DNA from: Pelagomonas calceolata
Lineage: Eukaryota; Sar; Pelagophyceae; Pelagomonadales; Pelagomonadaceae
Assembly (NCBI GenBank): GCA_918797485.1
Contig: CAKKNE010000001.1
Location: 5,084,001-5,148,000, forward strand
DNA: 64,000 nt
Direction of reading: 5' to 3'
Below the pieces are notes generated by a model, which was given only the letters and a program-made list of their open reading frames with translations, was not told where the DNA came from and ran no database searches. This document shows, one piece after another, positions 1 to 64,000 of the stretch. How positions within the stretch are numbered: position 1 is the stretch's first letter; each line of letters begins with the position of its first letter. A program made the position numbers and the translations under genes.

Positions 1-1
1 T

Positions 2-766
2 TGGCGGCTCTGCAGAGAACACAAGGACGCGTCGGAATTTGATCCGTTGGAGTTCGCCGATACTTCGGTACTGGTCAAGCAGCTCGAAAAAAGGTTAGTA
101 GAGGACTTCCTGGAGGACGGCGGTAGATTACCTTCTGAGATTGCTGTCGATGCTCGAAAGGAGTGTATTGCTGCTATGTACCCCCACGGCGAGAAGGCTT
201 TACCGGTGAACGAAGTGCGCGCCGCATGTGTCGCGGAACTCCACGCGCTAGCCTATGACCAGTTCAAGACCACCCAAGACTACAAGGAGTACTGCCTCTC
301 GAAAAAAGATCTCGGTGAACCTGTTGAGGAAGGTGAGAGAGTGTTGATCTACACGCCCAAGGATCCCGCTGCATTAAAAGAACGGCTCGCGAAGATGCCC
401 AAGTGTTCTACGAAGTTGAAAGCGCTAGATGCGATCAAGAACGGCTCCGGGAAAAGGGTGTATGAGGCCTGGACTTCGTTAAAACATTCTACGGAGAAGA
501 CCGAACGCGTCATGATCGGTAGGGACCACAAGTGCGACGTCGCCGTCGACGACGACAAGCGCGTCTCGCGCGAACACGCGCGCATCGATTCGCTCAAGGA
601 CGGCCGCGTCGTGTTCCTGGATCTTGGAAGTTCGCACGGCTCGAAGGTGAACGGCAAGACGGTCTCTGGTAGAGTGTTCTTGAATGCTGGAGACGTCGTC
701 CACGTCGGCAAGACGGACATGGTCTTCACCGTGATTCCTTCTGGTACGGCGAACCCGCTCCGCTAG
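2..766 (+). CDS. RGS domain-FHA domain protein, 5' end outside window
   Basis: The reading frame is open from base 2, so the start lies upstream of the window. The first ~115 visible residues resemble the second half of a regulator of G-protein signalling box: an acidic helical stretch, then IAVDARKECIAAM and a later helix ending YDQFKTTQDYKEYCL, in the order seen in RGS domains (INxDSxTRxxI ... DEAQxxVYxLMExDSYPRFLxS). RGS boxes speed GTP hydrolysis on G-alpha. From about residue 155 to the end there is a clear forkhead-associated domain: GRDHKCDVAV, SREHARI, LGSSHGSKVNG, VHVGKTDMVF, which holds the phosphothreonine-binding Arg and Ser-x-x-His. FHA is clear; RGS is a weaker call made from pattern alone. 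The pairing suggests a G-protein regulator recruited to phosphoproteins, which is inference. Confidence 0.75.
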   Translation, partial: WRLCREHKDASEFDPLEFADTSVLVKQLEKRLVEDFLEDGGRLPSEIAVDARKECIAAMYPHGEKALPVNEVRAACVAELHALAYDQFKTTQDYKEYCLSKKDLGEPVEEGERVLIYTPKDPAALKERLAKMPKCSTKLKALDAIKNGSGKRVYEAWTSLKHSTEKTERVMIGRDHKCDVAVDDDKRVSREHARIDSLKDGRVVFLDLGSSHGSKVNGKTVSGRVFLNAGDVVHVGKTDMVFTVIPSGTANPLR

Positions 767-876
767 GTCGTGTGCCTGCAGCAGCGCTCCTCTGTCGATC
801 CCCTGTTCCCCCCTACGAGTGACGCGCGCTTGTTCCCCATCCCCTGTCTGTGCGTTATAACTATAATGTGCTCTTA

Positions 877-1686
877 TCAAAATAGGGGTATCTTCGGCTG
901 CTCCCGGTCTCGCCGCTCGGCGGCCTTCCGCGCCTGCCGCGCCGCGACCCTCGCTTGTACGATGTTGAGCAATAGAGCGCCGCCCCGCCACAGGAACCGC
1001 TTGTGCTCCCGGACGAATGCGAGGAGCCGCTCCCTTTGTGAAGGAAGGTCGCCGTCGCTCATTTGGAGACTTTCAAGCGACTGCGCGGCGAGCGCGTCCT
1101 CGACGATCGTGGCGACCGTGTCCCGAAACGCCTCGACGGCGTCGTCCGTCTCGTAGTGCAAACTCGTGCAACGCTCTATTTCATCGGCGAACGCAAATTC
1201 CGCCTCGACGGCCTGTTCCGCGATGCGCTCGGGCGAATCATTGGCATCCAGGGCGTCGGCGAAGGCCTTGGCGGCCCTCGCGCGCAGCACGGCGACGTGC
1301 AGGCGGTAGGTCGGTTCTAAACGAGAGGCGAGTTGTGCGACGTTCCCACAGCCGTCGGCGAGCAGCGCCGTCGTCTCCGCGAAGCCGGCGTACGGATGTT
1401 GAGGGGTCGACGCGGCGACGCGCTCCTCCAGCGCGGCGACGGCGGCGGCGTCGTACGTTGTTGTGTTTTCTCCGGCGCCGCCGCGGTGGACCCGCACGAC
1501 GGCGTCGTAAGTTGTTGTGTTTGCTCCGGTGCCGCCGCGACTGCGGGTCCACCGCGGCGGCGCGGTTGTGAGTTTTTTCGGCGCTTCGACGGCGGCAGCA
1601 CCACCGCGGCAGATGCGACGATGCGTGCGATGAGTGATGCCCCCTGCCGTCGCTGCCAGCAGCAGCGTGCAAAGCAGGCGCCGCAT
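877..1686 (-). CDS. Secreted or organelle-targeted protein of unknown function
   Basis: A 269-residue protein starting MRRLLCTLLLAATAGG, a typical signal peptide, followed by a basic Gly-Ala stretch. Residues ~40-80 hold two copies of an 18-residue unit ending NTTTYDA, encoded by a tandem DNA duplication. The rest is helical, and near the C terminus FLWRGGALLLNIVQ could be a single membrane-associated helix followed by a highly basic tail. I do not recognise the family. The C-terminal layout faintly recalls plastid or ER membrane proteins of algae but I would not name one. It is divergent from the DNA ligase gene, with the palindromic promoter-like element between them. The 3' end faces the RGS-FHA gene, 110 bases away. 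Confidence 0.6.
   Translation of the reverse strand: MRRLLCTLLLAATAGGITHRTHRRICRGGAAAVEAPKKLTTAPPRWTRSRGGTGANTTTYDAVVRVHRGGAGENTTTYDAAAVAALEERVAASTPQHPYAGFAETTALLADGCGNVAQLASRLEPTYRLHVAVLRARAAKAFADALDANDSPERIAEQAVEAEFAFADEIERCTSLHYETDDAVEAFRDTVATIVEDALAAQSLESLQMSDGDLPSQRERLLAFVREHKRFLWRGGALLLNIVQARVAARQARKAAERRDREQPKIPLF
1448..1555 (-). repeat. Two-copy 54-bp tandem repeat inside a coding region
   Basis: Bases 1448-1501 and 1502-1555 are near-identical 54-bp units (GCGTCGTAMGTTGTTGTGTT and following), giving an exact 18-codon duplication in the gene on the minus strand. Confidence 0.8.
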
Positions 1687-1831
1687 CGCTTTTTACCACT
1701 ACGCGCCGCCTAGCGTCGCACGGCTCAAAGCGATGGATGGCAAACGTTGACGGGTCAGAGACGAAGCACACGCGTGATCCTCACACCCAGTGCGTGCCCT
1801 TTGAGCAGCTTAAGCGGTCCCGGCTCGGCTT

Positions 1832-1855
1832 GCTAGTGTCTTTACATGCCGCTAG
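1832..1855 (+). promoter_or_regulatory. Palindromic upstream element, copy 1
   Basis: GCTAGTGTCTTTACATG then CCGCTAG. It sits between divergent genes, 146 bases from the start of the minus-strand gene (1686) and 86 from the DNA ligase ATG (1941). Confidence 0.7.
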
Positions 1856-1940
1856 GTGCGCTTGGCAAGGTTTCTCGAGCGCGAGGCCGCGCGGAGACCT
1901 ATTATATCAACTGAGACGCATCATTTGACGCAGACATGCC

Positions 1941-3878
1941 ATGCGACAAGTTTTATTAGCGATGCTGCTGTGTGCGGCCCGGGCATTGCTACGCGCAGCA
2001 CGCCCGCCGCTGCGGCGCTGCGCGCGCGCCTACGCAGCGAAGAGCGATGACCTCGCGTCCCTAGAAAAAGAATTAGAGCGCCACGACAACCTCTACTACA
2101 ACCAAGCGAAACCGGAGCTCACGGACGAGGCCTACGACGCGCTCGCGCGAAAAGTAGATGAATTGAGAACGACGCCGCGCGGCGTCGGCGCGAAAAGGGG
2201 AGGCACCCTCGCCAAAGCCACACCACATACGACGCCCATGCTGAGCCTGGACACGTTGAAGGTCAAGGACGGAACCGTAACCACTATAGCGAAATGGCTC
2301 AAGAAAACAATCAAAGCCTGCGCCCCAGAAGCGATGCACGGTATTGTCGGAGAGCCGAAGCTCGACGGGCTGAGCGTCTCCCTGACCTATGTCGATGGTG
2401 TGTTGACGCAGGCGGCGACGCGCGGCGACGGCGTGGTGGGCGACGACGTGACTGACCAGATGCTGGAGGGGACGGCCATACCGACGCAACTTGATGATGC
2501 TTTTACGGGCGACGTGCGGGGCGAGGTCATCGTCCCCGTCGCCTTTTTTCGAGGCTTGGAGAAAGATAGTGCAGTAAGTGCCCGAAATTACGCGGCGGGC
2601 TCGCTGCGCCAGAAGAACGCCTCGGATGTTAGCGGACGAGGTCTGCGCTTCGTCGTACATGATGTGGTTGGTGGTGCTGAGAATTACACGGAGCGACGCT
2701 CAAAGGCCAAAAAGTGGGGCTTCGAGGTGGCACAACCGTCCATAAGAGTGGAGGTCGACGACGACGTGCCCGCGGATGCTTTACCGGACCACCTCCAAGC
2801 CTGTGCTGAGAAGTTGGCGGCTTACCACGCTTCACTCGGCGAGCAACGGCCGCCGCCGGCCGTCGCCGGGACACGATCGTCGAAGAAGGACGAGCTCCCG
2901 TACGAGATCGACGGCGTCGTCTTCAAGGTGGACTCGTGCAAAGCGGACGCGCAAGCGGGTTTCACGGCGCGAGCGCCGCGCGCGCGCGTGGCCCTCAAGT
3001 TCGATCGCGACGCTATCGTCGTTACTACAACTCTACTGGATGTGGAGATCGGCGTCGGGCGGCTTGGTGCGTTAACACCAGTCGCGAAACTGGAGCCCGT
3101 GAACTGCGGCGGCGTCACGGTCTCGTCGGCGACGCTCCACAATTTTGATGTATTAAGGGCCTCCCTCGGCGGCGCGCGCATTGGGGATACGGTCTTAGTG
3201 AAGCGCGCCGGCGACGTGATTCCGCAGATCGCGCCCGCGATCGAAGGGACGGGCGACGCCTGGCCGCCGCCCTCGAAATGTCCGCGGTGCGGCGCGCCGA
3301 CACGAGTCACGGGCGACGGCCAAGTCGCGTGCACCGCCGGTCTCCAATGCGACGCCCAGGCGGCGGGTCGGCTGCAGCACGCCCTGGGTCGAGGCGCGCT
3401 TGACCTAGGAAGCGGGTCCCTGGGCGCGAAGAAGGTCGAGCAACTCGTTGAGGAGGGCGTCCTGCGCTCCGCGGCGGACCTCCTCGACTTCGTGGATGAA
3501 AGGGAAGCGAGCCTCTCCAAACTATCGGCGCTGGACGGCTGGGGCGCCACGTCCTCGGAGAAGGTGCTCGACGCGCTGGAGACGCGCACCGCGACGCCGA
3601 TCCCGCTCGCGGCGTTCGTCTTCGCGCTGGGCGCGCCGCGGATCGGCAAGGCGACCGCTAAAAAAGTTGCGGGCATTTGCGGGTCGTGGACGGCGCTGCG
3701 GCGGTCTCTCTCCCCCACGACGGCGGCGGACGACGCGTTGCGCACGGCGCTGGCCGAGGCGCGGGGCGTCGGCCCGGCCGCGGTCGAGGGGCTGCTCGAG
3801 TTCTTCGCTGGTGTTGAGGACGCCGCGGTGGCGGACCGGCTGGCGGCGCGGCTTGATGTGGTGGACGATGATACATAA
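1941..3878 (+). CDS. ligA: NAD+-dependent DNA ligase (LigA type), no BRCT domain
   Basis: 645 residues. The first ~33 residues (MRQVLLAMLLCAARALLRAA...) look like a signal or organelle-targeting leader. Then follow: domain Ia (LERHDNLYYNQAKPELTDEAYDAL), which binds NMN in this family; the adenylation core with the catalytic lysine motif EPKLDGLSV and TRGDGVVGDDVTDQ; the OB fold; a four-cysteine zinc finger (CPRC ... C ... C, residues ~452-475); and helix-hairpin-helix repeats (ALGAPRIGKATAKKVA, ARGVGPAAVEGLLEFF). The reaction is NAD+-driven sealing of nicks. Bacterial LigA is usually ~670 residues and ends in a BRCT domain; here the protein stops right after the HhH region. Eukaryotic nuclear ligases are ATP-dependent, so this is a transferred gene, probably acting in an organelle. 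The upstream palindrome shared with neighbours argues against contamination. Confidence 0.93.
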   Translation: MRQVLLAMLLCAARALLRAARPPLRRCARAYAAKSDDLASLEKELERHDNLYYNQAKPELTDEAYDALARKVDELRTTPRGVGAKRGGTLAKATPHTTPMLSLDTLKVKDGTVTTIAKWLKKTIKACAPEAMHGIVGEPKLDGLSVSLTYVDGVLTQAATRGDGVVGDDVTDQMLEGTAIPTQLDDAFTGDVRGEVIVPVAFFRGLEKDSAVSARNYAAGSLRQKNASDVSGRGLRFVVHDVVGGAENYTERRSKAKKWGFEVAQPSIRVEVDDDVPADALPDHLQACAEKLAAYHASLGEQRPPPAVAGTRSSKKDELPYEIDGVVFKVDSCKADAQAGFTARAPRARVALKFDRDAIVVTTTLLDVEIGVGRLGALTPVAKLEPVNCGGVTVSSATLHNFDVLRASLGGARIGDTVLVKRAGDVIPQIAPAIEGTGDAWPPPSKCPRCGAPTRVTGDGQVACTAGLQCDAQAAGRLQHALGRGALDLGSGSLGAKKVEQLVEEGVLRSAADLLDFVDEREASLSKLSALDGWGATSSEKVLDALETRTATPIPLAAFVFALGAPRIGKATAKKVAGICGSWTALRRSLSPTTAADDALRTALAEARGVGPAAVEGLLEFFAGVEDAAVADRLAARLDVVDDDT

Positions 3879-3881
3879 GAG

Positions 3882-3997
3882 TTGTTACACATTCCGACCC
3901 TGATCTGGCTCTCGTGGACGCCCTCATCTTCCAACATCTGGCGCGCGCGGCCGCAGAACGGCGAGAGCTCGTAGCCGAAGATGACCACTGGGGCGGC
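3882..3997 (-). pseudogene. Possible orphan exon or remnant of a thioredoxin-fold (GST/glutaredoxin-like) protein
   Basis: In a frame different from the overlapping ankyrin gene, the minus strand reads WAAPVVIFGYELSPFCGR and then ARQMLEDEGVHE. This resembles the first strand, SPFC active-site loop and first helix of the N-terminal domain of glutathione S-transferases or glutaredoxins. The frame closes with a stop just upstream and runs into sequence antisense to the ligase downstream, so no whole gene is present. It may be a chance match. The tail of the ankyrin frame here is equally unremarkable. Confidence 0.3.
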
Positions 3998-4817
3998 CCA
4001 CTGGCAAGTTCAATTTTTTGGACCCTGTCCCGCCGGTCCCGGGGACTTGGTACTGGTAGCATCCGAGATGGGCCCAGTATTCCACGATCTTCGGAATAAC
4101 GTCAGCAGGGAGGCGCCTACCGCGGCTAAAAATTGCCGCGAACATGGAGCGGTGTCCCCTCGCGTAGGCAGGAAAGCCGCCGGCCGTGTGCACGGCTTGC
4201 ACGTACTCAATGACTTTCCTTTCGGAAGGGCTGATAAAGGCGTTGGTCTCGTCCAAAAGTTCAAAAAACTCTGTAACTGCGGGTTCGTTGATGGACGCGC
4301 CAGCACGTAAGAGCACCGTAATAATGGAGTGGTCTGCGTTTTCGCCCCTCCTTCGGTGTGGACAAGTGGTGAACCTGATGGCTCTGACGAGCGGCGACAC
4401 AGGCTTCGAAAAGTCTTCACTGCGGCGGTTTACGTCAGCGCCAGCCGCTAGTAGCGCACGGACAGCTTGAGCGTGCCCAAAATCAATTGCGTAGTGCAGC
4501 GGTGTAAGGGACCCATACCCATATGGTGGAACAAAATCAACCTGAGCACCGCTGGCCAAAAGCACGCGAATTGTTTCTGTGTACCCACTCGAGGCGGCTG
4601 AGTTTAGCGGCGTTCGACCCTTGTCTGTGTAACAATCCGGGTGCGCGCCGGCCTCGATCAATTTCGCGACGCAATCTGTGTTATTGTTGCACACCGCAAA
4701 GATCAAAGGCGTGTAGCCGTCAGCGTCCATGGCGTTCGGGTCAGCGCCCTCGGCCAGAGCGCGATTAAGGGCCGCGAGGTCACGCTTGAGGGCAGCCGCT
4801 CGCAATCGCGGGTCCAT
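3924..4817 (-). CDS. Ankyrin-repeat protein
   Basis: 297 residues from the ATG at 4817. At least four ankyrin repeats are visible: LNRALAEGADPNAMDADGYTPLIFAV, CVAKLIEAGAHPDCYTDKGRTPLN, RVLLASGAQVDF, and YAIDFGHAQAVRALLAAGADVN. After them comes a module VHTAGGFPAYARGHRSM...FSRGRRLPADVIPKIVEYW that recurs in the ankyrin gene at 34.5-35.5 kb, so the two belong to one algal subfamily. The last ~40 residues (GTGGTGSKKLN onward) look unlike the family and may be intronic or read past a lost exon boundary. Function is unknown; ankyrin stacks mediate protein contacts. The 3' end lies 45 bases from the ligase stop (convergent) and the start is divergent from NAD kinase. Confidence 0.8.
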   Translation of the reverse strand: MDPRLRAAALKRDLAALNRALAEGADPNAMDADGYTPLIFAVCNNNTDCVAKLIEAGAHPDCYTDKGRTPLNSAASSGYTETIRVLLASGAQVDFVPPYGYGSLTPLHYAIDFGHAQAVRALLAAGADVNRRSEDFSKPVSPLVRAIRFTTCPHRRRGENADHSIITVLLRAGASINEPAVTEFFELLDETNAFISPSERKVIEYVQAVHTAGGFPAYARGHRSMFAAIFSRGRRLPADVIPKIVEYWAHLGCYQYQVPGTGGTGSKKLNLPVGRPSGHLRLRALAVLRPRAPDVGR

Positions 4818-4908
4818 CACAGTGTCACCGTTCGAAGCTGCCCCAAGAAGCAAAGTGGGACCCCACTGCAAGCTTTCAACTGTCGGTCTGAATTTGGGCA
4901 GCGTCAAT

Positions 4909-4929
4909 GCTAGTATCTTACTGCGCTAG
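4909..4929 (+). promoter_or_regulatory. Palindromic upstream element, copy 2
   Basis: GCTAGTATCTTACTG then CGCTAG. It lies 92 bases from the ankyrin ATG (4817) and 86 bases from the NAD kinase ATG (5015), the same distance as copy 1 to the ligase ATG. Confidence 0.65.
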
Positions 4930-5014
4930 TTAACGACGGCGCCGGCAAGCTAGCCGGATTTCACGCCGACGAAGCGATCATTCGTCTGAAAAACACCGGC
5001 CCTGAACACTAGCC

Positions 5015-6349
5015 ATGCGTTGCGCCAGCCTCGTGCTGATCCTCGGCACTGCCGGGTCGCTCCAGCACGGTGCACCACCAAGGAGAGCATCTCCACCAGC
5101 CCGCGCTGCCCGCGGCCACTGCAAAACACCGAGGAGAAGAGCACCCCTCACCCGCCTGCACAACGCGGCCCAGAGCTCCCACCCCAGCTGGATCACCGCC
5201 GTAGACATTGAACAGGACGTTTATAATACCGCCGTCCAGGCCGAGAAGCCGCCCTGGAAGTTCACGAAGTCCCACGCCGAGGCCACCATAGGGAGAGAGG
5301 CCTTCTGCGACGTCTCCCAGGAGAAGACGTCGCGCGTGCGCTGCGTCGCCCAGAGTCAGCACCACGTGGCCTGGGATAGAACGCCACAACGGGTGTTGGT
5401 GCTGGCGAAGCGCCACGCGGACGATGAAGAGCTCGATGTGGCCTACCGCATTGCAAGGCACCTCCACGAGGCCTGTGGGGTGGACGTGCTACTAGCTGAT
5501 CCGTTGTACGAGCAGATCGGCAAAAGGCTACCAGCAGTGGAATTATGGCAAGGCGAGCACGTCTCGAGGTCACCGGATTTCGTGGCCACACTCGGTGGCG
5601 ACGGGTTGCTGTTGTACGCGAACACGCTGTTCCAGGCCACGCCGCCGCCGCCCGTCGTCGCGTTTGGCGCGGGCTCGCTCGGCTTCCTCGCACCGTTCGA
5701 CGTCGATGATGAACAGACGGGAGGTACTGTAGAAGAGACGCTCGACGAGGCCGTGTCGCTGGGCGAAGGCGAGTTGGAGCCCTGGCCCGTTTCTCTCAGA
5801 ATGCGGTTGCGGTGTCGCGTCGTGGACGGTGCTTCTGGTAAAGTCGTGGGTGGTCATGAGGCATTAAATGAAGTAGCCTTGGACCGGGGCAACTCGCCCT
5901 TTTTGTCTGCGGTCGAATGCTTTTGCAACGATGAACATTTAACAACAGCTCAGGCCGATGGGTTGATTGTGGCGACACCAACAGGCTCCACAGCGTACTC
6001 GTTAAGTGCGGGAGGCCCCATGGTCCACCCGTCCGTCAACGCCATGGTCTTCACGCCCATCTGTGCCCACTCGCTGAGTTTCCGACCCATCGTCTTCCCC
6101 GATAGCTGTACTTTACGTTTTGATGTTGACCCGGACGCGCGCGCGGACGCGTGGGTCACCTTTGATGGACGAAGTAGGGTGTGTCTGAAGCGGGGCGACT
6201 CGTTGATCGTGACGGCGTCGCCGCACCCTTTACCTACGGTCCTACGACTAGGGAACACGGCGGACTGGTTCGGGGGGTTGCGGACGCACTTCAATTTCAA
6301 CGTGCGACGGCGGCAGCAGAAGATCGCGGAGCAGTTCCTAAATGGCTAG
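5015..6349 (+). CDS. NADK: NAD kinase, with N-terminal targeting sequence
   Basis: 444 residues. The N terminus (MRCASLVLILGTAGSLQHGAP) is a signal peptide followed by an Arg/Pro/Ala-rich stretch, which suggests plastid or other organelle import. The catalytic domain starts near residue 125. It shows DFVATLGGDGLLLYA (GGDG, the ATP/NAD-binding diacylglycerol-kinase-fold motif), FGAGSLGFLAPF, and TPTGSTAYSLSAGGP, the conserved NAD-binding segment; TFDGRSRV fits the usual D-G near the C terminus. The enzyme phosphorylates NAD to NADP, the terminal electron acceptor of photosynthesis if plastidic. It is convergent with the next gene: the stops are separated by only three bases. Confidence 0.95.
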   Translation: MRCASLVLILGTAGSLQHGAPPRRASPPARAARGHCKTPRRRAPLTRLHNAAQSSHPSWITAVDIEQDVYNTAVQAEKPPWKFTKSHAEATIGREAFCDVSQEKTSRVRCVAQSQHHVAWDRTPQRVLVLAKRHADDEELDVAYRIARHLHEACGVDVLLADPLYEQIGKRLPAVELWQGEHVSRSPDFVATLGGDGLLLYANTLFQATPPPPVVAFGAGSLGFLAPFDVDDEQTGGTVEETLDEAVSLGEGELEPWPVSLRMRLRCRVVDGASGKVVGGHEALNEVALDRGNSPFLSAVECFCNDEHLTTAQADGLIVATPTGSTAYSLSAGGPMVHPSVNAMVFTPICAHSLSFRPIVFPDSCTLRFDVDPDARADAWVTFDGRSRVCLKRGDSLIVTASPHPLPTVLRLGNTADWFGGLRTHFNFNVRRRQQKIAEQFLNG

Positions 6350-6352
6350 TAC

Positions 6353-8155
6353 TTACGCTGTTTCTAGGATAGCCTGGGAGCACTCATCTAAGGCAAGGTC
6401 CAGCTCTGAGGTCGCCTCCGATAACACGGAATCGAGCAGCTCCTCGGCGAGGGCCTCGATGATCTGCGGCTGGGTCAGGCCCGTCCCAAATAATTCCGCC
6501 GCGGAAAGCTCCGCCGCTCGTTTCACGGCGTCGCGGTACTCGAGGATCTCCCCCACCACTCTGGGTGGAACAGAACAATCCTTGGCGTGCAGGTTCTTCG
6601 GTTGTTCAACCTCCGGGGCCATGTTACCTTCAGGTATATGGAAGACGACGTCGGGTTTTGGAATACCTAAATGAGCGGCGACGTCCTCGGGGACCGTTAT
6701 CGTATCATTAACAGGTGGCGGTATCGGCTCGGGCCGCTTCTTCGGCTTGTGCGACACCGTGTCCAACAAGTCGCTCTCGGCCTGCTCGATGTCGCAGATC
6801 TTCGAGAAGAGCTTGTCGAGGAGTTCCGTCGAGTCCGCGGGCGGGATGCCCATGGGTTCCGAGGGCGGCTGGTTCAGGGGCGCGAAGGGTCTTCTAGAAG
6901 GTGGCGGCGGCCTTCTCAACTGCCGCAACAGATTCTGGTGCTGCTGGTGGAGCGTCTGCTGGAGCTTCGCCTCGACGCTCCGCTGCCACTCCCTCAAATC
7001 CGCGGGCGCGCCGTTCTCGCCGCCGCCCAGCGCGAACGCGTCACTCTTCGAAACCTGCTTCGCGGCCATGTCCACCAAGCCACTCACCGCGCGCGCCATC
7101 GCGCCGACGTCGGAAATGACCCCGATGTGCGCCTTCTGCGCGTCGGCGGCGGCGGCCGCGTTCGCCGTCGCTGCCGCTGCGAGTCTACGAGCCGCCGCTA
7201 ACGCCGTGGGCTCGTCGTTCACAGGTAAGGACGCGGCCTCGGCTGCGGCATACTCCGTATAAGCCCGAGCCGCTTCGGCGGAAAAAGGGTCCGCGGCGGC
7301 CGCGGCGCCCAGCCGCGCGCGGTGCGCGTTACTGTCGTACGCGGCCAGCGACCTTGCAATTTTCGCGTCGTCGAAGGGCGAGGTACCTCTTGTGCGCGTG
7401 CCGACGTGCGCGCTCGTGTACCCTCTCCCCCTCATTGGTGCGGGCTCGCCGACGCATTCTGACGTGACGCTCGATTCCTCGTGCACGATGGACCGTCTTC
7501 TTCGATGCGTAGGCTGGTGGCGGCTCGACGAGGTAGAAGTGTAGTCGCCGCTCGACCCGCGGCTCCGTCGCCGCGGCGGCGTCGTCGAGCGGCTCGAGCG
7601 GCGGGACCTCGGGACATCGGAATCCGAGGGGAAGCGCCGCCTTGCTCTTTCCTGATCAGAGGGTGTCGCGAACGCGCGCGTCGCGGCCCTTTCCCGCTCC
7701 TCGACGGGCGTGCGCGGCGCTCGTGCGGCTGCTCGCCTTTTAGCGGCTGCCCTCCTACCCTCAAGGAAGGCGTCGTCCAGTAATGATACTGTTTTTTCAG
7801 CTGGTGTCCGCGACCATGGGGCTTCTATTTCATCCAGGTCCATGGACGCGGACTTCGGTGTCGCGATGCGATTGATCTCTCGTTCCGGATCCGGGAGCTG
7901 CGGCCTCGACGGGGGCACGCCGCGCGCGATGCGCCTCCTCTCGACCGCCTCGTCGTGCGCGCGCTGCCGGTCCGCCGGTCGCGACGGCGGCGTCGCGTCC
8001 CAGGCCTTGCGCTGCTTCCTGCCTTTGGACTTGGCGGCGGCGCGCGCCGCCGCCCTTTCTCTAGCTTGCGCCACGAAGAAGCTCGTGTTCGTCGCGGCGG
8101 CGGCCCGCCTCAGCGCGTAGTCGCGCGTCCGCGGCACGCGGGCTTGAGGCTCCAT
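6353..8155 (-). CDS. Large low-complexity, Arg/Ala-rich protein of unknown function
   Basis: 600 residues, unrecognised. It has a basic N-terminal third with RERAAARAAAKSKGRK and several R-R-x-S/T clusters (RRRFPSDSDVPRSRRSSRS), an alanine-rich helical middle (residues ~285-350), a proline-rich stretch, and a more ordered acidic C terminus from ~residue 440 (LLDKLFSKICDIEQAESDLL, then EALAEELLDSVLSEATSEL). The end helices could be a conserved interaction region. The overall style (basic disordered N terminus, helical acidic tail) is common in centrosomal or cytoskeletal scaffold proteins, but that is only a guess. Divergent from the MYND protein. Confidence 0.6.
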   Translation of the reverse strand: MEPQARVPRTRDYALRRAAAATNTSFFVAQARERAAARAAAKSKGRKQRKAWDATPPSRPADRQRAHDEAVERRRIARGVPPSRPQLPDPEREINRIATPKSASMDLDEIEAPWSRTPAEKTVSLLDDAFLEGRRAAAKRRAAARAPRTPVEERERAATRAFATPSDQERARRRFPSDSDVPRSRRSSRSTTPPRRRSRGSSGDYTSTSSSRHQPTHRRRRSIVHEESSVTSECVGEPAPMRGRGYTSAHVGTRTRGTSPFDDAKIARSLAAYDSNAHRARLGAAAAADPFSAEAARAYTEYAAAEAASLPVNDEPTALAAARRLAAAATANAAAAADAQKAHIGVISDVGAMARAVSGLVDMAAKQVSKSDAFALGGGENGAPADLREWQRSVEAKLQQTLHQQHQNLLRQLRRPPPPSRRPFAPLNQPPSEPMGIPPADSTELLDKLFSKICDIEQAESDLLDTVSHKPKKRPEPIPPPVNDTITVPEDVAAHLGIPKPDVVFHIPEGNMAPEVEQPKNLHAKDCSVPPRVVGEILEYRDAVKRAAELSAAELFGTGLTQPQIIEALAEELLDSVLSEATSELDLALDECSQAILETA

Positions 8156-8413
8156 CCTCTTTTGTTCGCTGGGTATGCCACGAGTCTCCCGTTTGCTGGT
8201 GCGCCGCTGCTATTCCACCAGTCTACCGTTTACTCGTGCGCCGTCGTTTGTTGGGCAGCTGCTGGATGCCGTGTTCGCGCCGGCGGCCCAGTTTCAATTT
8301 TGCCGGGTTCGGGTTCGGGTTCACCTGCAGATGCTTCTTCACCCCGATCCCTGCGAGTCATAGTCCCGGCGAGGGGCTGCGTCTGTGTGGAATTCAGTGC
8401 GGCGCGCAATACT

Positions 8414-8438
8414 GCTAGCGGCCTGTAAAGACACTAGC
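8414..8438 (-). promoter_or_regulatory. Palindromic upstream element, copy 3
   Basis: GCTAGCGGCCTGTAAAGAC then ACTAGC, reverse orientation. It is identical base for base to copy 5 at 21371. It is 259 bases from the minus-strand start (8155), and 11 or 74 bases from the two candidate ATGs of the next gene. Confidence 0.7.
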
Positions 8439-8448
8439 CTACAAAAGC

Positions 8449-9675
8449 ATGCAGGAGGCTCGAGCGCTTTGCATCGTAGGGCTGCCCCCGAGCGAGTTGA
8501 CCATATACAAGATGATCCTCACGCAGTGCGCCGTCTGCGCCACCGAGCTTGGCTTGTCCTCGGGCAAGAAATGCGGCCGCTGCAGCACGCGCTACTGTGG
8601 GCCTGAATGCCAGGTGCAGCACTGGAAAGAGGGTGGTCATGACCTGCTCTGCAAGACAATAAAGAAAGCAGGCGGCGCGGAACAATACAACGCAAATGAA
8701 AAGTACGCGGAGGCCGTCGGAGCCGCAGCAGAGGCGTGCGCGGAGGACACAAAGGGCCAGACGTGCTACATCTGCACGCAGGCCCTCCACTGGAAAACGA
8801 AGGAGGGCCTCGTGCGCGGGTGCGCGTGCCGCGGGACGGCGGGGTTCGCGCACGTGTCGTGTCTGGCGGAGCAGGCCAAGATTTTGTGCGAGGAGGCCGA
8901 GGAAAACAATTTGGGCGCCAAGGCGAAGAATGAGAGGTGGAATCGGTGGTACACATGCAGCATGTGCGAGCAACACTACCATGGCGTCGTGAAATGCGCG
9001 CTCGGATGGGCGTGCTGGAAGACGTACGTGGGGCGGCCGGAGACTGACTCGGCTCGGCAAATGGCGATGAACGTGCTTGGGCTCGGTTTAACCGCTGCAG
9101 ACCACCACGAGGCCGCGCTGAGGGTGAAAGAGGCCGAGTTGTCTATGCTGCGGCGCCTTGGCGCAGACGAAGACAACATGCTCGTCGCTCAGTGCAACCT
9201 TGCGAACTCGTATGTAGAGCTTGGACGAAACGAAGAGGCTCTGAGAATAAAACAGGACGTATACTCCGGATACTTAAAGTTAAAAGGCGAGGAACATCCA
9301 AAAACCTTCCAAGCAGCCAACAACTACGTAGTGTCCCTTAATGGTCTACAGCGCTTCGGAGAAGCCAAGGCACTGTTGCGCAAAGCTATGCCCGTGACCC
9401 GACGTGTTCTCGGCGATAGCAATGAACTCACGCTCAGGATGAGCGCAACTTACGCGATGGCGCTCTACTTGGACCCCGTTGCCACGCTCGGCGATCTCCG
9501 CGAGGCCGTGTCGATGCTCGAGGAGGCCGCACGGACCGCGCGGCGCGTGTTTGGTGGCGCGCACCCATATTCAGTGGGAATGGAACAGGCCCTGCGAGAG
9601 TCGCGAGCAGCGCTCAGTGCCCGTGACGACGTGAGCGCCATCCGCGGGGCGCTGGAAGCAATGAACGCGACGTAA
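8449..9675 (+). CDS. MYND zinc finger / RING-CH-like / TPR protein
   Basis: 408 residues from the first ATG; the ATG at 8512 (MILTQCAVCATELGL) is a likely alternative because other copies of the upstream palindrome lie ~70-110 bases from starts. Domains in order: MYND finger (CAVC ... CGRC ... YCGPEC ... HW ... HDLLC, residues ~27-70); a RING-CH-type cluster (CYIC, VRGCACRGTAGFAHVSCL, then YTCSMCEQHY, ~105-185); and kinesin-light-chain-like tetratricopeptide repeats (~200-390; LANSYVELGRNEEALRI, NNYVVSLNGLQRFGEAKALL). The architecture suggests an E3 ligase or adaptor using the TPRs for substrate binding. This is inferred from the domains; no specific function is known. Confidence 0.85.
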   Translation: MQEARALCIVGLPPSELTIYKMILTQCAVCATELGLSSGKKCGRCSTRYCGPECQVQHWKEGGHDLLCKTIKKAGGAEQYNANEKYAEAVGAAAEACAEDTKGQTCYICTQALHWKTKEGLVRGCACRGTAGFAHVSCLAEQAKILCEEAEENNLGAKAKNERWNRWYTCSMCEQHYHGVVKCALGWACWKTYVGRPETDSARQMAMNVLGLGLTAADHHEAALRVKEAELSMLRRLGADEDNMLVAQCNLANSYVELGRNEEALRIKQDVYSGYLKLKGEEHPKTFQAANNYVVSLNGLQRFGEAKALLRKAMPVTRRVLGDSNELTLRMSATYAMALYLDPVATLGDLREAVSMLEEAARTARRVFGGAHPYSVGMEQALRESRAALSARDDVSAIRGALEAMNAT

Positions 9676-9721
9676 AAAAACGACTAACCAGGATATATAA
9701 TAACACGACCTTAGGACCACC

Positions 9722-12037
9722 TCAACTACACGCCCGCAGCCCCTCCTCGACGACGCCCGCGAAGAACGACGCGTCGCCCGCGCCCTCCGTTTTGACGGTC
9801 AGCTGCGTCGACGAATCGGCCGTGGAGATGACGGCCTGGGCCAGGTACAGCGCCCCCAGGGAATCCCGCGCGTAGACGAAGAACTTGAGCTCCTGGCCGA
9901 CCTCACCCGACGCCATCGTGTGCACGTTTAATGAGGCGAGCATCGCATCCACCAGATCGGCGCCCTGCGTCACGGGCCCCACGCGCAACGTGCGCTCGTC
10001 CTGGTCGGAGATGGCCGCCCACTTGGCTTGAAACAGGTCGCCCGTGACCGAGCCCGCAGACTCCACCAATGATCTAGATGGTGGCGCGGGCGGCGCGACG
10101 TCCTCCGAGCCCAACAAGTCGAAGCTGTCCTCGACCGGCGCCGCCGGCGGTGCATCGTTTGAAACAAGGGGTGCATCGTTAGAAACGAGGGGCTCGTCGT
10201 CGGCGTCGGGCTTGTCGCGCGCCCGATGAGCCCTATCCACAAATTGGTCGGGCGTCTCGCCGTAGACCACCGCTAAGGTATTGAACGCCTCGTCGACGAG
10301 GCGGTCCATGACCGCGCAGTTGTCCTCGGCGAAGGCCCCCTGGATGGAGCAGGGGTCCCTTCCGGATATCACTCTTTGTGCCACGTTGACATCACGTCGT
10401 AACAATCGGAAATATAACAGAGCCTTGTCCCGCACGTCCGACGACGTCTGATCTTCCAAAGCCGCATCTAGCAACCGCCCGAGCATGTTCTGCACCTCCG
10501 GCGGCCGCTTGAAGAACAAGCGACACGTCGCCGTTAAGAGTGCGAGTTTGACGTCCACAGAGGTCTCGGTCGCATAAGCATCGATGAGCGGTTCCAACAC
10601 ATAAGGCGCGGACGGTATTTCCTCGCCCCACTGCCCTACTAGGAAGAGAGCCGCGGCTCGACCTTGCGGCTCCTCGGCGTCTAACTCGCCCAAGTATCTT
10701 CCCAATGAAGGGAGCACGTCGCCCCGTCTCTCGGGGTACTTCCTTAATACGTCCTTTGCGACCAGTAACGCTTCGGCCTTGACGTAGGAGTACTCCAAAT
10801 CTAAAAACTCCACTAATAAGGAGCAGCACGCCTCCGCTTTTGATCTTAATCTTGATGCGACGACGCCGGTCGCTCGGATCGCCGCTTTGGCTAAGGAAGG
10901 GTCACAGTCGCCGGCATATTCTCGTAGCTCCGATAAGATATCCTCCGCACTACTCTCAGAAGCTAATTGCGCCAGCAATTGGACCTTCTGATGTTTCACG
11001 CAGGCCGGCTCGTCGTATCGAATGTAGAACTGCCGATATTCCGACGCGAAGACCTCCCGACACCTGAATACGAGTAATTCGGCGTGTTTAAGTAAACAAT
11101 ATAACCCTTCATTGTTCGACTTGGACATTAATGTCAACAAAGGGGCTTTTAACCTTTCGTAGACTTGCGCATGTAACTCTGGTAGATCTTTTGTTAACTG
11201 TACAAAACAACCGATGGCCTCCAACACGACGCCGGCATTGGAAGTGCGCAAAACAGGATCCAGGACGTTCATCACCTGAAATCTTTCGTCATCCGACTCG
11301 GGCGCATATCTCGCGGCTAATTTCAGAGTGGCACACAGCCCCCACTCGTTGAAGTCGTTCAACCTTGATAACAAATGGTGGACAATAGCCTTGTTGATGG
11401 CGATGCCGCCCTCCTCGAGCATGATCTCATCGAGTACTACGACGCAATTACTCACGACCATCCCATCGGTGTCGCGTAACATGTCGTACAACACATCGAT
11501 CAAATCCGAAGACCGCACCGTCGACTGGTCCATGTGGTAGACCTTGAGGACGCCCATGACCGCCGTTCTTCGCACGTACGCGGACCGATCTTTGAGAGCT
11601 CCTCGCAACAACGGCTGGATGTACTCTAGTAAAATAGGTAATCGTAGAGAGCATAAATTCCTCAACGCTAGACCACGAACCATGGGATCATCATTCGAGC
11701 AATCTCTCTGTAACGTATTCACACACATGAGACCCATCTCCGGCTGCTCGTGCGCATAACTACAAAGATAGTGGTAGACCATCTTCTTCACGACCAAGTC
11801 CCGCGTCTCCACGGACATGACCATCTGGCTGAAGAGCGGAGACACATCTATCCCTAACGTCATATATGCAATAACTTTTTTGATGACCTCGCGCTTTCTT
11901 TTCGGGTCCCTTTCCACCGCTGGGCTTCTTAGTAGCGTTCTCAATTCATTCACTTCGCCCTTCTTGCCCTGCTCGGAAAAGTATTGGCTATTTTGGGGTG
12001 GTGCGCTGCCTCTTCTTTGCGGCGGCGGCTGCGCCAT
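9722..12037 (-). CDS. AP4B1: AP-4 complex subunit beta (beta adaptin)
   Basis: 771 residues from the ATG at 12037; the frame is open further upstream but without an ATG. The trunk is alpha-solenoid: EVIKKVIAYMTLGIDVSPLF, DLVVKKMVYHYLCSYA, NTLQRDCSNDDPMVRGLALR, DRSAYVRRTAVMGVLKVYH. The YMTLGIDVSPLF wording is closer to AP-4 beta than to AP-1/2/3 beta. A disordered hinge with repeated VSNDAPLVSNDAP follows (residues ~600-640), then an ear of ~120 residues. AP-4 forms non-clathrin coats that sort cargo out of the trans-Golgi. AP4B1 of animals is ~740 residues, in agreement. Convergent with the MYND gene, 46 bases between stops. Confidence 0.92.
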   Translation of the reverse strand: MAQPPPQRRGSAPPQNSQYFSEQGKKGEVNELRTLLRSPAVERDPKRKREVIKKVIAYMTLGIDVSPLFSQMVMSVETRDLVVKKMVYHYLCSYAHEQPEMGLMCVNTLQRDCSNDDPMVRGLALRNLCSLRLPILLEYIQPLLRGALKDRSAYVRRTAVMGVLKVYHMDQSTVRSSDLIDVLYDMLRDTDGMVVSNCVVVLDEIMLEEGGIAINKAIVHHLLSRLNDFNEWGLCATLKLAARYAPESDDERFQVMNVLDPVLRTSNAGVVLEAIGCFVQLTKDLPELHAQVYERLKAPLLTLMSKSNNEGLYCLLKHAELLVFRCREVFASEYRQFYIRYDEPACVKHQKVQLLAQLASESSAEDILSELREYAGDCDPSLAKAAIRATGVVASRLRSKAEACCSLLVEFLDLEYSYVKAEALLVAKDVLRKYPERRGDVLPSLGRYLGELDAEEPQGRAAALFLVGQWGEEIPSAPYVLEPLIDAYATETSVDVKLALLTATCRLFFKRPPEVQNMLGRLLDAALEDQTSSDVRDKALLYFRLLRRDVNVAQRVISGRDPCSIQGAFAEDNCAVMDRLVDEAFNTLAVVYGETPDQFVDRAHRARDKPDADDEPLVSNDAPLVSNDAPPAAPVEDSFDLLGSEDVAPPAPPSRSLVESAGSVTGDLFQAKWAAISDQDERTLRVGPVTQGADLVDAMLASLNVHTMASGEVGQELKFFVYARDSLGALYLAQAVISTADSSTQLTVKTEGAGDASFFAGVVEEGLRACS

Positions 12038-12517
12038 CTGGGGCGGCGCGTTGCGCAGGCCTCCGATGGACCGGGCGTCGCTTTTATGTGCGGCCCGGAC
12101 GCTGGCCTGAACAGAATAGCGCCGCGGCGCCGTGGTCTGGTCTAGCCGAGCTGCGCAAGTGACTTGGCGCCTGGAAGCTGCTGCGCGGCGTTTTCGCGTC
12201 GGTTCACCTAGGATCGAGAGCACAGCGCTCGTGGCTGCTCGCTAGAGCTATTCTATGAGTAGAACGTGATCAACCACCGATAACTGGGGCCAAAGGTTAA
12301 TCTCGAGTAGCGTGCTAGTGTCTTACTCGACGCTAGCTGCCATCGAATGTGATCGAGGTCTCAGCGCTGCCACAGGGCCGCCGCGTGCCTATTTGCTGGC
12401 TCAGAAGTCGCACGGCTCACTGGTGGTTGCCGGTGTGCAATCGAACGTTCAGCCGTACGCCAGCCGCCGCGCAATCACACGCCAAAGCCAGCGGCCGAAT
12501 TTTCACGCGCAATCACC
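12038..12517. other. 480-bp divergent intergenic region
   Basis: Lies between the AP-4 beta and sulfotransferase starts. It holds palindrome copy 4; no other gene or RNA is apparent. Confidence 0.5.
12314..12337 (+). promoter_or_regulatory. Palindromic upstream element, copy 4
   Basis: GCTAGTGTCTTACTCG then ACGCTAGC, 277 bases from the AP-4 beta ATG and 181 bases from the sulfotransferase ATG. Confidence 0.7.
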
Positions 12518-13672
12518 ATGCGCTTAGCACTCACACTCCTCATCATCACCACGACAAGGGCCCAGCCCCAGCTCTGGCGCGACTTGAAAGAGCGCAACGA
12601 GCGCTTCGCGAGGAAGCCGATCCGGCCAACGAGGCAGACGCGCGGCCAAGCTAGAATAACGCCGCGCAAGCCCCAGTTACCTCATTTGCAATATCGAAAG
12701 CACGAGCTCGATTATGCCAGCCACCACGCCTATGTTGATTTCGAGCACAAGTTGCTGTACTGCGCGATCCCCAAAGTCGCGTGCACGGAGTTCTTTCGTT
12801 TGTTCCACCGCATGGCCGATTCCAAAAAAAAGTGTGCCACCGTGGGCCAATGTGCGACTCAAATGACCGAACGGCAGCGCAACCGCTGGAAGGGCGACCC
12901 GCACTTCCGGCCCGACAAACCAATTCTCAACAAAGTCGCGACGCCCGAGGAAGCCACGCACGCCATGAACGACAAAAACTTCACGAAATTCGTGTTTTTC
13001 CGGGACCCTGCGGAGAGGTTACTTTCAGCATATTTGGACAAGTTCGAGCACGGGTCGAGGTATCGCGTCGGGTATGGTTTACGTATCTTCAAAGATCCGA
13101 AGATGAACTTTTCGGGGTTTGTGGAACGGATTGAGAGAGTGAACAAACGAAGATCAAACCCAGATGGGTTGCACCCGCACACGAACCCGCACTGGCGGCC
13201 GCAGCGCTTCATGTGCAATTTGGAGAAGTTTTTACCGCTGTACACCTTCGTGGGGTCCTTTACTCATCTGAGGGAGCACACCGAGTTGATGCTGAGACAG
13301 GCTAACTTGTGGGAGGAGTTCGGTGCGCGTGGGTGGCCGCTCAAAGCACCAGGAGGTTCAGGGAAGGTGCCGGCGCGGGGGCCCACCGGTAGTATGTTTC
13401 AGAAGAACACGGCCTGGCACGCCGATGGTACTTCCAGCAAAACGGAGCAGTACTACACGCCCGAGCTCCTTGCTCGTGTGAGAAAAGCCTACGCCATGGA
13501 CTACGAGATGCTTGAATCTATCAACGCTTTGGGTTCGGAACCGACGACGGGCGCCGCGTGGGCTGCCTCATTGAATGCGAAGCAGAAGCTCTGGCACTTC
13601 GACCGCGGCTTTTATGATGAGGCGCTCAAGCCGCCCGAGTCAAAGTGTCCTGAAAAGCCCTATAGCTGTTAA
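12518..13672 (+). CDS. Golgi-type carbohydrate sulfotransferase family protein
   Basis: 384 residues, beginning with a signal peptide or signal anchor (MRLALTLLIITTTRAQP). The 5'-phosphosulfate-binding loop appears as LLYCAIPKVACTEFFRLF (residues ~76-93) and the 3'-phosphate-binding segment as FVFFRDPAERLLSAYLDKF (~160-178), the two PAPS signatures of the Sulfotransfer_2 family (chondroitin/dermatan/HNK-1 types). It would transfer sulfate from PAPS to glycans in the secretory pathway, fitting sulfated cell-surface polysaccharides of marine algae. The acceptor cannot be told. Confidence 0.85.
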   Translation: MRLALTLLIITTTRAQPQLWRDLKERNERFARKPIRPTRQTRGQARITPRKPQLPHLQYRKHELDYASHHAYVDFEHKLLYCAIPKVACTEFFRLFHRMADSKKKCATVGQCATQMTERQRNRWKGDPHFRPDKPILNKVATPEEATHAMNDKNFTKFVFFRDPAERLLSAYLDKFEHGSRYRVGYGLRIFKDPKMNFSGFVERIERVNKRRSNPDGLHPHTNPHWRPQRFMCNLEKFLPLYTFVGSFTHLREHTELMLRQANLWEEFGARGWPLKAPGGSGKVPARGPTGSMFQKNTAWHADGTSSKTEQYYTPELLARVRKAYAMDYEMLESINALGSEPTTGAAWAASLNAKQKLWHFDRGFYDEALKPPESKCPEKPYSC

Positions 13673-13680
13673 TTTTGAAT

Positions 13681-13740
13681 TTTGTCAACTCGCGACGATG
13701 GCGTCACGGCGAGACCGCGACGATGGCGTCGCGGTAGACT
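13681..13740. repeat. Introner-signature remnant in a convergent 3' space
   Basis: Two close copies of the core CGCGACGATGGCGTC, the sequence found in the window's introner-type introns, here between the sulfotransferase stop and the next gene's stop. Confidence 0.4.
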
Positions 13741-13753
13741 TTGAAACTAGACT

Positions 13754-14470
13754 TTACGCCTCCCGGTCGAGCCAGTCGACGTCCCGGTACCGCTCGTCCG
13801 TGAGCTTCGCGTCCTCGCGCGCCAGCTTGTCCTTCACCGACGCCCCTCCCTCGACGCCGACCAGTCCCAACTCCGAGGCCGACGATAATAGCGCCTCCGC
13901 GGCGGGCGCTGACAACCGTACTTTCGTACCGGGCGGCGCCTGCGCCGCCACGATGTCCAACAACCCGCGCTCCGAGCGCACCACCACATCAGGGTCGCGC
14001 TGGTCCGGCGTCATCAGTAAATGCACGATGTCGAAGCGGTCTTCATTGGTTTGGACGCACGCGACGCCGGCCGCCTGCGTCTCCGAGTTCCGCAGAATGC
14101 CGTACACCTGGGCGCCCTTCCAGTCCTCGCCTAAGGTTTTGGCGATGGCCTCGGGCCCCGCCATCGACGCCGTCGCGAAGGTCCGCATGTCGTTGTAGGC
14201 CCGGAAATACGCCTTCTGCACGAACATGCTTCGCTGCACGGACCGGTCCGGGTGCGTGTGCTCCGGCAGGAAACCCAATGCAATGTCGTTCTCGACGCCC
14301 GTCTTCCACTTCGTCACGAGCATGGCGCCCTGCGCCGGCGCCAGGGCCTTGAGCTCGTCGGCGACGGCCGCGGCGCGCAGTCGCGTGCTTGGCCTCAGCT
14401 GGCGCGCCGGCGAAAATGCATGCGACGCTAGCAGGAGAGTGCCGAGGACTGTGGTGGCAATGCGTGACAT
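13754..14470 (-). CDS. Plastid-targeted acyltransferase-like (GNAT-like) protein
   Basis: 238 residues from the ATG at 14470; the frame is open upstream but that part reads as noise. The N terminus MSRIATTVLGTLLLASHAFSP is a signal peptide whose end carries the Phe of the stramenopile ASAFAP plastid motif, followed by a basic transit-like stretch. The mature part contains QRSMFVQKAYFRAYNDMRTFA, then FDIVHLLMTPDQRDPDVV and a C-terminal GTKVRLSAPAAEALLSSASELGLVGVEG. That order (strand with L-x-T/V-x-P, then LL..., then ...LGF-like) resembles GCN5-type N-acetyltransferases, though the acetyl-CoA loop is not canonical. Plastid location is the firmer statement; enzyme activity is tentative. Confidence 0.65.
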   Translation of the reverse strand: MSRIATTVLGTLLLASHAFSPARQLRPSTRLRAAAVADELKALAPAQGAMLVTKWKTGVENDIALGFLPEHTHPDRSVQRSMFVQKAYFRAYNDMRTFATASMAGPEAIAKTLGEDWKGAQVYGILRNSETQAAGVACVQTNEDRFDIVHLLMTPDQRDPDVVVRSERGLLDIVAAQAPPGTKVRLSAPAAEALLSSASELGLVGVEGGASVKDKLAREDAKLTDERYRDVDWLDREA

Positions 14471-14883
14471 GGCGAGTTCGCTTGCGTGTCGTTTTACTGC
14501 AATGATTTTGCTGCCTTGTCTTGCAGCAGCAATATCTCGCGCTGTTCGTCCTCCGAGCACGCGGTTTGTTGCCCAGTGGGGCACCGATGTACGGTGGTCG
14601 CTTTCAAATGCCCAGCAGTCAATGCAAGCAATTAATGGGCTCGCAAACAGCGGCACGAGCGCAACACCGTCATCTCGAGTTTTTGGAGAGGAGCCTCCGG
14701 GCGGGGCATCGTATGAGGCATCAAACGGAGCGAGTGATCTCTCGCAACAACCAGGACGGGTAGGGCCCGTTGGTTTCGCTTTTTTTCCTTAAAATGCACC
14801 TCGCGACGCGCGGGATTCTCATCAGCTCGTAGAAGTACAAAACACTTATGTCAAAGAACGACTCGCGGCGGCGGTGGCCCGCG
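14471..14883. other. 413-bp intergenic region
   Basis: Upstream of the plastid protein and downstream of the FAD-monooxygenase fusion, both on the minus strand. I see no gene, no copy of the palindrome and no clear repeat. Confidence 0.4.
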
Positions 14884-16671
14884 TCAGTCTCGCTTCCATC
14901 CCTGGATGCGCAGCTCCAGCGCCTCCCCCACCCAGTACGCGTTCTTGGTGTGGTCGGCGTAGTCGCTGTCGGTGGAGTGGGGATGAATCAACACCGACAG
15001 ATCCCCCGCCTCCGACTCCAGCCACGCGCGCACTTCGTCCCACCGGTTCCGGTTTTCGTAGGACGAAAAGTCAGCTTCCCACATCGGCACGGGATGAGGC
15101 CCAATTGGTCGATCGAACGGCCGGTGGAAGCGCATCCACTCAAACTTCACCTGCATCCTCTCCCGCAGCTCCATGGCCCGGGCCCGGGATTCCGCATCAG
15201 AATAGTATACGTGCACGTCGTAGGGATTCCGACGCTTCAGGGTGTAGGCTCGTTTGGGGGCCATACCAGCCGCCGCCGCGGCCCGCGTCAGCCCCTCCGC
15301 GCGCACGAGCGCCGCCGGGCTGTGCAACAGACGCGCGGCATTGCGGGACGCTGCGACCTTCGCCGACGCGCGCGGCGCCATTTCCGCCCAGTACTCGGCG
15401 AGCGCTTCAGGCACAGAACGACGCGCCGGGCCCGGCGCCAGGTCCGTCTTTACTAGACATCGCGCGAGCGACACGGCGTCGAGCAACGCCTGGTTCGCGC
15501 CCTGGGCCTTGAAGGGCGCCATCGGGTGCGCGGCGTCGCCCAGGAGCGTAGCGTACGGAGGTAAAGCACCAGGCAGGTCTCGATCGACGATCGGATACCC
15601 CGTCACGTCGCCCGGCGCCGTCGCTTCGACGAGGCGAGCCGCGTCGGGGCAGCCCGGCCAGGCCGAGACTTGTGCGAGCGCGGCCTCGCGGAGTGCTTCT
15701 CCGTCGCCGCCCGCCGGCCCGTCGCCGCGCCAGCTGAGCTGCCACATCGTTCGCGTCGCGTCGAACGGCATCGTGTATATCCGCACGGTGCCGTCGACGG
15801 CCTCGAAGCAGTCCGCGGCGTACTCGAACGGCGTCGAGCAGAAGCCCAGCACCACGAAGACGCCCAGAGGCGTCGCCGCCGCGTCTTCGGCGCAGAGCAG
15901 CCGCCGCGCCGTCGACCGCACGCCGTCCGCGCCGACCAGAATCGAACACGACTCGGTGACGCCATCGACCGTCAGCGACCAGCCGTCCTCAGAAGGCGAT
16001 GCCGATTCAAGCTTCGCGCCCCAGCGAACCGTGTCCGGTTGGAGCCTCGCGAGCAGGACGTCTCGCAGCGTCCCGCGCGGCAGGTGCGTCGCGGCGGCCT
16101 TCGCCCGCGCCCCGCGCCCGCGCCGCGCCGCGGCGGACCGCTCGCCGTGCACACCCAGCTCGGCGCCCGTGTTCGCATCGATGGACACGTGCCTGTCGGT
16201 CGGCGTCGCCGCGGCGCGGACCGCCTCGCTCACACCGAGGGCGTCCAGAGCGCGGCCGCCCTGCTGCATCGTCAGGCCGTACCCCGCCTTCCGCGTGCTC
16301 GCGTCGGCGTCGCGCTCGTAGACCACACAATTGATGGAGCGGTGCTGCAGGGCCAACGCTAAAGCCAGGCCGCCCACGCCGCCGCCCGCGATCGCCACGG
16401 TGGCGTTCGTCGTCGGCGATTGTGGCGCACCGGCGACGATGCCTCGTCCCGCGCACGTTTCGCAGCGTTTGCGTGGTGGCGGTCCGCCGTTTCGTCGTCG
16501 TCTCCGCGATCTGGTGTATATGCTGCCGACGCTGCTGCACGCCTCGCAGGCGCGCCAGGCGTCGACTGCCGCCGCAGTGACCGTGCGCCGATGGTGCTGC
16601 AGGTGCTGCACAGGACTGCTGCGCACCAACGGCGCCACGCGTCGCATAAATAGCAGCATCACGAGCAGCAT
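14884..16671 (-). CDS. FAD-dependent aromatic monooxygenase fused to DOPA-4,5-dioxygenase-like domain
   Basis: 595 residues in one uninterrupted frame. Residues ~1-30 are a hydrophobic leader. Residues ~40-80 carry CEAC ... CETCAGRG, a DnaJ-like CxxC pair possibly binding zinc. The flavoprotein follows: VAIAGGGVGGLALALALQ (dinucleotide fold, ~93-110), ILVGADGVRSTARRLL (DG motif) and LLGDAAHPMAPFKAQGANQ (GD motif), the three signatures of the UbiH/PHBH-class hydroxylases. From ~residue 480, NPYDVHVYYSDAESRA, RPFDRPIGPHPVPMWE and LSVLIHPHSTDSDYADHTKN match DOPA 4,5-dioxygenases with their histidines. A hydroxylase making a catechol and an extradiol dioxygenase cleaving it would form a two-step catalyst. 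Substrate unknown; the join sits at AAAGMAPKRAYTLKRR. Confidence 0.85.
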   Translation of the reverse strand: MLLVMLLFMRRVAPLVRSSPVQHLQHHRRTVTAAAVDAWRACEACSSVGSIYTRSRRRRRNGGPPPRKRCETCAGRGIVAGAPQSPTTNATVAIAGGGVGGLALALALQHRSINCVVYERDADASTRKAGYGLTMQQGGRALDALGVSEAVRAAATPTDRHVSIDANTGAELGVHGERSAAARRGRGARAKAAATHLPRGTLRDVLLARLQPDTVRWGAKLESASPSEDGWSLTVDGVTESCSILVGADGVRSTARRLLCAEDAAATPLGVFVVLGFCSTPFEYAADCFEAVDGTVRIYTMPFDATRTMWQLSWRGDGPAGGDGEALREAALAQVSAWPGCPDAARLVEATAPGDVTGYPIVDRDLPGALPPYATLLGDAAHPMAPFKAQGANQALLDAVSLARCLVKTDLAPGPARRSVPEALAEYWAEMAPRASAKVAASRNAARLLHSPAALVRAEGLTRAAAAAGMAPKRAYTLKRRNPYDVHVYYSDAESRARAMELRERMQVKFEWMRFHRPFDRPIGPHPVPMWEADFSSYENRNRWDEVRAWLESEAGDLSVLIHPHSTDSDYADHTKNAYWVGEALELRIQGWKRD

Positions 16672-16867
16672 TGTTTAACGCATCGTTGGGCCACTCGTCG
16701 CCGTGTAACTAGCCGGCGTCGCGGAACTAGGACTCGACGCTCTCTGCTCCGCGAGGCGCTGCCAGCTTCAGCTGAGCTTTTGGCGGGCGTGCGCCAGCGC
16801 TCGCAGCGCTCGAAATAAATTGTCCGCGCGCCGTCTGCACAGCAATCGAGCACATGCTCACGGCTGG

Positions 16868-18163
16868 ATGATGCGCTACGTGCTACTTTTCACGTGCTGC
16901 CATGCGGTGCAGTACAAAGTCACCTTCAAGAGGGTCAGCGCCTTCGCGAAGCCGGGCACCGCAGTGCGAGGAGACGTGGACGACGCGACGTGCCCGTACC
17001 GCTTCGACCTCTACGCGGGCGGGCGGTCGCGCAAGGCCGGCGAGCGCGAGCGGTCGTCTATCATTGTTTCGACGGAGAGGGCCGTCGACGCGACGTGGAC
17101 GCTGCGACTCATTGGCGAGAAGGTGGCCGTCGAGGCCGACGGCGGCTGCCGCTTCACGGCGAAGAATCGGGAGAGCAAGGGCGTGCCGTTCGTAACTCCA
17201 GAAATATTGCCTCGGTTTGTAGATGAAGACGGCACCGTATGTTGCGAATGCGACGTCACCGAGTGGCCACCGACCGAAGCAGTGTCCTGGCCAGACGCGC
17301 TCCCCGCGGCCGACGTCCGGCCGAAGCGGGAGTTGCACGCGGGCGCGACGTTTGTACCCATCTGGCGGGACCTGAAGCAGCGCGCCAACCTCGGAGAGAA
17401 GGGCTGCTACGGCGGCGTAGACTACGTCGTCGAGCGCGTCTCGGTGGATGGCGAGGCCGCCTTCGAGGCAGCACCGGGCGCGATCCTGACGGTGCGGCCG
17501 GCGTATCCACTGGTGAGGCGCCTGGAACGGGTCTGGCCCGTGGACGTCCGCGAGGACGAGATCCCGGTCGCGCTGTCGTCGGCGGACTACACGGCGTTAA
17601 CGGGTGTAGGCTTCGCGGGCGTCGCGGCTGCTTGGCTGGCGATCGCAGGTTTTCTTGCAACTCAAGTTGGCGGGCTCGTCGAGGTACCGACGCTGTCCAT
17701 GACGCCTACGATCGAGCCGGGCGACACGCTCGTCGTGGAACGCGTGACTCCTCGATTCAGGTCGCCGGCGGTCGGCGATGTGGTCGTGTTTGACGCGCCC
17801 GCCGCGTTGAAACGCGTCAGCGGCAATAGCAAGGCGCAACTGTACGTGAAACGCGTCGCGGCGGTCGCCGGCGACCGCGTCCGCGTCGACGACGACGGCG
17901 GCGTCTCGGTGAACGGCGCGCCGCGGCGGAGTCCGGCCGGCGACCGCGTTTGCGATCTCCCGGAGGCGCGCGCCGAGCTCAAACGAGTCCTCGGCGACGC
18001 GCGACGGTCAAAGATCGCCGTCGAGGAGCTCTCGGTTCCCCGTGGCTCGGTCTACGTCCTCGGCGACTGCGCGGACGTGTCCGTCGACTCGCGGGTCTGG
18101 GGGCCGCTCCGCACGTCGGAGATCCGCGCCCGTCCGCTCAACACGCTCAAGGGGAGAAGGTAG
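16868..18163 (+). CDS. Type I signal peptidase with extra N-terminal domain
   Basis: 431 residues from MMRYVLLFTCCHAVQY, a signal peptide. Residues ~18-235 form a Cys-containing domain I do not recognise (KVTFKRVSAFAKPGTAVRGD ... CCECDVTEWPP ... GCYGGVDYVVERV). A membrane helix follows (GVGFAGVAAAWLAIAGFLAT), then the peptidase: VPTLSMTPTIEPGDTLVVERV with the nucleophile Ser, LYVKRVAAVAGDRVRV with the general-base Lys, and VPRGSVYVLGDCADVSVDSR (box E). These are the S26 signatures of plastid and bacterial leader peptidases. It most likely removes lumen-targeting peptides in the thylakoid or acts in another plastid membrane. The N-terminal domain is not usual for the family. Confidence 0.9.
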   Translation: MMRYVLLFTCCHAVQYKVTFKRVSAFAKPGTAVRGDVDDATCPYRFDLYAGGRSRKAGERERSSIIVSTERAVDATWTLRLIGEKVAVEADGGCRFTAKNRESKGVPFVTPEILPRFVDEDGTVCCECDVTEWPPTEAVSWPDALPAADVRPKRELHAGATFVPIWRDLKQRANLGEKGCYGGVDYVVERVSVDGEAAFEAAPGAILTVRPAYPLVRRLERVWPVDVREDEIPVALSSADYTALTGVGFAGVAAAWLAIAGFLATQVGGLVEVPTLSMTPTIEPGDTLVVERVTPRFRSPAVGDVVVFDAPAALKRVSGNSKAQLYVKRVAAVAGDRVRVDDDGGVSVNGAPRRSPAGDRVCDLPEARAELKRVLGDARRSKIAVEELSVPRGSVYVLGDCADVSVDSRVWGPLRTSEIRARPLNTLKGRR

Positions 18164-18222
18164 CTAAGTTAGGTGTGAAATGTACTCGGCGGCCCGTACG
18201 AAATCGATATGGATAGGAGGAT

Positions 18223-19476
18223 CTAGTTCTCGCGCTCGTAGCCGCCGCGGCCCTCGAAGTCGTCGGGCAGGCCCTGGGGCGACAGGACGAACTGCCAGAG
18301 GTGGATCGACCGCGCCGCGAAGCCCGCGGCACTCCCTTGCAGGTAGTACTCCCACATGCGCCAGAAGCGCTCGTCGTATTTTTCGGCCGGTAACTCACCG
18401 CGCGCCGCGATAGAATTGTCCCACCAGGCCTGGCACGTCCGCTTGTAGTCGACCCCAAAGTTGTGCCAGTCCTCGAGCTTCCAGCCGTCGCCGATGCAGC
18501 CCGGCTGGAAGAAGGTCTGGGGCCCCGGGATGCACGCGCCCGGGAAGACGTACTTCTCGAACCAGGGGTCCTGGTTTCTATCGTCGACACTGTTGCCGAT
18601 CGTGTGCAGTAAAAACAGGCCCTGCGGTTTAATGACCTTCCGGATCTGGCGGAAGAAGTTCGGGAAGTTGCGAGGACCGACGTGTTCCATCATGCCCACG
18701 CTGACCACGCGATCGAACAGCGGCGTGCCCTCCCGGATGTGGCGCTTGAGGAAGTCCCGGTAGTCGATGATCTCGAACGTCTTGTTCTCATGGTTGAAAT
18801 GCTCCTTGCTATAGACCTCGTGCTCCACGCTCAAATCACAAGCGTGCACGGAGACGCCGAAGTGCGTGCAGAGGTAGTAGCTCAAACCACCAAAGCCGCC
18901 GCCCAGCTCCAGCACGCGCATGCCCGGCTTGAGCTTGAGCTTGCGGCCGATCAAGTCCAGTTTTTGCCGCTGGGCCTGTTCTAATCCTCCTACCATGTTG
19001 CCTGTCCACGTTAAGTCGTTGCAGCCCTTCCAGTACGCACACGTGTACTGCATGTGGCTACACAACATCTTCTCGTAGAGATCATTGCCCAGATCATAGT
19101 GCATCTTCGCGACTTTCCGAGACCGGAAGATGGACTGCGGATTCAACAAACCCAAATTAGCGGCAAAAAATTGGATAAACTTGAAAAACGCCTGGAACCG
19201 CGACTCCAGACTACCAGTCTCGATGCCCTTCTTCAGTACATCAAATAATTTGGTACCGGGCGTCCAGTCGCCGTCCATGTACGCCTCGCCGAAGGCGATG
19301 GCGCCCTTGTAGATGATTCTAAAATATAAACGGTCGTCGTGGACGACGATCTGATGACTTTCGAGGTCCTCCTTCTTCTCAGAGGCGTCGACGCACTCGA
19401 GGCCGGCCTGCCACTTCATGAGCCGCTGCACCGGGCCCTTGAGCTTGGAGCCGATGAAGGTCTCGAGGCCAGGCAT
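18223..19476 (-). CDS. cfa: Cyclopropane-fatty-acyl-phospholipid synthase (SAM-dependent)
   Basis: 418 residues from MPGLETFIGSKLKGPVQRLM. Visible: the N-terminal lipid-binding part (DDRLYFRIIYKGAIAFGEAYMDGDW), HYDLGNDLYEKML, the SAM-binding loop VLELGGGFGGLSYYL, and VSVGMMEHVGPRNFPNFF. It also has LHTIGNS and a C-terminal DWHNFGVDYKRT with the conserved W-x3-F... pattern. The enzyme adds a methylene from S-adenosylmethionine across a phospholipid cis double bond. The family is bacterial in origin but is found in algae and plants. Bacterial CFA synthase is ~380 residues. Convergent with the signal peptidase, 59 bases between stops. Confidence 0.93.
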   Translation of the reverse strand: MPGLETFIGSKLKGPVQRLMKWQAGLECVDASEKKEDLESHQIVVHDDRLYFRIIYKGAIAFGEAYMDGDWTPGTKLFDVLKKGIETGSLESRFQAFFKFIQFFAANLGLLNPQSIFRSRKVAKMHYDLGNDLYEKMLCSHMQYTCAYWKGCNDLTWTGNMVGGLEQAQRQKLDLIGRKLKLKPGMRVLELGGGFGGLSYYLCTHFGVSVHACDLSVEHEVYSKEHFNHENKTFEIIDYRDFLKRHIREGTPLFDRVVSVGMMEHVGPRNFPNFFRQIRKVIKPQGLFLLHTIGNSVDDRNQDPWFEKYVFPGACIPGPQTFFQPGCIGDGWKLEDWHNFGVDYKRTCQAWWDNSIAARGELPAEKYDERFWRMWEYYLQGSAAGFAARSIHLWQFVLSPQGLPDDFEGRGGYEREN

Positions 19477-19879
19477 GATTTTTTTTTGGTGCTCACGCTT
19501 GGTCTGTGCAGCGGTTGCGCGGCGGGCAGCGTCCTGCGGCTTCAAGCAGCTTCTGCAAGCAGCGCTTGCTTGCCGCGTCGACGAGTAAGCTGCTTATCCA
19601 CGAATGACGGGCAGCTCGCTGCTGGATGCCGAAATCGCGCGCTTCGCTTTGTGGCTCGCCATGTAGGGGCTCGGAGTCCCTACGCGACGGGTGCCGCCGT
19701 GACGAGAGCACTGCGGTCGGCGAAACGAGGGCGCGCACGAATCTCGCGCATCCGCGCCGCCACCACAGGTCGCGACTCGCCAGACGCCTGTCGCCGTCCT
19801 GTCGCCCCCAAAGCAAGTAAAACTCGCCAGACGCCTGTCGCCGCGCACATCAACCCAAGGTAAGTACACAACAAAACCT
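19477..19879. other. 403-bp intergenic region
   Basis: Upstream of the CFA synthase and downstream of PSTK. It contains no convincing gene and no good palindrome copy. Confidence 0.4.
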
Positions 19880-21202
19880 TTAGTCTTCGACCTCGGCGAT
19901 GCGCGGAACGCCAGGCGCGGGCGCTGGCGCCTCCGCCTCAGCCGGTGCCGGCGCGTCGGCGAGGCCCGCCTCCATCTCCAGGATCGCGCCCCGCATCCGG
20001 TCGACGAAGCCCTCCTTGCCCAGATCACAATCCTCCAGAACCTTCTCGAAGATGAGCGGCGGCGCGCATTCTAACGGTTGCGGCGGGAAGCAATTGGCTT
20101 CTGAGGGTACTGGCGGCGGCTCGTGCAGGTTCAGGTCGCCCCGGTAGATTTGCTTCGAGACTGCCGCGGTTAAAGCTTGCCGGACGCTCCTCGCGTCGCC
20201 TTCGGGCAATGAACCTTCCCCCAACGCTACTCTTCCGAGAGCGTAGGCGGCGAACAGTTCCAAACATCTAGGCGCGTCGAGCGCTTTCGCCTGCTCGCTC
20301 ACGGTCAGCACGTCCTTGCGCGCGGCGGCGAGGGCTTTGCCCAGCGTAGCTCTATCTCTCTTAGCGAGCTTCTCGGCGCAGGCCGACGCCACCTCCCCAA
20401 CACATGCTCGTAAGGCAAGATCCAGCGCGTGCTTCTTCGAGGCCAACGTCCGCTCCCGAGCCTCCCGGGCGCGCTCCTGTAACACCTCAAGATCCTCGGG
20501 GAGGATGGGCGGGCCCGCTTGCCGAGCTCGGTCGGCCGCATTCAACACCTCCTGTATTTGATCACTTGATACAGTAACAGCAAAGCGCTCCCAGCCCATC
20601 CGCAGGGGGTCGGGCGGTTCCAGGTCGCGCGCCATCTGCGTTATTGTTTCAGCAGGCACCTTCTCCCTCCCACTTCGCGTCGCGTTGCGCGCCTCCGCGA
20701 CTTCTTGAGAGCAATCTAATCGAATAGTGGCGTAGGCCCACCCATTATCGCGCGCGAGCCTAAAGAGCGCGTGGCGCATGCTCCTCAGATGGTTGTTGTC
20801 GTCCGCGATGATGATCGAGGCTGACGAGGTCTCCAGGAGCCCGGCGACCCTTCTCAAAGAAATGGCCCGCGCTTCATGATATTTCTCCGGGGCCCACTCA
20901 TCGAAAGCGCCCGTCGCCTCCAGGTCGTCATCAAAACGCACTATCTTGATATCGTGCGTTTTTACGTCCATCAGCTTCTCGCATAAGGTACTCTTGCCCG
21001 CGGCGGGCAGGCCCATCAAGCCCAGCAAGGTCCCCTTGGCCGGCTTGAATGTTTTTAACTCCTTAAGGGACTCCGGGGCGTCGTCGTCGGATACAATCAA
21101 GTTATCGTCCGGGTGGCGCTCGAGGGCGACCATGGCCTCGGCGGCGGCGGCCGCCGCGTCGATCGCTTGCATCGTTTCGGCTGCGGCGTCTGCGGCCTCC
21201 AT
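19880..21202 (-). CDS. PSTK: L-seryl-tRNA(Sec) kinase (PSTK-like)
   Basis: 440 residues. An alanine-rich N terminus is followed by a P-loop (LLGLMGLPAAGKSTLCEKLM, ~60-80), a Walker-B-like VRFDDDLEATGAFDEW, IIIADDNNHLRSMRHALFRLA, and LDCSQEVAEARNATR with PAETITQMARDLEPP and GWERFAV after it. The order and wording (DDN-x-x-x-R-SMR, LDC-x-E-x-x-x-x-RN, PxETIxxMxRxLExP, WE) follow eukaryotic PSTK closely. It phosphorylates Ser-tRNA(Sec) before conversion to selenocysteinyl-tRNA. The C-terminal half is divergent and Ala/Glu-rich. Its presence implies the organism makes selenoproteins, so in-frame TGA codons in this genome need care. Confidence 0.82.
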   Translation of the reverse strand: MEAADAAAETMQAIDAAAAAAEAMVALERHPDDNLIVSDDDAPESLKELKTFKPAKGTLLGLMGLPAAGKSTLCEKLMDVKTHDIKIVRFDDDLEATGAFDEWAPEKYHEARAISLRRVAGLLETSSASIIIADDNNHLRSMRHALFRLARDNGWAYATIRLDCSQEVAEARNATRSGREKVPAETITQMARDLEPPDPLRMGWERFAVTVSSDQIQEVLNAADRARQAGPPILPEDLEVLQERAREARERTLASKKHALDLALRACVGEVASACAEKLAKRDRATLGKALAAARKDVLTVSEQAKALDAPRCLELFAAYALGRVALGEGSLPEGDARSVRQALTAAVSKQIYRGDLNLHEPPPVPSEANCFPPQPLECAPPLIFEKVLEDCDLGKEGFVDRMRGAILEMEAGLADAPAPAEAEAPAPAPGVPRIAEVED

Positions 21203-21761
21203 TGTGCTATTGTGCTACGCGGCTGCCTGGGCGTTTCGCGCGCTCGTTTCGATGCTGTCGCACGTCGTTATCGAGGAGAGCTGCTCAGGACCACTTTTCG
21301 GCAGCTATGTGGTCCCGTAATCGCTCAAATGGCGCAGGTGTTGGGCTGGTGAAACGAGTTAACTTTTGTGGCTAGCGGCCTGTAAAGACACTAGCAAGCA
21401 GCTAAATTTCGATCCGTGCTTCTTTGACTGCTCAAGCAAGGCTCCGGCAGTTACTTGACGGTTGTAGGAGCTCCCAGAAGCAGCACGACTTGACATTGTG
21501 ACGGCCCAGGGTTCTGCCAAGCTTCACGCTGTTTGTGAGCCATCTAGCGCGGTTGGAGACCTTCTGAACACTCCTGGCAGCCCTTTCGGTCGCCTGTACT
21601 TCGCCAAACCAGCCACAGCTCGCGCGACCCTCCAGCAGGCGCTTTTGGAACTGAGAGCTGCCTCAAAGTTTGAGTGCAAACGCTGCGTCCCGACCCTTCG
21701 AGACGCCAGCAGCCGCTCGACACCGTCAGACAGACCGCTTGATTAGCTCGACCCAGTAATA
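21203..21761. other. 559-bp divergent intergenic region
   Basis: Between the PSTK start and the small gene at 21762. It holds palindrome copy 5. An open frame at 21498-21746 has no recognisable content. Confidence 0.4.
21371..21395 (-). promoter_or_regulatory. Palindromic upstream element, copy 5
   Basis: Identical over 25 bases to copy 3. It lies 169 bases from the PSTK ATG and 367 bases from the plus-strand ATG. Confidence 0.7.
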
Positions 21762-22265
21762 ATGGCCTGCTACGCCGTCACGCGCCGGGACAGCCTCGAC
21801 TTGGCCGCCCCGCACGAGCCCCTCGTCATGGACGATCCGTTCGACCCGCCGCCGCCGCCCTCGAGCCCGAAGCTCATCGTCGACCGCGCGGGCGTCGCCC
21901 TCGACCAGCCCGACGTGCTGCTCCTGGAGGGCCCGCGCTTCCGGCGCAAGAGCGTCAAGTTCCAGGAGCGCGCCTTCGGCATCCTGAACCCGCCGCCCGA
22001 GCCGGCCGAGCCGCAGAGCGGCCGCTTGCTGGTCGAACTCAACGGCGAGTGCCACTTCGAGCCGTCGGCCAAGCGCAAGACGCTGCGCTCCGTGCTCAAG
22101 CGCGACGCGATCCTGAACCGGAACCCCGAGGTCTTCACGCCGGCGTCGCCCACATTGGTGGCGTCGCCGACCAAGGTCTTCGAGCAGACGGAGATCAAGC
22201 TTCTCGAGTCGCCGGTGAGCGTCGCGCAGCGCCTCGACTTCGACGTGCCGCCGCTGGCGCTCTAA
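21762..22265 (+). CDS. Small disordered protein of unknown function
   Basis: 167 residues, Pro/Ser/Lys-rich with no obvious fold. It has several minimal proline-directed phosphorylation sites (PSSPK, TPASP, VASPT, LESPV) and a KSVKF sequence that fits the RVxF protein phosphatase-1 docking motif, then KRKTLRSVLKRDAILNRNP. This composition fits a regulatory substrate of cyclin-dependent kinases, but that is only an inference from short motifs. Codon use and GC match the neighbours and the frame is clean, so it is probably a real gene. Confidence 0.55.
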   Translation: MACYAVTRRDSLDLAAPHEPLVMDDPFDPPPPPSSPKLIVDRAGVALDQPDVLLLEGPRFRRKSVKFQERAFGILNPPPEPAEPQSGRLLVELNGECHFEPSAKRKTLRSVLKRDAILNRNPEVFTPASPTLVASPTKVFEQTEIKLLESPVSVAQRLDFDVPPLAL

Positions 22266-22394
22266 TTGATGCCCCCGACCCTGTCTCACCACCACCCCCT
22301 GTAATAGAAGAAATGCTACTTGGCTTAGTTATCTAGCGCCCCGGTTCGAGACGGGGACGCGCTCGCGGCACGGGTCGTCGCGTCGCGGTAGGTC

Positions 22395-23159
22395 TTAGCT
22401 GAGCGCCTTGAAAGCGAGCGCGCCGAAGAGCGCGAGCCACGCCAGCGGGAGCTTGTTGTAGTCGTCCGGAGCGCCGTGGAAGACGAAGATGGCTACGTGG
22501 GCGCAGATCAATGCGGCCGTGATGCCGAAGGCCTCGAGCGGCTCCTTGCCGGCCGCCAACGCGGCAAGGTACGCACCCGAGAAGAGCATCATCGCTCCCG
22601 AGAGCTTTTGCGTCGCCACACCGAGCTTCGAGAGACCCTTCTTGCCCGAGCACCCGTACATCTTGAGAGTTTCTTCAGTGAAGAAGTATGACATCACGCC
22701 GTTGCCGAGGTAGAGCCCGGTGATGACCCACGGCGACAGGTCGGTGAACTTCGTGCCCATGGCCACGAGGAGAGCGATCCAGGCCAGGATCGGCTCCTTC
22801 GGCGCGTCGAACGGCTCGCAGTTTGGCACGATAGCTAGTAGAGACGCCGCGGACACGAGCGGAGCGGCCGCGAGGGGATTCTCGGCCGTGAGGAGGTACG
22901 CGAGCCCCAGCTGCCACGCGCCGACGCCGCGGCGCAGCGCTAAAGCTGACGCGTCGGTCTTCGTCACGCCGTAGACCTCGAAGCTCGCCTTCGGCGAGAT
23001 CCACTGGTTGAGGCCCGCGGCGCCCAGGGCCGCGGCGCCGACTTGGACGACGTCTAGGTCGTCGAGGCCGCCGCCGCGCAGCTGCAGAGCAGCCTTGGAG
23101 CGCGGGGCACTGATGGCGTTTGCTCCGCCGAGCGCTAAGACGAGAAGAGCGGTGCGCAT
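22395..23159 (-). CDS. Multi-pass membrane protein with internal duplication, unknown function
   Basis: 254 residues. A signal peptide (MRTALLVLALGGANAISAP) is followed by LQLRGGG, a post-cleavage motif frequent in stramenopile secreted or plastid proteins. About six hydrophobic segments follow. The first half (SPKASFEVYGVTKTDASALAL ... LAYLLTAENPL) and second half (TEETLKMYGCSGKKGLSKLGV ... SGAYLAALAAGKEPL) read as an internal repeat of a two- or three-helix unit with a conserved MYG/VYG. I do not recognise the family. Likely a plastid or endomembrane protein. Confidence 0.65.
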   Translation of the reverse strand: MRTALLVLALGGANAISAPRSKAALQLRGGGLDDLDVVQVGAAALGAAGLNQWISPKASFEVYGVTKTDASALALRRGVGAWQLGLAYLLTAENPLAAAPLVSAASLLAIVPNCEPFDAPKEPILAWIALLVAMGTKFTDLSPWVITGLYLGNGVMSYFFTEETLKMYGCSGKKGLSKLGVATQKLSGAMMLFSGAYLAALAAGKEPLEAFGITAALICAHVAIFVFHGAPDDYNKLPLAWLALFGALAFKALS

Positions 23160-23251
23160 GTTGGAGTGTTAAGCGAAGAGCTGTCTTTGCACTGCGAGAG
23201 TGAAATAGTTGTGCAGCAGCGGTGGTCTCAGCGAGCCAGAACACGCATTAA

Positions 23252-23273
23252 CTAGCTGCGTAAAGACACTAGC
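23252..23273 (-). promoter_or_regulatory. Palindromic upstream element, copy 6
   Basis: CTAGCTGCGTAAAGAC then ACTAGC. It lies 93 bases from the minus-strand ATG (23159) and 151 bases from the plus-strand ATG (23424). Confidence 0.65.
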
Positions 23274-23423
23274 ATTCCCAACCTCGAGGCAAAATCGTCC
23301 GTAGCGATCGCGATTGAAGCCTTCGCGGTCCTCAGTGGTGCGGAGCCGACTTATTCTATCGGTGCCTCGCGGTTGGCCCGCCAGCGATAAGCGCCGGGCC
23401 GCCAAGATAGCGCAAACCACACC

Positions 23424-24752
23424 ATGCTGAGCAGCCAGCTAAAGCATGAGCCGCACGGCTGGCTGCTGCAAGCGCTCGCGGGCGACAGCGGTGCTGCGAA
23501 GGGCAGCAGCGGTGCCACAAAAACCACAACAAACGGGGCCGACGCGAAGCGCCTCGCAGCGCTCGAGAAACGCGTCAAAAGATTGGAGGACCGAAGGGCC
23601 GGCGGCGCGCGCACGGCATTACGAGCCGCTAGAGCGGCCACCGACTGCGTCGCGACGCGGTGGGTCCCCGACGACTACTATGGGAGGTCCATGCGCGACC
23701 GTAGTAAACTTTTGAACTGCGACGTTCGCCAGATGTGCAAGTCGATGCTGCTCGAGAACAAACAATGGCGCGGGACGGACGAGTTCGACCCGAGCAACGC
23801 GAGATTTTACTTGGTCGTGGTCCAGTACGCGGCGACCTTTGATGCCGGGAGGTTGCGAAGCGCGCTCGTGGAGCGCACGAAGCTGCCGGCGAAGGCGTTC
23901 AATTTTCGGGTCGCCGACGAGGCGGACAACGACAGGTTGTCAGGCTTCAAGCACAACGCCGTGACGCCGTTCGGCTTTGCCGAATCTAGAGTTCCTGTCG
24001 TGCTTTCCGACGCGGCGTCGAAGATGGGGTTCATCTGGATGGGCGGCGGGCACGAGGCCTTTAAATTAGGCGTGCCGGTCGACGCGTTCCTCGCGTGTTT
24101 CAAGCCCTGGGTCCTGGACTGCTCGACGGCGCGCGACGAGCGCGAGTGGGACACTGCATCAAAACCGGCCGGGAAGCCGGCGAAGGCCAAGGCGCCGAAG
24201 GCGAAACCAGCCAAGACAGCAGCTGCGGCCTTCGAGGACTACGGCGACGCCGACGACACGGCCGCTTCTCGTTTGGCGCTCGTGGTCGGCAAGATTGTAG
24301 ACGTCTGGCCGCACCCCGACTCCGACAAGTTATTTTGCGAGAAGATCGACTGCGGCGAGGCGTTCGGGGGCGTACGGGAAGTCGCGTCGGGCCTGCAGAA
24401 GCACTATAAAGTCGAGGATCTGAAGGATCGGATGGTCCTCGTCGCGGCGAACCTCAAGGCGAAGAAGCTCGGCGGCTTCCCCTCGCACGGCATGGTGCTC
24501 TGCGCGTCGACGGCCGGCTCGCTGTCCTTCGTCGACCCGCCCAAGGGCGCGAAGCCGGGCGACGCCGTCGCGTTGCCCGGCCTTGCGAACCCGCCGGCGA
24601 GCGAGGCCCAGGTCGACAAGAAGAAGCTCTTCGCGAAGGCACAGCCGCACTTCGTCGTCCGCAACGGGACCTGCTACTACAAGGACAAGCCGTTCGATAT
24701 AAACGGGGCGCCGTGCACGGCGTCGGTCGCGGACGGCGCGTCGATCAGCTAA
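23424..24752 (+). CDS. YbaK-like editing domain fused to EMAPII-type tRNA-binding domain
   Basis: 442 residues. After a short coiled-coil stretch (residues ~30-60), residues ~95-235 resemble the YbaK/ProX aminoacyl-tRNA deacylase fold: KSMLLENKQW, RFYLVVVQYAATFDAGRL, VADEADNDRLSGFKHNAVTPFGF, and FIWMGGGHEAFKLGVPVDAFL. A Lys/Ala/Pro linker follows. Residues ~285-440 are an OB-fold tRNA-binding domain of the p43/EMAPII/Arc1p type: LALVVGKIVDVWPHPDSDKL, REVASGLQKHY, VLVAANLKAKKLGGFPSHGMVLCAS. The likely role is a tRNA-synthetase-associated factor that binds tRNA and removes misattached amino acids in trans. Each domain call is good; the combined function is inference. Confidence 0.82.
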   Translation: MLSSQLKHEPHGWLLQALAGDSGAAKGSSGATKTTTNGADAKRLAALEKRVKRLEDRRAGGARTALRAARAATDCVATRWVPDDYYGRSMRDRSKLLNCDVRQMCKSMLLENKQWRGTDEFDPSNARFYLVVVQYAATFDAGRLRSALVERTKLPAKAFNFRVADEADNDRLSGFKHNAVTPFGFAESRVPVVLSDAASKMGFIWMGGGHEAFKLGVPVDAFLACFKPWVLDCSTARDEREWDTASKPAGKPAKAKAPKAKPAKTAAAAFEDYGDADDTAASRLALVVGKIVDVWPHPDSDKLFCEKIDCGEAFGGVREVASGLQKHYKVEDLKDRMVLVAANLKAKKLGGFPSHGMVLCASTAGSLSFVDPPKGAKPGDAVALPGLANPPASEAQVDKKKLFAKAQPHFVVRNGTCYYKDKPFDINGAPCTASVADGASIS

Positions 24753-24905
24753 ATTTTATACGTATATCAATAGTTTATCACAGTTTAAGAGAGAAGCGCC
24801 GCGTCGCTGGCGTGAAAGTGGACGAGGACGTGGGTCTAGGACGTGGGGAGACACACAGAGGGGAGTGCACGTCGATGGCGTCGAGGCGGACGTATACAGG
24901 GACGA

Positions 24906-25436
24906 CTACTTGGCCTCCGCGCCGTCGTCGTGCGGGCGCAGCAGCGCCGCGCAGGCGCCGTCGCGCGCCAGGTCGAGCGCGGTACTTCCTCGCTCGTCGC
25001 GCATCGCGCAGTACTCTCGCGAACGCGAACCTGCGTACTCTAGCAATTCGCGCACGGCGTCCGCGCGACCGAGATCCGCGGCGTGGTGCAGCAGCGTCCT
25101 CCCGAGGTCCGCGTCCCTCAGACTCAGGGCCGCCGCGTCCTCGAGACCCCCCGACGCCGCGTCGTCGCGCAGGTCTAGCGGCGCGCCGCGGACGAGCGCG
25201 TCCCTTAATACAACCACTCTCCGTCGGACGCCATCGGGATCCGCCCGCACGTCTAGCTCCTTCGCCTCCAGTTCGATGCAGTGCTTCGCGTCGGCGGGCG
25301 CGGGGTCGCACCACACCGCCGCCACGGGCGCGTCGTCGTATAACTTGGCGTCGGCGTCTTGTATTAATTCGGCCGTGATCGGCACCGCTTCGGCCACGAC
25401 CGCGACGGCTTCGCAGGCCTTCATGTCCATTGCCAT
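24906..25436 (-). CDS. Small ankyrin-like protein
   Basis: 176 residues. The C-terminal half carries two ankyrin-like repeats: DLGRTLLHHAADLGRADAVRELLEYAG and DERGSTALDLARDGACAALL. The N-terminal half is acidic and unrecognised. Probably a small scaffold; no function is assigned. The 3' flank (24753-24905) contains two introner-signature pieces (near 24800 and 24872). Confidence 0.6.
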   Translation of the reverse strand: MAMDMKACEAVAVVAEAVPITAELIQDADAKLYDDAPVAAVWCDPAPADAKHCIELEAKELDVRADPDGVRRRVVVLRDALVRGAPLDLRDDAASGGLEDAAALSLRDADLGRTLLHHAADLGRADAVRELLEYAGSRSREYCAMRDERGSTALDLARDGACAALLRPHDDGAEAK

Positions 25437-25596
25437 GAGGCTTTTGATGGGCAGCCCGGTGGGCAGCCGTGCCCTCTGCGCTTACGGTCCAAGCAGCGGC
25501 GGCGTGGACAACGAAGCAACAGAACACGTCCAAGTGAGCGCTGCAGTGCACTACGCGTGCTTACTAGTAGCCGGCTTGCCGGCTTGCCAGGCTGTT

Positions 25597-25620
25597 GCTA
25601 GTGTCTTTATAGACCGCTAG
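25597..25620 (+). promoter_or_regulatory. Palindromic upstream element, copy 7
   Basis: GCTAGTGTCTTTATAG then ACCGCTAG, between divergent genes: 161 bases to 25436 and 153 to 25773. Confidence 0.7.
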
Positions 25621-25772
25621 TTATTATTTTTTGCCCGTTTCGCCTCGAGCTGAGCGTAAGCTCGGCACCTAATTAGCCTCTGACGCAGGAGCGTTGTTTA
25701 ACGAATACCTCTACTCGGATTCTGCAGCGTGAAGCCGAGGCGCAGCTCGCGGCGGTCGATTAACAGCACAAC

Positions 25773-26489
25773 ATGAGCCGCTGGGGCAAGGCAAGGCGCG
25801 ACGTGAGCCAGTCCATCCCGGACCACATCGACACGTACAGAGCACGCTCGGAATTCCTGGAGCTGCGCACCCACGCGCGACGGCTCACCGACGAGAACGA
25901 GCGCCTGCGCCACCGGCTCGCGGGCTGCCTCGGCCGCAAGTCGCTCGGCCGCGGCGCGGCGTCGACGAGCCTCGGGCGGTCGCCGCGGCGGCCCCAACGC
26001 CGCGCCGCCGCGTCGCCCGTGCGCGCGCCGGCGGCTCCGGCTGTCGACGCGGGCGTCAAAGACCTGATCAAGAACTACCGACGGGCGCTGCGCCGCGCCG
26101 ACGCGCGCGCGGTTGACTTGCAAGCCAGAGCACAGGCCGCCGAGGCGCGGGCCGTCGCAGCGGAGCGACGCGCGGCGGCCGCGGAGCTTCGAGCCGCCGA
26201 GGCCGAGGCGCGCGAGGCCGCGGCTCCGCCGGCGGCGCCAACGCAGGAGGTGCCGCGCGCGGTGGCGCCGCCCCGGCCGCCCCCGCCGCGGCCGCGGACC
26301 CCGGACACGCCGGACTCGGACGACGGCGTCGCGGCGGCGCTCCGCGACGAGGTGTCGAACCTCGACGCCGAAATCGACGTCCTGCGCGGTGCTCTCAAGG
26401 CAGCAGGCGACCGGGTGACGGCTGCCTCGCTCGAGGAACGCGCACGCGAGGCTGCGCGAGCGATCCTCGCCGCATCGAGCCGGCGATAG
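25773..26489 (+). CDS. Coiled-coil protein of unknown function
   Basis: 238 residues. A short ordered N terminus (MSRWGKARRDVSQSIPDHID) leads into a heptad-rich helix (ARSEFLELRTHARRLTDENE). A second long Ala/Arg/Glu coiled coil lies at ~residues 95-155, then a proline-rich linker (PRPPPPRPRTPDTP), then a final amphipathic helix (DEVSNLDAEIDVLRGALKAA). No enzyme motif. Possibly structural or centrosomal, which is a guess. The stop is 20 bases from the convergent cytochrome c6 stop. Confidence 0.55.
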   Translation: MSRWGKARRDVSQSIPDHIDTYRARSEFLELRTHARRLTDENERLRHRLAGCLGRKSLGRGAASTSLGRSPRRPQRRAAASPVRAPAAPAVDAGVKDLIKNYRRALRRADARAVDLQARAQAAEARAVAAERRAAAAELRAAEAEAREAAAPPAAPTQEVPRAVAPPRPPPPRPRTPDTPDSDDGVAAALRDEVSNLDAEIDVLRGALKAAGDRVTAASLEERAREAARAILAASSRR

Positions 26490-26509
26490 AATAATACAAC
26501 AAAACAAGG

Positions 26510-26983
26510 TTATTGGGACCACTTCCCGTCGTCGGCGCGCGCGTCGACCCACTTCGACACTTCAGCGATGTCCGCGTCGGAGAGGCGTGCGCCAAAGGTG
26601 CAGGCCGGTTTGGGGGCGCACGCTTCCCCGAAGCCGGGCATCTGATTTTTGCCCATCGTCACGATCGTAGCGATATCAACGTTGTTGGCCGTCAGTGCCG
26701 CCCGATCGAGCGTCTTGCCGCGGGCCACAACGTTACCGCCACCGGCATGGCAGGCGGCGCACTTCGCCTCGAAGAGAACTGCACCGTCCGCCATTGCTGG
26801 TCGCGGCGACAGCGCCGACAGCGTCAGCGCCAGCGATGCGATCGCGCATCGGTGCGCGAGCCCTGGCCGCGGCCGCGTCGTCGAGCAGCTGACGGCACTG
26901 CATGCTGAGCTCCTGTGCGCAACGAGTGAGAGCGCCCTGCAAGCCGTCGCAGCAGTAACGAGGATGCCCAGTCTCGATCGCAT
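26510..26983 (-). CDS. petJ: Cytochrome c6 (plastid lumen)
   Basis: 157 residues: a ~68-residue leader ending ALSPRPAMA, a typical thylakoid-lumen cleavage site, then a mature class I cytochrome c. The haem site is AKCAACHAGGGNVV (CxxCH) and the sixth ligand is the Met in GKNQMPGFG. The C terminus DADIAEVSKWVDARADDGKW is the standard final helix. Cytochrome c6 carries electrons from cytochrome b6f to photosystem I. The mature size (~89 residues) is normal, with a small Cys-containing insertion ACAPKPACTFG near the C terminus. Confidence 0.95.
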   Translation of the reverse strand: MRSRLGILVTAATACRALSLVAHRSSACSAVSCSTTRPRPGLAHRCAIASLALTLSALSPRPAMADGAVLFEAKCAACHAGGGNVVARGKTLDRAALTANNVDIATIVTMGKNQMPGFGEACAPKPACTFGARLSDADIAEVSKWVDARADDGKWSQ

Positions 26984-27048
26984 GTCTCGAAACCGATCCG
27001 TGAGTCGTCAAAAATGGCCAAACACCAGCACACGGCGTTCAGAGCATA

Positions 27049-27072
27049 GCTAGCGTCATGTAAGACACTAGC
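27049..27072 (-). promoter_or_regulatory. Palindromic upstream element, copy 8
   Basis: GCTAGCGTCATGTAAGAC then ACTAGC, 66 bases upstream of the cytochrome c6 ATG. No gene follows on the other side for 2.9 kb. Confidence 0.7.
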
Positions 27073-29946
27073 AAACCAGCCACACCTCTCGCAACCCGAC
27101 CGCTGGGCTCACAAAATAAACCCGGTTTGACCGCATTTCGGCCATTTGCCAAAAAAGGCGGCGTGCGCCAGACGTAGGGCGCGACGCTTGTCTGTGGCGA
27201 TCGGTCTGTCCTACGCCACCCTTGGGCCGGCCGAGGGGCGGCGGGCGCGTGCAAAACGACGCGCGGGATGCCGAGAACTCGGCCTTGTCTCGGTACGATG
27301 CCTGAGCGCAAACTCTTCCTCCGTCGCCGCTGGGGCCTACGGGGAGCCGGGTCGACTCACCAAAAACGAATACCCAACAAAGAATTTAAAAAGTACTAGT
27401 AGGTTACTAGTAGGTTGCCATACGCAGGCTTCCGGGTACTTCTGAAGGGGGGACTCGACGGTTTTGAGACGGGCGGGTCCCGCCCGATCCATTGGAGTAA
27501 AGTCCCTCTAGTGAAAAGACCCGCTAGCAAACCTCGTGACCCGCACGAGCTCAGAGCAGCCCACTTTTTGCGGCCGCGCGCGGCCCAATCGGTACGCACA
27601 GCACACAGCAGCACTTGATAAGACGTCCACGCGCGCCGGCGCCCACGCGCGCCGAAAAATTCGCGCGCGTTGCGCCACAGAGGCCGCCAACCAGCAAGAC
27701 CAGTGTAAGGAGGCGCTACGCGCGCCCTAATCGCTGCCCGAACCGCGTCCCGGACGGCGGGCGCGAACGGGCTACTTCCGAAGGCTGCCCTGGACACGCG
27801 GCGCGCACGAACAGCATGTCGACCGCGACCGCGCGACCGTCGTCGAGCGGCGCGGCGGCACCGCGGTGGGGTTCGCGCACCCATCAGCACAGCCGCGCGC
27901 TTTCGTGGGCCTTGAGGGGTATTATTAGGTAGTCTAAGGGCGAAAAACTTATTTTCCGTATTATGGATGATTCCGGTTGGCTTTATGGTGAGTCGACCCA
28001 GCCCTGTGATTTATTGTGGCAAGATCACGACCTGAACGAGCGTCCCTGAAGTTTTGAGCGAAATCGCCTCCACAGTAACGGAGAAAAAAAATCGAGCGCG
28101 GGACGGCGTTTTCGGCGACGTGCCCAAAAACGCCCTTGGCGCTGCGGGGGCGGCGCCTGGTTGAAACGGCAGAAGGAGTGGTCCCTCCGCGGCGCGTTCG
28201 TGGGCGGCGTGTTCTTGAAACGACTTCCGGCTCCGCGGTCAAGCCGCGCGGGACGCCCCGAGAGTCCGAGACCGCCCGACGGGGCGCGCCGGGCGCGTAG
28301 ACGACAATTGACGGCGAGCGCGCCGTCGGACTCGGCCGTGGGACGGGTGCGGACGTCTGATGCCGCGAGAGCCTTAGGCTGAGGGCTTAGTGTCGTTCGC
28401 GCGCCTACTTGTGCCGACATATGAATTATAGTAGGCAATCAAATTACCAGGGTAATTGCCGGTAGTGGAAATTACCGGTAATTACCGGTAATTACCGGAG
28501 TCGATTTTTGGCTACCGGGTAATGACCCCTGGGGTGGAAAGGTAAAACGCGTGAGTAAAGGGTGGACGCGGCAGACGCGTTTTGGACTATGGGCAGGATA
28601 TGGCCAAGCCCATGCCCCAGGGGCATCGTCCCACGGTCCCAAGTGAGCTTTTTACGCGTCAGTCCCATTGGAAATGCTAATCTGGGTTCTGGGAGGCTGC
28701 CCCGGCCCGGCTCACCTTGGACCTCCCAGATTACCGGTAATTTCCGTTACCAGGGTAATTTACCGGTAATTACCGGTAATTACCGACCCTGAGATCTCGT
28801 TACCGGGTAATTTGCCAACTATAATATGAATTTTAATTAATAGCTAAAAATGCCTTTGTGGCGAATGCGCTGCAAAGATGTCAAGGAGACATCCAACGTA
28901 CCCCTAGTGTACTACGCGAAGGTTATTAGCCCCCAAAAGCGATCAGGAGGCCCAGGCGTGGGGGCCCGGCGCGGCGTCCCCGGCCCGTGCACGAAAGCCA
29001 CTTAGCCCTTTTTTTGGAGGCACGCAATTCGTAGTAGAGCCCGAGGCGTCTCGAAACACAACGCGGGAGCCGGCCGTGCCGCTCCGACGGCCGGAGAAGG
29101 GCAAACCTAGTCATTTCGTAGACTGGGTGAATCGCCGGCGATACACAAGTCCAAATTTAAAGCGCGGCCGACAGCAGATCTCGTTCATACTCGATCAGTC
29201 GTTTAGACGCGTGTCGACGCCGTTTCCACAAATCGCGCTACTAGCTGCGACGAGATTTCGAGATCGTACGGGCACCGACCTCGAAAATCTCCTCGTCGCG
29301 GCTTTATCACCTCGAAATAGCCTCGGCGGCTAGCAGCGCGGCACCGCGGCGTCCTTTGGACACCCCTTAACGTCTCTACGGCCCGAATCACGCTCAAGGC
29401 TGGCACCGCATCCGTGAGGCGCCTGTCCCCCGAATCGCGGCGACGCCCGCCGCGCCCAGTCCGCCAGCCCATTTGTCTCTCCGACCCGTCGCAGCGCCAT
29501 CATATCTCCCGGCGCGACTCTCGCGCACCTTTTTAGCGCCGCGCGACGAGTTTCCCTCCACAGTAACGCGCAGATTTGTCGTTTTCCCAAGTCCGTCGAT
29601 TTCTTCGCCGCGCCGGCGCCTCGGGCCGTCTCCTTTGGACCGGGGGCCGGGCGTGGGGCGGAGCGATCGCCCCTATCTCGGTTTTCTCGGAGGTGCCCGG
29701 CGCGCCGCGCAGGGCCGGGGCCATTGCGCTGGAAAACCCGTTTAAGAAGTGAATTGTTTTAGGGTTTTTTAGCTGAGCCAAGCGGTCGGGTTGCCTCTCG
29801 CACACTGATTATCGCAACATAACTCTCCGCGCGACGTAGTGCGCGGCTCATCACAGCCCTCCGGCCGCCAGCAAAGCGCCACGCCATCGCTGGAGCCGTT
29901 TGGTTGTGCCTAGAGAGACTGCTGCCAGCGCTCGTAAGCGACTGCC
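27073..29946. other. Gene-poor 2.9-kb region
   Basis: Open frames exist on both strands but have repetitive Arg/Ala/Pro content typical of GC-rich noise and match no family. The region contains the MITE-like element at 28425-28825, a direct repeat of TACTAGTAGGT at 27395-27415, and two occurrences of CCTCCACAGTAACG (near 28066 and 29556). It could hold non-coding RNA or degraded repeats. I cannot support a gene. Confidence 0.5.
28425..28825. mobile_element. MITE-like element with terminal inverted repeats
   Basis: 401 bp. The left end ATTATAGTAGGCAA and the inverse of the right end (ATTATAGTTGGCAA) match at 13 of 14 positions. Both subterminal regions are packed with self-complementary AATTACCGGTAATT units, three to four on each side. 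The flanks carry ATGA at 28421-28424 and 28826-28829, a possible 4-base target duplication. The interior has no coding capacity. This fits a non-autonomous DNA transposon; the superfamily is not clear. Confidence 0.65.
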
Positions 29947-30504
29947 GTGAACGCGCCGGCGCCGTCCTCCCGCACGGCAACTGATCGCGCAAAGGTCGCC
30001 GCGACCGCAAGGATGGCCGCCGCCAAGAAGGCCTTCGCCAAGCTCACGACGGCCTTCGCTGCCGCGCCGCGCTGGACGCTCGGCCACTTCAAGGCGCACC
30101 TCAAGGAGGGCATGGACAAGGAGTCCTGGAAGACCATGCTGCCCGGCGTGCGCGGCTCCGCCCAGGTCGCCGAGATGAAGGACTCCATGAAGGTGTTAGA
30201 TGCCTTACAAGGCGACGAGCTCGATGGAAGTAATAGAGTGGAAGGTCTGCGCCTGACGCGCGTCGCGCGCGCGTCGGAGCAGTCGCGGAGTTATTGTGCT
30301 GATATATTAACGAGGTACGACCAGACCGTGCTGCTGCACCGCTGGTTTTTGAGGAGGCAGACGGCAGGATTGCCGATGCCGGAGACCCTGGAGGACGCGA
30401 CGCAGATGATGTCGCGCGACCCGCAGTCGCGGCCGCCGCGCGAGTCGCGAGCTAATAGAGCGATGCGGGCCGCGCAGAGAAGGGCGGCGCGGCGCGGGTT
30501 CTAG
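29947..30504 (+). CDS. Stand-alone SRP54 M-domain-like protein
   Basis: 185 residues. The ~40-residue Ala/Lys/Arg-rich N terminus could be a mitochondrial or plastid presequence. From WTLGHFKAHLKEG onward the order of elements follows the signal-sequence-binding M domain of SRP54/Ffh: a TL-x-x-F-x-x-L helix, an LPGVRG finger-loop-like segment, MKDSMKVLDALQGDEL, a VEGLRLTRVARAS stretch (compare I-x-GSRxxRIAxGSG), and DILTRYDQTVLLHRW (compare VNRLLKQFDDMxxMM). No NG GTPase domain is present. It may bind hydrophobic targeting signals or RNA in an organelle. This is a pattern-based call needing a profile search. Confidence 0.6.
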   Translation: MNAPAPSSRTATDRAKVAATARMAAAKKAFAKLTTAFAAAPRWTLGHFKAHLKEGMDKESWKTMLPGVRGSAQVAEMKDSMKVLDALQGDELDGSNRVEGLRLTRVARASEQSRSYCADILTRYDQTVLLHRWFLRRQTAGLPMPETLEDATQMMSRDPQSRPPRESRANRAMRAAQRRAARRGF

Positions 30505-30660
30505 AGACACGCGTCGCTGGCGTTGTGACGCCGTGGCGCAGCGGCGCGCGGCGATGGCGTCGAGGCGGCGGCGGCGCGTGACGCGGCGAGACGCGGTTCT
30601 GGAGTCGCGTCCGACCGCCGTGACGCCATCGACGCGACACGCCCTGCGACGCCGTCGGTA
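30505..30660. repeat. Introner-signature sequence cluster, 3' flank
   Basis: Several imperfect copies of GCGATGGCGTCGAGGCGGC and its inverse (GTGACGCCATCGACGCGACA), the introner core, lie between two convergent stop codons. It is probably a decayed or partial introner-type insertion. Confidence 0.45.
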
Positions 30661-30689
30661 CCCCCTTAACTAGTAGTCAATGTGCAGCA

Positions 30690-31625
30690 TTACTTGCGCG
30701 TAAAAGTTTTCCCGCCAGCCGTCTTCATCTCGCGCGGCTTATCGGAAGTCAGGACCGCGCGGTTCACGACCTGGATCCACGACGCCACCTTCCGCCGCAT
30801 GCGCATGTGCATGTTCGTCTTCGCCGCCTTGATGTGGAAGTGGACGTAGTTCCGGAAACCCACCAGTAAATCGCACGTCTTCTCGAGCTTTTGCGGCGTC
30901 GCGACGTGGCTTCTGAAAATCACAAAGGACACGTAGCCCGCTATCGTTGGGGATTCGGCACCTACCGATTGGATCTCGCGCGGCGGCCTAGAACCTTCGG
31001 AGAACACGCAAGGCGGCGCGCCGCCCAACGCCCGCGCTCGCTCCTGGAACTGCTGGAGGAAGACGCGCGCGTAGGCCTTGTCCGTCTCCTCGCGAAAATC
31101 GACGGCGAAGATGACCGTGACGCGGTCCCAGGAGTCGCGAGACGCCGGGTCGTTGCCGGCGACGATGTACGCGGACTCGCCCCGCCGCCACGGTAATCGA
31201 GCCACTGGTAAATCACGAGCCGTGCCATTCACTAACGCCTCGAAGGCGGCCTCGAAGGGCGCTCCCACTAAATGCCTCTTTATCCTCGCGAGTTTCCGCA
31301 GCGTTTCCGTCGGCGCCGCGCACTCGTCCGCATTGACCGACAACGCCACGTCATAGCCATTCTCCGGTTGCGTTACTAGTCCAGCAAAGGTCGTTTCCAA
31401 ACACCGCGCGCCGCCGTGCTCCAGTAACGTGTCGTAGCACGGCAATTTTGCGTGTAAAGTCAATACCGATTCCTGCCCCGGCAGCACGACGAGCTTAAAC
31501 AACGCATCGTCGAAGTCCGCGCAGCTCACCTCGCAGGGCTCGCGCTTCCCGTCAATTAAGCGCGCGCCGAGCGCCTCCTCGAGGATGGCGGACTGCGGCT
31601 CCAGTTTCAGCATCTGGGAGGCCAT
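30690..31625 (-). CDS. ARPC2: Arp2/3 complex subunit 2 (ARPC2, p34-Arc)
   Basis: 311 residues, full length for the family (~300). Landmarks: LEPQSAILEEAL, AKLPCYDTLLEHGG, SAYIVAGNDPASRDSWDRVTV, YVSFVIFRSHV, CDLLVGFRNYVHFHIKAAKTNMHMRMR, and the C terminus REMKTAGGKTFTRK. ARPC2 and ARPC4 form the core of the seven-subunit complex that nucleates branched actin filaments. It indicates an Arp2/3-based actin system in this alga. Confidence 0.95.
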   Translation of the reverse strand: MASQMLKLEPQSAILEEALGARLIDGKREPCEVSCADFDDALFKLVVLPGQESVLTLHAKLPCYDTLLEHGGARCLETTFAGLVTQPENGYDVALSVNADECAAPTETLRKLARIKRHLVGAPFEAAFEALVNGTARDLPVARLPWRRGESAYIVAGNDPASRDSWDRVTVIFAVDFREETDKAYARVFLQQFQERARALGGAPPCVFSEGSRPPREIQSVGAESPTIAGYVSFVIFRSHVATPQKLEKTCDLLVGFRNYVHFHIKAAKTNMHMRMRRKVASWIQVVNRAVLTSDKPREMKTAGGKTFTRK

Positions 31626-31800
31626 GGGGCAGCCTCAAACGGTGCTGTTGGTGCCGGTGGTGAGCGGTGCAGCGCTACGTTTCGTGCCCCAGCGTCGTCG
31701 TCGTATTTTGGTGTGTTTTGAGAGGCCGCGGCGCGAGGCGGACCCCGCACCTTTCAAGGGAGGTGTCGTCTCGTCGAAGTAGGAGACTCGTCTGTAGGTT

Positions 31801-32472
31801 TTACCTCCCCCGGCCACGCCCTCGCCCGCCGCCGCCGCGACCGCGCCCACCCCGCCCGCGCCCCGCCGACGCGTCCGACGCGATGCGCTTCTTGAATGCC
31901 GCCGCCCGCTTCGATTCTCCTCCACGGGCAGCTTTCTTCGCGGCCTTGCGCGCGTCACGAGCAATTAATTGCTCGGCGCGCGCACGGTCGTCGGCCGAGA
32001 GCAAGGACGGGTCCTCCTTGAAGCGTGCACGCAGCTCCGCGTTGCGCCGGATCGTCGTCTCGTCGGCTTGCGCGCCCCAGGCCGTCGTCTTCTTGGCCCG
32101 CTTCGGAGGCGCCTCACCGACGGGCGCCGCCGCTCGCTTGGCCGCGCGGCGCGCTTCGGCCGCAGCCGATCTAGGGGCGCGCGCCGACGACGGCGCGGGA
32201 GCTGGTGCAGGTACGGGAGCTGGTGCAGGTACGGGAGCTGGTGCAGGTATGGGAGCCGGCGCTGGCACCGGCGCCGCCACTGCGCCCGCCCGTCGCGCAG
32301 CCCGCCGTGCCATCGCCGCGGGTGAGCGTTTCTCGGCCCTTTGCCTAGCGAACTGTTCTTGGCGCGTCATTTGTGGTGCTGCTGGTACCGGTGCCGGTGC
32401 CGGTGCCGGTGCGAGGGCCGCGCGTTTCGCTGCACGCCGGGCCTCGGCTGCTGCACTTCGCTTCCTCTCCAT
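31801..32472 (-). CDS. Low-complexity RGG-box protein
   Basis: 223 residues with two copies of AAEARRAAKRAA (N-terminal and ~residue 103), a proline/alanine ladder (PVPAPAPIPAPAP and so on) encoded by 18-bp tandem repeats at 32205-32270, and a C-terminal RGRGGRGRGGGGRGRGRGR typical of RNA-binding RGG boxes. The middle segment (AWGAQADETTIRRNAELRARF ... DDRARAEQLIARDARK) is ordered. Probably an RNA-associated nuclear protein; I cannot name it. Confidence 0.6.
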   Translation of the reverse strand: MERKRSAAAEARRAAKRAALAPAPAPAPVPAAPQMTRQEQFARQRAEKRSPAAMARRAARRAGAVAAPVPAPAPIPAPAPVPAPAPVPAPAPAPSSARAPRSAAAEARRAAKRAAAPVGEAPPKRAKKTTAWGAQADETTIRRNAELRARFKEDPSLLSADDRARAEQLIARDARKAAKKAARGGESKRAAAFKKRIASDASAGRGRGGRGRGGGGRGRGRGR

Positions 32473-32746
32473 TTCTAAGCCGAGCTACAGCTGCAGACGC
32501 TGGCTGCGTTGTACAGCGGTGCAATGCACAGGCGATTGATGTGTCAGAACCACCGATGCGCGAGCTACGCTGCTGCAATTGTGCGATTAATCTAGCCTGC
32601 AGGCAGCGTGTAACACACTATCTCAGAGCTAAAAAAAGAGGAAAGCACTACTTGACGCGCATCCATCCGTCGCCGCTGCGTTTTGATTGCGCGATCGGAA
32701 GCTCATTACACCTGCACTTCAGAGCACAGCACTTGCAGCTGCACTC

Positions 32747-34300
32747 ATGACTCTACTGGACCACCAACGCGCCCAAGAGCGCACCGAAGCGGCTGAAGCG
32801 CACCAAAAAGACGAAAAGCACGGCCTATTAATAACAAAGAAAGACGCCAAAGCGAAGCCGCCGTGCCCGCCAACGAAGAAATTAAGATCCCAGGCCTTCG
32901 TCCTCGACCAGATGCGGCACAGCATGAAGTTCTTCTCTCCCGAACGAGCTATTGATGAGAGTGGTGGCTACTTCCACTTCTTTGCGGCGGACGGTTCGAT
33001 CTTCGACGCGGACACTAAAGTGTTGGTCACTCAAGCTAGATTTATCTTCTCTCTATCTGTCGCGGCGGAGCACCTGAAAGACCCCAAATATCTCAAAGCC
33101 GTCGAGCACGGGGTGTCGTGGTTGGCGACGGGACCCCTGCGGAACAAAGCAAATGGCGCCTACCACTGGGCACTGAAAGATGGAAAACCGACGTCGTCTA
33201 AAATATTCACCTACGGCCTCGCGCAGTGTCTGCTGGCCTACGCGGCAGCACTCAGGGCGGGGTGCAAGGCCGCGGCGCCTTACCTAAATGAGACGTGGGA
33301 GACGCTTGAAACTAGATTATTCGTGGAAAGGGACGGTTTGTATGCCGAGGAGGCCTCATCAGATTGGAAGATTGATAAATATCGAAGTGAAAGTGGCAAC
33401 CTGCACATGACCGAGGCGCTCATCGCGTGCTACGAAGCTACGAGTGATCAAAAGTTCCTCGATAGAGCGCTGCTCGTCGCGGACCGGATCTGCAATAAGG
33501 CGGCGGGCCAGACGCAGGGTCTCGTCTGGGAGCACTTCGACGAAACTTGGACCGCGAATCTCGAGTTCGACAACGACAACGAGGCTCTCAAGATCTTCCG
33601 GCCCTGGGGCTTCCAGCCGGACCCTGTGTGGAAATCAAATTTCGGACGCCCCACGCCATCGACGCGACATCGTCCCCGCAACTGCATCTGCTCGATGGCG
33701 TGGAGGTTCCACGCCATCGACGCGACGTTGTCCCCGCAACTGCATCTGCTCGATGGCGTGGAGGTTCCACGCCATCGACGCGTTGTCCCCGTAACCTAAC
33801 TCACTGGTTGATTTCCACACAGGCCTGGCCATCAGGTGGAATGGGCGCGCTTTTTGTTGACGATTGATCGGCATTGTAAAGCGGCGGGCCAGGCGCGGTG
33901 GTGGCTCTTACCGAAAGCGCGCTTCCTCTTCGACGTCGCTACTGACAAGGCCTGGGACGACGAGTTTGGCGGGCTGTGCTACTCGATTGATTTGGATGGG
34001 GCCGTCTGCAACGGCGACAAGATCTTCTGGGTCCAGTGCGAATCGATCGGGACGGCCGCGATGCTCGCTTCCACTACTGGCGAGGACAAGTATTGGCAGA
34101 TATATGATAAATTGTGGCGCTACAGCTGGGACAAGTGGGTCGACCACGAGCACGGGTCCTGGTTCAGGCGCATGAACCGGGAGCACGTGCCGTACTTTAC
34201 GGAGAAGACCAAGTTGTCGTTGTGTGTGGACCCGGACTTCCACATGCTCGGCGCCTATGCGGGTTGTCTGACGTTTATGAATGACGCGGGCGTGGCCTAG
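32747..34300 (+). CDS. N-acylglucosamine 2-epimerase / mannose isomerase family protein, one introner-type intron
   Basis: Exons 32747-33615 and 33823-34300 join in frame to give 448 residues. The (alpha/alpha)6-barrel family is recognised from ESGGYFHFFAADGSIFDADTK, VTQARFIFSLS, ESGNLHMTEALIACYEAT, and the joined WGFQPGHQVEWARFLL, which the intron interrupts exactly. CVDPDFHMLGAYAGCLTFM closes the barrel. Members epimerise N-acylglucosamine/N-acylmannosamine or isomerise mannose and fructose; this one cannot be assigned. The N terminus is Lys-rich and lacks a signal peptide. Splicing at a GC donor removes the element and one target copy. Confidence 0.88.
33616..33822 (+). mobile_element. Introner-type intron in the AGE-family gene
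   Basis: Element 33624-33822 begins CTGTGTGGAAATCAA and ends TTGATTTCCACACAG, perfect inverted ends. Flanking 8-mers are GCCGGACC (33616) and GCCTGGCC (33823). The interior holds 58-bp tandem units (starts at 33652, 33710 and 33768), each a potential hairpin between CGCCATCGA and TCGATGGCG. Frame dictates GC-AG splicing at 33616. Confidence 0.85.
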
Positions 34301-34378
34301 GTTATTTAGTAATTTTCGCTTAGAGAGAGATAATCGCGCGAGTATTGTTACGGTGCTAGAGAGATAATCGGCAAAAAA

Positions 34379-34402
34379 GCTAGTGTCTTACAGGACGCTA
34401 GC
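34379..34402 (+). promoter_or_regulatory. Palindromic upstream element, copy 9
   Basis: GCTAGTGTCTTACAGG then ACGCTAGC, between two tandem plus-strand genes, 107 bases before the ATG at 34509. Confidence 0.7.
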
Positions 34403-34508
34403 TCGTTTTTTGGGTCGGCTCTGCGGCGCACGTCTGCGCGCGCAGCCGTCCAGCTGCTACCATAAGGCTGCAGCCAGTGCTCAAGGCACTGTTGCATCGG
34501 TCTGTTGC

Positions 34509-35483
34509 ATGGCGCGACTTGATGCTGATGCTGTGGGTGGCCAATTCAGCCCTACCTGGATGGGAAGGCACAGCCTATACACTCAGGTCACGGGAGACGC
34601 GAGAGGTCCTGATAATGTTGTAGCTCATGGAGCTAACAGACGGTTGTGGACCGCCGTCGACACGGGATACCTCCTCGGAATCCGTGCGGCCATCCGCGCG
34701 GGCGCGGACATCGACTCGGTCGATTTAGGGTGGGCAGCGGTGAACTGGGCTGTGAGCCAAAATAGACTCGACGTCGCTTCTGAACTGCTCTCCCTGGGCG
34801 CCAATCCGAATGCGGGACACCCGAGGGCATCCGGCCTGCATGTGGCGGCATACCGCGGGAGGTTTGACGTGGTTTTGATGCTACTTCGCAGCGGGGCAGA
34901 GCTTCGGGAGATACCGGGCGTAGAACATCCAATGAATGTGATTCCTGAGTGGTTTGGAGCTTCTCCGATCGTGCCCCGGAGCCGCGTCGAGAATTGTCCC
35001 ATTACGATTCAGTATTTAAGACGCGTGCACGAGTCGGGAGGCTTTAACACCTACAAGGAGACACGCTACCGCGGGTGCCTGGCTGTGCATCTCATTGCAC
35101 GCCATCGGCGCTTGCCTACTGATGTCCAAGGTGTAATTCTCAAGACTCTACTGGGCTCCCGGGGTCGCAAGATAATCATCGAAGTGGTTGACATGTTCTC
35201 TGGTCTTCCCGCCACAACATCGAGGATTATTCACTTTATTGTAGATGCAAAAATGTGTCTCCGGATCCTCTTTAAACGCTACCTTAGATTGATGAATGAC
35301 GACCTCTCCGAAGTGGTCGCGCGAGTGTATCAAGGGCGCCGAGTTAAGTTGAGCTTTCGCCTGCCGGACACGGACGTGGGGATCAATGGAACTGAAACGC
35401 TGCGATCCTTAGGTTTGTCCAGCGCCGCTGAGGCCGGCGAGATGGCGCCGGTGGTCTTCGAGGCGCATCTTTTGGAGGCCTAA
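34509..35483 (+). CDS. Ankyrin-repeat protein, same subfamily as the 3.9-kb gene
   Basis: 324 residues from the ATG at 34509. Ankyrin repeats: GYLLGIRAAIRAGADIDSVD, VASELLSLGANPNAGHPRASG, LHVAAYRGRFDVVLMLLRSGA. Then comes YLRRVHESGGFNTYKETRYRG ... IARHRRLPTDVQGVIL, the same module as in the ankyrin gene at 3.9-4.8 kb (VHTAGGF ... RGRRLPADV). The last ~100 residues are distinct: a hydrophobic FSGLPATTSRIIHFIVDAKMC and an end segment (GRRVKLSFRLPDTDVGINGTE then LRSLGLS) that could be a beta-grasp fold. No function known. Confidence 0.8.
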   Translation: MARLDADAVGGQFSPTWMGRHSLYTQVTGDARGPDNVVAHGANRRLWTAVDTGYLLGIRAAIRAGADIDSVDLGWAAVNWAVSQNRLDVASELLSLGANPNAGHPRASGLHVAAYRGRFDVVLMLLRSGAELREIPGVEHPMNVIPEWFGASPIVPRSRVENCPITIQYLRRVHESGGFNTYKETRYRGCLAVHLIARHRRLPTDVQGVILKTLLGSRGRKIIIEVVDMFSGLPATTSRIIHFIVDAKMCLRILFKRYLRLMNDDLSEVVARVYQGRRVKLSFRLPDTDVGINGTETLRSLGLSSAAEAGEMAPVVFEAHLLEA

Positions 35484-35563
35484 TGTTCTGTTGTTTTATG
35501 ACACAACTACATATGAAACACACGACGCGCTAGGCGCCGTAGTCTCCAAATATTGTCAACAAT

Positions 35564-36607
35564 TTACCCGCCGCCCCGCACGAGGTCCAAGTACCGCCCC
35601 GCCTTCGCACACAAGGCGTCGAGCGCAGCGTTGTCGCCGCCGCGGCGCGCCGCCTCGACGGCGTCGGCGCCAGCTTTTCGAGCGTCGTCCGCGTCGGACG
35701 GCTCGTCGTCGAAGAGGCCGCCGCGCGGCTTGGCCGGCGACGCGCGGTGGCCGTGGTGGTGCGCGACGAGCAAATCGCGCACCGTGCCGGCGAGTGTGTC
35801 GCGCGTGGCGCGCGTCCGCACCAAGTCCTCCACGAGGGCCTCGCGCTCCGACCGCGCGCTCTGCAGTTCCTCCCTTAATTTCTGCTGCGCTTGCGACGAG
35901 TGCCACGTCTGCAACAGGAGTAACTTGGGCGGCGGCGCCGATGCAAACACCGTCGCGAGGAAGTTCCGCAGGGACAGCACCAGGGCGTCGTGCCACTCCC
36001 GCTTGAAGTAGGGCGCGAAGAGCGGGTCGCGGTCGGGCCGCGGCACGTGCGGCATGGCGAACCACTCGCGCCAGCGCGCGCCGTTGCGCGCGTCGACGGG
36101 CGGCGGCTTGGTTGGTCGGTCGTCGTCATCATATAAAGCCCAGACGACCTCGGCGTCCTGCTTTGGTGCTGATGGCGGTTTGCTGGTCGCGTCGGCGGCG
36201 TCGCGGCGGGCGAGCTCCGTCAGGAGTTGCGTCGCCTTCTGGCGCTCGCCTCTTTTCACCGCGGCCACGCAGTAGGCCCTATACACACCCCGTTCCAACG
36301 CTTGCGCGTGTGCCGTCATCTCCGCGTCCAGGCGCCGGAAGAAGCGACTCGAGAGAAAATCCCACGCATCGAGCAAAGCCGCGTGGTCCAGCGTCTGGAT
36401 AGGTTTCAATAAAGCGTCGGTGGCGAAGGTTGCGTCGTAGGCGCCCCGTCTCGTGGCGTCGTCCGCTCTCGCGGCGTTGAGCGCGCGAAAGACCTCGTTG
36501 AAACCGCGAAAGGCGACGTATTCGAGGACGACCTCGTCGGCGGCGTCGAGGGCTTTGCGTTGCGCCGACGGGCTGGTTGTTGTTTCTGGTGTGGCCATTT
36601 GTGCCAT
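35564..36607 (-). CDS. WDR91-like N-terminal domain protein lacking WD40 repeats
   Basis: 347 residues. VVLEYVAFRGFNEVFRALNAA, LLDAWDFLSSRFFRRL, WFAMPHVPRPDRDPLFAPYF and WHDALVLSLRNFLATVF match the N-terminal region of WDR91, an endosomal regulator of Rab7/PI3K conversion in animals. A short coiled coil follows (QAQQKLREELQSARSEREALV) and then a disordered tail. Animal WDR91 continues into a WD40 propeller (total ~750 residues); none is found here or in the next gene. Either the propeller is a separate gene or was lost. Confidence 0.7.
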   Translation of the reverse strand: MAQMATPETTTSPSAQRKALDAADEVVLEYVAFRGFNEVFRALNAARADDATRRGAYDATFATDALLKPIQTLDHAALLDAWDFLSSRFFRRLDAEMTAHAQALERGVYRAYCVAAVKRGERQKATQLLTELARRDAADATSKPPSAPKQDAEVVWALYDDDDRPTKPPPVDARNGARWREWFAMPHVPRPDRDPLFAPYFKREWHDALVLSLRNFLATVFASAPPPKLLLLQTWHSSQAQQKLREELQSARSEREALVEDLVRTRATRDTLAGTVRDLLVAHHHGHRASPAKPRGGLFDDEPSDADDARKAGADAVEAARRGGDNAALDALCAKAGRYLDLVRGGG

Positions 36608-36938
36608 CGCTGCGCGCGTTTTTTTACTGTCGCGTCTGGCGTGAGCAGGGCTGCACCCAAATCACCCAAATCAATGAATGTGCTGTAAAAGCTGGCTACC
36701 GATGGATTGCTGTCGCTGCGGCTGCAGTGATACCACGAATAACGATGCCCAAGCACCTCACAAGCTTTGGCAGCTTTGTTTTCTTCTGCTTGCAAAATGC
36801 TGGGCTTGCTAGTGCCTTACAAGCGCTAGCTGCGGCTGCGGCCAAGCCGCGTTTTGCCGCATCGATTGCAGAAACAGGTCAAAGACATCAAATTGTTGAA
36901 CAAGTGCCGCTGCACAGCGCAAGCGCAAGTGCAGCAAC
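36608..36938. other. 331-bp divergent intergenic region
   Basis: Between the WDR91-like and PRMT9-like starts. It contains palindrome copy 10; nothing else is apparent. Confidence 0.5.
36808..36830 (+). promoter_or_regulatory. Palindromic upstream element, copy 10
   Basis: GCTAGTGCCTTACAAG then CGCTAGC; 201 bases from the ATG at 36607 and 109 from that at 36939. Confidence 0.7.
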
Positions 36939-38960
36939 ATGGAAGACACAGTGCCGCCAGCCGCAGCACAAGCCATCATCACAGCCTCCAACCTCCTCAA
37001 CGACGAGCAGCAGTGCCACAAAGCCGCGGCCCACTTCACCCAAGCCTTTCGACTCGCACCGCAACTAGCAACGGCATTCGCGGAGGAGTTCGCGGAGGCG
37101 GCGGACGCGCTCGCCACGCACCGGTCGCAAAACAAAGGCAGTGAGGAGGCGTGGCGCGCCGTCGTGGGCGCCTACCTGACCTGCATCAACGCCTGCCCCG
37201 CCAACGCCCTGCTCCTGACGCGCCTCGGCGTCGCCGCGCACGCGCGCGGCAAGCTCGTGGAGGCGCGGGCGGCGTTCGTGAAAGCGGCGACCCTCGACGA
37301 CGCCGTCGCGGCCGAGGCGGCGCGACGGTGCGGCGCCGCGCTCATAGAAAACTGGCACTGACGCATGCTCGCGGACACGGCGCGGAACGAGTTCTTCGCC
37401 GGTGCGGTGGCGCGGGCGGTCGCCGCCGGGGCAACGACCGTCTTGGACGTCGGGAGCGGGACCGGATTATTGGCGATGGCCGCGGCGCGGGCCGGCGCGG
37501 CGCGCGTCGACGCCGTCGAGCGGTGCCCGGCGATGGCGCGCGTCTGCAGCGAGGTGCTGCGCCTGAATAGGAGCGACGTCACCCTGCACTGCGCCGAGTC
37601 GACGCGTTACGGAACGGATATCAGGTACGACGTCGTCGTCGCCGAGGTCGTCGACGCCGCTTTGTTTGGCGAGGGCTGCCTCGCGACGCTGGCTGATGTT
37701 TCAAAGCGGCTGGCGCACGATACAACGAAAATTATACCGCGACGCGCCGCGTTGTACGCCGTCGCGGTGCAGTCGCCCGAGCTGCGGAGCCGCTACGCGG
37801 CCGGAGCCGCGCGGGCGCGCGAGCCGTATACGGTGTGCGACCTCGACGCGACGCCCCATACGAAACTGGCGACGTTGGACCTCGGCGAGCTCGACTTGGT
37901 AAGTGTCGCCCTGCAGGGCAGACGGGAGACGGTGCTCGGCGAGGCCGAGGCTGTTGTAATGCAAGGGGGGCGCCTCGAGGGCTTCGCCGTGTACTTCGAG
38001 CTGCGAGACGGGGACGCGCGGCTCACGACGGCGCCGGCCCTCTACGCCGGGAATACACCGCGTGCGGTGTCCTGGACCCAGGCCCTCTTCCACGTCGACG
38101 CCGCGCCCGTCGTCAAGGCGGGCGACGTTTTGAGATTAAGAGCGTCGGTCGCGCCCGACGGCGGCATCGACGTCCTGCGGCTGGCCTACGGCATCAACGA
38201 CGCGCCCTCCCAAGCGACGGCCGCCGTGAGCGACGACGCCCCGTCCGCCGACGACGTCGAGCGCGCGAACGATGGCGTCTACGCCGCGGCGCACGCGCGC
38301 GCCGTGCAAAAGGCAGTCGCCGAGACGAACGCCCCGGTCTGCGAGTGCGGTCTGTTCGCCGGGTCGACTCCAACGCCGGGTCAGGTCGTCGTCTCCCACG
38401 CGCCCGTCGAGGCTTCCGGGCTCCTGCGGCCGGCTGCTTTTGACCTGCCGCTCGCGCGGGCCGTCCGCGTCGTGCCGCGCGCGGCGACGTGCGTGGGCCG
38501 CCTCGTCGCGTCTCCATCATTGCGACGGGCCTACTTCTGCGACGAGGCGCTGGGTTTCGACGTCAAGCCGCTGAACGCCTTCGCGTCGCCTATCGCAAGG
38601 GACGTCGACCCGCGCGCGTTCTCTGATTTGACGTACCTGACGGCGACGGGTATGGTACGCCGCGTCGATTTTGTGACAGGAGCGGACCCGGCCGCGGTGC
38701 CCGAGGCGTGTTCGTTAGACGTCGCGACGACAGGCGTCGCCGACGCTCTCTTATATTGGTGGCGCCTCGGCTACGACGCGGAGTCGCTCTCGACGCGGCC
38801 CGACCTGGATGGGGGCGGGCCCCTGTCGCACTGGCGCTGCGCGGCGTGCGTCCTGCGGCCGGGCTTGTCTGTGAGTGATGGTGATACAGTGCGGATTGCG
38901 TGCGCGGTGCGGTTCGGGTGCCTGGAGGTGTTGTCCGCGGAGGTGTTGTCTTCTGAGTGA
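36939..38960 (+). CDS. PRMT9: PRMT9-like protein arginine methyltransferase, with in-frame TGA
   Basis: Two collinear same-frame open stretches, 36939-37358 and 37362-38960, separated only by TGA at 37359-37361. The first (140 residues) is TPR-like, as at the N terminus of PRMT9. Across the stop the text ENWH-stop-RMLADTARNEFF lines up with the WH-x-x-MLND-x-x-RN entry to the PRMT9 methyltransferase domain. Then come VLDVGSGTGLLAMAAARAGA (SAM site), VVVAEVVDAALFGEGCLATL (double-E region with the VDxxLFGEG wording of PRMT9), the beta barrel, and a second degenerate methyltransferase half. PRMT9 symmetrically dimethylates splicing factor SF3B2 in animals. The TGA may be a sequencing error, an allele, or read-through (TGA followed by C is a leaky context). 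Confidence 0.8.
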
Positions 38961-39021
38961 GTAGTTTTGTCCTAAGCGTTGGTAAGTTTTATTAACTGGC
39001 GGCGACGGCGTGCCGCATATA

Positions 39022-39384
39022 CTAGTCGAGGCGCCACGGCGGGAGAATTGTGCCGAAGAGCTCGAGGCCGCGGATGTGCATGCATCGAAAAGGCCGGTGG
39101 CTTTGCGGAGGCATCAGCCGGATCCGGAAGCGGGTCGAGGCGCCGGCGACGCCCAAGTGCCGAAAAATAACGGGGTGGGTGCGCCCGCTATAATTCCCGC
39201 CAGGCCACGGACTGTGCGCGCAGAAGTAGAGCTGGCGCCATTCCCCACCATCGAAGGCCTCGAACGTCCAATCGAAAAAGTGTTCTGCAGCGCAGGTGGA
39301 AAATCCGAAGCTGAACGCTGTAACTTGCAACTGGAACGGGAGATCATACTGAATCGAAGAGTCCGTTGTAAGAACTTCTACCAT
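39022..39384 (-). CDS. Discoidin-like (F5/8 type C-like) domain fragment
   Basis: 120 residues from the ATG at 39384. FFDWTFEAFDGGEWRQLYFC, then RTHPVIFRHLGVAGASTRFRI and FRCMHIRGLELFGTILPPW follow the pattern of galactose-binding-like domains that end many BTB/kelch and HECT-type proteins (W-x-L-E-x-SxDGxxW, then FRI, then GxEFYGxL). Only the C-terminal ~110 residues of the fold are present, and the frame stays open upstream into the antisense of the REEP gene. It is either a short gene or the last exon/remnant of a larger one. The start lies 36 bases from the REEP ATG. Confidence 0.5.
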   Translation of the reverse strand: MVEVLTTDSSIQYDLPFQLQVTAFSFGFSTCAAEHFFDWTFEAFDGGEWRQLYFCAHSPWPGGNYSGRTHPVIFRHLGVAGASTRFRIRLMPPQSHRPFRCMHIRGLELFGTILPPWRLD

Positions 39385-39420
39385 GCGGCGATTATGATCC
39401 TCATGTGGCTCCAGCTCCCG

Positions 39421-40173
39421 ATGACGGACGGGGCGTCCCTGATGTACGATAAAGTTACCAAGAAGATCGCCGTGCCGTTACTCGAGCCTTATGTCTCAAA
39501 ATTCAACGACGGCTCCATCCTCGGCTCCATCGCCAAGTTCATAGGCTTCGGCGTCAGCGCTAGTCATGTCATGTTCCTCTACTTCATCTTCATCATCCTA
39601 CCGTCGAGCGTGGAGCGTTTCATCGTCGTCGTCACGGGCTGCCTCTATCCCATCGCGGCGTCGATCGTGGCGGTCACGACGGACATGGCCAACGACGACA
39701 CGCAGTGGCTCGTGTATTGGGTATGCTTCGCCAGTACGCACCTGCGCGGAAATCGAATCTGAGTTTGAGTAGGGCGCCAGGACGACCGATGCGTCACCCA
39801 AGCCATCGACGCGACGTCCCTGCCCCCCACAGGTATGTACCTCGTCATGCTCGCCTCGGACGACATATTGTACTGGATCCCGGGCTACCACTCGGCGATG
39901 CTCACGTTCGTCTGTTACCTTATGTTGCCGGCACGCTCACCCGCGCAGAAATTAAGAGATATCACGCCGTCGACGAGACATGTCACACAGGTGTTCAACG
40001 GCGCCGACTCCATCTTCCGCGGCATCCTCGTGCCCGTCTTCGGTTTGAAAGCTCAGCTACTCCGCCGCGACGCGCGCGTTCTCGCCGAGGAGACGACCAA
40101 GGGCCTCACGGAAGAGCAAAAGGCCGCCGTGGTGGCGTCGTTCAACGAAGGCGTAGCCAAGAAGACGAACTAA
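39421..40173 (+). CDS. HVA22/REEP (TB2/DP1) family membrane protein, two introner-type introns
   Basis: Exons 39421-39733, 39833-39930 and 39991-40173 join in frame to 197 residues. After splicing the core reads GCLYPIAASIVAV, DDTQWLVYWVCFASMYLVML, DDILYWIPGYHSAMLTFVCY and LMLPVFNGADSIFRG, the TB2/DP1/HVA22 signature (YP ... YWV-x-F ... W-x-P-x-Y ... LP-x-x-GA). These hairpin proteins shape tubular ER. The 60-base second intron is a multiple of three without a stop, so it could be retained, but removal restores the conserved LMLP-(x)-NGA spacing. N-terminal hydrophobic segments extend the usual family layout. Confidence 0.82.
39734..39832 (+). mobile_element. Introner-type intron 1 of the REEP gene
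   Basis: Element 39742-39832 starts CTGCGCGGAAATCGAA and ends CCCCCCACAG. Flanking 8-mers GTACGCAC and GTATGTAC differ at two positions. The core AGCCATCGACGCGACGTC is present. GT-AG splicing from 39734. Confidence 0.75.
39931..39990 (+). mobile_element. Short introner-derived intron 2 of the REEP gene
   Basis: 60 bases, GC donor and CACAG acceptor. The internal CCGCGCAGAAATTAA matches the element start CTGCGTGGAAATCAA at 11 of 15 positions, and ACGCCGTCGACGAGACATG matches the core. It is a reduced copy. Confidence 0.55.
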
Positions 40174-40209
40174 CGTCTCACAAGCCCCTCCCCTCTAACA
40201 ACTCCTCAT

Positions 40210-41190
40210 TTACTCGGACATATCACATCGAACGACCGTCACCACCGTCCCGCGCCGTCGACCCTGAGAGGACGCGGCACAAATGGCAGGCTTCTCCCCG
40301 CCGCGGCAGCGCGCCGCCCACGCCCCGAGCTGCTTCTTGAAGCCCGCGTTCGGGCGGCACTGCGGCCGCCGATTCTGGACGATGCGGAGCGCCTCGCCGG
40401 CGGACAAGGAGCCGCTCCAGATGAGATAGGCGGCGACGGACGTGCATGCCCGCGACACGCCGGCCCCGCAGTGGACGTACGCGATTTCTCGCGCCCGTCG
40501 AGCTTCGTCGAGGAAAGCTGCGATCTGTGGAAACGCGTTCGCGAGCGGCGCATTCTCGTCGTCGCGGCAGACGACGTGCAAGTGATGCGTCACGAACGCA
40601 GGCAGCGTGCGAGGCGTGTCTGCGGTGACGACGGAACACACTCGACTAATCTTCTGCTCCCGGAGCACGCGGCAGTCGTCGTTGAGAGCCGCCCAGCCGC
40701 CTACGTATAAATATTCGAGGACCTGGTGCACGAGCGCAAATTTTCCGGGTCGGGCGCGTTTCAGCCGCCGCCGCATCTCGTCGCCGAGGCCCGCGTCCGT
40801 GAGGGCCGCGGCGGCCGCTTCCCTCGCACGTTCGCATGCCGCATCGCCGTCCTCGTTCGTGACCGCCATGCGCAGCTTGTCGACGGCCTCACGCGCCACC
40901 ACATGTGCGTCGCTCGTCGCCTCGGCGTCGTCCAGCGCCTCCGCGGCGACGTAAGCAAACATTAACAGGCGGCCAGCGGCCTTTTTTCCCTTCGTCTTAT
41001 CCTTGGCAGCCGCCGCCGCGACGTGAAGGGTGCTGGCAGCCATGGTGTCGTCGTAGAGGAGAGTATGTGCCGATTTGCCCGTGATAGGTGCGAGAAGGGC
41101 CGCGTTTGCTGCCGCGTTTTTTGCAATGCGTCGTCCGACTGCCGGGGCCCAGCCGGGGCTGCCCCTCGGCGCTCGGCCATGCTCCGCCAT
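40210..41190 (-). CDS. Dual-specificity protein phosphatase
   Basis: 326 residues from the ATG at 41190. The C-terminal ~180 residues are a DUSP domain: VLEYLYVGGWAALNDDCRVL, ISRVCSVVTADTP, and the catalytic loop AYVHCGAGVSRACTSVAAYL (HCxxGxxR with Cys and Arg), followed by SAGEALRIVQNRRPQCRPNAGF. The N-terminal ~150 residues are Ala-rich helices (DDAEATSDAHVVAREAVDKL) of unknown role. It should dephosphorylate Tyr and Ser/Thr on signalling kinases. Confidence 0.88.
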   Translation of the reverse strand: MAEHGRAPRGSPGWAPAVGRRIAKNAAANAALLAPITGKSAHTLLYDDTMAASTLHVAAAAAKDKTKGKKAAGRLLMFAYVAAEALDDAEATSDAHVVAREAVDKLRMAVTNEDGDAACERAREAAAAALTDAGLGDEMRRRLKRARPGKFALVHQVLEYLYVGGWAALNDDCRVLREQKISRVCSVVTADTPRTLPAFVTHHLHVVCRDDENAPLANAFPQIAAFLDEARRAREIAYVHCGAGVSRACTSVAAYLIWSGSLSAGEALRIVQNRRPQCRPNAGFKKQLGAWAARCRGGEKPAICAASSQGRRRGTVVTVVRCDMSE

Positions 41191-41351
41191 TGGTACAGCT
41201 GCTGGCTGCCCTGCCTCGATCACGACTTGTCACGATGTCACGCAGGCGTCGTCCAGAGCTGGTCCTCACTGAGAATGTATCGGAACTGTGTCAGATTCCT
41301 CGGGGGGCAGCACTACTGCCGTGTATGGCGGCGCGGGGGGCAAACTGGCTT

Positions 41352-41375
41352 GCTAGTGTCTTACAGGCCGCTAGC
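41352..41375 (+). promoter_or_regulatory. Palindromic upstream element, copy 11
   Basis: GCTAGTGTCTTACAGG then CCGCTAGC, 162 bases upstream of the DUSP ATG; the other side is the 3' end of MVK. Confidence 0.7.
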
Positions 41376-41432
41376 TGCGCTTTTTAGTCGTCGACGCGAC
41401 ATGGCGTGCTGGAGACTAATAGAAATCCTAAA

Positions 41433-42428
41433 TTACGCGAGGAACGTCGTCCAGACCTGGGGCGCGAGCTTGGACAAAGCCTCCTTCACCTTGTCCTGGA
41501 CCGCCGCCGACGGCGTCAGCGCGATCATCAACCCCCCTCGCCCGGTGCCGCTCATCTTCGCGCCAATAGCACCGGCAGACCGCGCCGCGTCCACCAAAGC
41601 GTCTAATTCCGGACAGGACACCGTGAGCTCTTGACACAACGCGTGGTTCTCGTCGAGACATTTCCCGAGTGCGTTGACGTCGCCCGCGTCCAATGCACTC
41701 TCCCCTCTTTTCAATAGAGCCTCGTACTTCGTCAACAACCCCGCGAACCAAGCTTCATCCGCTTCTTTCTTCGCTCTAACATCACCGACAACAGTTGTGG
41801 TCGAGGCGGTAATCCCCGTCGACGCATAAACAATTCTAATGGGCTCCCTCAGTTTCTTCTTCTCGAAGATCGGCGCGCCGTCCGTCCGACAAAACCGTAA
41901 AACCCCACCGAACGTCGCCGCCGTGTTGTCAATGCCCGACGGCGTGCCGTGGTAGCCCTTTTCGCCCTCGTAGCCGGCCGCGTTTATCTCGTCCTCGCTC
42001 ATTTTCAGTGGTAGAGCACGGCCCACTGCTCTAGCCAAGGCCACGACCTGCGCCGCCGACGCGCCGATGCCCGAGACGGCGCAGAGGTCGCCGCCGAACG
42101 TAAGTTTTACTCCCCGCTTGGTAGTATCCACGTTCAGATGCTTCAGCGTGAGCTGGATGGCCTCCTGCGCCTCGTCGGCCTTTTTGACCTTGTAGTGCGG
42201 CACCGCCGGCCGCTCGTCGATTACTGTGAGGCCCGGTTCCTCCAGAAATTCGCAGTCGCAGTCCGTGTACGCGGCGACCGCGCCGACCAATGCGGGCACC
42301 TTGTAGACCACGAAGTGCTCTCCGAATAATATGAGCTTACCATAACCGCGGCACTGCGCTAGTGCTCGTGCTCCGATGGCCTCGTGCCTCGCGCGTTTTG
42401 CGGCTGGTGATTCGCCGGCGTCTGCCAT
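41433..42428 (-). CDS. MVK: Mevalonate kinase
   Basis: 331 residues. GHMP-kinase motifs: GKLILFGEHFVVYKVPALVGAV (N-terminal Gly-Glu-His), the ATP loop AVSGIGASAAQVVALARAV, HGTPSGIDNTAATFGG, and KMSGTGRGGLMIALTP near the C terminus. It phosphorylates mevalonate in the cytosolic isoprenoid pathway. Length is close to the family (~330-400). There is no obvious targeting leader. Confidence 0.93.
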   Translation of the reverse strand: MADAGESPAAKRARHEAIGARALAQCRGYGKLILFGEHFVVYKVPALVGAVAAYTDCDCEFLEEPGLTVIDERPAVPHYKVKKADEAQEAIQLTLKHLNVDTTKRGVKLTFGGDLCAVSGIGASAAQVVALARAVGRALPLKMSEDEINAAGYEGEKGYHGTPSGIDNTAATFGGVLRFCRTDGAPIFEKKKLREPIRIVYASTGITASTTTVVGDVRAKKEADEAWFAGLLTKYEALLKRGESALDAGDVNALGKCLDENHALCQELTVSCPELDALVDAARSAGAIGAKMSGTGRGGLMIALTPSAAVQDKVKEALSKLAPQVWTTFLA

Positions 42429-42545
42429 TGTCTTGTCTGCTCGATGGCGTGGCTGTGTGGCTGCAGCACGCTTGCGATATCACACCTTACGCTAATGCAG
42501 GCGTAGTAGGCGTAATCGTTAAACGTGCAAGCGCACGCCGGAAAT

Positions 42546-42568
42546 GCTAGCGTCCAGTAAGGCACTAG
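42546..42568 (-). promoter_or_regulatory. Palindromic upstream element, copy 12
   Basis: GCTAGCGTCCAGTAAG then GCACTAG; 118 bases from the MVK ATG and 141 from the ATG at 42709. Confidence 0.65.
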
Positions 42569-42708
42569 AAAGCTACGCACGAAGCCCCAAAGCTCACGTC
42601 GCACTGATACGCGTGCTAATCGTCGTTTGGTACAGACGCGGGAGTCGTTTCGCAGCGTATACTGTCCACGGCTACTCTACGGCTGCTCATACCACGGGTA
42701 ACATTGTA

Positions 42709-44069
42709 ATGGCAGCCCACCATGTCATGCCGAGACTCGTCGGTTTCGCGCTCGCGCTGCTCGCAAAAGCGCAGCAAACCAACCGCTCGACAAATGGCAC
42801 GAACGTCTCACGACAAAACGACTGCGCCAAGCGGCCGGGCCTCCCGCCGGACTTTCCCGCGCTCTACGAGGAATTAAATAATGGCTCGTACAGCGAGCGG
42901 CTCTACGGTGCGCGGCACAAGCTGCCGCGCTGCTCGCAGCTGCGCCTGCTCTGGCTGTCGCTCATGGACAACGCTACGTTAAGGACGATCCATTTATGTG
43001 GCGACAAGGGCATGGTGCCCCGGCCCATCCCGCCGCGGCTGCTCTACTTCCCGTTCACCTACGAGTACAAGGATTCGGCGATGGTCCCCACTTTACTAGG
43101 AAACGCGCCCGACCTGCGGGACCCGCCGCTCGAGCCGTGGGGGCTTCCGTCGAACGCGTGGGTCGAGGTCACGCACTGCCCCGTCGGCGCCTGCGTGGAA
43201 ATCAACCAGTGAGTGAGGTTATCCTGAGGAATATTGCGGAGACCTCCGTGCGCCTCCACGCCATCGAGCAGACGCGGTCATGGGAACAACGTCGCGTCGA
43301 TGGCGTAGAATCTCCACGCCATCGAGCAGACGCGGTCATGGGAACAACGTCGCGACGAAGGCGTGGGGCGCCTGAAGTTTGATTTCCACGCAGGTCGGCG
43401 CCGAGGGCGAGAACTTGTATTTCTACCGCATGCCGGGCAGCGGCCTCTCGATCTACACGGGTCATGTCCTCGTGCTCAACAAGAACGCCCCGAAAAATAC
43501 CCAGGCCTCAAATAAAAGCTTCTACAAGACGGAGAACGAGTTCCGCGGCCCCGGCGAGCCCATGCGTAAAAGGTTCGAGCGCGTCAAAAGTGAAGGCTTC
43601 GACACGGTCCACGCGCCCCAATCCAAGGGCCTGGGCCAGGAGATTCTGGCCCTGCGCCACGCGGGCCAATCCCTCGGCAGGAGGGGGCATCGGATCAACG
43701 GCCACGATCTCGTGAAGGCCGGCCACATGCGGTGCGGCCAGCCGCCCGACGTCCGCGTCTGCGCCTGTGTGGAAATCAAAATTTTACGGCGCGTTCGTGC
43801 TGAATCGTCGCGTCGTCCTCCACGCCATCGACGCGACGCCTGCTCGATGGCATGGCGATGTCGGTTCCTCACCGCACCCGACGCACTGGTTGATTTCCAC
43901 ACAGGTCTGCGCGCCGGATGAGCCCGCAGCTTTGTTACATGAGGCCTGCCCGCCGTGGAACTCGCACCGCCCCGGTGAGCGGCTCACGGAGAAGAACCGG
44001 GAGCATATTCTACATGAGGTCGAGGGCCACGGCATCCACAGCTGCTGGAAGGGCGGCGACGACAGCGTC
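42709..44069 (+). CDS. Secreted protein of an algal unknown family, two introner-type introns; frame continues into FBPase
   Basis: Exons 42709-43182, 43394-43756 and from 43905 join in frame. A leader MPRLVGFALALLAKAQQ suggests secretion, with N-glycosylation-type sites (NRST, NGTN). The core WVEVTHCPVGAEGENLYFYR, MPGSGLSIYTGHVLVLN and EGFDTVHAP ... EILALRH resembles a stramenopile/haptophyte family whose members carry a W-x-E-x-x-HC ... PGSG ... G-D-S-V-Q ... E-I pattern; function unknown. No stop separates it from the phosphatase downstream, so the end given (before the Met at 44070) is arbitrary. It may be one fusion gene or two genes with an unseen boundary. Confidence 0.65.
43183..43393 (+). 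mobile_element. Introner-type intron with perfect target duplication
   Basis: Element 43191-43393 (203 bp) begins CTGCGTGGAAATCAA and ends with its near-perfect inverse, TTTGATTTCCACGCAG. It is flanked by identical 8-mers GTCGGCGC at 43183 and 43394. It has two 58-bp units (from 43257 and 43315). Splicing at the GT of the first target copy restores CP-VGAE. Confidence 0.88.
43757..43904 (+). mobile_element. Introner-type intron with perfect target duplication
   Basis: Element 43765-43904 (140 bp) begins CTGTGTGGAAATCAA and ends TTGATTTCCACACAG. It is flanked by identical GTCTGCGC at 43757 and 43905. The core GCCATCGACGCGACG pairs with TCGATGGCATGG. GT-AG splicing. Confidence 0.88.
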
Positions 44070-44081
44070 ATGGAGAACCCG

Positions 44082-45215
44082 ATGGCGCAGGTCGGGCGAA
44101 AACTCCGCGACGCGGTCTCGGTGCTTTTCGCGGGCTACTCGACGCGCGGGCGGCTCCTGGCGCTGGCCGCCGTGGCCTCGGCGCTCCAGCCCCAGGTGCG
44201 CGCGGCGCTCAACCACTGGGAGCCCGAACTCGTGGACATCGTCGCGACGACGGCCGGCGCGACGCGGCGTCCTTATAGACATGCCTTCAATTATATTCTG
44301 GATCTCTGCTTTACGCCATCGACGCCACGTCCAACCGGCAGTCGTTTCCTCACAGACTGCTGCGCCATGATCGCGCGGCGGGTGTCTTCCCCATTGGTGC
44401 GCGAGACTTCTGGCGGTGGCGGCGTGAACGTCCAGGGCGAAAAGCAGACACCGATGGACGTCTTCGCCGACACGCTTCTCAACGACGCGCTGCGACCGCT
44501 CGCCAAGACGCTGGCGTCGGAAGAGGCAGACTCGATCATCGCCGGTTCGGGCGACACGTACAGCATCGCGTTCGACCCGCTGGACGGCTCGTCAAACGTT
44601 GCGGTCTCTCTCCCAACGGGCACCATCTTCGGCGTGTTCAAGGGGGACGCGCTCCTCGGAAAGCCGCGGCAAAACCTGGTCGCGGCCGGCTACTGCCTTT
44701 ATTCGTCGTCGTGCGAGTTCGTCGTGGCGACAGTAGACGACGGCTTGCCGCGACGCTTCTACCTCGACGGCATAATGTTTCGGGACGCGGGGACGATGCA
44801 AGAGACGCCCAAACGCGGACCATACTACAGTCTCAACGATGCGCGCGAACCGGATTGGCCAGCAGGTCTGCAGTCCTGGGTATACTCTGCCAAGCGCGGC
44901 AAGACCGCTGCGGGCACAAAGTACTCCAGTCGCTACGTCTGCGCGTTAGTCGCGGACGTCCACCGGACTCTTATCACCGGCGGGTGGGCGGGTAATCCGC
45001 GGCCGCACCTCCGGTCGCTCTACGAGGCGGCGCCGCTCGCGTTCGTGGCCAACGCGTGTGGCGGCTACGCGTCGGACGGCGTCGGCGACGTGTTGGATAT
45101 GGACATTCGCGATATTCACGCGCGAACATCATACTTCTGCGGCAGCGTCGACGACGTCAAGGACCTCGAGGCCTGCGGCGACGTCCAGCAGGGGGCGGCG
45201 ACGTATGACGCATAA
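44082..45215 (+). CDS. FBP: Fructose-1,6-bisphosphatase
   Basis: The phosphatase is clear from NVQGEKQTPMDVFADTLLND, the metal site SIAFDPLDGSSNVAVSLPTG (DPxDGSS), TIFGVFKGD, YSSRYVCALVADVHRTL (R/K of the substrate site), and the C-terminal GGYASDGVGDVLDMDIRDIH. It hydrolyses fructose-1,6-bisphosphate in the Calvin cycle or gluconeogenesis. The start is uncertain; the Met at 44082 is one candidate. A further intron is likely between about 44267 and 44360: that stretch reads as foreign sequence, carries the introner core CGCCATCGACGCCACGTCC, and ends CTCACAG. No regulatory cysteine loop of the land-plant plastid type is obvious. Confidence 0.85.
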   Translation: MAQVGRKLRDAVSVLFAGYSTRGRLLALAAVASALQPQVRAALNHWEPELVDIVATTAGATRRPYRHAFNYILDLCFTPSTPRPTGSRFLTDCCAMIARRVSSPLVRETSGGGGVNVQGEKQTPMDVFADTLLNDALRPLAKTLASEEADSIIAGSGDTYSIAFDPLDGSSNVAVSLPTGTIFGVFKGDALLGKPRQNLVAAGYCLYSSSCEFVVATVDDGLPRRFYLDGIMFRDAGTMQETPKRGPYYSLNDAREPDWPAGLQSWVYSAKRGKTAAGTKYSSRYVCALVADVHRTLITGGWAGNPRPHLRSLYEAAPLAFVANACGGYASDGVGDVLDMDIRDIHARTSYFCGSVDDVKDLEACGDVQQGAATYDA

Positions 45216-45325
45216 CGCTCCCCTCGATCCGGCACCGAACGACCAGCGCGACGGCGGTGAGTCCCGTGACGAGTCGCGTCGTCGTCGTGTCCTTCTTTAG
45301 GATATTCCACCCCTAATCATTTTTA

Positions 45326-46021
45326 CTAATCTTTCTTAGTACCCCCACCACCAGGCTCCCAGGCCCAGACGTCCGCGACCGTCGTCTCGTCGATCCACGC
45401 GATCAACCGCTGCACCGGTGCCGAGCAGATTATGCGCCAAAATATGAGCGGCGTGAGGATACCGAGGCCCCATTTGCCCGCTCGCCACGTCAGCCACGGC
45501 GTCAACGAACAAAGCGCGACCGCCGACGCGACGAGGAAGGATTTGACGAGCGCTCCTCCCAGGTAGGGCCGCACGCCGAGTGTCCAGGCCGCGGGCAGCG
45601 TCTCCGCGTAGCCCGGAAATATGAGCCACGTGGACCCGATCAAGAGGGTCGCGAATTGGCCGACGCAGCACCGCACGAAGACGGCCAGCGGTTTATTTTT
45701 ACCGCTGCCGACGAGCCACGCGCACGCACTAAACCCCACGACGTAGCCTATGGTAGGTTTGTGCACGCCTCGCCGCCAGCCCGTGTAGACCGGCAGGCCC
45801 GCGAGCGCCGCGACGGCGTATAACGCGGAGCCCACCGTCGCCGCGGTGCGTCCCAAAAAGACAGCGCTCGCGCATACCGCCAGCGTGTGGCCCGTCATCG
45901 CGGGCGCGTCCGGGATGGGTCGTACTCGAATACGCGCTCCCATCAAGATGCTCCCGATCGTCAGGAACACGCGGGGGCCGTAGTGGATCGTGGCCTTGGC
46001 TGCAGCTTTGTGCCACGCCAT
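45326..46021 (-). CDS. bioY: BioY family biotin transporter
   Basis: 231 residues from MAWHKAAAKAT. Six hydrophobic segments and the BioY wording: HTLAVCASAVFLGRTAATVGSA, AALAGLPVYTGWRRGVHKPT, IGYVVGFSACAWLVG, TWLIFPGYAETL and GVRPYLGGALVKSFLVAS (compare AxxxGVxPFxxGDxLK). BioY is the substrate-binding S component of bacterial ECF transporters and can work without the energising module in some bacteria. A eukaryotic copy suggests biotin uptake at the plastid, mitochondrial or cell membrane; the N terminus gives no clear target. The ECF A/T partners are not in the window. Confidence 0.85.
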   Translation of the reverse strand: MAWHKAAAKATIHYGPRVFLTIGSILMGARIRVRPIPDAPAMTGHTLAVCASAVFLGRTAATVGSALYAVAALAGLPVYTGWRRGVHKPTIGYVVGFSACAWLVGSGKNKPLAVFVRCCVGQFATLLIGSTWLIFPGYAETLPAAWTLGVRPYLGGALVKSFLVASAVALCSLTPWLTWRAGKWGLGILTPLIFWRIICSAPVQRLIAWIDETTVADVWAWEPGGGGTKKD

Positions 46022-46159
46022 GAGGGCTGCCTTTTTTTTATGTAGGCGCCTCCTAGAATGTCCGTCGATGTTCTGCACGTGCGACAAGCTGGATATACAG
46101 CCGTTTATGCACCAATTTCAGAGCGGCGGACGATATCTAGTATGTCTATACCTCCTTTG

Positions 46160-46197
46160 CAGCAGCCATTGCAGCCATTGCAGCCATTACAGGTCGG
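46160..46197. repeat. 9-bp tandem repeat in a 5' region
   Basis: About four copies of TTGCAGCCA lie just upstream of the RRP46 gene, in the space divergent from BioY. Confidence 0.6.
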
Positions 46198-46292
46198 TGC
46201 AGGCGCTAATTACCTGCATTCTGGTTGCATACGGGATAGTGCACAAAGCTCGGCGCAAACGGGCATCGCTGCGGGCACGCCATCGCTGCACC

Positions 46293-46907
46293 ATGGAGCT
46301 TGATGACAGCGAGGACAGGAGCGACGGCGTCGACTTCGAGCAGGGCTGCACGGAGGACGCGCAGGGCTCCTGCCGCTGGCGCGACGGCGCGACCGAAGTC
46401 GTGGCGACGGTCGACGGCCCCACGCATCGAACCGACCGCGCGGCGTCGCAGGACCCCGGTCGCGGCGGCCTCGAGATCCGGGCGCAACTCGCCGCGCGGT
46501 CGTCGGTCAAGGACCGCAACGCCGCCGAAAAGGCGGTGGAGGACGCGTTACATGCGTCGCTGGGCGCCGCGCTCGACGCCGCCGCGTGCCCGCGGCGCGT
46601 GACGACGGTCTTCTGCCTCGTGATCGCCGACGACCAGACGGCGGCGCAGCGGTGCGCGCTGAACGCGGCGTCGCTGGCGTTGTTAGACGCGCGCGCGCCG
46701 ATGCGAGCGATACCCCTGGCGGTTTCGGTCGACTGCGGCGGATGCGCCGTGGACGTGGTCCTGGACGCGGCGCGCGACGACGCCGCGGTGCTCGCGCTCG
46801 AGTCGCGCGGCGCGCCAGTTAAAGGCAACGAGATGCTCGAGGCCGTCCGGCGGGCGGGCGAGGACGTCAAGGCGCTCCGCGCGCGCGTGCTCGCGGGTGG
46901 ACGATAA
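46293..46907 (+). CDS. RRP46: Exosome RNase PH-domain subunit, RRP46/EXOSC5-like
   Basis: 204 residues. GCTEDAQGSCRWRDGATEVVA and VDGPTHR match the early strands of RNase PH folds; GLEIRAQLAARSSVKDRNAAE, RRVTTVFCLVIADDQTAAQR and NAASLALLDARAPMRAIPLA match the core. The PMRA-x-x-x-V wording is that of RRP46/EXOSC5. In eukaryotes this subunit is catalytically inactive and helps build the six-membered ring of the RNA exosome. Confidence 0.82.
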   Translation: MELDDSEDRSDGVDFEQGCTEDAQGSCRWRDGATEVVATVDGPTHRTDRAASQDPGRGGLEIRAQLAARSSVKDRNAAEKAVEDALHASLGAALDAAACPRRVTTVFCLVIADDQTAAQRCALNAASLALLDARAPMRAIPLAVSVDCGGCAVDVVLDAARDDAAVLALESRGAPVKGNEMLEAVRRAGEDVKALRARVLAGGR

Positions 46908-47084
46908 TAATAGTGTACGTTGCTTATATACACGGGGGAAAACAGGGGGCAGAACGTGAGCCATATAGGCGACGGTCCCGCCGGGGAAACAAGGGAGGCT
47001 TCGTCCTCCGTCCGTCCCGTCCGCGTGTTGATTCCGCAGGTTAGACCCCGCTGTAGGCGACGGAGCAGTCTGAGGCGTGCTAGG

Positions 47085-47306
47085 ATGCCCCGGACACGCT
47101 TCATCGAGTGGAACGCGATTGCGAAAATCGACGGGCGCGGAGTGCTCTTTGCTCATCCAATTGAGCGCCAGAGCCTCAACAACCAGTTCTCCTTCCAGAC
47201 CCTCCAGCAGTTCAAGAAGTTCTACACGGGCACGGCGTGGGACGGCATCGTGGCCTACGTCAACAAGGCGTACGAGATGCAGTGGAGCTACGGCCGCCGC
47301 TTCTAG
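47085..47306 (+). CDS. Small protein of unknown function
   Basis: 73 residues, MPRTRFIEWNAIAKIDGRGVL and then FQTLQQFKKFYTGTAWDGIVA, ending SYGRRF. Unlike the Arg/Ala noise of the other frames it has a normal residue mix rich in aromatics and a plausible alpha/beta pattern, so it is probably real. It is not recognised. It might also be the last exon of a gene whose 5' part lies in 46920-47084, where the frame is open but less protein-like. Confidence 0.5.
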   Translation: MPRTRFIEWNAIAKIDGRGVLFAHPIERQSLNNQFSFQTLQQFKKFYTGTAWDGIVAYVNKAYEMQWSYGRRF

Positions 47307-48084
47307 GCGCATAACATTCCTTACTCGCCTCGACGAGCATGGGGGGCCGCGAGAAGGCGGAGCCCGAATCTTCCGGCGGGCTTGGGATTGCACGGGTGAG
47401 TGTTCGCGCCAGAGATCGCACATTCGTACCCCAAGGAACAGGCTCGGAGACGGTGACGACGCGCGCGGCGGCTTATGGCTTATTGGTGGCCGCGCCGCGT
47501 CCGTCTTCTCGCCGCGTTTTCACGAGGCGCGGCCACCCGCGCTCGACGAAGCTGGAGCGTTGGATGCTGCGGCCCTCGCTGGCGCCTCACACGCACGACG
47601 ATGCTGTCATGCAGCAGCCGCACTCAGCGGTGCGCCAGGCGGCCATTTGCATTCATGGGGTGGCTACACGTCAGTCGCGGAGTCGTTGCTACTGGTGCGC
47701 GCGCCATCGGTCATGCTTCTGGGACAGCCGCCGCTCCGCGCGGTCCTTGCGTGCACCGCTGCTGCATGCTGCAGCAGCAGAGCAGCCACCTTGCCCGGCG
47801 CTGATTCGCGCGCCTCAGATCGCACAGGTGCAGTTGAGACATTGAGGCATCAGCTGCTGCTCCGTGCGTGGCCTGTTGTCGCACAGAGATTCGTAGCTCG
47901 CTTATACGCGTGCGTGTGCGCTGAAAGCTAGTATGTGTCAACACGCTAGCTCCATTGGCTTGTGTTTTTGCGCGGCCCCAGTGGTCTCAATATCGAGCCC
48001 CTGCTCCCATAAAACTCCACCGAAGTATCTCTTATCAGCTGCCTCGAATCACTCTTGCGTTACCGCGCTGTCGCCTCGCACCCC
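47307..48084. other. 778-bp intergenic region
   Basis: No convincing coding frame. It includes palindrome copy 13, 135 bases before the next ATG. Confidence 0.5.
47927..47950 (+). promoter_or_regulatory. Palindromic upstream element, copy 13
   Basis: GCTAGTATGTGTCAAC then ACGCTAGC. The arms are conserved but the centre differs. Confidence 0.5.
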
Positions 48085-50169
48085 ATGGCCCAGCAGCCTC
48101 AGCAGGTCAGGCTGCGCCTCCAGAAAGGAGACACGATCGGCGAACAAATTACCGTAGCGGCTCTCGCGGCCCTCCAAGACAAACCCGGCGAGACGTGGGG
48201 CTTCGACCCCAACGCCTTCGTATATAAACTAGTCGCGCCGAAGAGGAAAGACCCGCCCAAGAGCTGGACAACTAAGCAAAGGAGACTTACTGTGAGCTCT
48301 GTCTACGTGGGACAGGAAAAAGTAGATATATGGCCATGTGTGTCCACGAAAGTAGTCGACGGGAATCCCGTGCTGGATGCCAAGAAGATCGTGTTTGGGG
48401 AGCGCGTCCGCTACACCAAAGGGACCGGCGAGCCCTGGTTTAAGGGAGGGGATGGAACGATTTCTGGTGCGTACATGCGGAAGCTTCTCGAGCGAGCCGG
48501 TCCCGACTCCGAGGGGGAGCTGGTGAAGGCGGCTCAAAAGTCCGTGAAGCCGACGCAGTACGAACCGCTGCCGGACTGTATTGTGGTTGTGTGCGAGGTC
48601 GATGGCCGCAAAGGCGGCACAAAAAAGCATTACTGCTGCCGCGGAGCTCCGGACGACGCCGACATCAGAGAAGAGGCCGCGATTGCGGCCATCGGCGCCG
48701 CGCTGTCCTACCGCAACGTCCCGAACATCAAGGAGGACTCGATCTACCTCAAGATGTCCACTAGGATCCAGGAGGCCACGCGGAAGGCGTTGGAGGGGAA
48801 GCCCTGGAAGGAGTATAACCTGGCGGACTACATCGTCGCGAACCTGCCCGGCGAGCGGACTACAATAGACCGCAAGGGCAAGGCGCACCACTTCTCGGCA
48901 ACTGCGGAGCCTCGGACGTTCAAGAGCGCCCCGTCTCGCAAAGTCGCCCATGAGAGGGGCGTGAAGGCCAATCCGGGCGCAGCGCGGAACGAGGAGGATC
49001 GGCGCAAATTTATCGGCGACTACAACGCGGTCCGGCGGCGACGCGGGCTCCCGGCCTGGGACGCGGCCGAGGCCGCGCCGCTGACGTTTGCTGAAGCGCC
49101 GCTGGACCAGGGGCGCGGCAAGGCTATCGAGGCTCTGGAGACGCTGGACGGCCTGAACGTAAAGGTCACGTTATATTTTCGCGCCCTGGGCGTCGCGAAT
49201 TTTATTGCCGCGGCTCCTGGGGCGTGGCGCCCGCATCAAAAATACTTCTTGGGCGACGACGCAAGCGTCTCGAGGGCCCTCCGCTTGGAGACGGACGAGA
49301 TCTGGGACGACTCGCTGAAGGAGGCGGCTCGGACGGGCACCCACGTGAAGGACGTGTTCCCGCGCCTCGCCATCGCGCGGAAGTTGCATTTGATGGTGGC
49401 GGCGGAGGCGGGTTATGATTTAGATGAGACTCAGGCGGCCGCGTTCACGGAGTATTATGGCTTCGGCTTTATGCTGAAGAAGGGCCTCGCGTCGCGCGCT
49501 TCCATTGTGCTCGCGCTGAACGTGGTGCTTGAAACCGCGAACATCGAGAGCCACGTTTGGACCGCCTTCGCCCGGGACGAATATCGCTTAGCTAATGAGA
49601 ACCAGCAGTATACGTTCAAGGTCGCGGCGATCCGGGCGGCGCGGAAGCTGCGCTGGGAGCGCGAGGGCGACTCGTTAGGTGGTGGAGACGTAGTTACGTA
49701 CGTCGCGGCGCGCGCGGTCGGCGTGACGGACGAGGACATCGCGCTCGTCGCCGAGCAGGAGTGTGACGAGCGCGTGGCCGAGGTCGCCGAGACGCTCGCG
49801 TCGCTCAAAGGCGCGGCGAAGGCGAAGTACGTCAAGGAGGTCCGCGCGCTGCTCGACAAGGCGAAGGAGGAGATGGCGATGGACGCGGAGGAGAACGCGT
49901 CGTCGTCGGACTCGGACTCGGACTCGGACTCGGGCTCGGGCTCGGGCTCGGGCTCGAACTCGAGCTCGGACGCGGACTCGGACGCGCCGCCGCCGCCTCC
50001 CAAAAAGAAACGACGCGGGCCGCCTCCCAAAAAGAAGCGACCGCCGCGGGCGACGCCCTCGCCGTCGTCGTCGCCGAGGCCGTCGTCGTACTCATCGCCG
50101 TTGAAGGAGCGGCACCAGGCTTTATCGGAGCGTCTCCGAAGCCTTGGTGGACGACGCGGTAGTCGCTAG
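48085..50169 (+). CDS. Large protein of unknown function with acidic Ser/Asp tract and nuclear-type basic tail
   Basis: 694 residues from MAQQPQQVRLRLQKGD. Residues ~1-520 look folded: an N-terminal beta-rich part (KLVAPKRKDPPKSWTTKQRR, VSSVYVGQEKVDIWPCVSTK), a His/Cys segment (KKHYCCRGAPDDADIREEAA), and long helices (AAFTEYYGFGFMLKKGLASR). Then comes a run of alternating Ser-Asp/Ser-Gly (residues ~610-635, from 6-bp repeats at 49905-49980) and two PPPKKKRR-type signals resembling nuclear localisation sequences. I do not recognise any domain. Likely nuclear, function unknown. Confidence 0.7.
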   Translation: MAQQPQQVRLRLQKGDTIGEQITVAALAALQDKPGETWGFDPNAFVYKLVAPKRKDPPKSWTTKQRRLTVSSVYVGQEKVDIWPCVSTKVVDGNPVLDAKKIVFGERVRYTKGTGEPWFKGGDGTISGAYMRKLLERAGPDSEGELVKAAQKSVKPTQYEPLPDCIVVVCEVDGRKGGTKKHYCCRGAPDDADIREEAAIAAIGAALSYRNVPNIKEDSIYLKMSTRIQEATRKALEGKPWKEYNLADYIVANLPGERTTIDRKGKAHHFSATAEPRTFKSAPSRKVAHERGVKANPGAARNEEDRRKFIGDYNAVRRRRGLPAWDAAEAAPLTFAEAPLDQGRGKAIEALETLDGLNVKVTLYFRALGVANFIAAAPGAWRPHQKYFLGDDASVSRALRLETDEIWDDSLKEAARTGTHVKDVFPRLAIARKLHLMVAAEAGYDLDETQAAAFTEYYGFGFMLKKGLASRASIVLALNVVLETANIESHVWTAFARDEYRLANENQQYTFKVAAIRAARKLRWEREGDSLGGGDVVTYVAARAVGVTDEDIALVAEQECDERVAEVAETLASLKGAAKAKYVKEVRALLDKAKEEMAMDAEENASSSDSDSDSDSGSGSGSGSNSSSDADSDAPPPPPKKKRRGPPPKKKRPPRATPSPSSSPRPSSYSSPLKERHQALSERLRSLGGRRGSR

Positions 50170-50219
50170 ACCTGTTGTGAGGTCGTTTTTAAGAATGTCA
50201 TACTTGTACATTACGAAAG

Positions 50220-50231
50220 GGGGGGGGGGGA
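50220..50231. repeat. Poly-G tract
   Basis: A run of G between the convergent 3' ends of two genes; a known trouble spot for sequencing. Confidence 0.8.
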
Positions 50232-50317
50232 CTCAACACGCATTGAGTGGGTTGTTGTAGCCGCACGCCGCGTTGGATACGTCGTTGGATGGGAGTTACT
50301 ACTAGCATAAGCAACCT

Positions 50318-51666
50318 CTACTTAGCAAACTCCGCCGCCGCCTGACCCTGCGCCAGTACCACGGCCGCCCGCACGACCGACGCCGCCTGGTCCGCTTTCA
50401 ACCGCGCCTCGGCGTCCGCGAGCCAGTCGTCCAACGGCGACGCGATCGAGGCGGGCCGCACGGAGCGCGCCGCCCGGAGGCGCCGGACCGCCCCCGACAA
50501 ATCGCCGATCTCCAGGCACCGCGCCCCGGCGTCGAGCTCGTCGCGCGCCTGGCGCCGGTCGTCGCCCGCGCCGCCGACGCCGCCCCGGACCCCCAGCCAC
50601 GCCGCCGCCGCCGCGAAGGCGTGCCCGAGCACGCCGTCCGCGTGGTCCGGCACCAATAACCACGCCCGCGCGGGCCCCTCGACGCGGTGCTTGAAGCGGC
50701 CCGCGAGCTTTTCTCGCGACGGCGCGCCCCGGACGCCGGAGGCCGCAGCTCTAACGACGGCCGCCTCCAATAAAGCGCAGGGCCCCGCGTCGAGCTGGTC
50801 GCCTTCCAGAGCGGCGGCGCACCGCAGACCGGCCCGCGCCGTCGCCAGAGCGGCCGCGGAGCGCTCGTCGCGGTTCATCTTCGTGGCGATTTTCGACGTG
50901 CATGCCTCGAGTTCCTGCGTGAGTTCCTGGGCCTGCGCGGCACGCGATCATCGAGCAGGCGTCGCGCCGATGGCGTCGAGGCGAGGTAGATCCCACCCGC
51001 ACGCCATTGCCTCGACGCTCTCGAGCAGTCGTCGCGTCGACGGCGTCCGAACGGCAGACGACTGGTGATTTGGCGCTCTCTCGTTGCCATCGGCACCGTC
51101 GAGCAGGCGCGCGAGGGGGGGGAGGGGCGCTTCGGAGGACGCCGCTCAAAGACCGTCTGGAGCCGCGGCGCGTCGTCCCGCTCGTTCGCGGCGGCCTCGA
51201 TCTCGGCTAATAACGTTTCTCGAGCTTTCCCGTGGGCTTCGCTCTCGGCCCCCTGGACCTTGCCGCGCCAGACCGCCGCGAGCGCGTCGTCGTACTCCGT
51301 GAGGAGCCGCCGCACGTCGGCGCGCGCCTCGGCGCGCTCGCGCACCGCGGCCGCCTCGTCGCTCTTGTCGCGTTGCTCCGCCGTCCGCGCGCGCTCCTCG
51401 GCGAAGGCCTTGGCGTCCTCCGCGGCGGCCTTTTCCAACGTGGCGGCCCGCTCGCGGGAGTGCTCCTCGTCGACGGCGCGCATGAGCTGGTGCAATCTCC
51501 TAGCTTCCCAGTCCGTGCGCTCGCGCTGGGCGGCTGCCAACGCGAGCAACTTGGCGCGCAGTTCGGCGGCCTGCGCTTCGTCTGCTGGCGCCTCGGCGGC
51601 GCGCGCTGGTGCCGCGAGCAGCGCGGATGTGGTGGCGGCGGCGGCGAGCTTGCGGAGCGCAGCCAT
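50318..51666 (-). CDS. Mitofilin/MIC60-like protein, one introner-type intron
   Basis: Exon 1 is 51666 down to about 51154 and exon 2 is 50932-50318, in frame if the donor is the GT at 51153 (about 376 residues). The N terminus ALRKLAAAATTSALLAAPARA is leader-like, followed by a long coiled coil (DWEARRLHQLMRAVDEEHSR and on). Exon 2 carries the mitofilin signature: ALLEAAVVRAAASGVRGAPS, REKLAGRFKHRVEGPARAWL, LVPDHADGVLGHAFAAAAAW, CLEIGDLSGAVRRLRAARSV and DDWLADAEARLKADQAASVV. MIC60 anchors the MICOS complex at mitochondrial crista junctions. A canonical transmembrane helix after the presequence is not obvious, so an alternative organelle role is possible. Confidence 0.7.
50933..51153 (-). mobile_element. 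Introner-type intron in the mitofilin-like gene
   Basis: Read on the minus strand it ends CCGCGCAG and contains several introner cores (GACGCCATCGGCGCGACGC, CGACGCCGTCGACGCGACG). The 3' boundary before GCCCAGGA is firm; the donor is uncertain within about 51120-51175. Confidence 0.6.
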
Positions 51667-51737
51667 TTCTGTCTCGCTATCGATTGGTGATCCCTTCCTT
51701 GCTGTGGCTCCAACCTCTGCACGAGTTATTGGCAGGG

Positions 51738-51760
51738 GCTAGCCCCTTAAAGGTACTAGC
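51738..51760 (-). promoter_or_regulatory. Palindromic upstream element, copy 14 (divergent)
   Basis: GCTAGCCCCTTAAAGG then TACTAGC, 72 bases upstream of the mitofilin-like ATG. Confidence 0.5.
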
Positions 51761-51795
51761 AAAACGGCTATGGGGGCGTAGTAGGCGTCTAAGTA

Positions 51796-52002
51796 TTACC
51801 CTACATAGATCCGGAGCTTTCCTTCTATGGTACCACGACATAGCGGGCACGTCAACACGCGCTCGCCGCATTCCGAGCAACACACGAAGTGACCGCACGG
51901 ATCGAAGGCGACTTCCCGCGCGCGCTCGTGGCACACGACGCAGTGTCGGTGGAGTAAACTCAGCCATCCGCCACGCCATCGCAGCGGCGCCCCTGACGAC
52001 AC
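51796..52002 (-). CDS. RING-finger (C3HC4) small protein or terminal exon
   Basis: 68 residues; the last ~48 are a complete RING: CVVCHERAREVAFDPCGHFV, CCSECGERVLTCPLCRGTI, then EGKLRIYVG at the C terminus, as in IAP/LUL-type E3 ligases whose RING is C-terminal. The ~20 residues before it derive from introner-like sequence (CCACGCCATCGCAGCGGCG), so the true upstream exon may lie elsewhere or be lost. Overlaps the open frame of the LRR piece on the other strand. Confidence 0.55.
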   Translation of the reverse strand: MSSGAPLRWRGGWLSLLHRHCVVCHERAREVAFDPCGHFVCCSECGERVLTCPLCRGTIEGKLRIYVG

Positions 52003-52568
52003 TCTCGCTGAAATTAACTTTGAGTGTGCCGGGGCCCCAAGGGAGTTCTATTTTAGTAGCCGATCCCAATGGCTCCCTCGATGCTTTTGAAAATCATCCG
52101 ACCCTCAAACATCTCTCATTGGCATTCTTTGGCTACGTCGCTCCCGAGAGCAGAGTAGGCTGGCTACCTGAGCGCTTGCCGAAGCTCGAGACCCTCTCAA
52201 TTCAGGTAGGATGGCGATCCTCGTTCAATTGGGACTCCGCGCTGCCCTTCTGCCCGTCCCTCAAGAAACTCATAATTGACGACCAGTGCGGCGACGTCCA
52301 CGTCGGCGGCGAGCCAGCGCCCTTGGGAGCGCTCACGCCGCGAACCCTCCACCAGCTGATGGCCGGCATCCCCTCGCTGCAGACGTGCCACGTGACCCAC
52401 GTCGCCTCGATCGTCCTCTTCTCGTGCTGGACGGTGCACGACGGCGAGTGGATCATCTGCTACAGGACGCCGCCGGGCGTCTCGCTGACGTTCGGTCCCA
52501 CGGCTACCCGCGGCATCCGCGTCGTCGTCGACGACGTCGACACAACCCCTCCCCCACTCGAGGAGTAA
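51960..52568 (+). CDS. Leucine-rich-repeat-like protein, 5' end unclear
   Basis: About 200 residues with no Met near the start. Repeats such as HPTLKHLSLAFFGY, RLPKLETLSIQVGW and FCPSLKKLIIDDQCG follow the LxxLxLxxN/C spacing of F-box-associated LRRs. The frame is open upstream through the antisense of the RING gene and MIC60 start, but that part reads as noise. Either a 5' exon is missing or this is a gene remnant. The stop lies 26 bases from the RpiA stop. Confidence 0.5.
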   Translation, partial: SAIRHAIAAAPLTTLSLKLTLSVPGPQGSSILVADPNGSLDAFENHPTLKHLSLAFFGYVAPESRVGWLPERLPKLETLSIQVGWRSSFNWDSALPFCPSLKKLIIDDQCGDVHVGGEPAPLGALTPRTLHQLMAGIPSLQTCHVTHVASIVLFSCWTVHDGEWIICYRTPPGVSLTFGPTATRGIRVVVDDVDTTPPPLEE

Positions 52569-52594
52569 ATCGGCAAACACCCTTACTCCGCTAC

Positions 52595-53529
52595 CTAGGG
52601 CGTCTTCACGGAGATCCCCTCCTGGCCCGCGATGATCACCGCCGTCGTCATGCCGATGAAGAAGCCGTGGTCGACGACGCCGCACGTGTTTTTGAGCTGC
52701 GCCGCCGCCGCCGGCGCGTCTTCAATCGGTTTGTCGAAGACCAGGTCGACGATGTAGTTACCATTGTCCGTGACCGCGATGTTGTCGCCGTCGTTCTGGT
52801 TGTTCGACGACGAGCCCATCCTGAGGACCGGTTTGCACTTGCCCTTGAGTGCGGGCAAGTCACCAACAACGCGAATCGTGTGCTCGTGGCAGAAGGGCGT
52901 GATCTCGACCGGTACCTGCGCGGAGCATCGCGGTCGCTCGACTCGGTCCGAATGGCCTCAAATCGATGGACACGAGTCGCGTCGATGGCGTAAAGGCACC
53001 GCAGCACCGCGGGACGCCGAGATCGCACCGGGAAGCCGGGGCCGAGCGCATCGCACAGCTTCGACTCGTCGACAATCACAATAAACTTGTCCGCGACGAT
53101 CTCGACCATCTTCTCCCTCAGCAAGGCGCCGCCGCCGCCCTTGACCAAGTTGAGGTCAGGGTCGACCTCGTCGGCGCCGTCGATCGCGACGTCCAACCTG
53201 GAAAATTCATCCAAAGTGGTTAAAGGAATGCCCAACTCCTCGGCCTGCTCCTTCGTCCTGACCGAAGTGGGCACGGCGATGATATCTTTTAAAGTGCCAT
53301 CCTTGAGCAACATGCCCAGCCGCTCGACGGCGAACGCGGCCGTCGAGCCCGTGCCCAGGCCGACCTTCATGCCACTGGTCACGTAGTCGTCGATGGCTTG
53401 ATACCCAACCTGCTTCTTGAGCTCGTCCTGCGACGGCATGGCCGCGACGGCTACGCTGGGCCGGCTCGCCGCCTTGGGGGCAAAGGCTGCTGCACTGGAC
53501 AGCAGAAGCGCGACGGCGAACGAGTGCAT
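52595..53529 (-). CDS. rpiA: Ribose-5-phosphate isomerase A, plastid-targeted, one intron
   Basis: Exons 53529-53029 and 52915-52595 join in frame to 273 residues. The leader MHSFAVALLLSSAAAFAPKA is a signal peptide with the ASAFAP-type motif, giving plastid import. The enzyme shows VGLGTGSTAAFAVERL, AIDGADEVDPDLNLVKGGGG, ALLREKMVE, ESKLCDALGPGFPVPVEITP (across the junction), and GSSSNNQNDGDNIAVTDNGN. It interconverts ribose- and ribulose-5-phosphate in the Calvin and pentose phosphate cycles, a partner of FBPase 8 kb away. Confidence 0.95.
52916..53028 (-). mobile_element. Introner-type intron in rpiA
   Basis: 113 bases, minus-strand donor GTGCGATC and acceptor CCGCGCAG before GTACCGGT. It contains TACGCCATCGACGCGACTCG. 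The target copies have diverged (4 of 8 match). Confidence 0.7.
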
Positions 53530-53963
53530 TATTGATTGCACAGCACTGTGGTCTTATTGATCCACAATGCAATAATTGCGATCGGCTTGGGCGCGTGCGC
53601 TGCGAATGGATGATGTGTCTGCAGCCGTCCGGAGAGTGTTTTACGACTCGCGCGGAGAGCACTCGTCGCGGGCCAGGGACTCGCTCGTATATGCAAAAAA
53701 ACACGTCGGGCGCGCGGTTGCTAGCGGCTCTAAGACACTAGCAAGAGCTCTGGCCGATGACAGACTTTGCATGCAGCAAACGCGTCGTCCTGGGCACAGC
53801 AGCACGTGCATTTTGCAGAGTGCACTCTCATACGTAAGCTGCGTGATATCACCAGTTCTCGTGCCGCAACGCGAGAGGGTCAGCGAGGACACCACAGATT
53901 GTAGCTGAGTGCAGCGACTGCAAACAGCCTGCGTCGAGGCGCACGACTGGAAAACGTGGTACC
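53530..53963. other. 434-bp divergent intergenic region
   Basis: Between rpiA and the methyltransferase-WW gene. It contains palindrome copy 15 at 53720. Confidence 0.5.
53720..53742 (-). promoter_or_regulatory. Palindromic upstream element, copy 15
   Basis: GCTAGCGGCTCTAAGAC then ACTAGC; 191 bases to the rpiA ATG and 222 to the ATG at 53964. Confidence 0.7.
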
Positions 53964-55642
53964 ATGCGTACGCTCAGTATCACTCTAACCTTATGCAGCG
54001 CCCTGCAACCGCTACACAAAACCCCGCAGCGAACAACGCGACTGCGAAGTGCCGAGTCGCCCTACGTCGCCGACTACGACCAACCGCCGGGCCCCCACAG
54101 TACAAAATGGCTCGCGACTTCGGAAAACAACGACCAGTGGATCGAATTCGACGAGCGGCACTACCGGAGCATGTACGCGGACATGAGTCGAACGGAGATG
54201 TTCACCCAGACCCTTGAGAAGAAGCTTGCGAAGTTCCCGCCGAAGACGGCCGTGGTGTGTGACCTGGGAACGGGGCCCTACCTGCTGTTTGCGAAGGCCG
54301 CGGCGGCCGCAGGTGCTAGGAAAGTTTATGCTATAGAGGCCGTGCCGGGCTCGCAAAACAAAGCGAGGGAAGAATTAGCCCAGCTCGAGGCGGCGGACAA
54401 TTCAGGAGTGGAGCCCGGCGTCATCGAGCTCGTTTGCGGTTTTTCGACGGATGTGGAGCTCCCGGAGAAGGTCGACATCCTGATCAGCGAGATCGCGGGG
54501 TCGATCGCGTCCGAGGAGGGCGTCTACGGTTTGTGTTCAGCGTCCATGTCTTTCAACGTGCCGCGTCGATGGCGTAGGGTTCGGGACAGTTCGTACGCGA
54601 CTCACATTGAAAGTCTGCGAGAGCTCGTGCGCCGTCGTCACTCTAATATCACACAGCGACCATCAAGGACGCGCGGGAACGCTTCGTGAAAGAACCAAGA
54701 AACCCCGACTCCTTCGTGCCTTTCAGTTATGAGACCTGGGGCGCGCCGGGCACGGATTTGTGCCACCATTCCGGCGGCTCCCAATCATTACCGAACGACG
54801 GGACTGCTCTCAGAATAGACTCGCAAGACAATTCCATGCAGTTGTTGGCGGATCCTGTGCTCGTGGAGGACATCCAGTTCGCCGGTGAACTACCAGAGCA
54901 CAAGCAGGAGGCTTCATTTGAATGGACAGTAAGTCCTGAGAGGATCGCGGCGAACGAGCGCGCGTTCGGGGAGATCCTGGGCCAGGACCGCGAGGCCATC
55001 GAGGCCAACGGTCTAGATGTCGAGCGATTAGCCAAGGACGTCGCGCGGTCCATGACGGGCATCGCCCTCTGGCCGACGATCGTCTTCGAGCAGGATCGGT
55101 CCGTGGTCTACGAGACGCGCGGGCCGTTGGGGGAGATGCGGCTCTCGCACTGGCCTACTGTCTTGCCTCCTCTCCGAGAAAGGCCTCTGCTCGTGAGTCC
55201 GGGCACGATTGTAAAAGCGGACTGGTGCGCGGACCTGCGAGACGGAAAGCCGTCGACGCCCCTCGAGTATTCGCTGGTCTGCGACACGGCGCCGCCCGTC
55301 GATGCAGCTTCTGCGGAGGCCGCGGCGCAGGCCGCCGCCCAGCGGTTGAGCGAGGAAGCCGCCGCCGCGGCCGCGGCCGCGGCGCCCGCGAAAGAGAAAG
55401 AGGAGGCGGACCTCGCGGCCCTCAAGAAAGCTAGGGATGAAGCTTTAAAAGCGGGCTGGGCAGCCCAAGGCAAGCAGGTGTCGGGCGAGTTCATGCAGGC
55501 GGCGGCGTCGGCGCCCACCGCGGCCGTGCCCGAGGACTTCGACGCGTCGGAGTGGGTCTCGGCCGTCGACGAGGCGTCGGGGAAGACATACTACTACAAC
55601 TCGAAGACGGGCGCGTCGAGCTGGGTGTGGCCACCCGTGTAA
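53964..55642 (+). CDS. PRMT-like methyltransferase with C-terminal WW domain, one intron
   Basis: Exons 53964-54528 and 54657-55642 join in frame to 516 residues. The N terminus MRTLSITLTLCSALQPL is a signal/targeting leader. HYRSMYADMSRTEMFTQTLE, VVCDLGTGPYLLFAKAAAAA and DILISEIAGSIASEEGVY follow the PRMT SAM-binding fold; TIKDARERF follows the junction. The second half is a divergent barrel (WPTIVFEQDRSVVYETRG). An Ala/Glu coiled coil leads to a WW domain: EWVSAVDEASGKTYYYNSKT then GASSWVWPP. The arginine methyltransferase assignment is by fold and order only. WW domains bind proline-rich ligands, suggesting substrate recruitment. Confidence 0.75.
54529..54656 (+). mobile_element. Introner-derived intron in the methyltransferase-WW gene
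   Basis: 128 bases, GT donor and ATATCACACAG acceptor. It contains CCGCGTCGATGGCGTAGG. Removal restores EGVYATIKDARERF. Confidence 0.7.
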
Positions 55643-55644
55643 GT

Positions 55645-56163
55645 TTATGAGCTTAAGAAAGAAGCGGGCGGCGGCTGCACGGCCTCGGACCCGAGGCGGC
55701 GGCGCCGCACGGCGGTCCACGCGCGCACGGCCTCGGCGAGCTCCGCCGCGACGCGGTACTCGTCGGTCTTCGCCAGGAGCTCGTCGGGGATGGCGTCGCC
55801 CCAGCCGAACGTCCGCGCGCCCCAGAAATGATTGAAATGCAGCTTCTCCGGCGGCAGGTCCCCGTGTGTGTGTAAGATTGGTTTAAAAGACGTCGCGTCG
55901 ATTGCGTGGACCGCGACCCCGGCGCGAGGCCTACAGGGCGCCCGCGAGTCCGCGGCGCGCGCGTCGCGGGCGTTGCTCAAAGGAGCCACCGCCACCGCCT
56001 CCCACCGCGTCCGGACGACTACGTAGCCGGCGGGAAGCGTACCGAGGGCTCCCAGGACCCGGGCAGCGACGCACTCCCGCACGTTGGGACAGCGCGAAGC
56101 CAGCGCAATCAACGACTGGCGGCGCTGCCCGCGCGGACCACGCGAGCACACGGCCAGCAGCAT
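55645..56163 (-). CDS. Protein of unknown function with embedded introner-like segment
   Basis: 172 residues from MLLAVCSRGPRGQRRQ. The C-terminal part (DLPPEKLHFNHFWGARTFGW, GDAIPDELLAKTDEYRVAAE, LAEAVRAWTAVRRRRLG) looks like a real helical protein. In the middle, VHAIDATSFKPILHTH is encoded by the introner core (CACGCAATCGACGCGACG). No clear AG acceptor follows, so this element is either read through or the intron boundary is hidden. Family not recognised. The stop is two bases from the WW-gene stop on the other strand. Confidence 0.5.
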   Translation of the reverse strand: MLLAVCSRGPRGQRRQSLIALASRCPNVRECVAARVLGALGTLPAGYVVVRTRWEAVAVAPLSNARDARAADSRAPCRPRAGVAVHAIDATSFKPILHTHGDLPPEKLHFNHFWGARTFGWGDAIPDELLAKTDEYRVAAELAEAVRAWTAVRRRRLGSEAVQPPPASFLSS

Positions 56164-56292
56164 TGGCTCCGGACGCTCCCTGCGAACGCTACCCACGCGT
56201 TTGGCGGCGCGCGAAGCTGCCCCGAGCACAAAACAAAGGCTGCCCAAGCCAACGCCATCGCCGCGGCGCCACGACAAAGACCACGACAAAAG

Positions 56293-58161
56293 ATGGACCG
56301 CCCGCCGCCCCCAAGCCTCACGGACCACGACGCCGACGGCCTCGTCTTCAACAGCAGTTTTGACCACGCCAATTTGAAGCATGCCGAAAGAGCCAGGGAC
56401 GGCGCGTGGGACCTGACGATGGCGAAGGACGCCGAAAATACGAGCAACGAAAAGCGGAGCAGCACGTGGTTCTACTTTCGAGTTAGAGATGAGAGAGAAG
56501 GCCCGAAGCGACAAGCTAGATTCAGATTTGCGGGCATGGCGCGCCAGGGCCAACTCTATAAACACGGTCATCGGCCCGTGGTGCGTCGCATGAAGGACAA
56601 ACAACAATTAGGTAATGAGAAGTGCTGGTCTACACTAACAGGAAGTGGCGGCTGGAAGCGGCTGAACAACTGCAGTTATCGGGACCAAGGTGATAGAACC
56701 GGCGATTTACAATTTGATTATTTGTTTGGAGAGAAGGGCGACGAGGTCGAGTTCGCCTTCTGCTTCCCCTATGCCTACGAAGAATCGCTAGCGACGCATC
56801 GCGAGGTGCTGAAGCGGGTTACTGGCGATATTGTGGTGTACAACGAGTTACTGTGCTTCTCGGCGGAAGGGCGGAGAATCGAGATGCTGACCGTCACCGA
56901 TAATCACGGTGCCGATAAGCGAGAAGAAGACCTGTTGTACGACCACGCTGATGTAGCTTCTACTTCCCACTTATTCCCGGAAGTGCGGGACGGCACGGCA
57001 ACAAGGCCACCGAGGTATCCAGAGAAAGCCGAGGTCATTATCAGTGCGAGGGTGCACCCCGGCGAGACGCCGGCGTCGTTCGTACTAGATGGACTCCTAG
57101 AGTTGTTATTGAGGCCGGACGACCGACGGGCGAAGGTACTGCGACGGAATTATGTGTTCCGGTTCATCCCGCAACTCAACCCGGACGGTGTCCATCGTGG
57201 GCATTATAGACATGATAGTTACGGCGTGAATCTGAACCGGGTCTACTGGCCCTCGCCAGATTCTGAAAAAGCCCCGGCGCAAGCGGCTCTGATGGTGCTG
57301 GCCAAGGCCGCATCCACGCGACCCAAGGGCCTGGCGCTCTTCGTGGATTTACATGCTCACGCGTCGAAGCGGGGCGTGTTTATCTACGGCAACCACCTGG
57401 AAGATACCGAACAACATATAGAGAACCGCCTCTACGCTCTACTACTCTCAGTAAACTCGTCGCACTTCGATTATCATGCGTGCAACTTTAGCAAAGAGCA
57501 CATGTTACGGTGCGACGGTCCCAGTGCAGCCACGCCGGGGGCAAGTGCGGAAGGGTCCGCGCGCGTCGCCTGCATGCGTTATACGGGTCTAGCAAGGGCC
57601 TACACGTTGGAGTGCAACTACAACTGCGGGCGGTTGACAAATAATGTGCCCAAAGCTTCCGGCGAAGGAGCACAACGAGGCGCCTCGCCGGAACGACCCG
57701 CGACCATAACCCCGGAGCCGTTCACGCCCGACTCCTGGCGGGAAGTTGGAAGGGCATTAGGTGCATCACTCTTAGATGTCGCGGGCACGAACCCCTGGGA
57801 CCGGGTCAAGCAGTCGCGCTACAAGAACGTGCAATTGGCCAGACGGTTCATCGAAGATCAGACGGTGCGCAAAAGGGCCGGCGCCGTCGCCTTAGCTGTT
57901 CATTCCGTGGCGCGCATGTCGTCGCTGCGAACGCGCAAGGCGGCGCGCGAGTCGACGTCCACCGAGGACATCCGCAAATTGGCGGCCGACGCGCGGCGTG
58001 CCGTCGCCGCCGCCCGTCCCAAAGAGAAGGAGGAGGTCACGTTGCCGCGGCTCCCGATCACAAAACGGGGCCGCAAGGCGACCTCCAAGGTCCGGGCCGC
58101 TTTGCGGATGAACGCCGCGAACGTCGGGCGGGCTACTTTTGTGGCTTCTAGAAGTCGATAA
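56293..58161 (+). CDS. AGBL5: Cytosolic carboxypeptidase, CCP5/AGBL5-like (M14)
   Basis: 622 residues from MDRPPPPSLTDHDADG. It has the N-terminal beta domain of CCPs (STWFYFRVRDE, CFPYAYEES), then the zinc peptidase: ISARVHPGETPASFVLDGLL (HxxE), FRFIPQLNPDGVHRGHYRHD, SYGVNLNRVYW, ALFVDLHAHASKRGVFIYGN (third zinc His), and NFSKEHM ... GSARVA ... YTLECNYNCGR (catalytic Glu). GHYRxDSxGVNLNRxYW and LHAHASKRGxFxYGN are hallmarks of CCP5, which removes branch-point glutamates from tubulin. The C-terminal ~100 residues are basic and disordered. Confidence 0.92.
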   Translation: MDRPPPPSLTDHDADGLVFNSSFDHANLKHAERARDGAWDLTMAKDAENTSNEKRSSTWFYFRVRDEREGPKRQARFRFAGMARQGQLYKHGHRPVVRRMKDKQQLGNEKCWSTLTGSGGWKRLNNCSYRDQGDRTGDLQFDYLFGEKGDEVEFAFCFPYAYEESLATHREVLKRVTGDIVVYNELLCFSAEGRRIEMLTVTDNHGADKREEDLLYDHADVASTSHLFPEVRDGTATRPPRYPEKAEVIISARVHPGETPASFVLDGLLELLLRPDDRRAKVLRRNYVFRFIPQLNPDGVHRGHYRHDSYGVNLNRVYWPSPDSEKAPAQAALMVLAKAASTRPKGLALFVDLHAHASKRGVFIYGNHLEDTEQHIENRLYALLLSVNSSHFDYHACNFSKEHMLRCDGPSAATPGASAEGSARVACMRYTGLARAYTLECNYNCGRLTNNVPKASGEGAQRGASPERPATITPEPFTPDSWREVGRALGASLLDVAGTNPWDRVKQSRYKNVQLARRFIEDQTVRKRAGAVALAVHSVARMSSLRTRKAARESTSTEDIRKLAADARRAVAAARPKEKEEVTLPRLPITKRGRKATSKVRAALRMNAANVGRATFVASRSR

Positions 58162-58188
58162 CAGTTACAGTTACTCTTCACATACAAG

Positions 58189-59292
58189 CTAGGACTCGTT
58201 CGCGGGCTGGCCGTACGCCGACGTCGTCTCGAAGCGTGCCACAACATAACCGAAGAGCGTGAACTCGCGCGTCGTGCGCTCGGTGCGCGCCTCATTCGAG
58301 GTACTCGCGCGCGACCGCGACCACGACCAGCCCTCCGACGCGCCAGTGCAGCCCGCGTCGTCGTTGTTGTTCACGGGCCGCGCCCGCGGCGGCGGCGGCG
58401 GCGGCGGGGCCGGCGCCCGGTCCGGCGGCGCTACGCGATTGGCCGAGCGGCGCCCCGGCAGCGCCGCCGCCGCGCCGCTCAGCGCGTCGTCGACGCGATT
58501 CCGCCTTCTTGGAACCTCGCTCGACCGGCGCCGCGGCGAGCGGTCTGTACCGTTCGCGCGCCGCTCGGACTTGGCCCGGCGCCAGTAGGCCTGGGCCCGG
58601 TCCGCGTCGGAGGGCGCCGCCGCCGCGGCCTTCGCCCGCCAGTTGTCGTCGTCCACATCAAAGCCCAGCTGCTCGAGCCGCTGGCGCCGATCTGCAGATA
58701 ATTTGCCCTCCTCGCGCGCGCGCCGCTGCGCCGCGCACCAGTCGCCTAACACACCATCCGGGTAGCAGTGACCCTTCTTGAGCTTGAACGCCGCGAGGGC
58801 CCAGTAGCGCTTCTCCCAGGCCGCGTCCCGGTCCTGGTTCTCGTCGAGGTCGACGCGCGTTTGTGCCGGCGGTTCCGGTGCCGGCGGCTTTTTTGGGGGC
58901 TTGGGCTTGCTCTTCCGGGAAGGCGGCGGCGCCTTCCGTGAGGGCCGCTTCTCACCGGATACGGCCTTGTGCGCCTCGGTGAGCGCCGCGAAGAGCTCGG
59001 ACGTGGCTCCATTTGTTTTGTCGGGGTGCAGCTTGAGCGCGAGCTTCCTATAAGCCTTCTTCGCGTCCGAGGCGCTGGCCTCTTCATTAAGTCCCAGCGC
59101 CTGCCGCGGGTGCCTCCTTATGTTATCGAGCGCCGCCTTGAGGAGGGCCGTCGCGTCCTCCGCGCCGCGTTCCGCGGTTAGTAGCAGCGCGGCGCACTCC
59201 GTGTATTGCGAGTGGTGGTGCAGATTCCTCGCTTGCGCGAGGTCTTGTGCTTTGACTTCGAGGCGTCGGTTCGGTGGCGGCGACGTCGACAT
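58189..59292 (-). CDS. J-domain protein with helicase-associated (HA) domain
   Basis: 367 residues. The N-terminal ~70 residues resemble the DnaJ-C14/18 type lead (DLAQARNLHHHSQYTECAAL, DNIRRHPRQALGLNEEASAS). The J domain has AYRKLALKLHPDKTNGATSE with the HPD. A Lys/Pro linker follows, then WEKRYWALAAFKLKKGHCYP, GVLGDWCAAQRRAREEGKLS and RRQRLEQLGFDVDDDNW, which match the HA domain (W ... GHxxVP ... LGxWxxxQR ... GxLxxxRxxxLxxxGFxW). HA domains are usually in bacterial and algal helicase-like proteins and may bind DNA. The C terminus is Arg/Pro-rich. Confidence 0.8.
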   Translation of the reverse strand: MSTSPPPNRRLEVKAQDLAQARNLHHHSQYTECAALLLTAERGAEDATALLKAALDNIRRHPRQALGLNEEASASDAKKAYRKLALKLHPDKTNGATSELFAALTEAHKAVSGEKRPSRKAPPPSRKSKPKPPKKPPAPEPPAQTRVDLDENQDRDAAWEKRYWALAAFKLKKGHCYPDGVLGDWCAAQRRAREEGKLSADRRQRLEQLGFDVDDDNWRAKAAAAAPSDADRAQAYWRRAKSERRANGTDRSPRRRSSEVPRRRNRVDDALSGAAAALPGRRSANRVAPPDRAPAPPPPPPPRARPVNNNDDAGCTGASEGWSWSRSRASTSNEARTERTTREFTLFGYVVARFETTSAYGQPANES

Positions 59293-59684
59293 GCTGCTGT
59301 GCTTACTACTGGCAGACAGGCTGCCTCATGCTCAGGCTTTTTTTCGAGAGTTTCACGTGTTCCCGCCGACACGGCTCGGTTGGATGGCAGCGTAGAGCTG
59401 CAGGCAGGCCACAGGACGACCTAGAGACGGAGGTCGGGCCTCGCAAAGCAAGCTTTGCAATATTTGCAAGCTAAGTGAGTAAGGTACTAGAGAGGCCAGT
59501 CCAGGACTCACCCGGGGAGCCTTGCGTCCTAGTCCAGACCGGTAGCGCTCCCTAAACACCGATGCGGCGGGCTGGGGCGCTAGTGACAGCGCTGCGTGGG
59601 GGCAGCCGGTACAACGACTTGTAAAGCGCTGCAGCCGCAACCTGCGGGGGCTGCCTCGAAAAGCGAGAGCAACAAACGACAACA
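59293..59684. other. 392-bp divergent intergenic region
   Basis: Between the J-domain and bactofilin genes. It contains a degenerate palindrome, copy 16. Confidence 0.4.
59471..59491 (-). promoter_or_regulatory. Degenerate palindromic upstream element, copy 16
   Basis: GCTAAGTGAGTAAGG then TACTAG, about midway between the two divergent starts. Confidence 0.4.
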
Positions 59685-61031
59685 ATGCCGGCCACGGGCG
59701 CCTCGCCCGCGCCGCCGCCGCCGCCGCGCTCGAAGGTGAAGCGCAAGGCGCCGAAGCCCCCCGTCCAGCAGCCCTTTGCGGATGATCCCTACGGCCAGGG
59801 CATCCCGGGCGCGAACCCCTACGGCTTCACGTCCTACGACCCGGACCAAGCGGCGCCGTATGAGGACGCTTTTGACGAACAGCCGGTAGGTGGGTCGGGC
59901 TTCGCGGCCGTGAACGCCGCGCGCCAGGCTGTGGAAGATGAGGCCGGTGCTCTGGACGAGCAGCCGGAGGAGGACGATGAGGCGACGATGGAGCCGCCCG
60001 TCGAAGAAGCCCCGCAGAAGCCGCACATCTTGGAGAGCGAGCCCGAGACGGTCATCGGCGAAACGCTGCAGATCGAAGGGACATTAAGGTTCGAACGATT
60101 ACTGCGACTCGACGGCAAGTTCGAGGGCGATTTAGTATCCACGGGTGACTTGATCGTGGGCCCGCGCGGCGAGTTAGTGGGAGATGTCCGGGACATGGCC
60201 GATTTGGTGGTCTTCGGCAAGGTCATCGGCAACATCAACGTGGACCACCTGGAGCTCTGCGGCGCGGCGTCGATTTATGGGGACGTGACCTGCAAGACGC
60301 TGCTGATGGACCCGACGGTCGTATTGGTGGGCACGCTGAACGTGAACCCCTTCGCGCCGAATTTGATGGATCGACATGGAGACGAGGTGCCCCCTGAAGG
60401 CGCGGGCGTTGTTCCCAATTCGCCGCCGACATCTCCTGCGAAGGAGCCGGCGGAGGCTCCGGCTGCCGCGCCTCCTGTGGAGGAGCCACCGGCCTCGGCG
60501 CGGAGCGAGCCCGAGGCGACGCCGGCCGTCGAGGCCGCGCCGTCTCCCGTGAAGGCGCCCGAGCCCGCGAAATCGCCCGAGAAGCCCGCCGAGCCGGAGC
60601 CGGTCCCGAGCCCGGCGAAGAGCCCGGCGAAGGAGCCCGCGCCCGAGCCGACCGAGGCGCCGGCGTCGCCGGCCAAGGCGGCCCCGGCGCCCGAGCCCGT
60701 CGCGGAGCCCGCGAAGGCGCCGGAGCCCGAGCCCGCGGCGGCCGCCGAGCCCGCGAAATCGCCGGAGAAGCCTGCTCCGGCGGAGCAGGTCGGCGGCGCG
60801 CCGCCCGCCGCGGAGACTGCCGACAGCGCGCCGGCGGAGGCCGCGAAATCGCCAGCGAAGCCCGCCGAGCCCGCGGCCGAGCCCGCTGCCGAGCCCGTAA
60901 CCGCTGGTGGGGGCGGCGGGGTATCAGTCCCAGAGACTGCGACGGGCGCGGCAGATGGCGGCGAGAGCCGGCCTCCGAGCGCGGGAGAGGCCGCGGTCAG
61001 CGAGGCACCGGCTGCGGCGCCGGCGGCGTGA
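59685..61031 (+). CDS. Bactofilin-domain protein
   Basis: 448 residues. The N-terminal ~110 are Pro/Asp/Glu-rich. Residues ~120-220 show the bactofilin beta-helix: TVIGETLQIEGTLRFERLLR, LDGKFEGDLVSTGDLIVGPR, GELVGDVRDMADLVVFGKVI, GNINVDHLELCGAASIYGDV, TCKTLLMDPTVVLVG, with the G-x-V/I-x-G-D/N turn repeats of this bacterial cytoskeletal polymer. The C-terminal ~220 residues are PAKSPEKPAEPEP-type low complexity. It may form filaments on a membrane or in an organelle; the role in algae is unknown. Confidence 0.85.
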   Translation: MPATGASPAPPPPPRSKVKRKAPKPPVQQPFADDPYGQGIPGANPYGFTSYDPDQAAPYEDAFDEQPVGGSGFAAVNAARQAVEDEAGALDEQPEEDDEATMEPPVEEAPQKPHILESEPETVIGETLQIEGTLRFERLLRLDGKFEGDLVSTGDLIVGPRGELVGDVRDMADLVVFGKVIGNINVDHLELCGAASIYGDVTCKTLLMDPTVVLVGTLNVNPFAPNLMDRHGDEVPPEGAGVVPNSPPTSPAKEPAEAPAAAPPVEEPPASARSEPEATPAVEAAPSPVKAPEPAKSPEKPAEPEPVPSPAKSPAKEPAPEPTEAPASPAKAAPAPEPVAEPAKAPEPEPAAAAEPAKSPEKPAPAEQVGGAPPAAETADSAPAEAAKSPAKPAEPAAEPAAEPVTAGGGGGVSVPETATGAADGGESRPPSAGEAAVSEAPAAAPAA

Positions 61032-61068
61032 TGGATTTATCCCGCTTCCCCAGATAAGTTACATACAC

Positions 61069-62099
61069 TTATGAGGACCACTGCGGATAGCTGCCGAACT
61101 GGAGCAGCCTCCGCAGGACCTCGCTCTCGCTGCCCGGGTCCGCGTCGGAGCCGTCGATGAAGCCGAGGCTCGGCGCCCGGCCGTAGTCGCGCGTGATGGC
61201 GTCGCCCGCCACGAGCGCTCGCGAGGCGACGACGAGGAGGTCGTCGCCGCCGGGGTCCTCGACGAGTGTTGCCGTCGCGCCGGCGGCGCCGTCGCGCAGC
61301 GTGTCGTACAAAGGGCAAACGACAATATCGTCACCGACGCGCGCGGCCCGAGAGAGTGCCCGAGAATAGAGCTCCGCCGCGTCGAGCTCGCGCCGCCGTC
61401 TAGCCGTGCCTTCGGTACGCGTCGGATTTCGGACCAGAGGAATGAGCGCCTCTCTGCACTCCCGCCACGCATAGCCTCGCTCGACGAGCGCCGCGCGCGC
61501 CGCCTTTTCGTTGCGGTGGCGGCACAGTGCCGAGAGCCGGTAGGCGGCGCGATCGACGGCCGGGTGGCCTGTGTGGTTGTCGACGCGTGAGTTTCGATGG
61601 CGTGAGGCGAAGGAGGTTTCCGACGCGGGCGCGTGCATTTCATCCCGAACTTCTTGAAAATTTCGAAATCATTGTCGCTGCCCGTCGCGAGCAGCGAATC
61701 GACGGTCTCTTTGTCCCTAGCTTCGAGATCATCGCTCGACGTCGCCCAGCCTCCCCCGCGCCATGACCGCACCCAGCTTCCCAAGTCTCCGCCTTCTTCC
61801 ATGGCCTCGATTGCTGCAGCTGTAAGCTTCCCGGGCCAGTCCTTCCTCCGTGGTGCGCTGAGTGTGAGCGAGCGCGGCACGCGTGCGAGCACTTCGAGGG
61901 CAGCGACGTCCTGCTTCACTGTCGCGCTGTCGCCGTCGAACGAGAGTTTGTCCGCATTGATTCCGGCATTCTCGCACCACGATTGGAGGTCCAACTCACT
62001 CAGCGTAGCAGCATGCAGCAGTGGACCGCGCGACGACGAAATCGCTGGCGGTCTGATGAATGCGTAAGCACTACTGCATAGTATGAGTAGTCGTTTCAT
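61069..62099 (-). CDS. SET-domain-like protein (plastid/secretory leader), one short intron
   Basis: Exons 62099-61637 and 61568-61069 join in frame to 320 residues. The N terminus MKRLLILCSSAYAFIRPPA is a signal peptide with an AFIRP motif recalling the plastid Phe signal. The next part (LQSWCENAGINADKLSF, LEVLARVPRSLTLSAP) resembles the entry to SET proteins of the Rubisco-LSMT/SETD3 class. The second exon (RALVAGDAITRDYGRAPSLG then FIDG) resembles the closing GxxIxxxYGxxxNxxLLxxYGF motif. The central NHS-type motif is weak. Protein lysine methyltransferase is the best guess. Confidence 0.6.
61569..61636 (-). mobile_element. Short introner-derived intron in the SET-like gene
   Basis: 68 bases, GC donor (GCACGCGC) and CACACAG acceptor. 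The inner start CCGCGTCGGAAACC matches the element start CTGCGTGGAAATC. It contains CACGCCATCGAAACTCACGCG. Confidence 0.65.
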
Positions 62100-62157
62100 G
62101 GTGGTGCAGCGCTTTGATACGATCTATACGTGCCACGCCGGTTGAACAAAATGGCAT

Positions 62158-62180
62158 GCTAGTGTCTTACATGACGCTAG
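62158..62180 (+). promoter_or_regulatory. Palindromic upstream element, copy 17
   Basis: GCTAGTGTCTTACATG then ACGCTAG; 59 bases to the ATG at 62099 and 146 to that at 62326. Confidence 0.7.
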
Positions 62181-62325
62181 TTCGGCGGCCCGGTTACAAA
62201 AAAAGCGTGTAGTGCTCCTACAACCGCACGGTTTGAGCGCATAGCTCGTGTGCGCGACAGAAATCATAGTCACTGCCTGCACAGCAGACCGTGTGCCATA
62301 GTATTCCCTACACGCCAAGATCTGG

Positions 62326-63711
62326 ATGGCACAGTCCTTGCTTGACAAGAACACCCTGTTGCTTCTCGCCTGCTCGTTTCTGCTGCAGTCCGATCAGAAT
62401 CTCCTAGCGCCGCACTTAACGACGGTTGCCCATGAGTTCGGCATGAATGACGTCCAGCGCGACGAAAAGCTGGGCGGCGAACTTGCGATGGGACTATTCC
62501 TACTCGGAGCGCCGGCTGCTCTCGCGATCGGTGCGTGCGCCGATCGCTATCCTCGGAAACTCCTCCTCGTCATCATACTGCTCGTCGGCGGCGCCGCGTC
62601 GTTAGGCACTGCGCTCGCGCGCAGCTACTCCGACTTGTTCTGGATGCGCGCCTTGACCGGTGTGTCGCTCGGGTCAGCTCTTCCTGTCACGTTTTCACTC
62701 GTGGGCGACATGTTCGCACCGTCGCAGCGGACGGCGGCGAGCGGTCGCGTGGGAGTGGCCATGTCTGCGGGAGTCGGCTTCGGACAAGCGATGAGCGGCT
62801 TTCTTGGCGCGTGGCTAGCATCTTGGCGGGCACCCTTCGTAGTCGTCGGCGTGCTGTTCGTCGCCCTTGCGGCGATCGTCTGGATTGCATTCATAGAACC
62901 GAGGCGTGGCGCGTTCGATGACACGGGTTCGGACGAGGACGAGCCTCGTGCCGAAACGGCACGACGCGATCTGGCAGCGGTTTTTCGGACGCCGACGGCG
63001 CTGCTCGTGTTTCTACAAGGGATACCAGGTTGCGTGCCATGGGGCGTCATTATCGTCTATTTACAAGACTACTTACAAGCGGACCTCGGCCTCAGCCTCG
63101 AGCGAAGCGCAATGGTGCTCACGTGCTTTGCAATTGGCGGCTTCGGCGGCCAATTTATTGGCGGAGAGCTCGGCCAACGACTCTATTCGTGGCGCAAGTC
63201 TGCAGCGGCGTGGCATATGTCCATAGCTGAATTGCTGTCGGTCCCGCCACTCGTCGTAATTCTCACGACGACCAAAGCAGACGCCAGCTTCGAAAAATTG
63301 GCACCCGTAGCCGTGGTGCTCGGCCTGCTCGCCACGCAAACTGGCCCGATCGTTCGAGCTTGCCTGACCAACACGACCGCTCCCCGGGCCAGAGCCTCGG
63401 CTTTTGCCGTGTTTGCTCTGTTCGACGACCTCGGTAAAGGGTTCGGCCCAGTTGTTATTGCACGACTGGTGCGAGCGTATGGTCGCCGGCGGGCGTTCGT
63501 AATTGCGACCATTTTTGGCTGGGGCGTCGGTTCCCTAGTTAATGCGGCGATCACCCTGACGCTTGAAGCCGACGAGCGGCGGCTCCGTTCCACGAACGAG
63601 TTCGAGCTCGTGCCCACCGAGACGCTCGGCGGCGCTGAACAGCTCCATCGCCGCTCGCCAAGTCACTCGCCCGACGGCGACGCCGGCTTGATCTACTTGG
63701 ATGCGACGTGA
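62326..63711 (+). CDS. Major facilitator superfamily transporter
   Basis: 461 residues with about 12 hydrophobic helices. N-half landmarks: LACSFLLQSDQNLLAPHLTT, GACADRYPRKLLLVIILLVG (the GxxxDRxxRR/K loop between helices 2 and 3), RALTGVSLGSALPVTFSLVG, and GWxxPF-like LASWRAPFVVVGVLF. A cytoplasmic loop follows, then a second bundle (GIPGCVPWGVIIVYLQDYL, AIGGFGGQFIGGELGQRL). The pattern resembles the spinster/GudP-like anion or sphingolipid carriers; the substrate is not determinable. Confidence 0.9.
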   Translation: MAQSLLDKNTLLLLACSFLLQSDQNLLAPHLTTVAHEFGMNDVQRDEKLGGELAMGLFLLGAPAALAIGACADRYPRKLLLVIILLVGGAASLGTALARSYSDLFWMRALTGVSLGSALPVTFSLVGDMFAPSQRTAASGRVGVAMSAGVGFGQAMSGFLGAWLASWRAPFVVVGVLFVALAAIVWIAFIEPRRGAFDDTGSDEDEPRAETARRDLAAVFRTPTALLVFLQGIPGCVPWGVIIVYLQDYLQADLGLSLERSAMVLTCFAIGGFGGQFIGGELGQRLYSWRKSAAAWHMSIAELLSVPPLVVILTTTKADASFEKLAPVAVVLGLLATQTGPIVRACLTNTTAPRARASAFAVFALFDDLGKGFGPVVIARLVRAYGRRRAFVIATIFGWGVGSLVNAAITLTLEADERRLRSTNEFELVPTETLGGAEQLHRRSPSHSPDGDAGLIYLDAT

Positions 63712-63782
63712 AAACCACCGACACCGCGTCGACGGCGTTCGGGGCAATGTTAGTTGATATGTTGTTTAATTCACATTACATT

Positions 63783-64000
63783 CTAGAGCCGCCGCGCGTG
63801 CGTGGAAGCCGACGTCACCTGGATGCTGTAAGGAATGGTCGGGCGCTTGCCCGTCGTCGGCGACTTGGGTGGGGGCTTGTGGTCGTACCTTTTATCGTCG
63901 ATGAGCAGGTGGTACCGCATGGGCTTGGGAGTAGCAAGAGTCATGGGATCGACGCGCGGCGCCACCGTCGCCTTCACCTGACTCTTCCACGAATCGGACC
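63783..64000 (-). CDS. C-terminal end of a gene running out of the window
   Basis: About 72 residues are visible (KSQVKATVAPRVDPMTLATP, MRYHLLIDDKRYDHKPPPKS, GKRPTIPYSIQVTSASTHAR), open to the window edge, so the start lies beyond base 64000. The residue mix is normal, with a plausible beta pattern, so it is likely real. Not recognised. Confidence 0.55.
   Translation of the reverse strand, partial: SDSWKSQVKATVAPRVDPMTLATPKPMRYHLLIDDKRYDHKPPPKSPTTGKRPTIPYSIQVTSASTHARRL

Follow-up and report, generated by a model that had tools for sequence, protein, structure and literature searches.

The window, a stretch of 64,000 nucleotides from Pelagomonas calceolata, carries a short two-armed element in many of the spaces between its genes. 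A preliminary description had listed 17 copies, and with a two-module profile (counted sites score at least 14 bits) we could recover the element at all 17 coordinates, with scores of 14.5–43.9 bits. The profile added one weak site at 32603. Four runs on first-order Markov sequences of 164 kb gave no matches at 12 bits or above and 1.75 matches per run at 8 bits. The elements are listed below, with the strand given as the orientation of the CTAGT arm.

1833..1855, + strand: element, type 1, spacing 19, divergent gap; 34.0 bits
4910..4929, + strand: element, spacing 16, divergent gap; 31.0 bits
8415..8437, - strand: element, type 1, spacing 19, divergent gap; 30.0 bits
12315..12336, + strand: element, type 1, spacing 18, divergent gap; 40.2 bits
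21372..21394, - strand: element, type 1, spacing 19, divergent gap, 25 bases as in the copy at 8414; 32.7 bits
23252..23272, - strand: element variant, second arm without CG, divergent gap; 29.4 bits
25598..25620, + strand: element, spacing 19, divergent gap; 33.9 bits
27050..27071, - strand: element, consensus copy, spacing 18, divergent gap; 43.9 bits, the best of 66
32603..32621, - strand: weak element-like site, divergent gap, absent from the earlier list; 16.4 bits
34380..34401, + strand: element, spacing 18, at the 5' end of the ankyrin ORF 34383-35483; 40.2 bits
36809..36829, + strand: element, spacing 17, divergent gap; 33.1 bits
41353..41374, + strand: element, spacing 18, tandem gap; 43.2 bits
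42547..42568, - strand: element, spacing 18, divergent gap; 34.8 bits
47928..47949, + strand: element, type 2 core (CTAGTATGT...ACGCTAGCTC), tandem gap; 28.6 bits
51739..51759, - strand: degenerate element, divergent gap; 23.1 bits
53721..53741, - strand: element, spacing 17, divergent gap; 36.8 bits
59471..59490, - strand: weak, degenerate element, divergent gap; 14.5 bits
62159..62180, + strand: element, spacing 18, divergent gap; 40.6 bits

Two of the copies, 51738 and 59471, are degenerate, and 47927 represents a second type of core. Those at 8414 and 21371 are indeed identical over 25 bases. Fourteen of the 17 listed copies lie in divergent gaps and three in tandem gaps (34380, 41353 and 47928); none was found in predicted coding sequence, nor in a convergent gap, in agreement with the earlier statements that most copies separate divergent genes and that none is inside a recognised coding sequence. 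The ankyrin ORF at 34383-35483 had been missed by the gene model and was added by hand; otherwise the site at 34380 would count as convergent. This ORF is listed with a GTG start, and its true start is likely a later ATG. The distances of 11–107 bases to start codons given earlier hinge on the start codon chosen; the medians from the coding model, given below, are larger.

Arms, spacing and core types

The element is 20–24 letters long and has two non-identical CTAG arms, CTAGT and CTAGCG, with a CTAG-to-CTAG spacing of mostly 18 bp (range seen 14–19). A scan of the whole genome (32.4 Mb, 8 contigs) for the strict form, CTAGT-N8..12-CGCTAG, gave 4,473 sites vs 95 in a reversed control. Two strict matches, 27508 and A147352, fall below the 14-bit profile threshold and were counted in the strict set only. 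The other arm combinations are far rarer, with 272 T/T forms (control 160) and 36 C/C forms (control 31). The arms had been described as symmetric, a view that these counts contradict. Since the arms follow a T/C rule, a simple homodimer is disfavoured as the binder: on equal half-sites, interchangeable arms would be expected, and the rule speaks against this. A heterodimer or a single multi-domain protein would fit better.

The information content is about 31 bits, which is partly so by construction. In 264 kb, left half-sites with at most one mismatch were never seen alone and 32 times within full sites. Two core types could be distinguished. Type 1 carries TCTTACA, while type 2 reads CTAGTRTGT...ACGCTAGCTC and makes up ~10 of 66 sites; this figure was counted by eye, the automatic split having misfiled at least 4 sites. 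No link of type 2 sites to histones or ncRNAs was found in the ORFs of the two stretches with the three copies of a repeat described below, or with Rfam. Between site and ATG, a search for other positional motifs gave nothing beyond a weak CA-rich sense bias. We did not find the motif described in the literature searched.

Placement relative to genes

In a sample of 264 kb, 66 sites reached at least 14 bits. None of them fell in predicted coding sequence, and all lay in the non-coding fifth. Coding segments under 200 bases (9 of 204) were removed before counting, and the sample is richer in strict sites than the genome average (56 vs about 36 predicted). Sites were present in 43 of 57 divergent gaps, in 20 of 58 tandem gaps and in 0 of 54 convergent gaps, of which only 14 measure 100 bp or longer. 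The remaining 14 divergent and 38 tandem gaps have no site, and some of the latter gaps are introns. According to the preliminary description, a promoter role was to be given up if coding or convergent spaces held the element just as often; in the 264 kb sampled they do not.

Of the occupied divergent gaps, 42 of 43 hold exactly one site. A single divergent gap has more than one site, vs a mean of 9.7 such gaps when the same number of sites is placed at random (0 of 5000 trials as low). The divergent sites are also centred, with a mean offset from mid-gap of 0.113 of the gap (n=40) vs 0.234 for random positions; none of 20000 random trials gave so small an offset. In the 40 divergent gaps below 700 bp with one site, the median distance is ~154 bp to the nearer ATG and 226 bp to the farther one. 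The 22 tandem-gap sites have a median ATG distance of about 200 bp, 21 of them ranging from 84 to 473 bp and one lying at -8. Orientation relative to the gene showed no bias (12 same and 10 opposite in tandem gaps, 21 and 21 in divergent gaps), as expected from the early remark that the element is used either way round. Neither orientation nor ATG distance is fixed, whereas a core promoter element (TATA, Inr) would keep one orientation and one distance to the transcription start; this candidate is disfavoured. The idea of a bidirectional promoter element thus stands as regards two-way use, the sites in divergent gaps being frequent, centred and orientation-free; a purely bidirectional role does not agree with the occupied tandem gaps.

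It is unlikely that the element is the site of a pathway-specific transcription factor, that is, of one regulator (e.g. of light responses or the cell cycle) with thousands of targets. The two core types could represent separate regulons, and many gaps have no site. However, a pathway regulon would hardly be expected to occupy 75% of the divergent gaps with one site in each, and the genes adjoining the window sites appear, from inspection of their Pfam content, to differ in function (DNA ligase, NAD kinase, adaptin, sulfotransferase, KTI12-like protein, tRNA-binding protein, GHMP kinase, MFS transporter). Quite improbable in our estimate is an insulator, boundary or replication-associated mark, bound by an architectural factor and falling in promoters by coincidence. 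Such a mark could well be long, rich in information, asymmetric, indifferent to orientation, present once per gap and close to gene ends, as the element is. A general boundary might also be expected in convergent gaps, however, and none of the 54 carries a site, with the reservation on their length given above.

The element in a second lineage

Sites were also present in a second lineage, on contigs that sit within a 'Spirochaeta' MAG (MED672). Six intergenic intervals, chosen because one lineage already had a site there, were compared, and all six hold a site in both; one of these is weak in P. calceolata and one is inverted. The scores are 19–36 bits in the relative and 10–38 bits in P. calceolata. 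All six sites lie outside predicted coding sequence, and each adjoins a predicted gene. For 6 of 8 flanks of 60 bp that were measured, the score between lineages is at or near the level of unrelated DNA. Orthologous site pairs average 0.82 identity vs about 0.77 for other pairs (5x5 comparison, means by hand). Unrelated members of the family already show a mean similarity of 79%, and two of the between-lineage pairs include a degenerate copy on one side. This small sample of six intervals only suggests conservation between lineages and is weak evidence for selection, and shared presence is unsurprising because 55–75% of gaps are occupied anyway. Across the MAGs we found 13 strict sites, 5 of them compared with P. 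calceolata, 6 further ones in MED672 and 2 in other MAGs. The reversed control exceeds these numbers (11 vs 42 in MED672, 1 vs 92 and 1 vs 18 in the others), as expected where a MAG is mostly bacterial, and with the control outnumbering the sites, the MAG-wide counts prove nothing.

We give almost no credence to the elements being tiny mobile elements or remnants of transposon ends. There are thousands of near-identical copies with inverted arms, and a non-coding repeat of ~1.2 kb starts at a type 2 site in two of its three copies, with ~150 bp between them in the third. However, the flanks share nothing past about 3–5 bases, there is mostly one element per gap and none in convergent gaps, and the same six intervals are occupied in the second lineage. 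A transposon or MITE would be expected to disperse regardless of gene starts, which the gap counts contradict. Flanking target duplications, proposed earlier as the sign of a small transposon, were not above a shuffled control in 264 kb after multiple testing (24 offset-by-length tests, smallest p 0.04).

The chances of an RNA hairpin in 5' leaders appear just as slim. The arms would pair fully on one strand with a G-U wobble, and this G-U pair would permit the T/C asymmetry on that strand only. A structured RNA element would keep a single orientation, and this explanation is rejected because the orientation relative to the gene is random; it also differs between the lineages in one of the six intervals. 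Rfam gave no match at gathering score within the 264 kb. Viral contigs, scanned for the type 1 form alone, contained no exact copy of it, and viral mimicry was dropped as a candidate.

A putative promoter-organising site

We consider it probable that the element serves at the DNA level as a promoter site, usually single in each promoter, for a putative abundant sequence-specific factor similar to the general regulatory factors (GRFs) of yeast. The binder may be a heterodimer or else a single protein whose two related DNA-binding modules are flexibly joined, where one module would read TTGCTAGTGTCTTACA and the other AGCTAGCG. Bound at about the centre of a short space between genes, the factor would mark the promoter and would probably exclude nucleosomes so that polymerase could start on either side; activation would likewise be part of its role. 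One-sided promoters would employ the same site. Such a factor would act like Reb1, Abf1 and Rap1 but would recognise a site of greater length and precision.

More tentatively, and with some doubt on our part, one ~30-bit factor may generally organise promoters, above all two-way ones, throughout an algal lineage, so that a single-site grammar would stand where short degenerate motifs are otherwise combined. Two non-equivalent modules (one for the T arm with TCTTACA, one for the C arm) would then read the site, which would have to be complete, would be kept at about one copy per promoter, and could flip its orientation in evolution without loss.

The yeast Reb1, Abf1 and Rap1 sites are promoter-proximal, indifferent to orientation and common to divergent genes of mixed function, and Abf1 recognises a two-part site with a spacer. 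The algal element is like them in its upstream position, its frequency at divergent pairs and its independence of orientation, as tested here, but it exceeds them in length and precision (about 31 bits), is nearly always single per promoter, and has heterotypic CTAG arms. Core elements of ochrophyte and oomycete promoters include Inr and FPR; these are fixed in orientation and start distance, in contrast to the random orientation and spread ATG distances seen here. The human ZNF143/THAP11 (SBS/M4) motif is used bidirectionally. It is also long, specific and located in promoters, with 520 M4 copies reported in human promoters; however, the motif (ACTAYRNNNCCCR) is unrelated in sequence, lacks the arm palindrome and has far fewer copies than the algal element. 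A paper on Phytophthora promoter motifs offers a further stramenopile comparison. Pelagophyte introner elements are also repeated in the same genome, but they lie within genes, as introns with a length of about 210 bp (PMC9481584), whereas the present element is a 20–24-bp intergenic site.

For a eukaryote, an element of such length and precision, present mostly once in each promoter, is to our knowledge unusual. It provides a direct handle for discovery of the factor by a one-step DNA pull-down and a means of predicting where promoters and genes start in the genomes and metagenomes of pelagophytes. It also offers a test case of a compact genome running two genes from one site.

Around the sites, CpG oscillates weakly with a period of ~155–160 bp (p 0.02–0.025 among several tests), which is suggestive only as a hint of phased nucleosomes; this oscillation was absent for GpC, WW and gene-start anchors. 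The A-over-T skew climbs outward beyond ~100 bp on either side of the sites, as if transcripts began there.

Abundance and anatomy of the element

The interrupted palindrome of 20–24 bp, with a CTAGT and a CTAGCG arm, is an information-rich, orientation-free, centred and mostly single promoter site whose two arms are not equivalent. All 17 copies that the preliminary description had listed were recovered in the window. Genome-wide, the exact form GCTAGTGTCTTACA-N1..6-CGCTAGC occurs 900 times (0 for the reversed control), the 22-mer CTAGTGTCTTACANNNCGCTAG with up to three mismatches 2,385 times (1 in the control) and CTAGT-N8..12-CGCTAG 4,473 times (control 95). We examined a 264-kb sample consisting of the window, the following 100 kb of contig C1 and 100 kb of contig C2, the latter picked blind to the motif. 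It holds 56 strict sites where the genome-wide count predicts about 36, and is therefore somewhat site-rich.

A two-module profile was trained on the 56 strict sites and then iterated. At 14 bits or more it finds 66 sites in the 264 kb, all 66 in non-coding DNA; matches in coding sequence appear only below this threshold (one at 13 bits, two at 8–12 bits). In Markov-model sequences (164 kb, four runs) no match reached 12 bits. The best site scores 43.9 bits and the median is 33.3 bits, and the element is mostly either clearly there or clearly missing. The information of the full site is about 31 bits, a value partly inflated by a training set that demanded CTAGT and CGCTAG.

The left module is TTGCTAGTGTCTTACA and the right module ends in CGCTAGCT, with a CTAG-to-CTAG distance of 18 in 36 of the 66 sites (range 14–19). 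The arms had been described as symmetric. If they were interchangeable, with T and C about equally common, the T/T and C/C pairings together should rival T/C. Instead, T/C occurs 4,473 times (control 95), T/T 272 times (control 160) and C/C 36 times (control 31), so that the arms are palindromic in look, yet non-equivalent. Among the 50 T/T matches listed, inspection by eye assigned about a third to a second core type, CTAGTRTGTC...TACRCTAG, and about ten to a type 1-like form, and 8 belonged to an unrelated repeat. Type 2, again judged by eye, accounts for about 10 of the 66 local sites, and its right side often reads CTAGCTC. Lone left halves with at most one mismatch were not found in the 264 kb, against 32 within full sites.

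Two other repeats were noticed. A recurring CTAGTGGCGCAAAACTCACTAG, distinct from the promoter element, has at least 8 copies on contig C1, 6 of them at about 2.72–3.00 Mb. A repeat of about 1.2 kb is present in three copies (L013:4475-5799, L013:7677-8951 and L024:410-1577) with aligned blocks 78–86% alike; the three copies have no long ORFs and no Rfam match. Two of them start at a type 2 site and the third lies about 150 bp from one.

Placement relative to genes

A codon-usage HMM, self-trained on the sampled stretches, supplied the gene calls. Segments under 200 bases were dropped and one missed ORF was added by hand, giving 196 gene segments in which introns are not modelled. Of the 57 divergent gaps, 43 carry a site, and 42 of these 43 hold exactly one; more than one site in a divergent gap is far below chance frequency. 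Tandem gaps, a class that includes introns and short spaces, carry a site in 20 of 58 cases (two hold two), and convergent gaps in 0 of 54, only 14 of which reach 100 bp. Among gaps of at least 200 bp, the proportions are 41/54 for divergent and 19/37 for tandem gaps (Fisher p 0.02), and 23 of the 25 divergent gaps of 300–450 bp have a site.

Sites lie mid-gap between divergent genes; in tandem gaps they stand some 200 bp away from the ATG. Their orientation is indifferent (12/10 tandem, 21/21 divergent). The sense-strand skew of A over T is 0.04 in the 60 bp nearest the site and climbs to 0.27 at 140–200 bp, which we read as putative transcribed leaders starting roughly 100 bp from the site.

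The element in a second lineage

The P. calceolata genome totals 32,445,274 bases in 8 contigs; the window is C1:5084001-5148000 and has 63% GC. These values agree with the published assembly, with its six nuclear chromosomes, 32.4 Mb and 63.6% GC (PMC9481584); we infer that the two further contigs are organelles. The pelagophyte origin is secure because a beta-adaptin encoded in the window is 97% identical to a transcriptome protein and has matches of about 70% in Chrysophaeum taylorii and Aureococcus anophagefferens.

In the prokaryote genome collection, the exact type 1 form was found on five contigs, all from MAGs whose names presumably point to seawater. Three of these (L029, L031 and L032) belong to 'Spirochaeta' MED672, which has 11 strict sites over five contigs. 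The four of these five that were compared with P. calceolata are all syntenic, in blocks 80–94% identical; therefore this public bacterial MAG contains mis-binned pelagophyte contigs from another lineage. The remaining two contigs, from two other MAGs, seem chimeric: in L030, MurB and MgtE genes adjoin a stretch that shares 96% identity with the P. calceolata genome, and L033, judged by Pfam only, encodes an EamA transporter and a HAD-ankyrin protein. A repeat of about 157 bp at L032:299-455, possibly an introner family, has dozens of copies of about 80–88% identity in the P. calceolata genome.

A base-by-base comparison covered six intergenic intervals of MED672, five on contig C141 and one on C169. 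Both lineages carry a site in all six. The scores (MED672/P. calceolata, in bits) are 19.5/10.1, 30.5/20.0, 30.6/30.3, 35.8/36.0, 19.1/34.9 and 29.0/37.6, with 10.1 under the 14-bit threshold. None of the six lies in predicted coding sequence, and each adjoins a gene start, except that the C169 contig ends before the next gene. In two intervals P. calceolata has additional predicted coding segments on one side. The 60-bp flanks of four pairs mostly score close to unrelated DNA (six of eight at 0.48–0.65, unrelated mean 0.58; the other two 0.82–0.83). One interval holds the site in opposite orientations in the two lineages, 51 and 46 bp from a shared 14-base anchor.

The comparison shows the same element in use at matching positions of a lineage with largely diverged intergenic DNA. 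It fits selection on an orientation-free site; by itself it is no proof, because non-orthologous sites are also alike. Four orthologous pairs are 88–95% identical and two 67% and 70%, while the 2,145 non-orthologous local pairs average 0.785 (14% reach at least 0.88 and 4% at least 0.92), and MED672 site 2199 is closer to a non-counterpart P. calceolata site (0.96) than to its own counterpart (0.88). The case for the element rests on its placement and number rather than on this comparison.

Candidate factor and possible chromatin traces

A protein, either a heterodimer or one with two modules, would recognise the element and, once bound, might open the promoter for the genes on both sides. Such an action would resemble that of yeast general regulatory factors. 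Text searches of the freely accessible literature, together with term searches within PMC9481584, PMC13284251 and PMC12054182, turned up no mention of the motif and no promoter element described for Pelagomonas.

Around 74 sites (the 66 plus 8 from fetched loci) there is a CpG oscillation of 155–160 bp (p 0.02–0.025); GpC, WW and gene-start anchors showed no comparable one. TpG and CpA differ from random (p 0.005 and 0.05), with peaks at 205 and 145 bp and no clean single period. The CpG oscillation may, as a lead only, reflect phased nucleosomes. Of the three DNA-methylase genes in the genome, one lies in an open frame of 2,236 codons (domain at C1:2768699-2769859) and is perhaps a DNMT5-type enzyme.

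Three genes in the window were also noticed:
1941-3878: gene for an NAD-dependent DNA ligase within a eukaryotic nuclear genome
14884-16671: single frame combining FAD-binding and DOPA 4,5-dioxygenase domains
59685-61031: protein with a bactofilin domain, a cytoskeletal fold of bacteria, encoded in an algal nuclear genome
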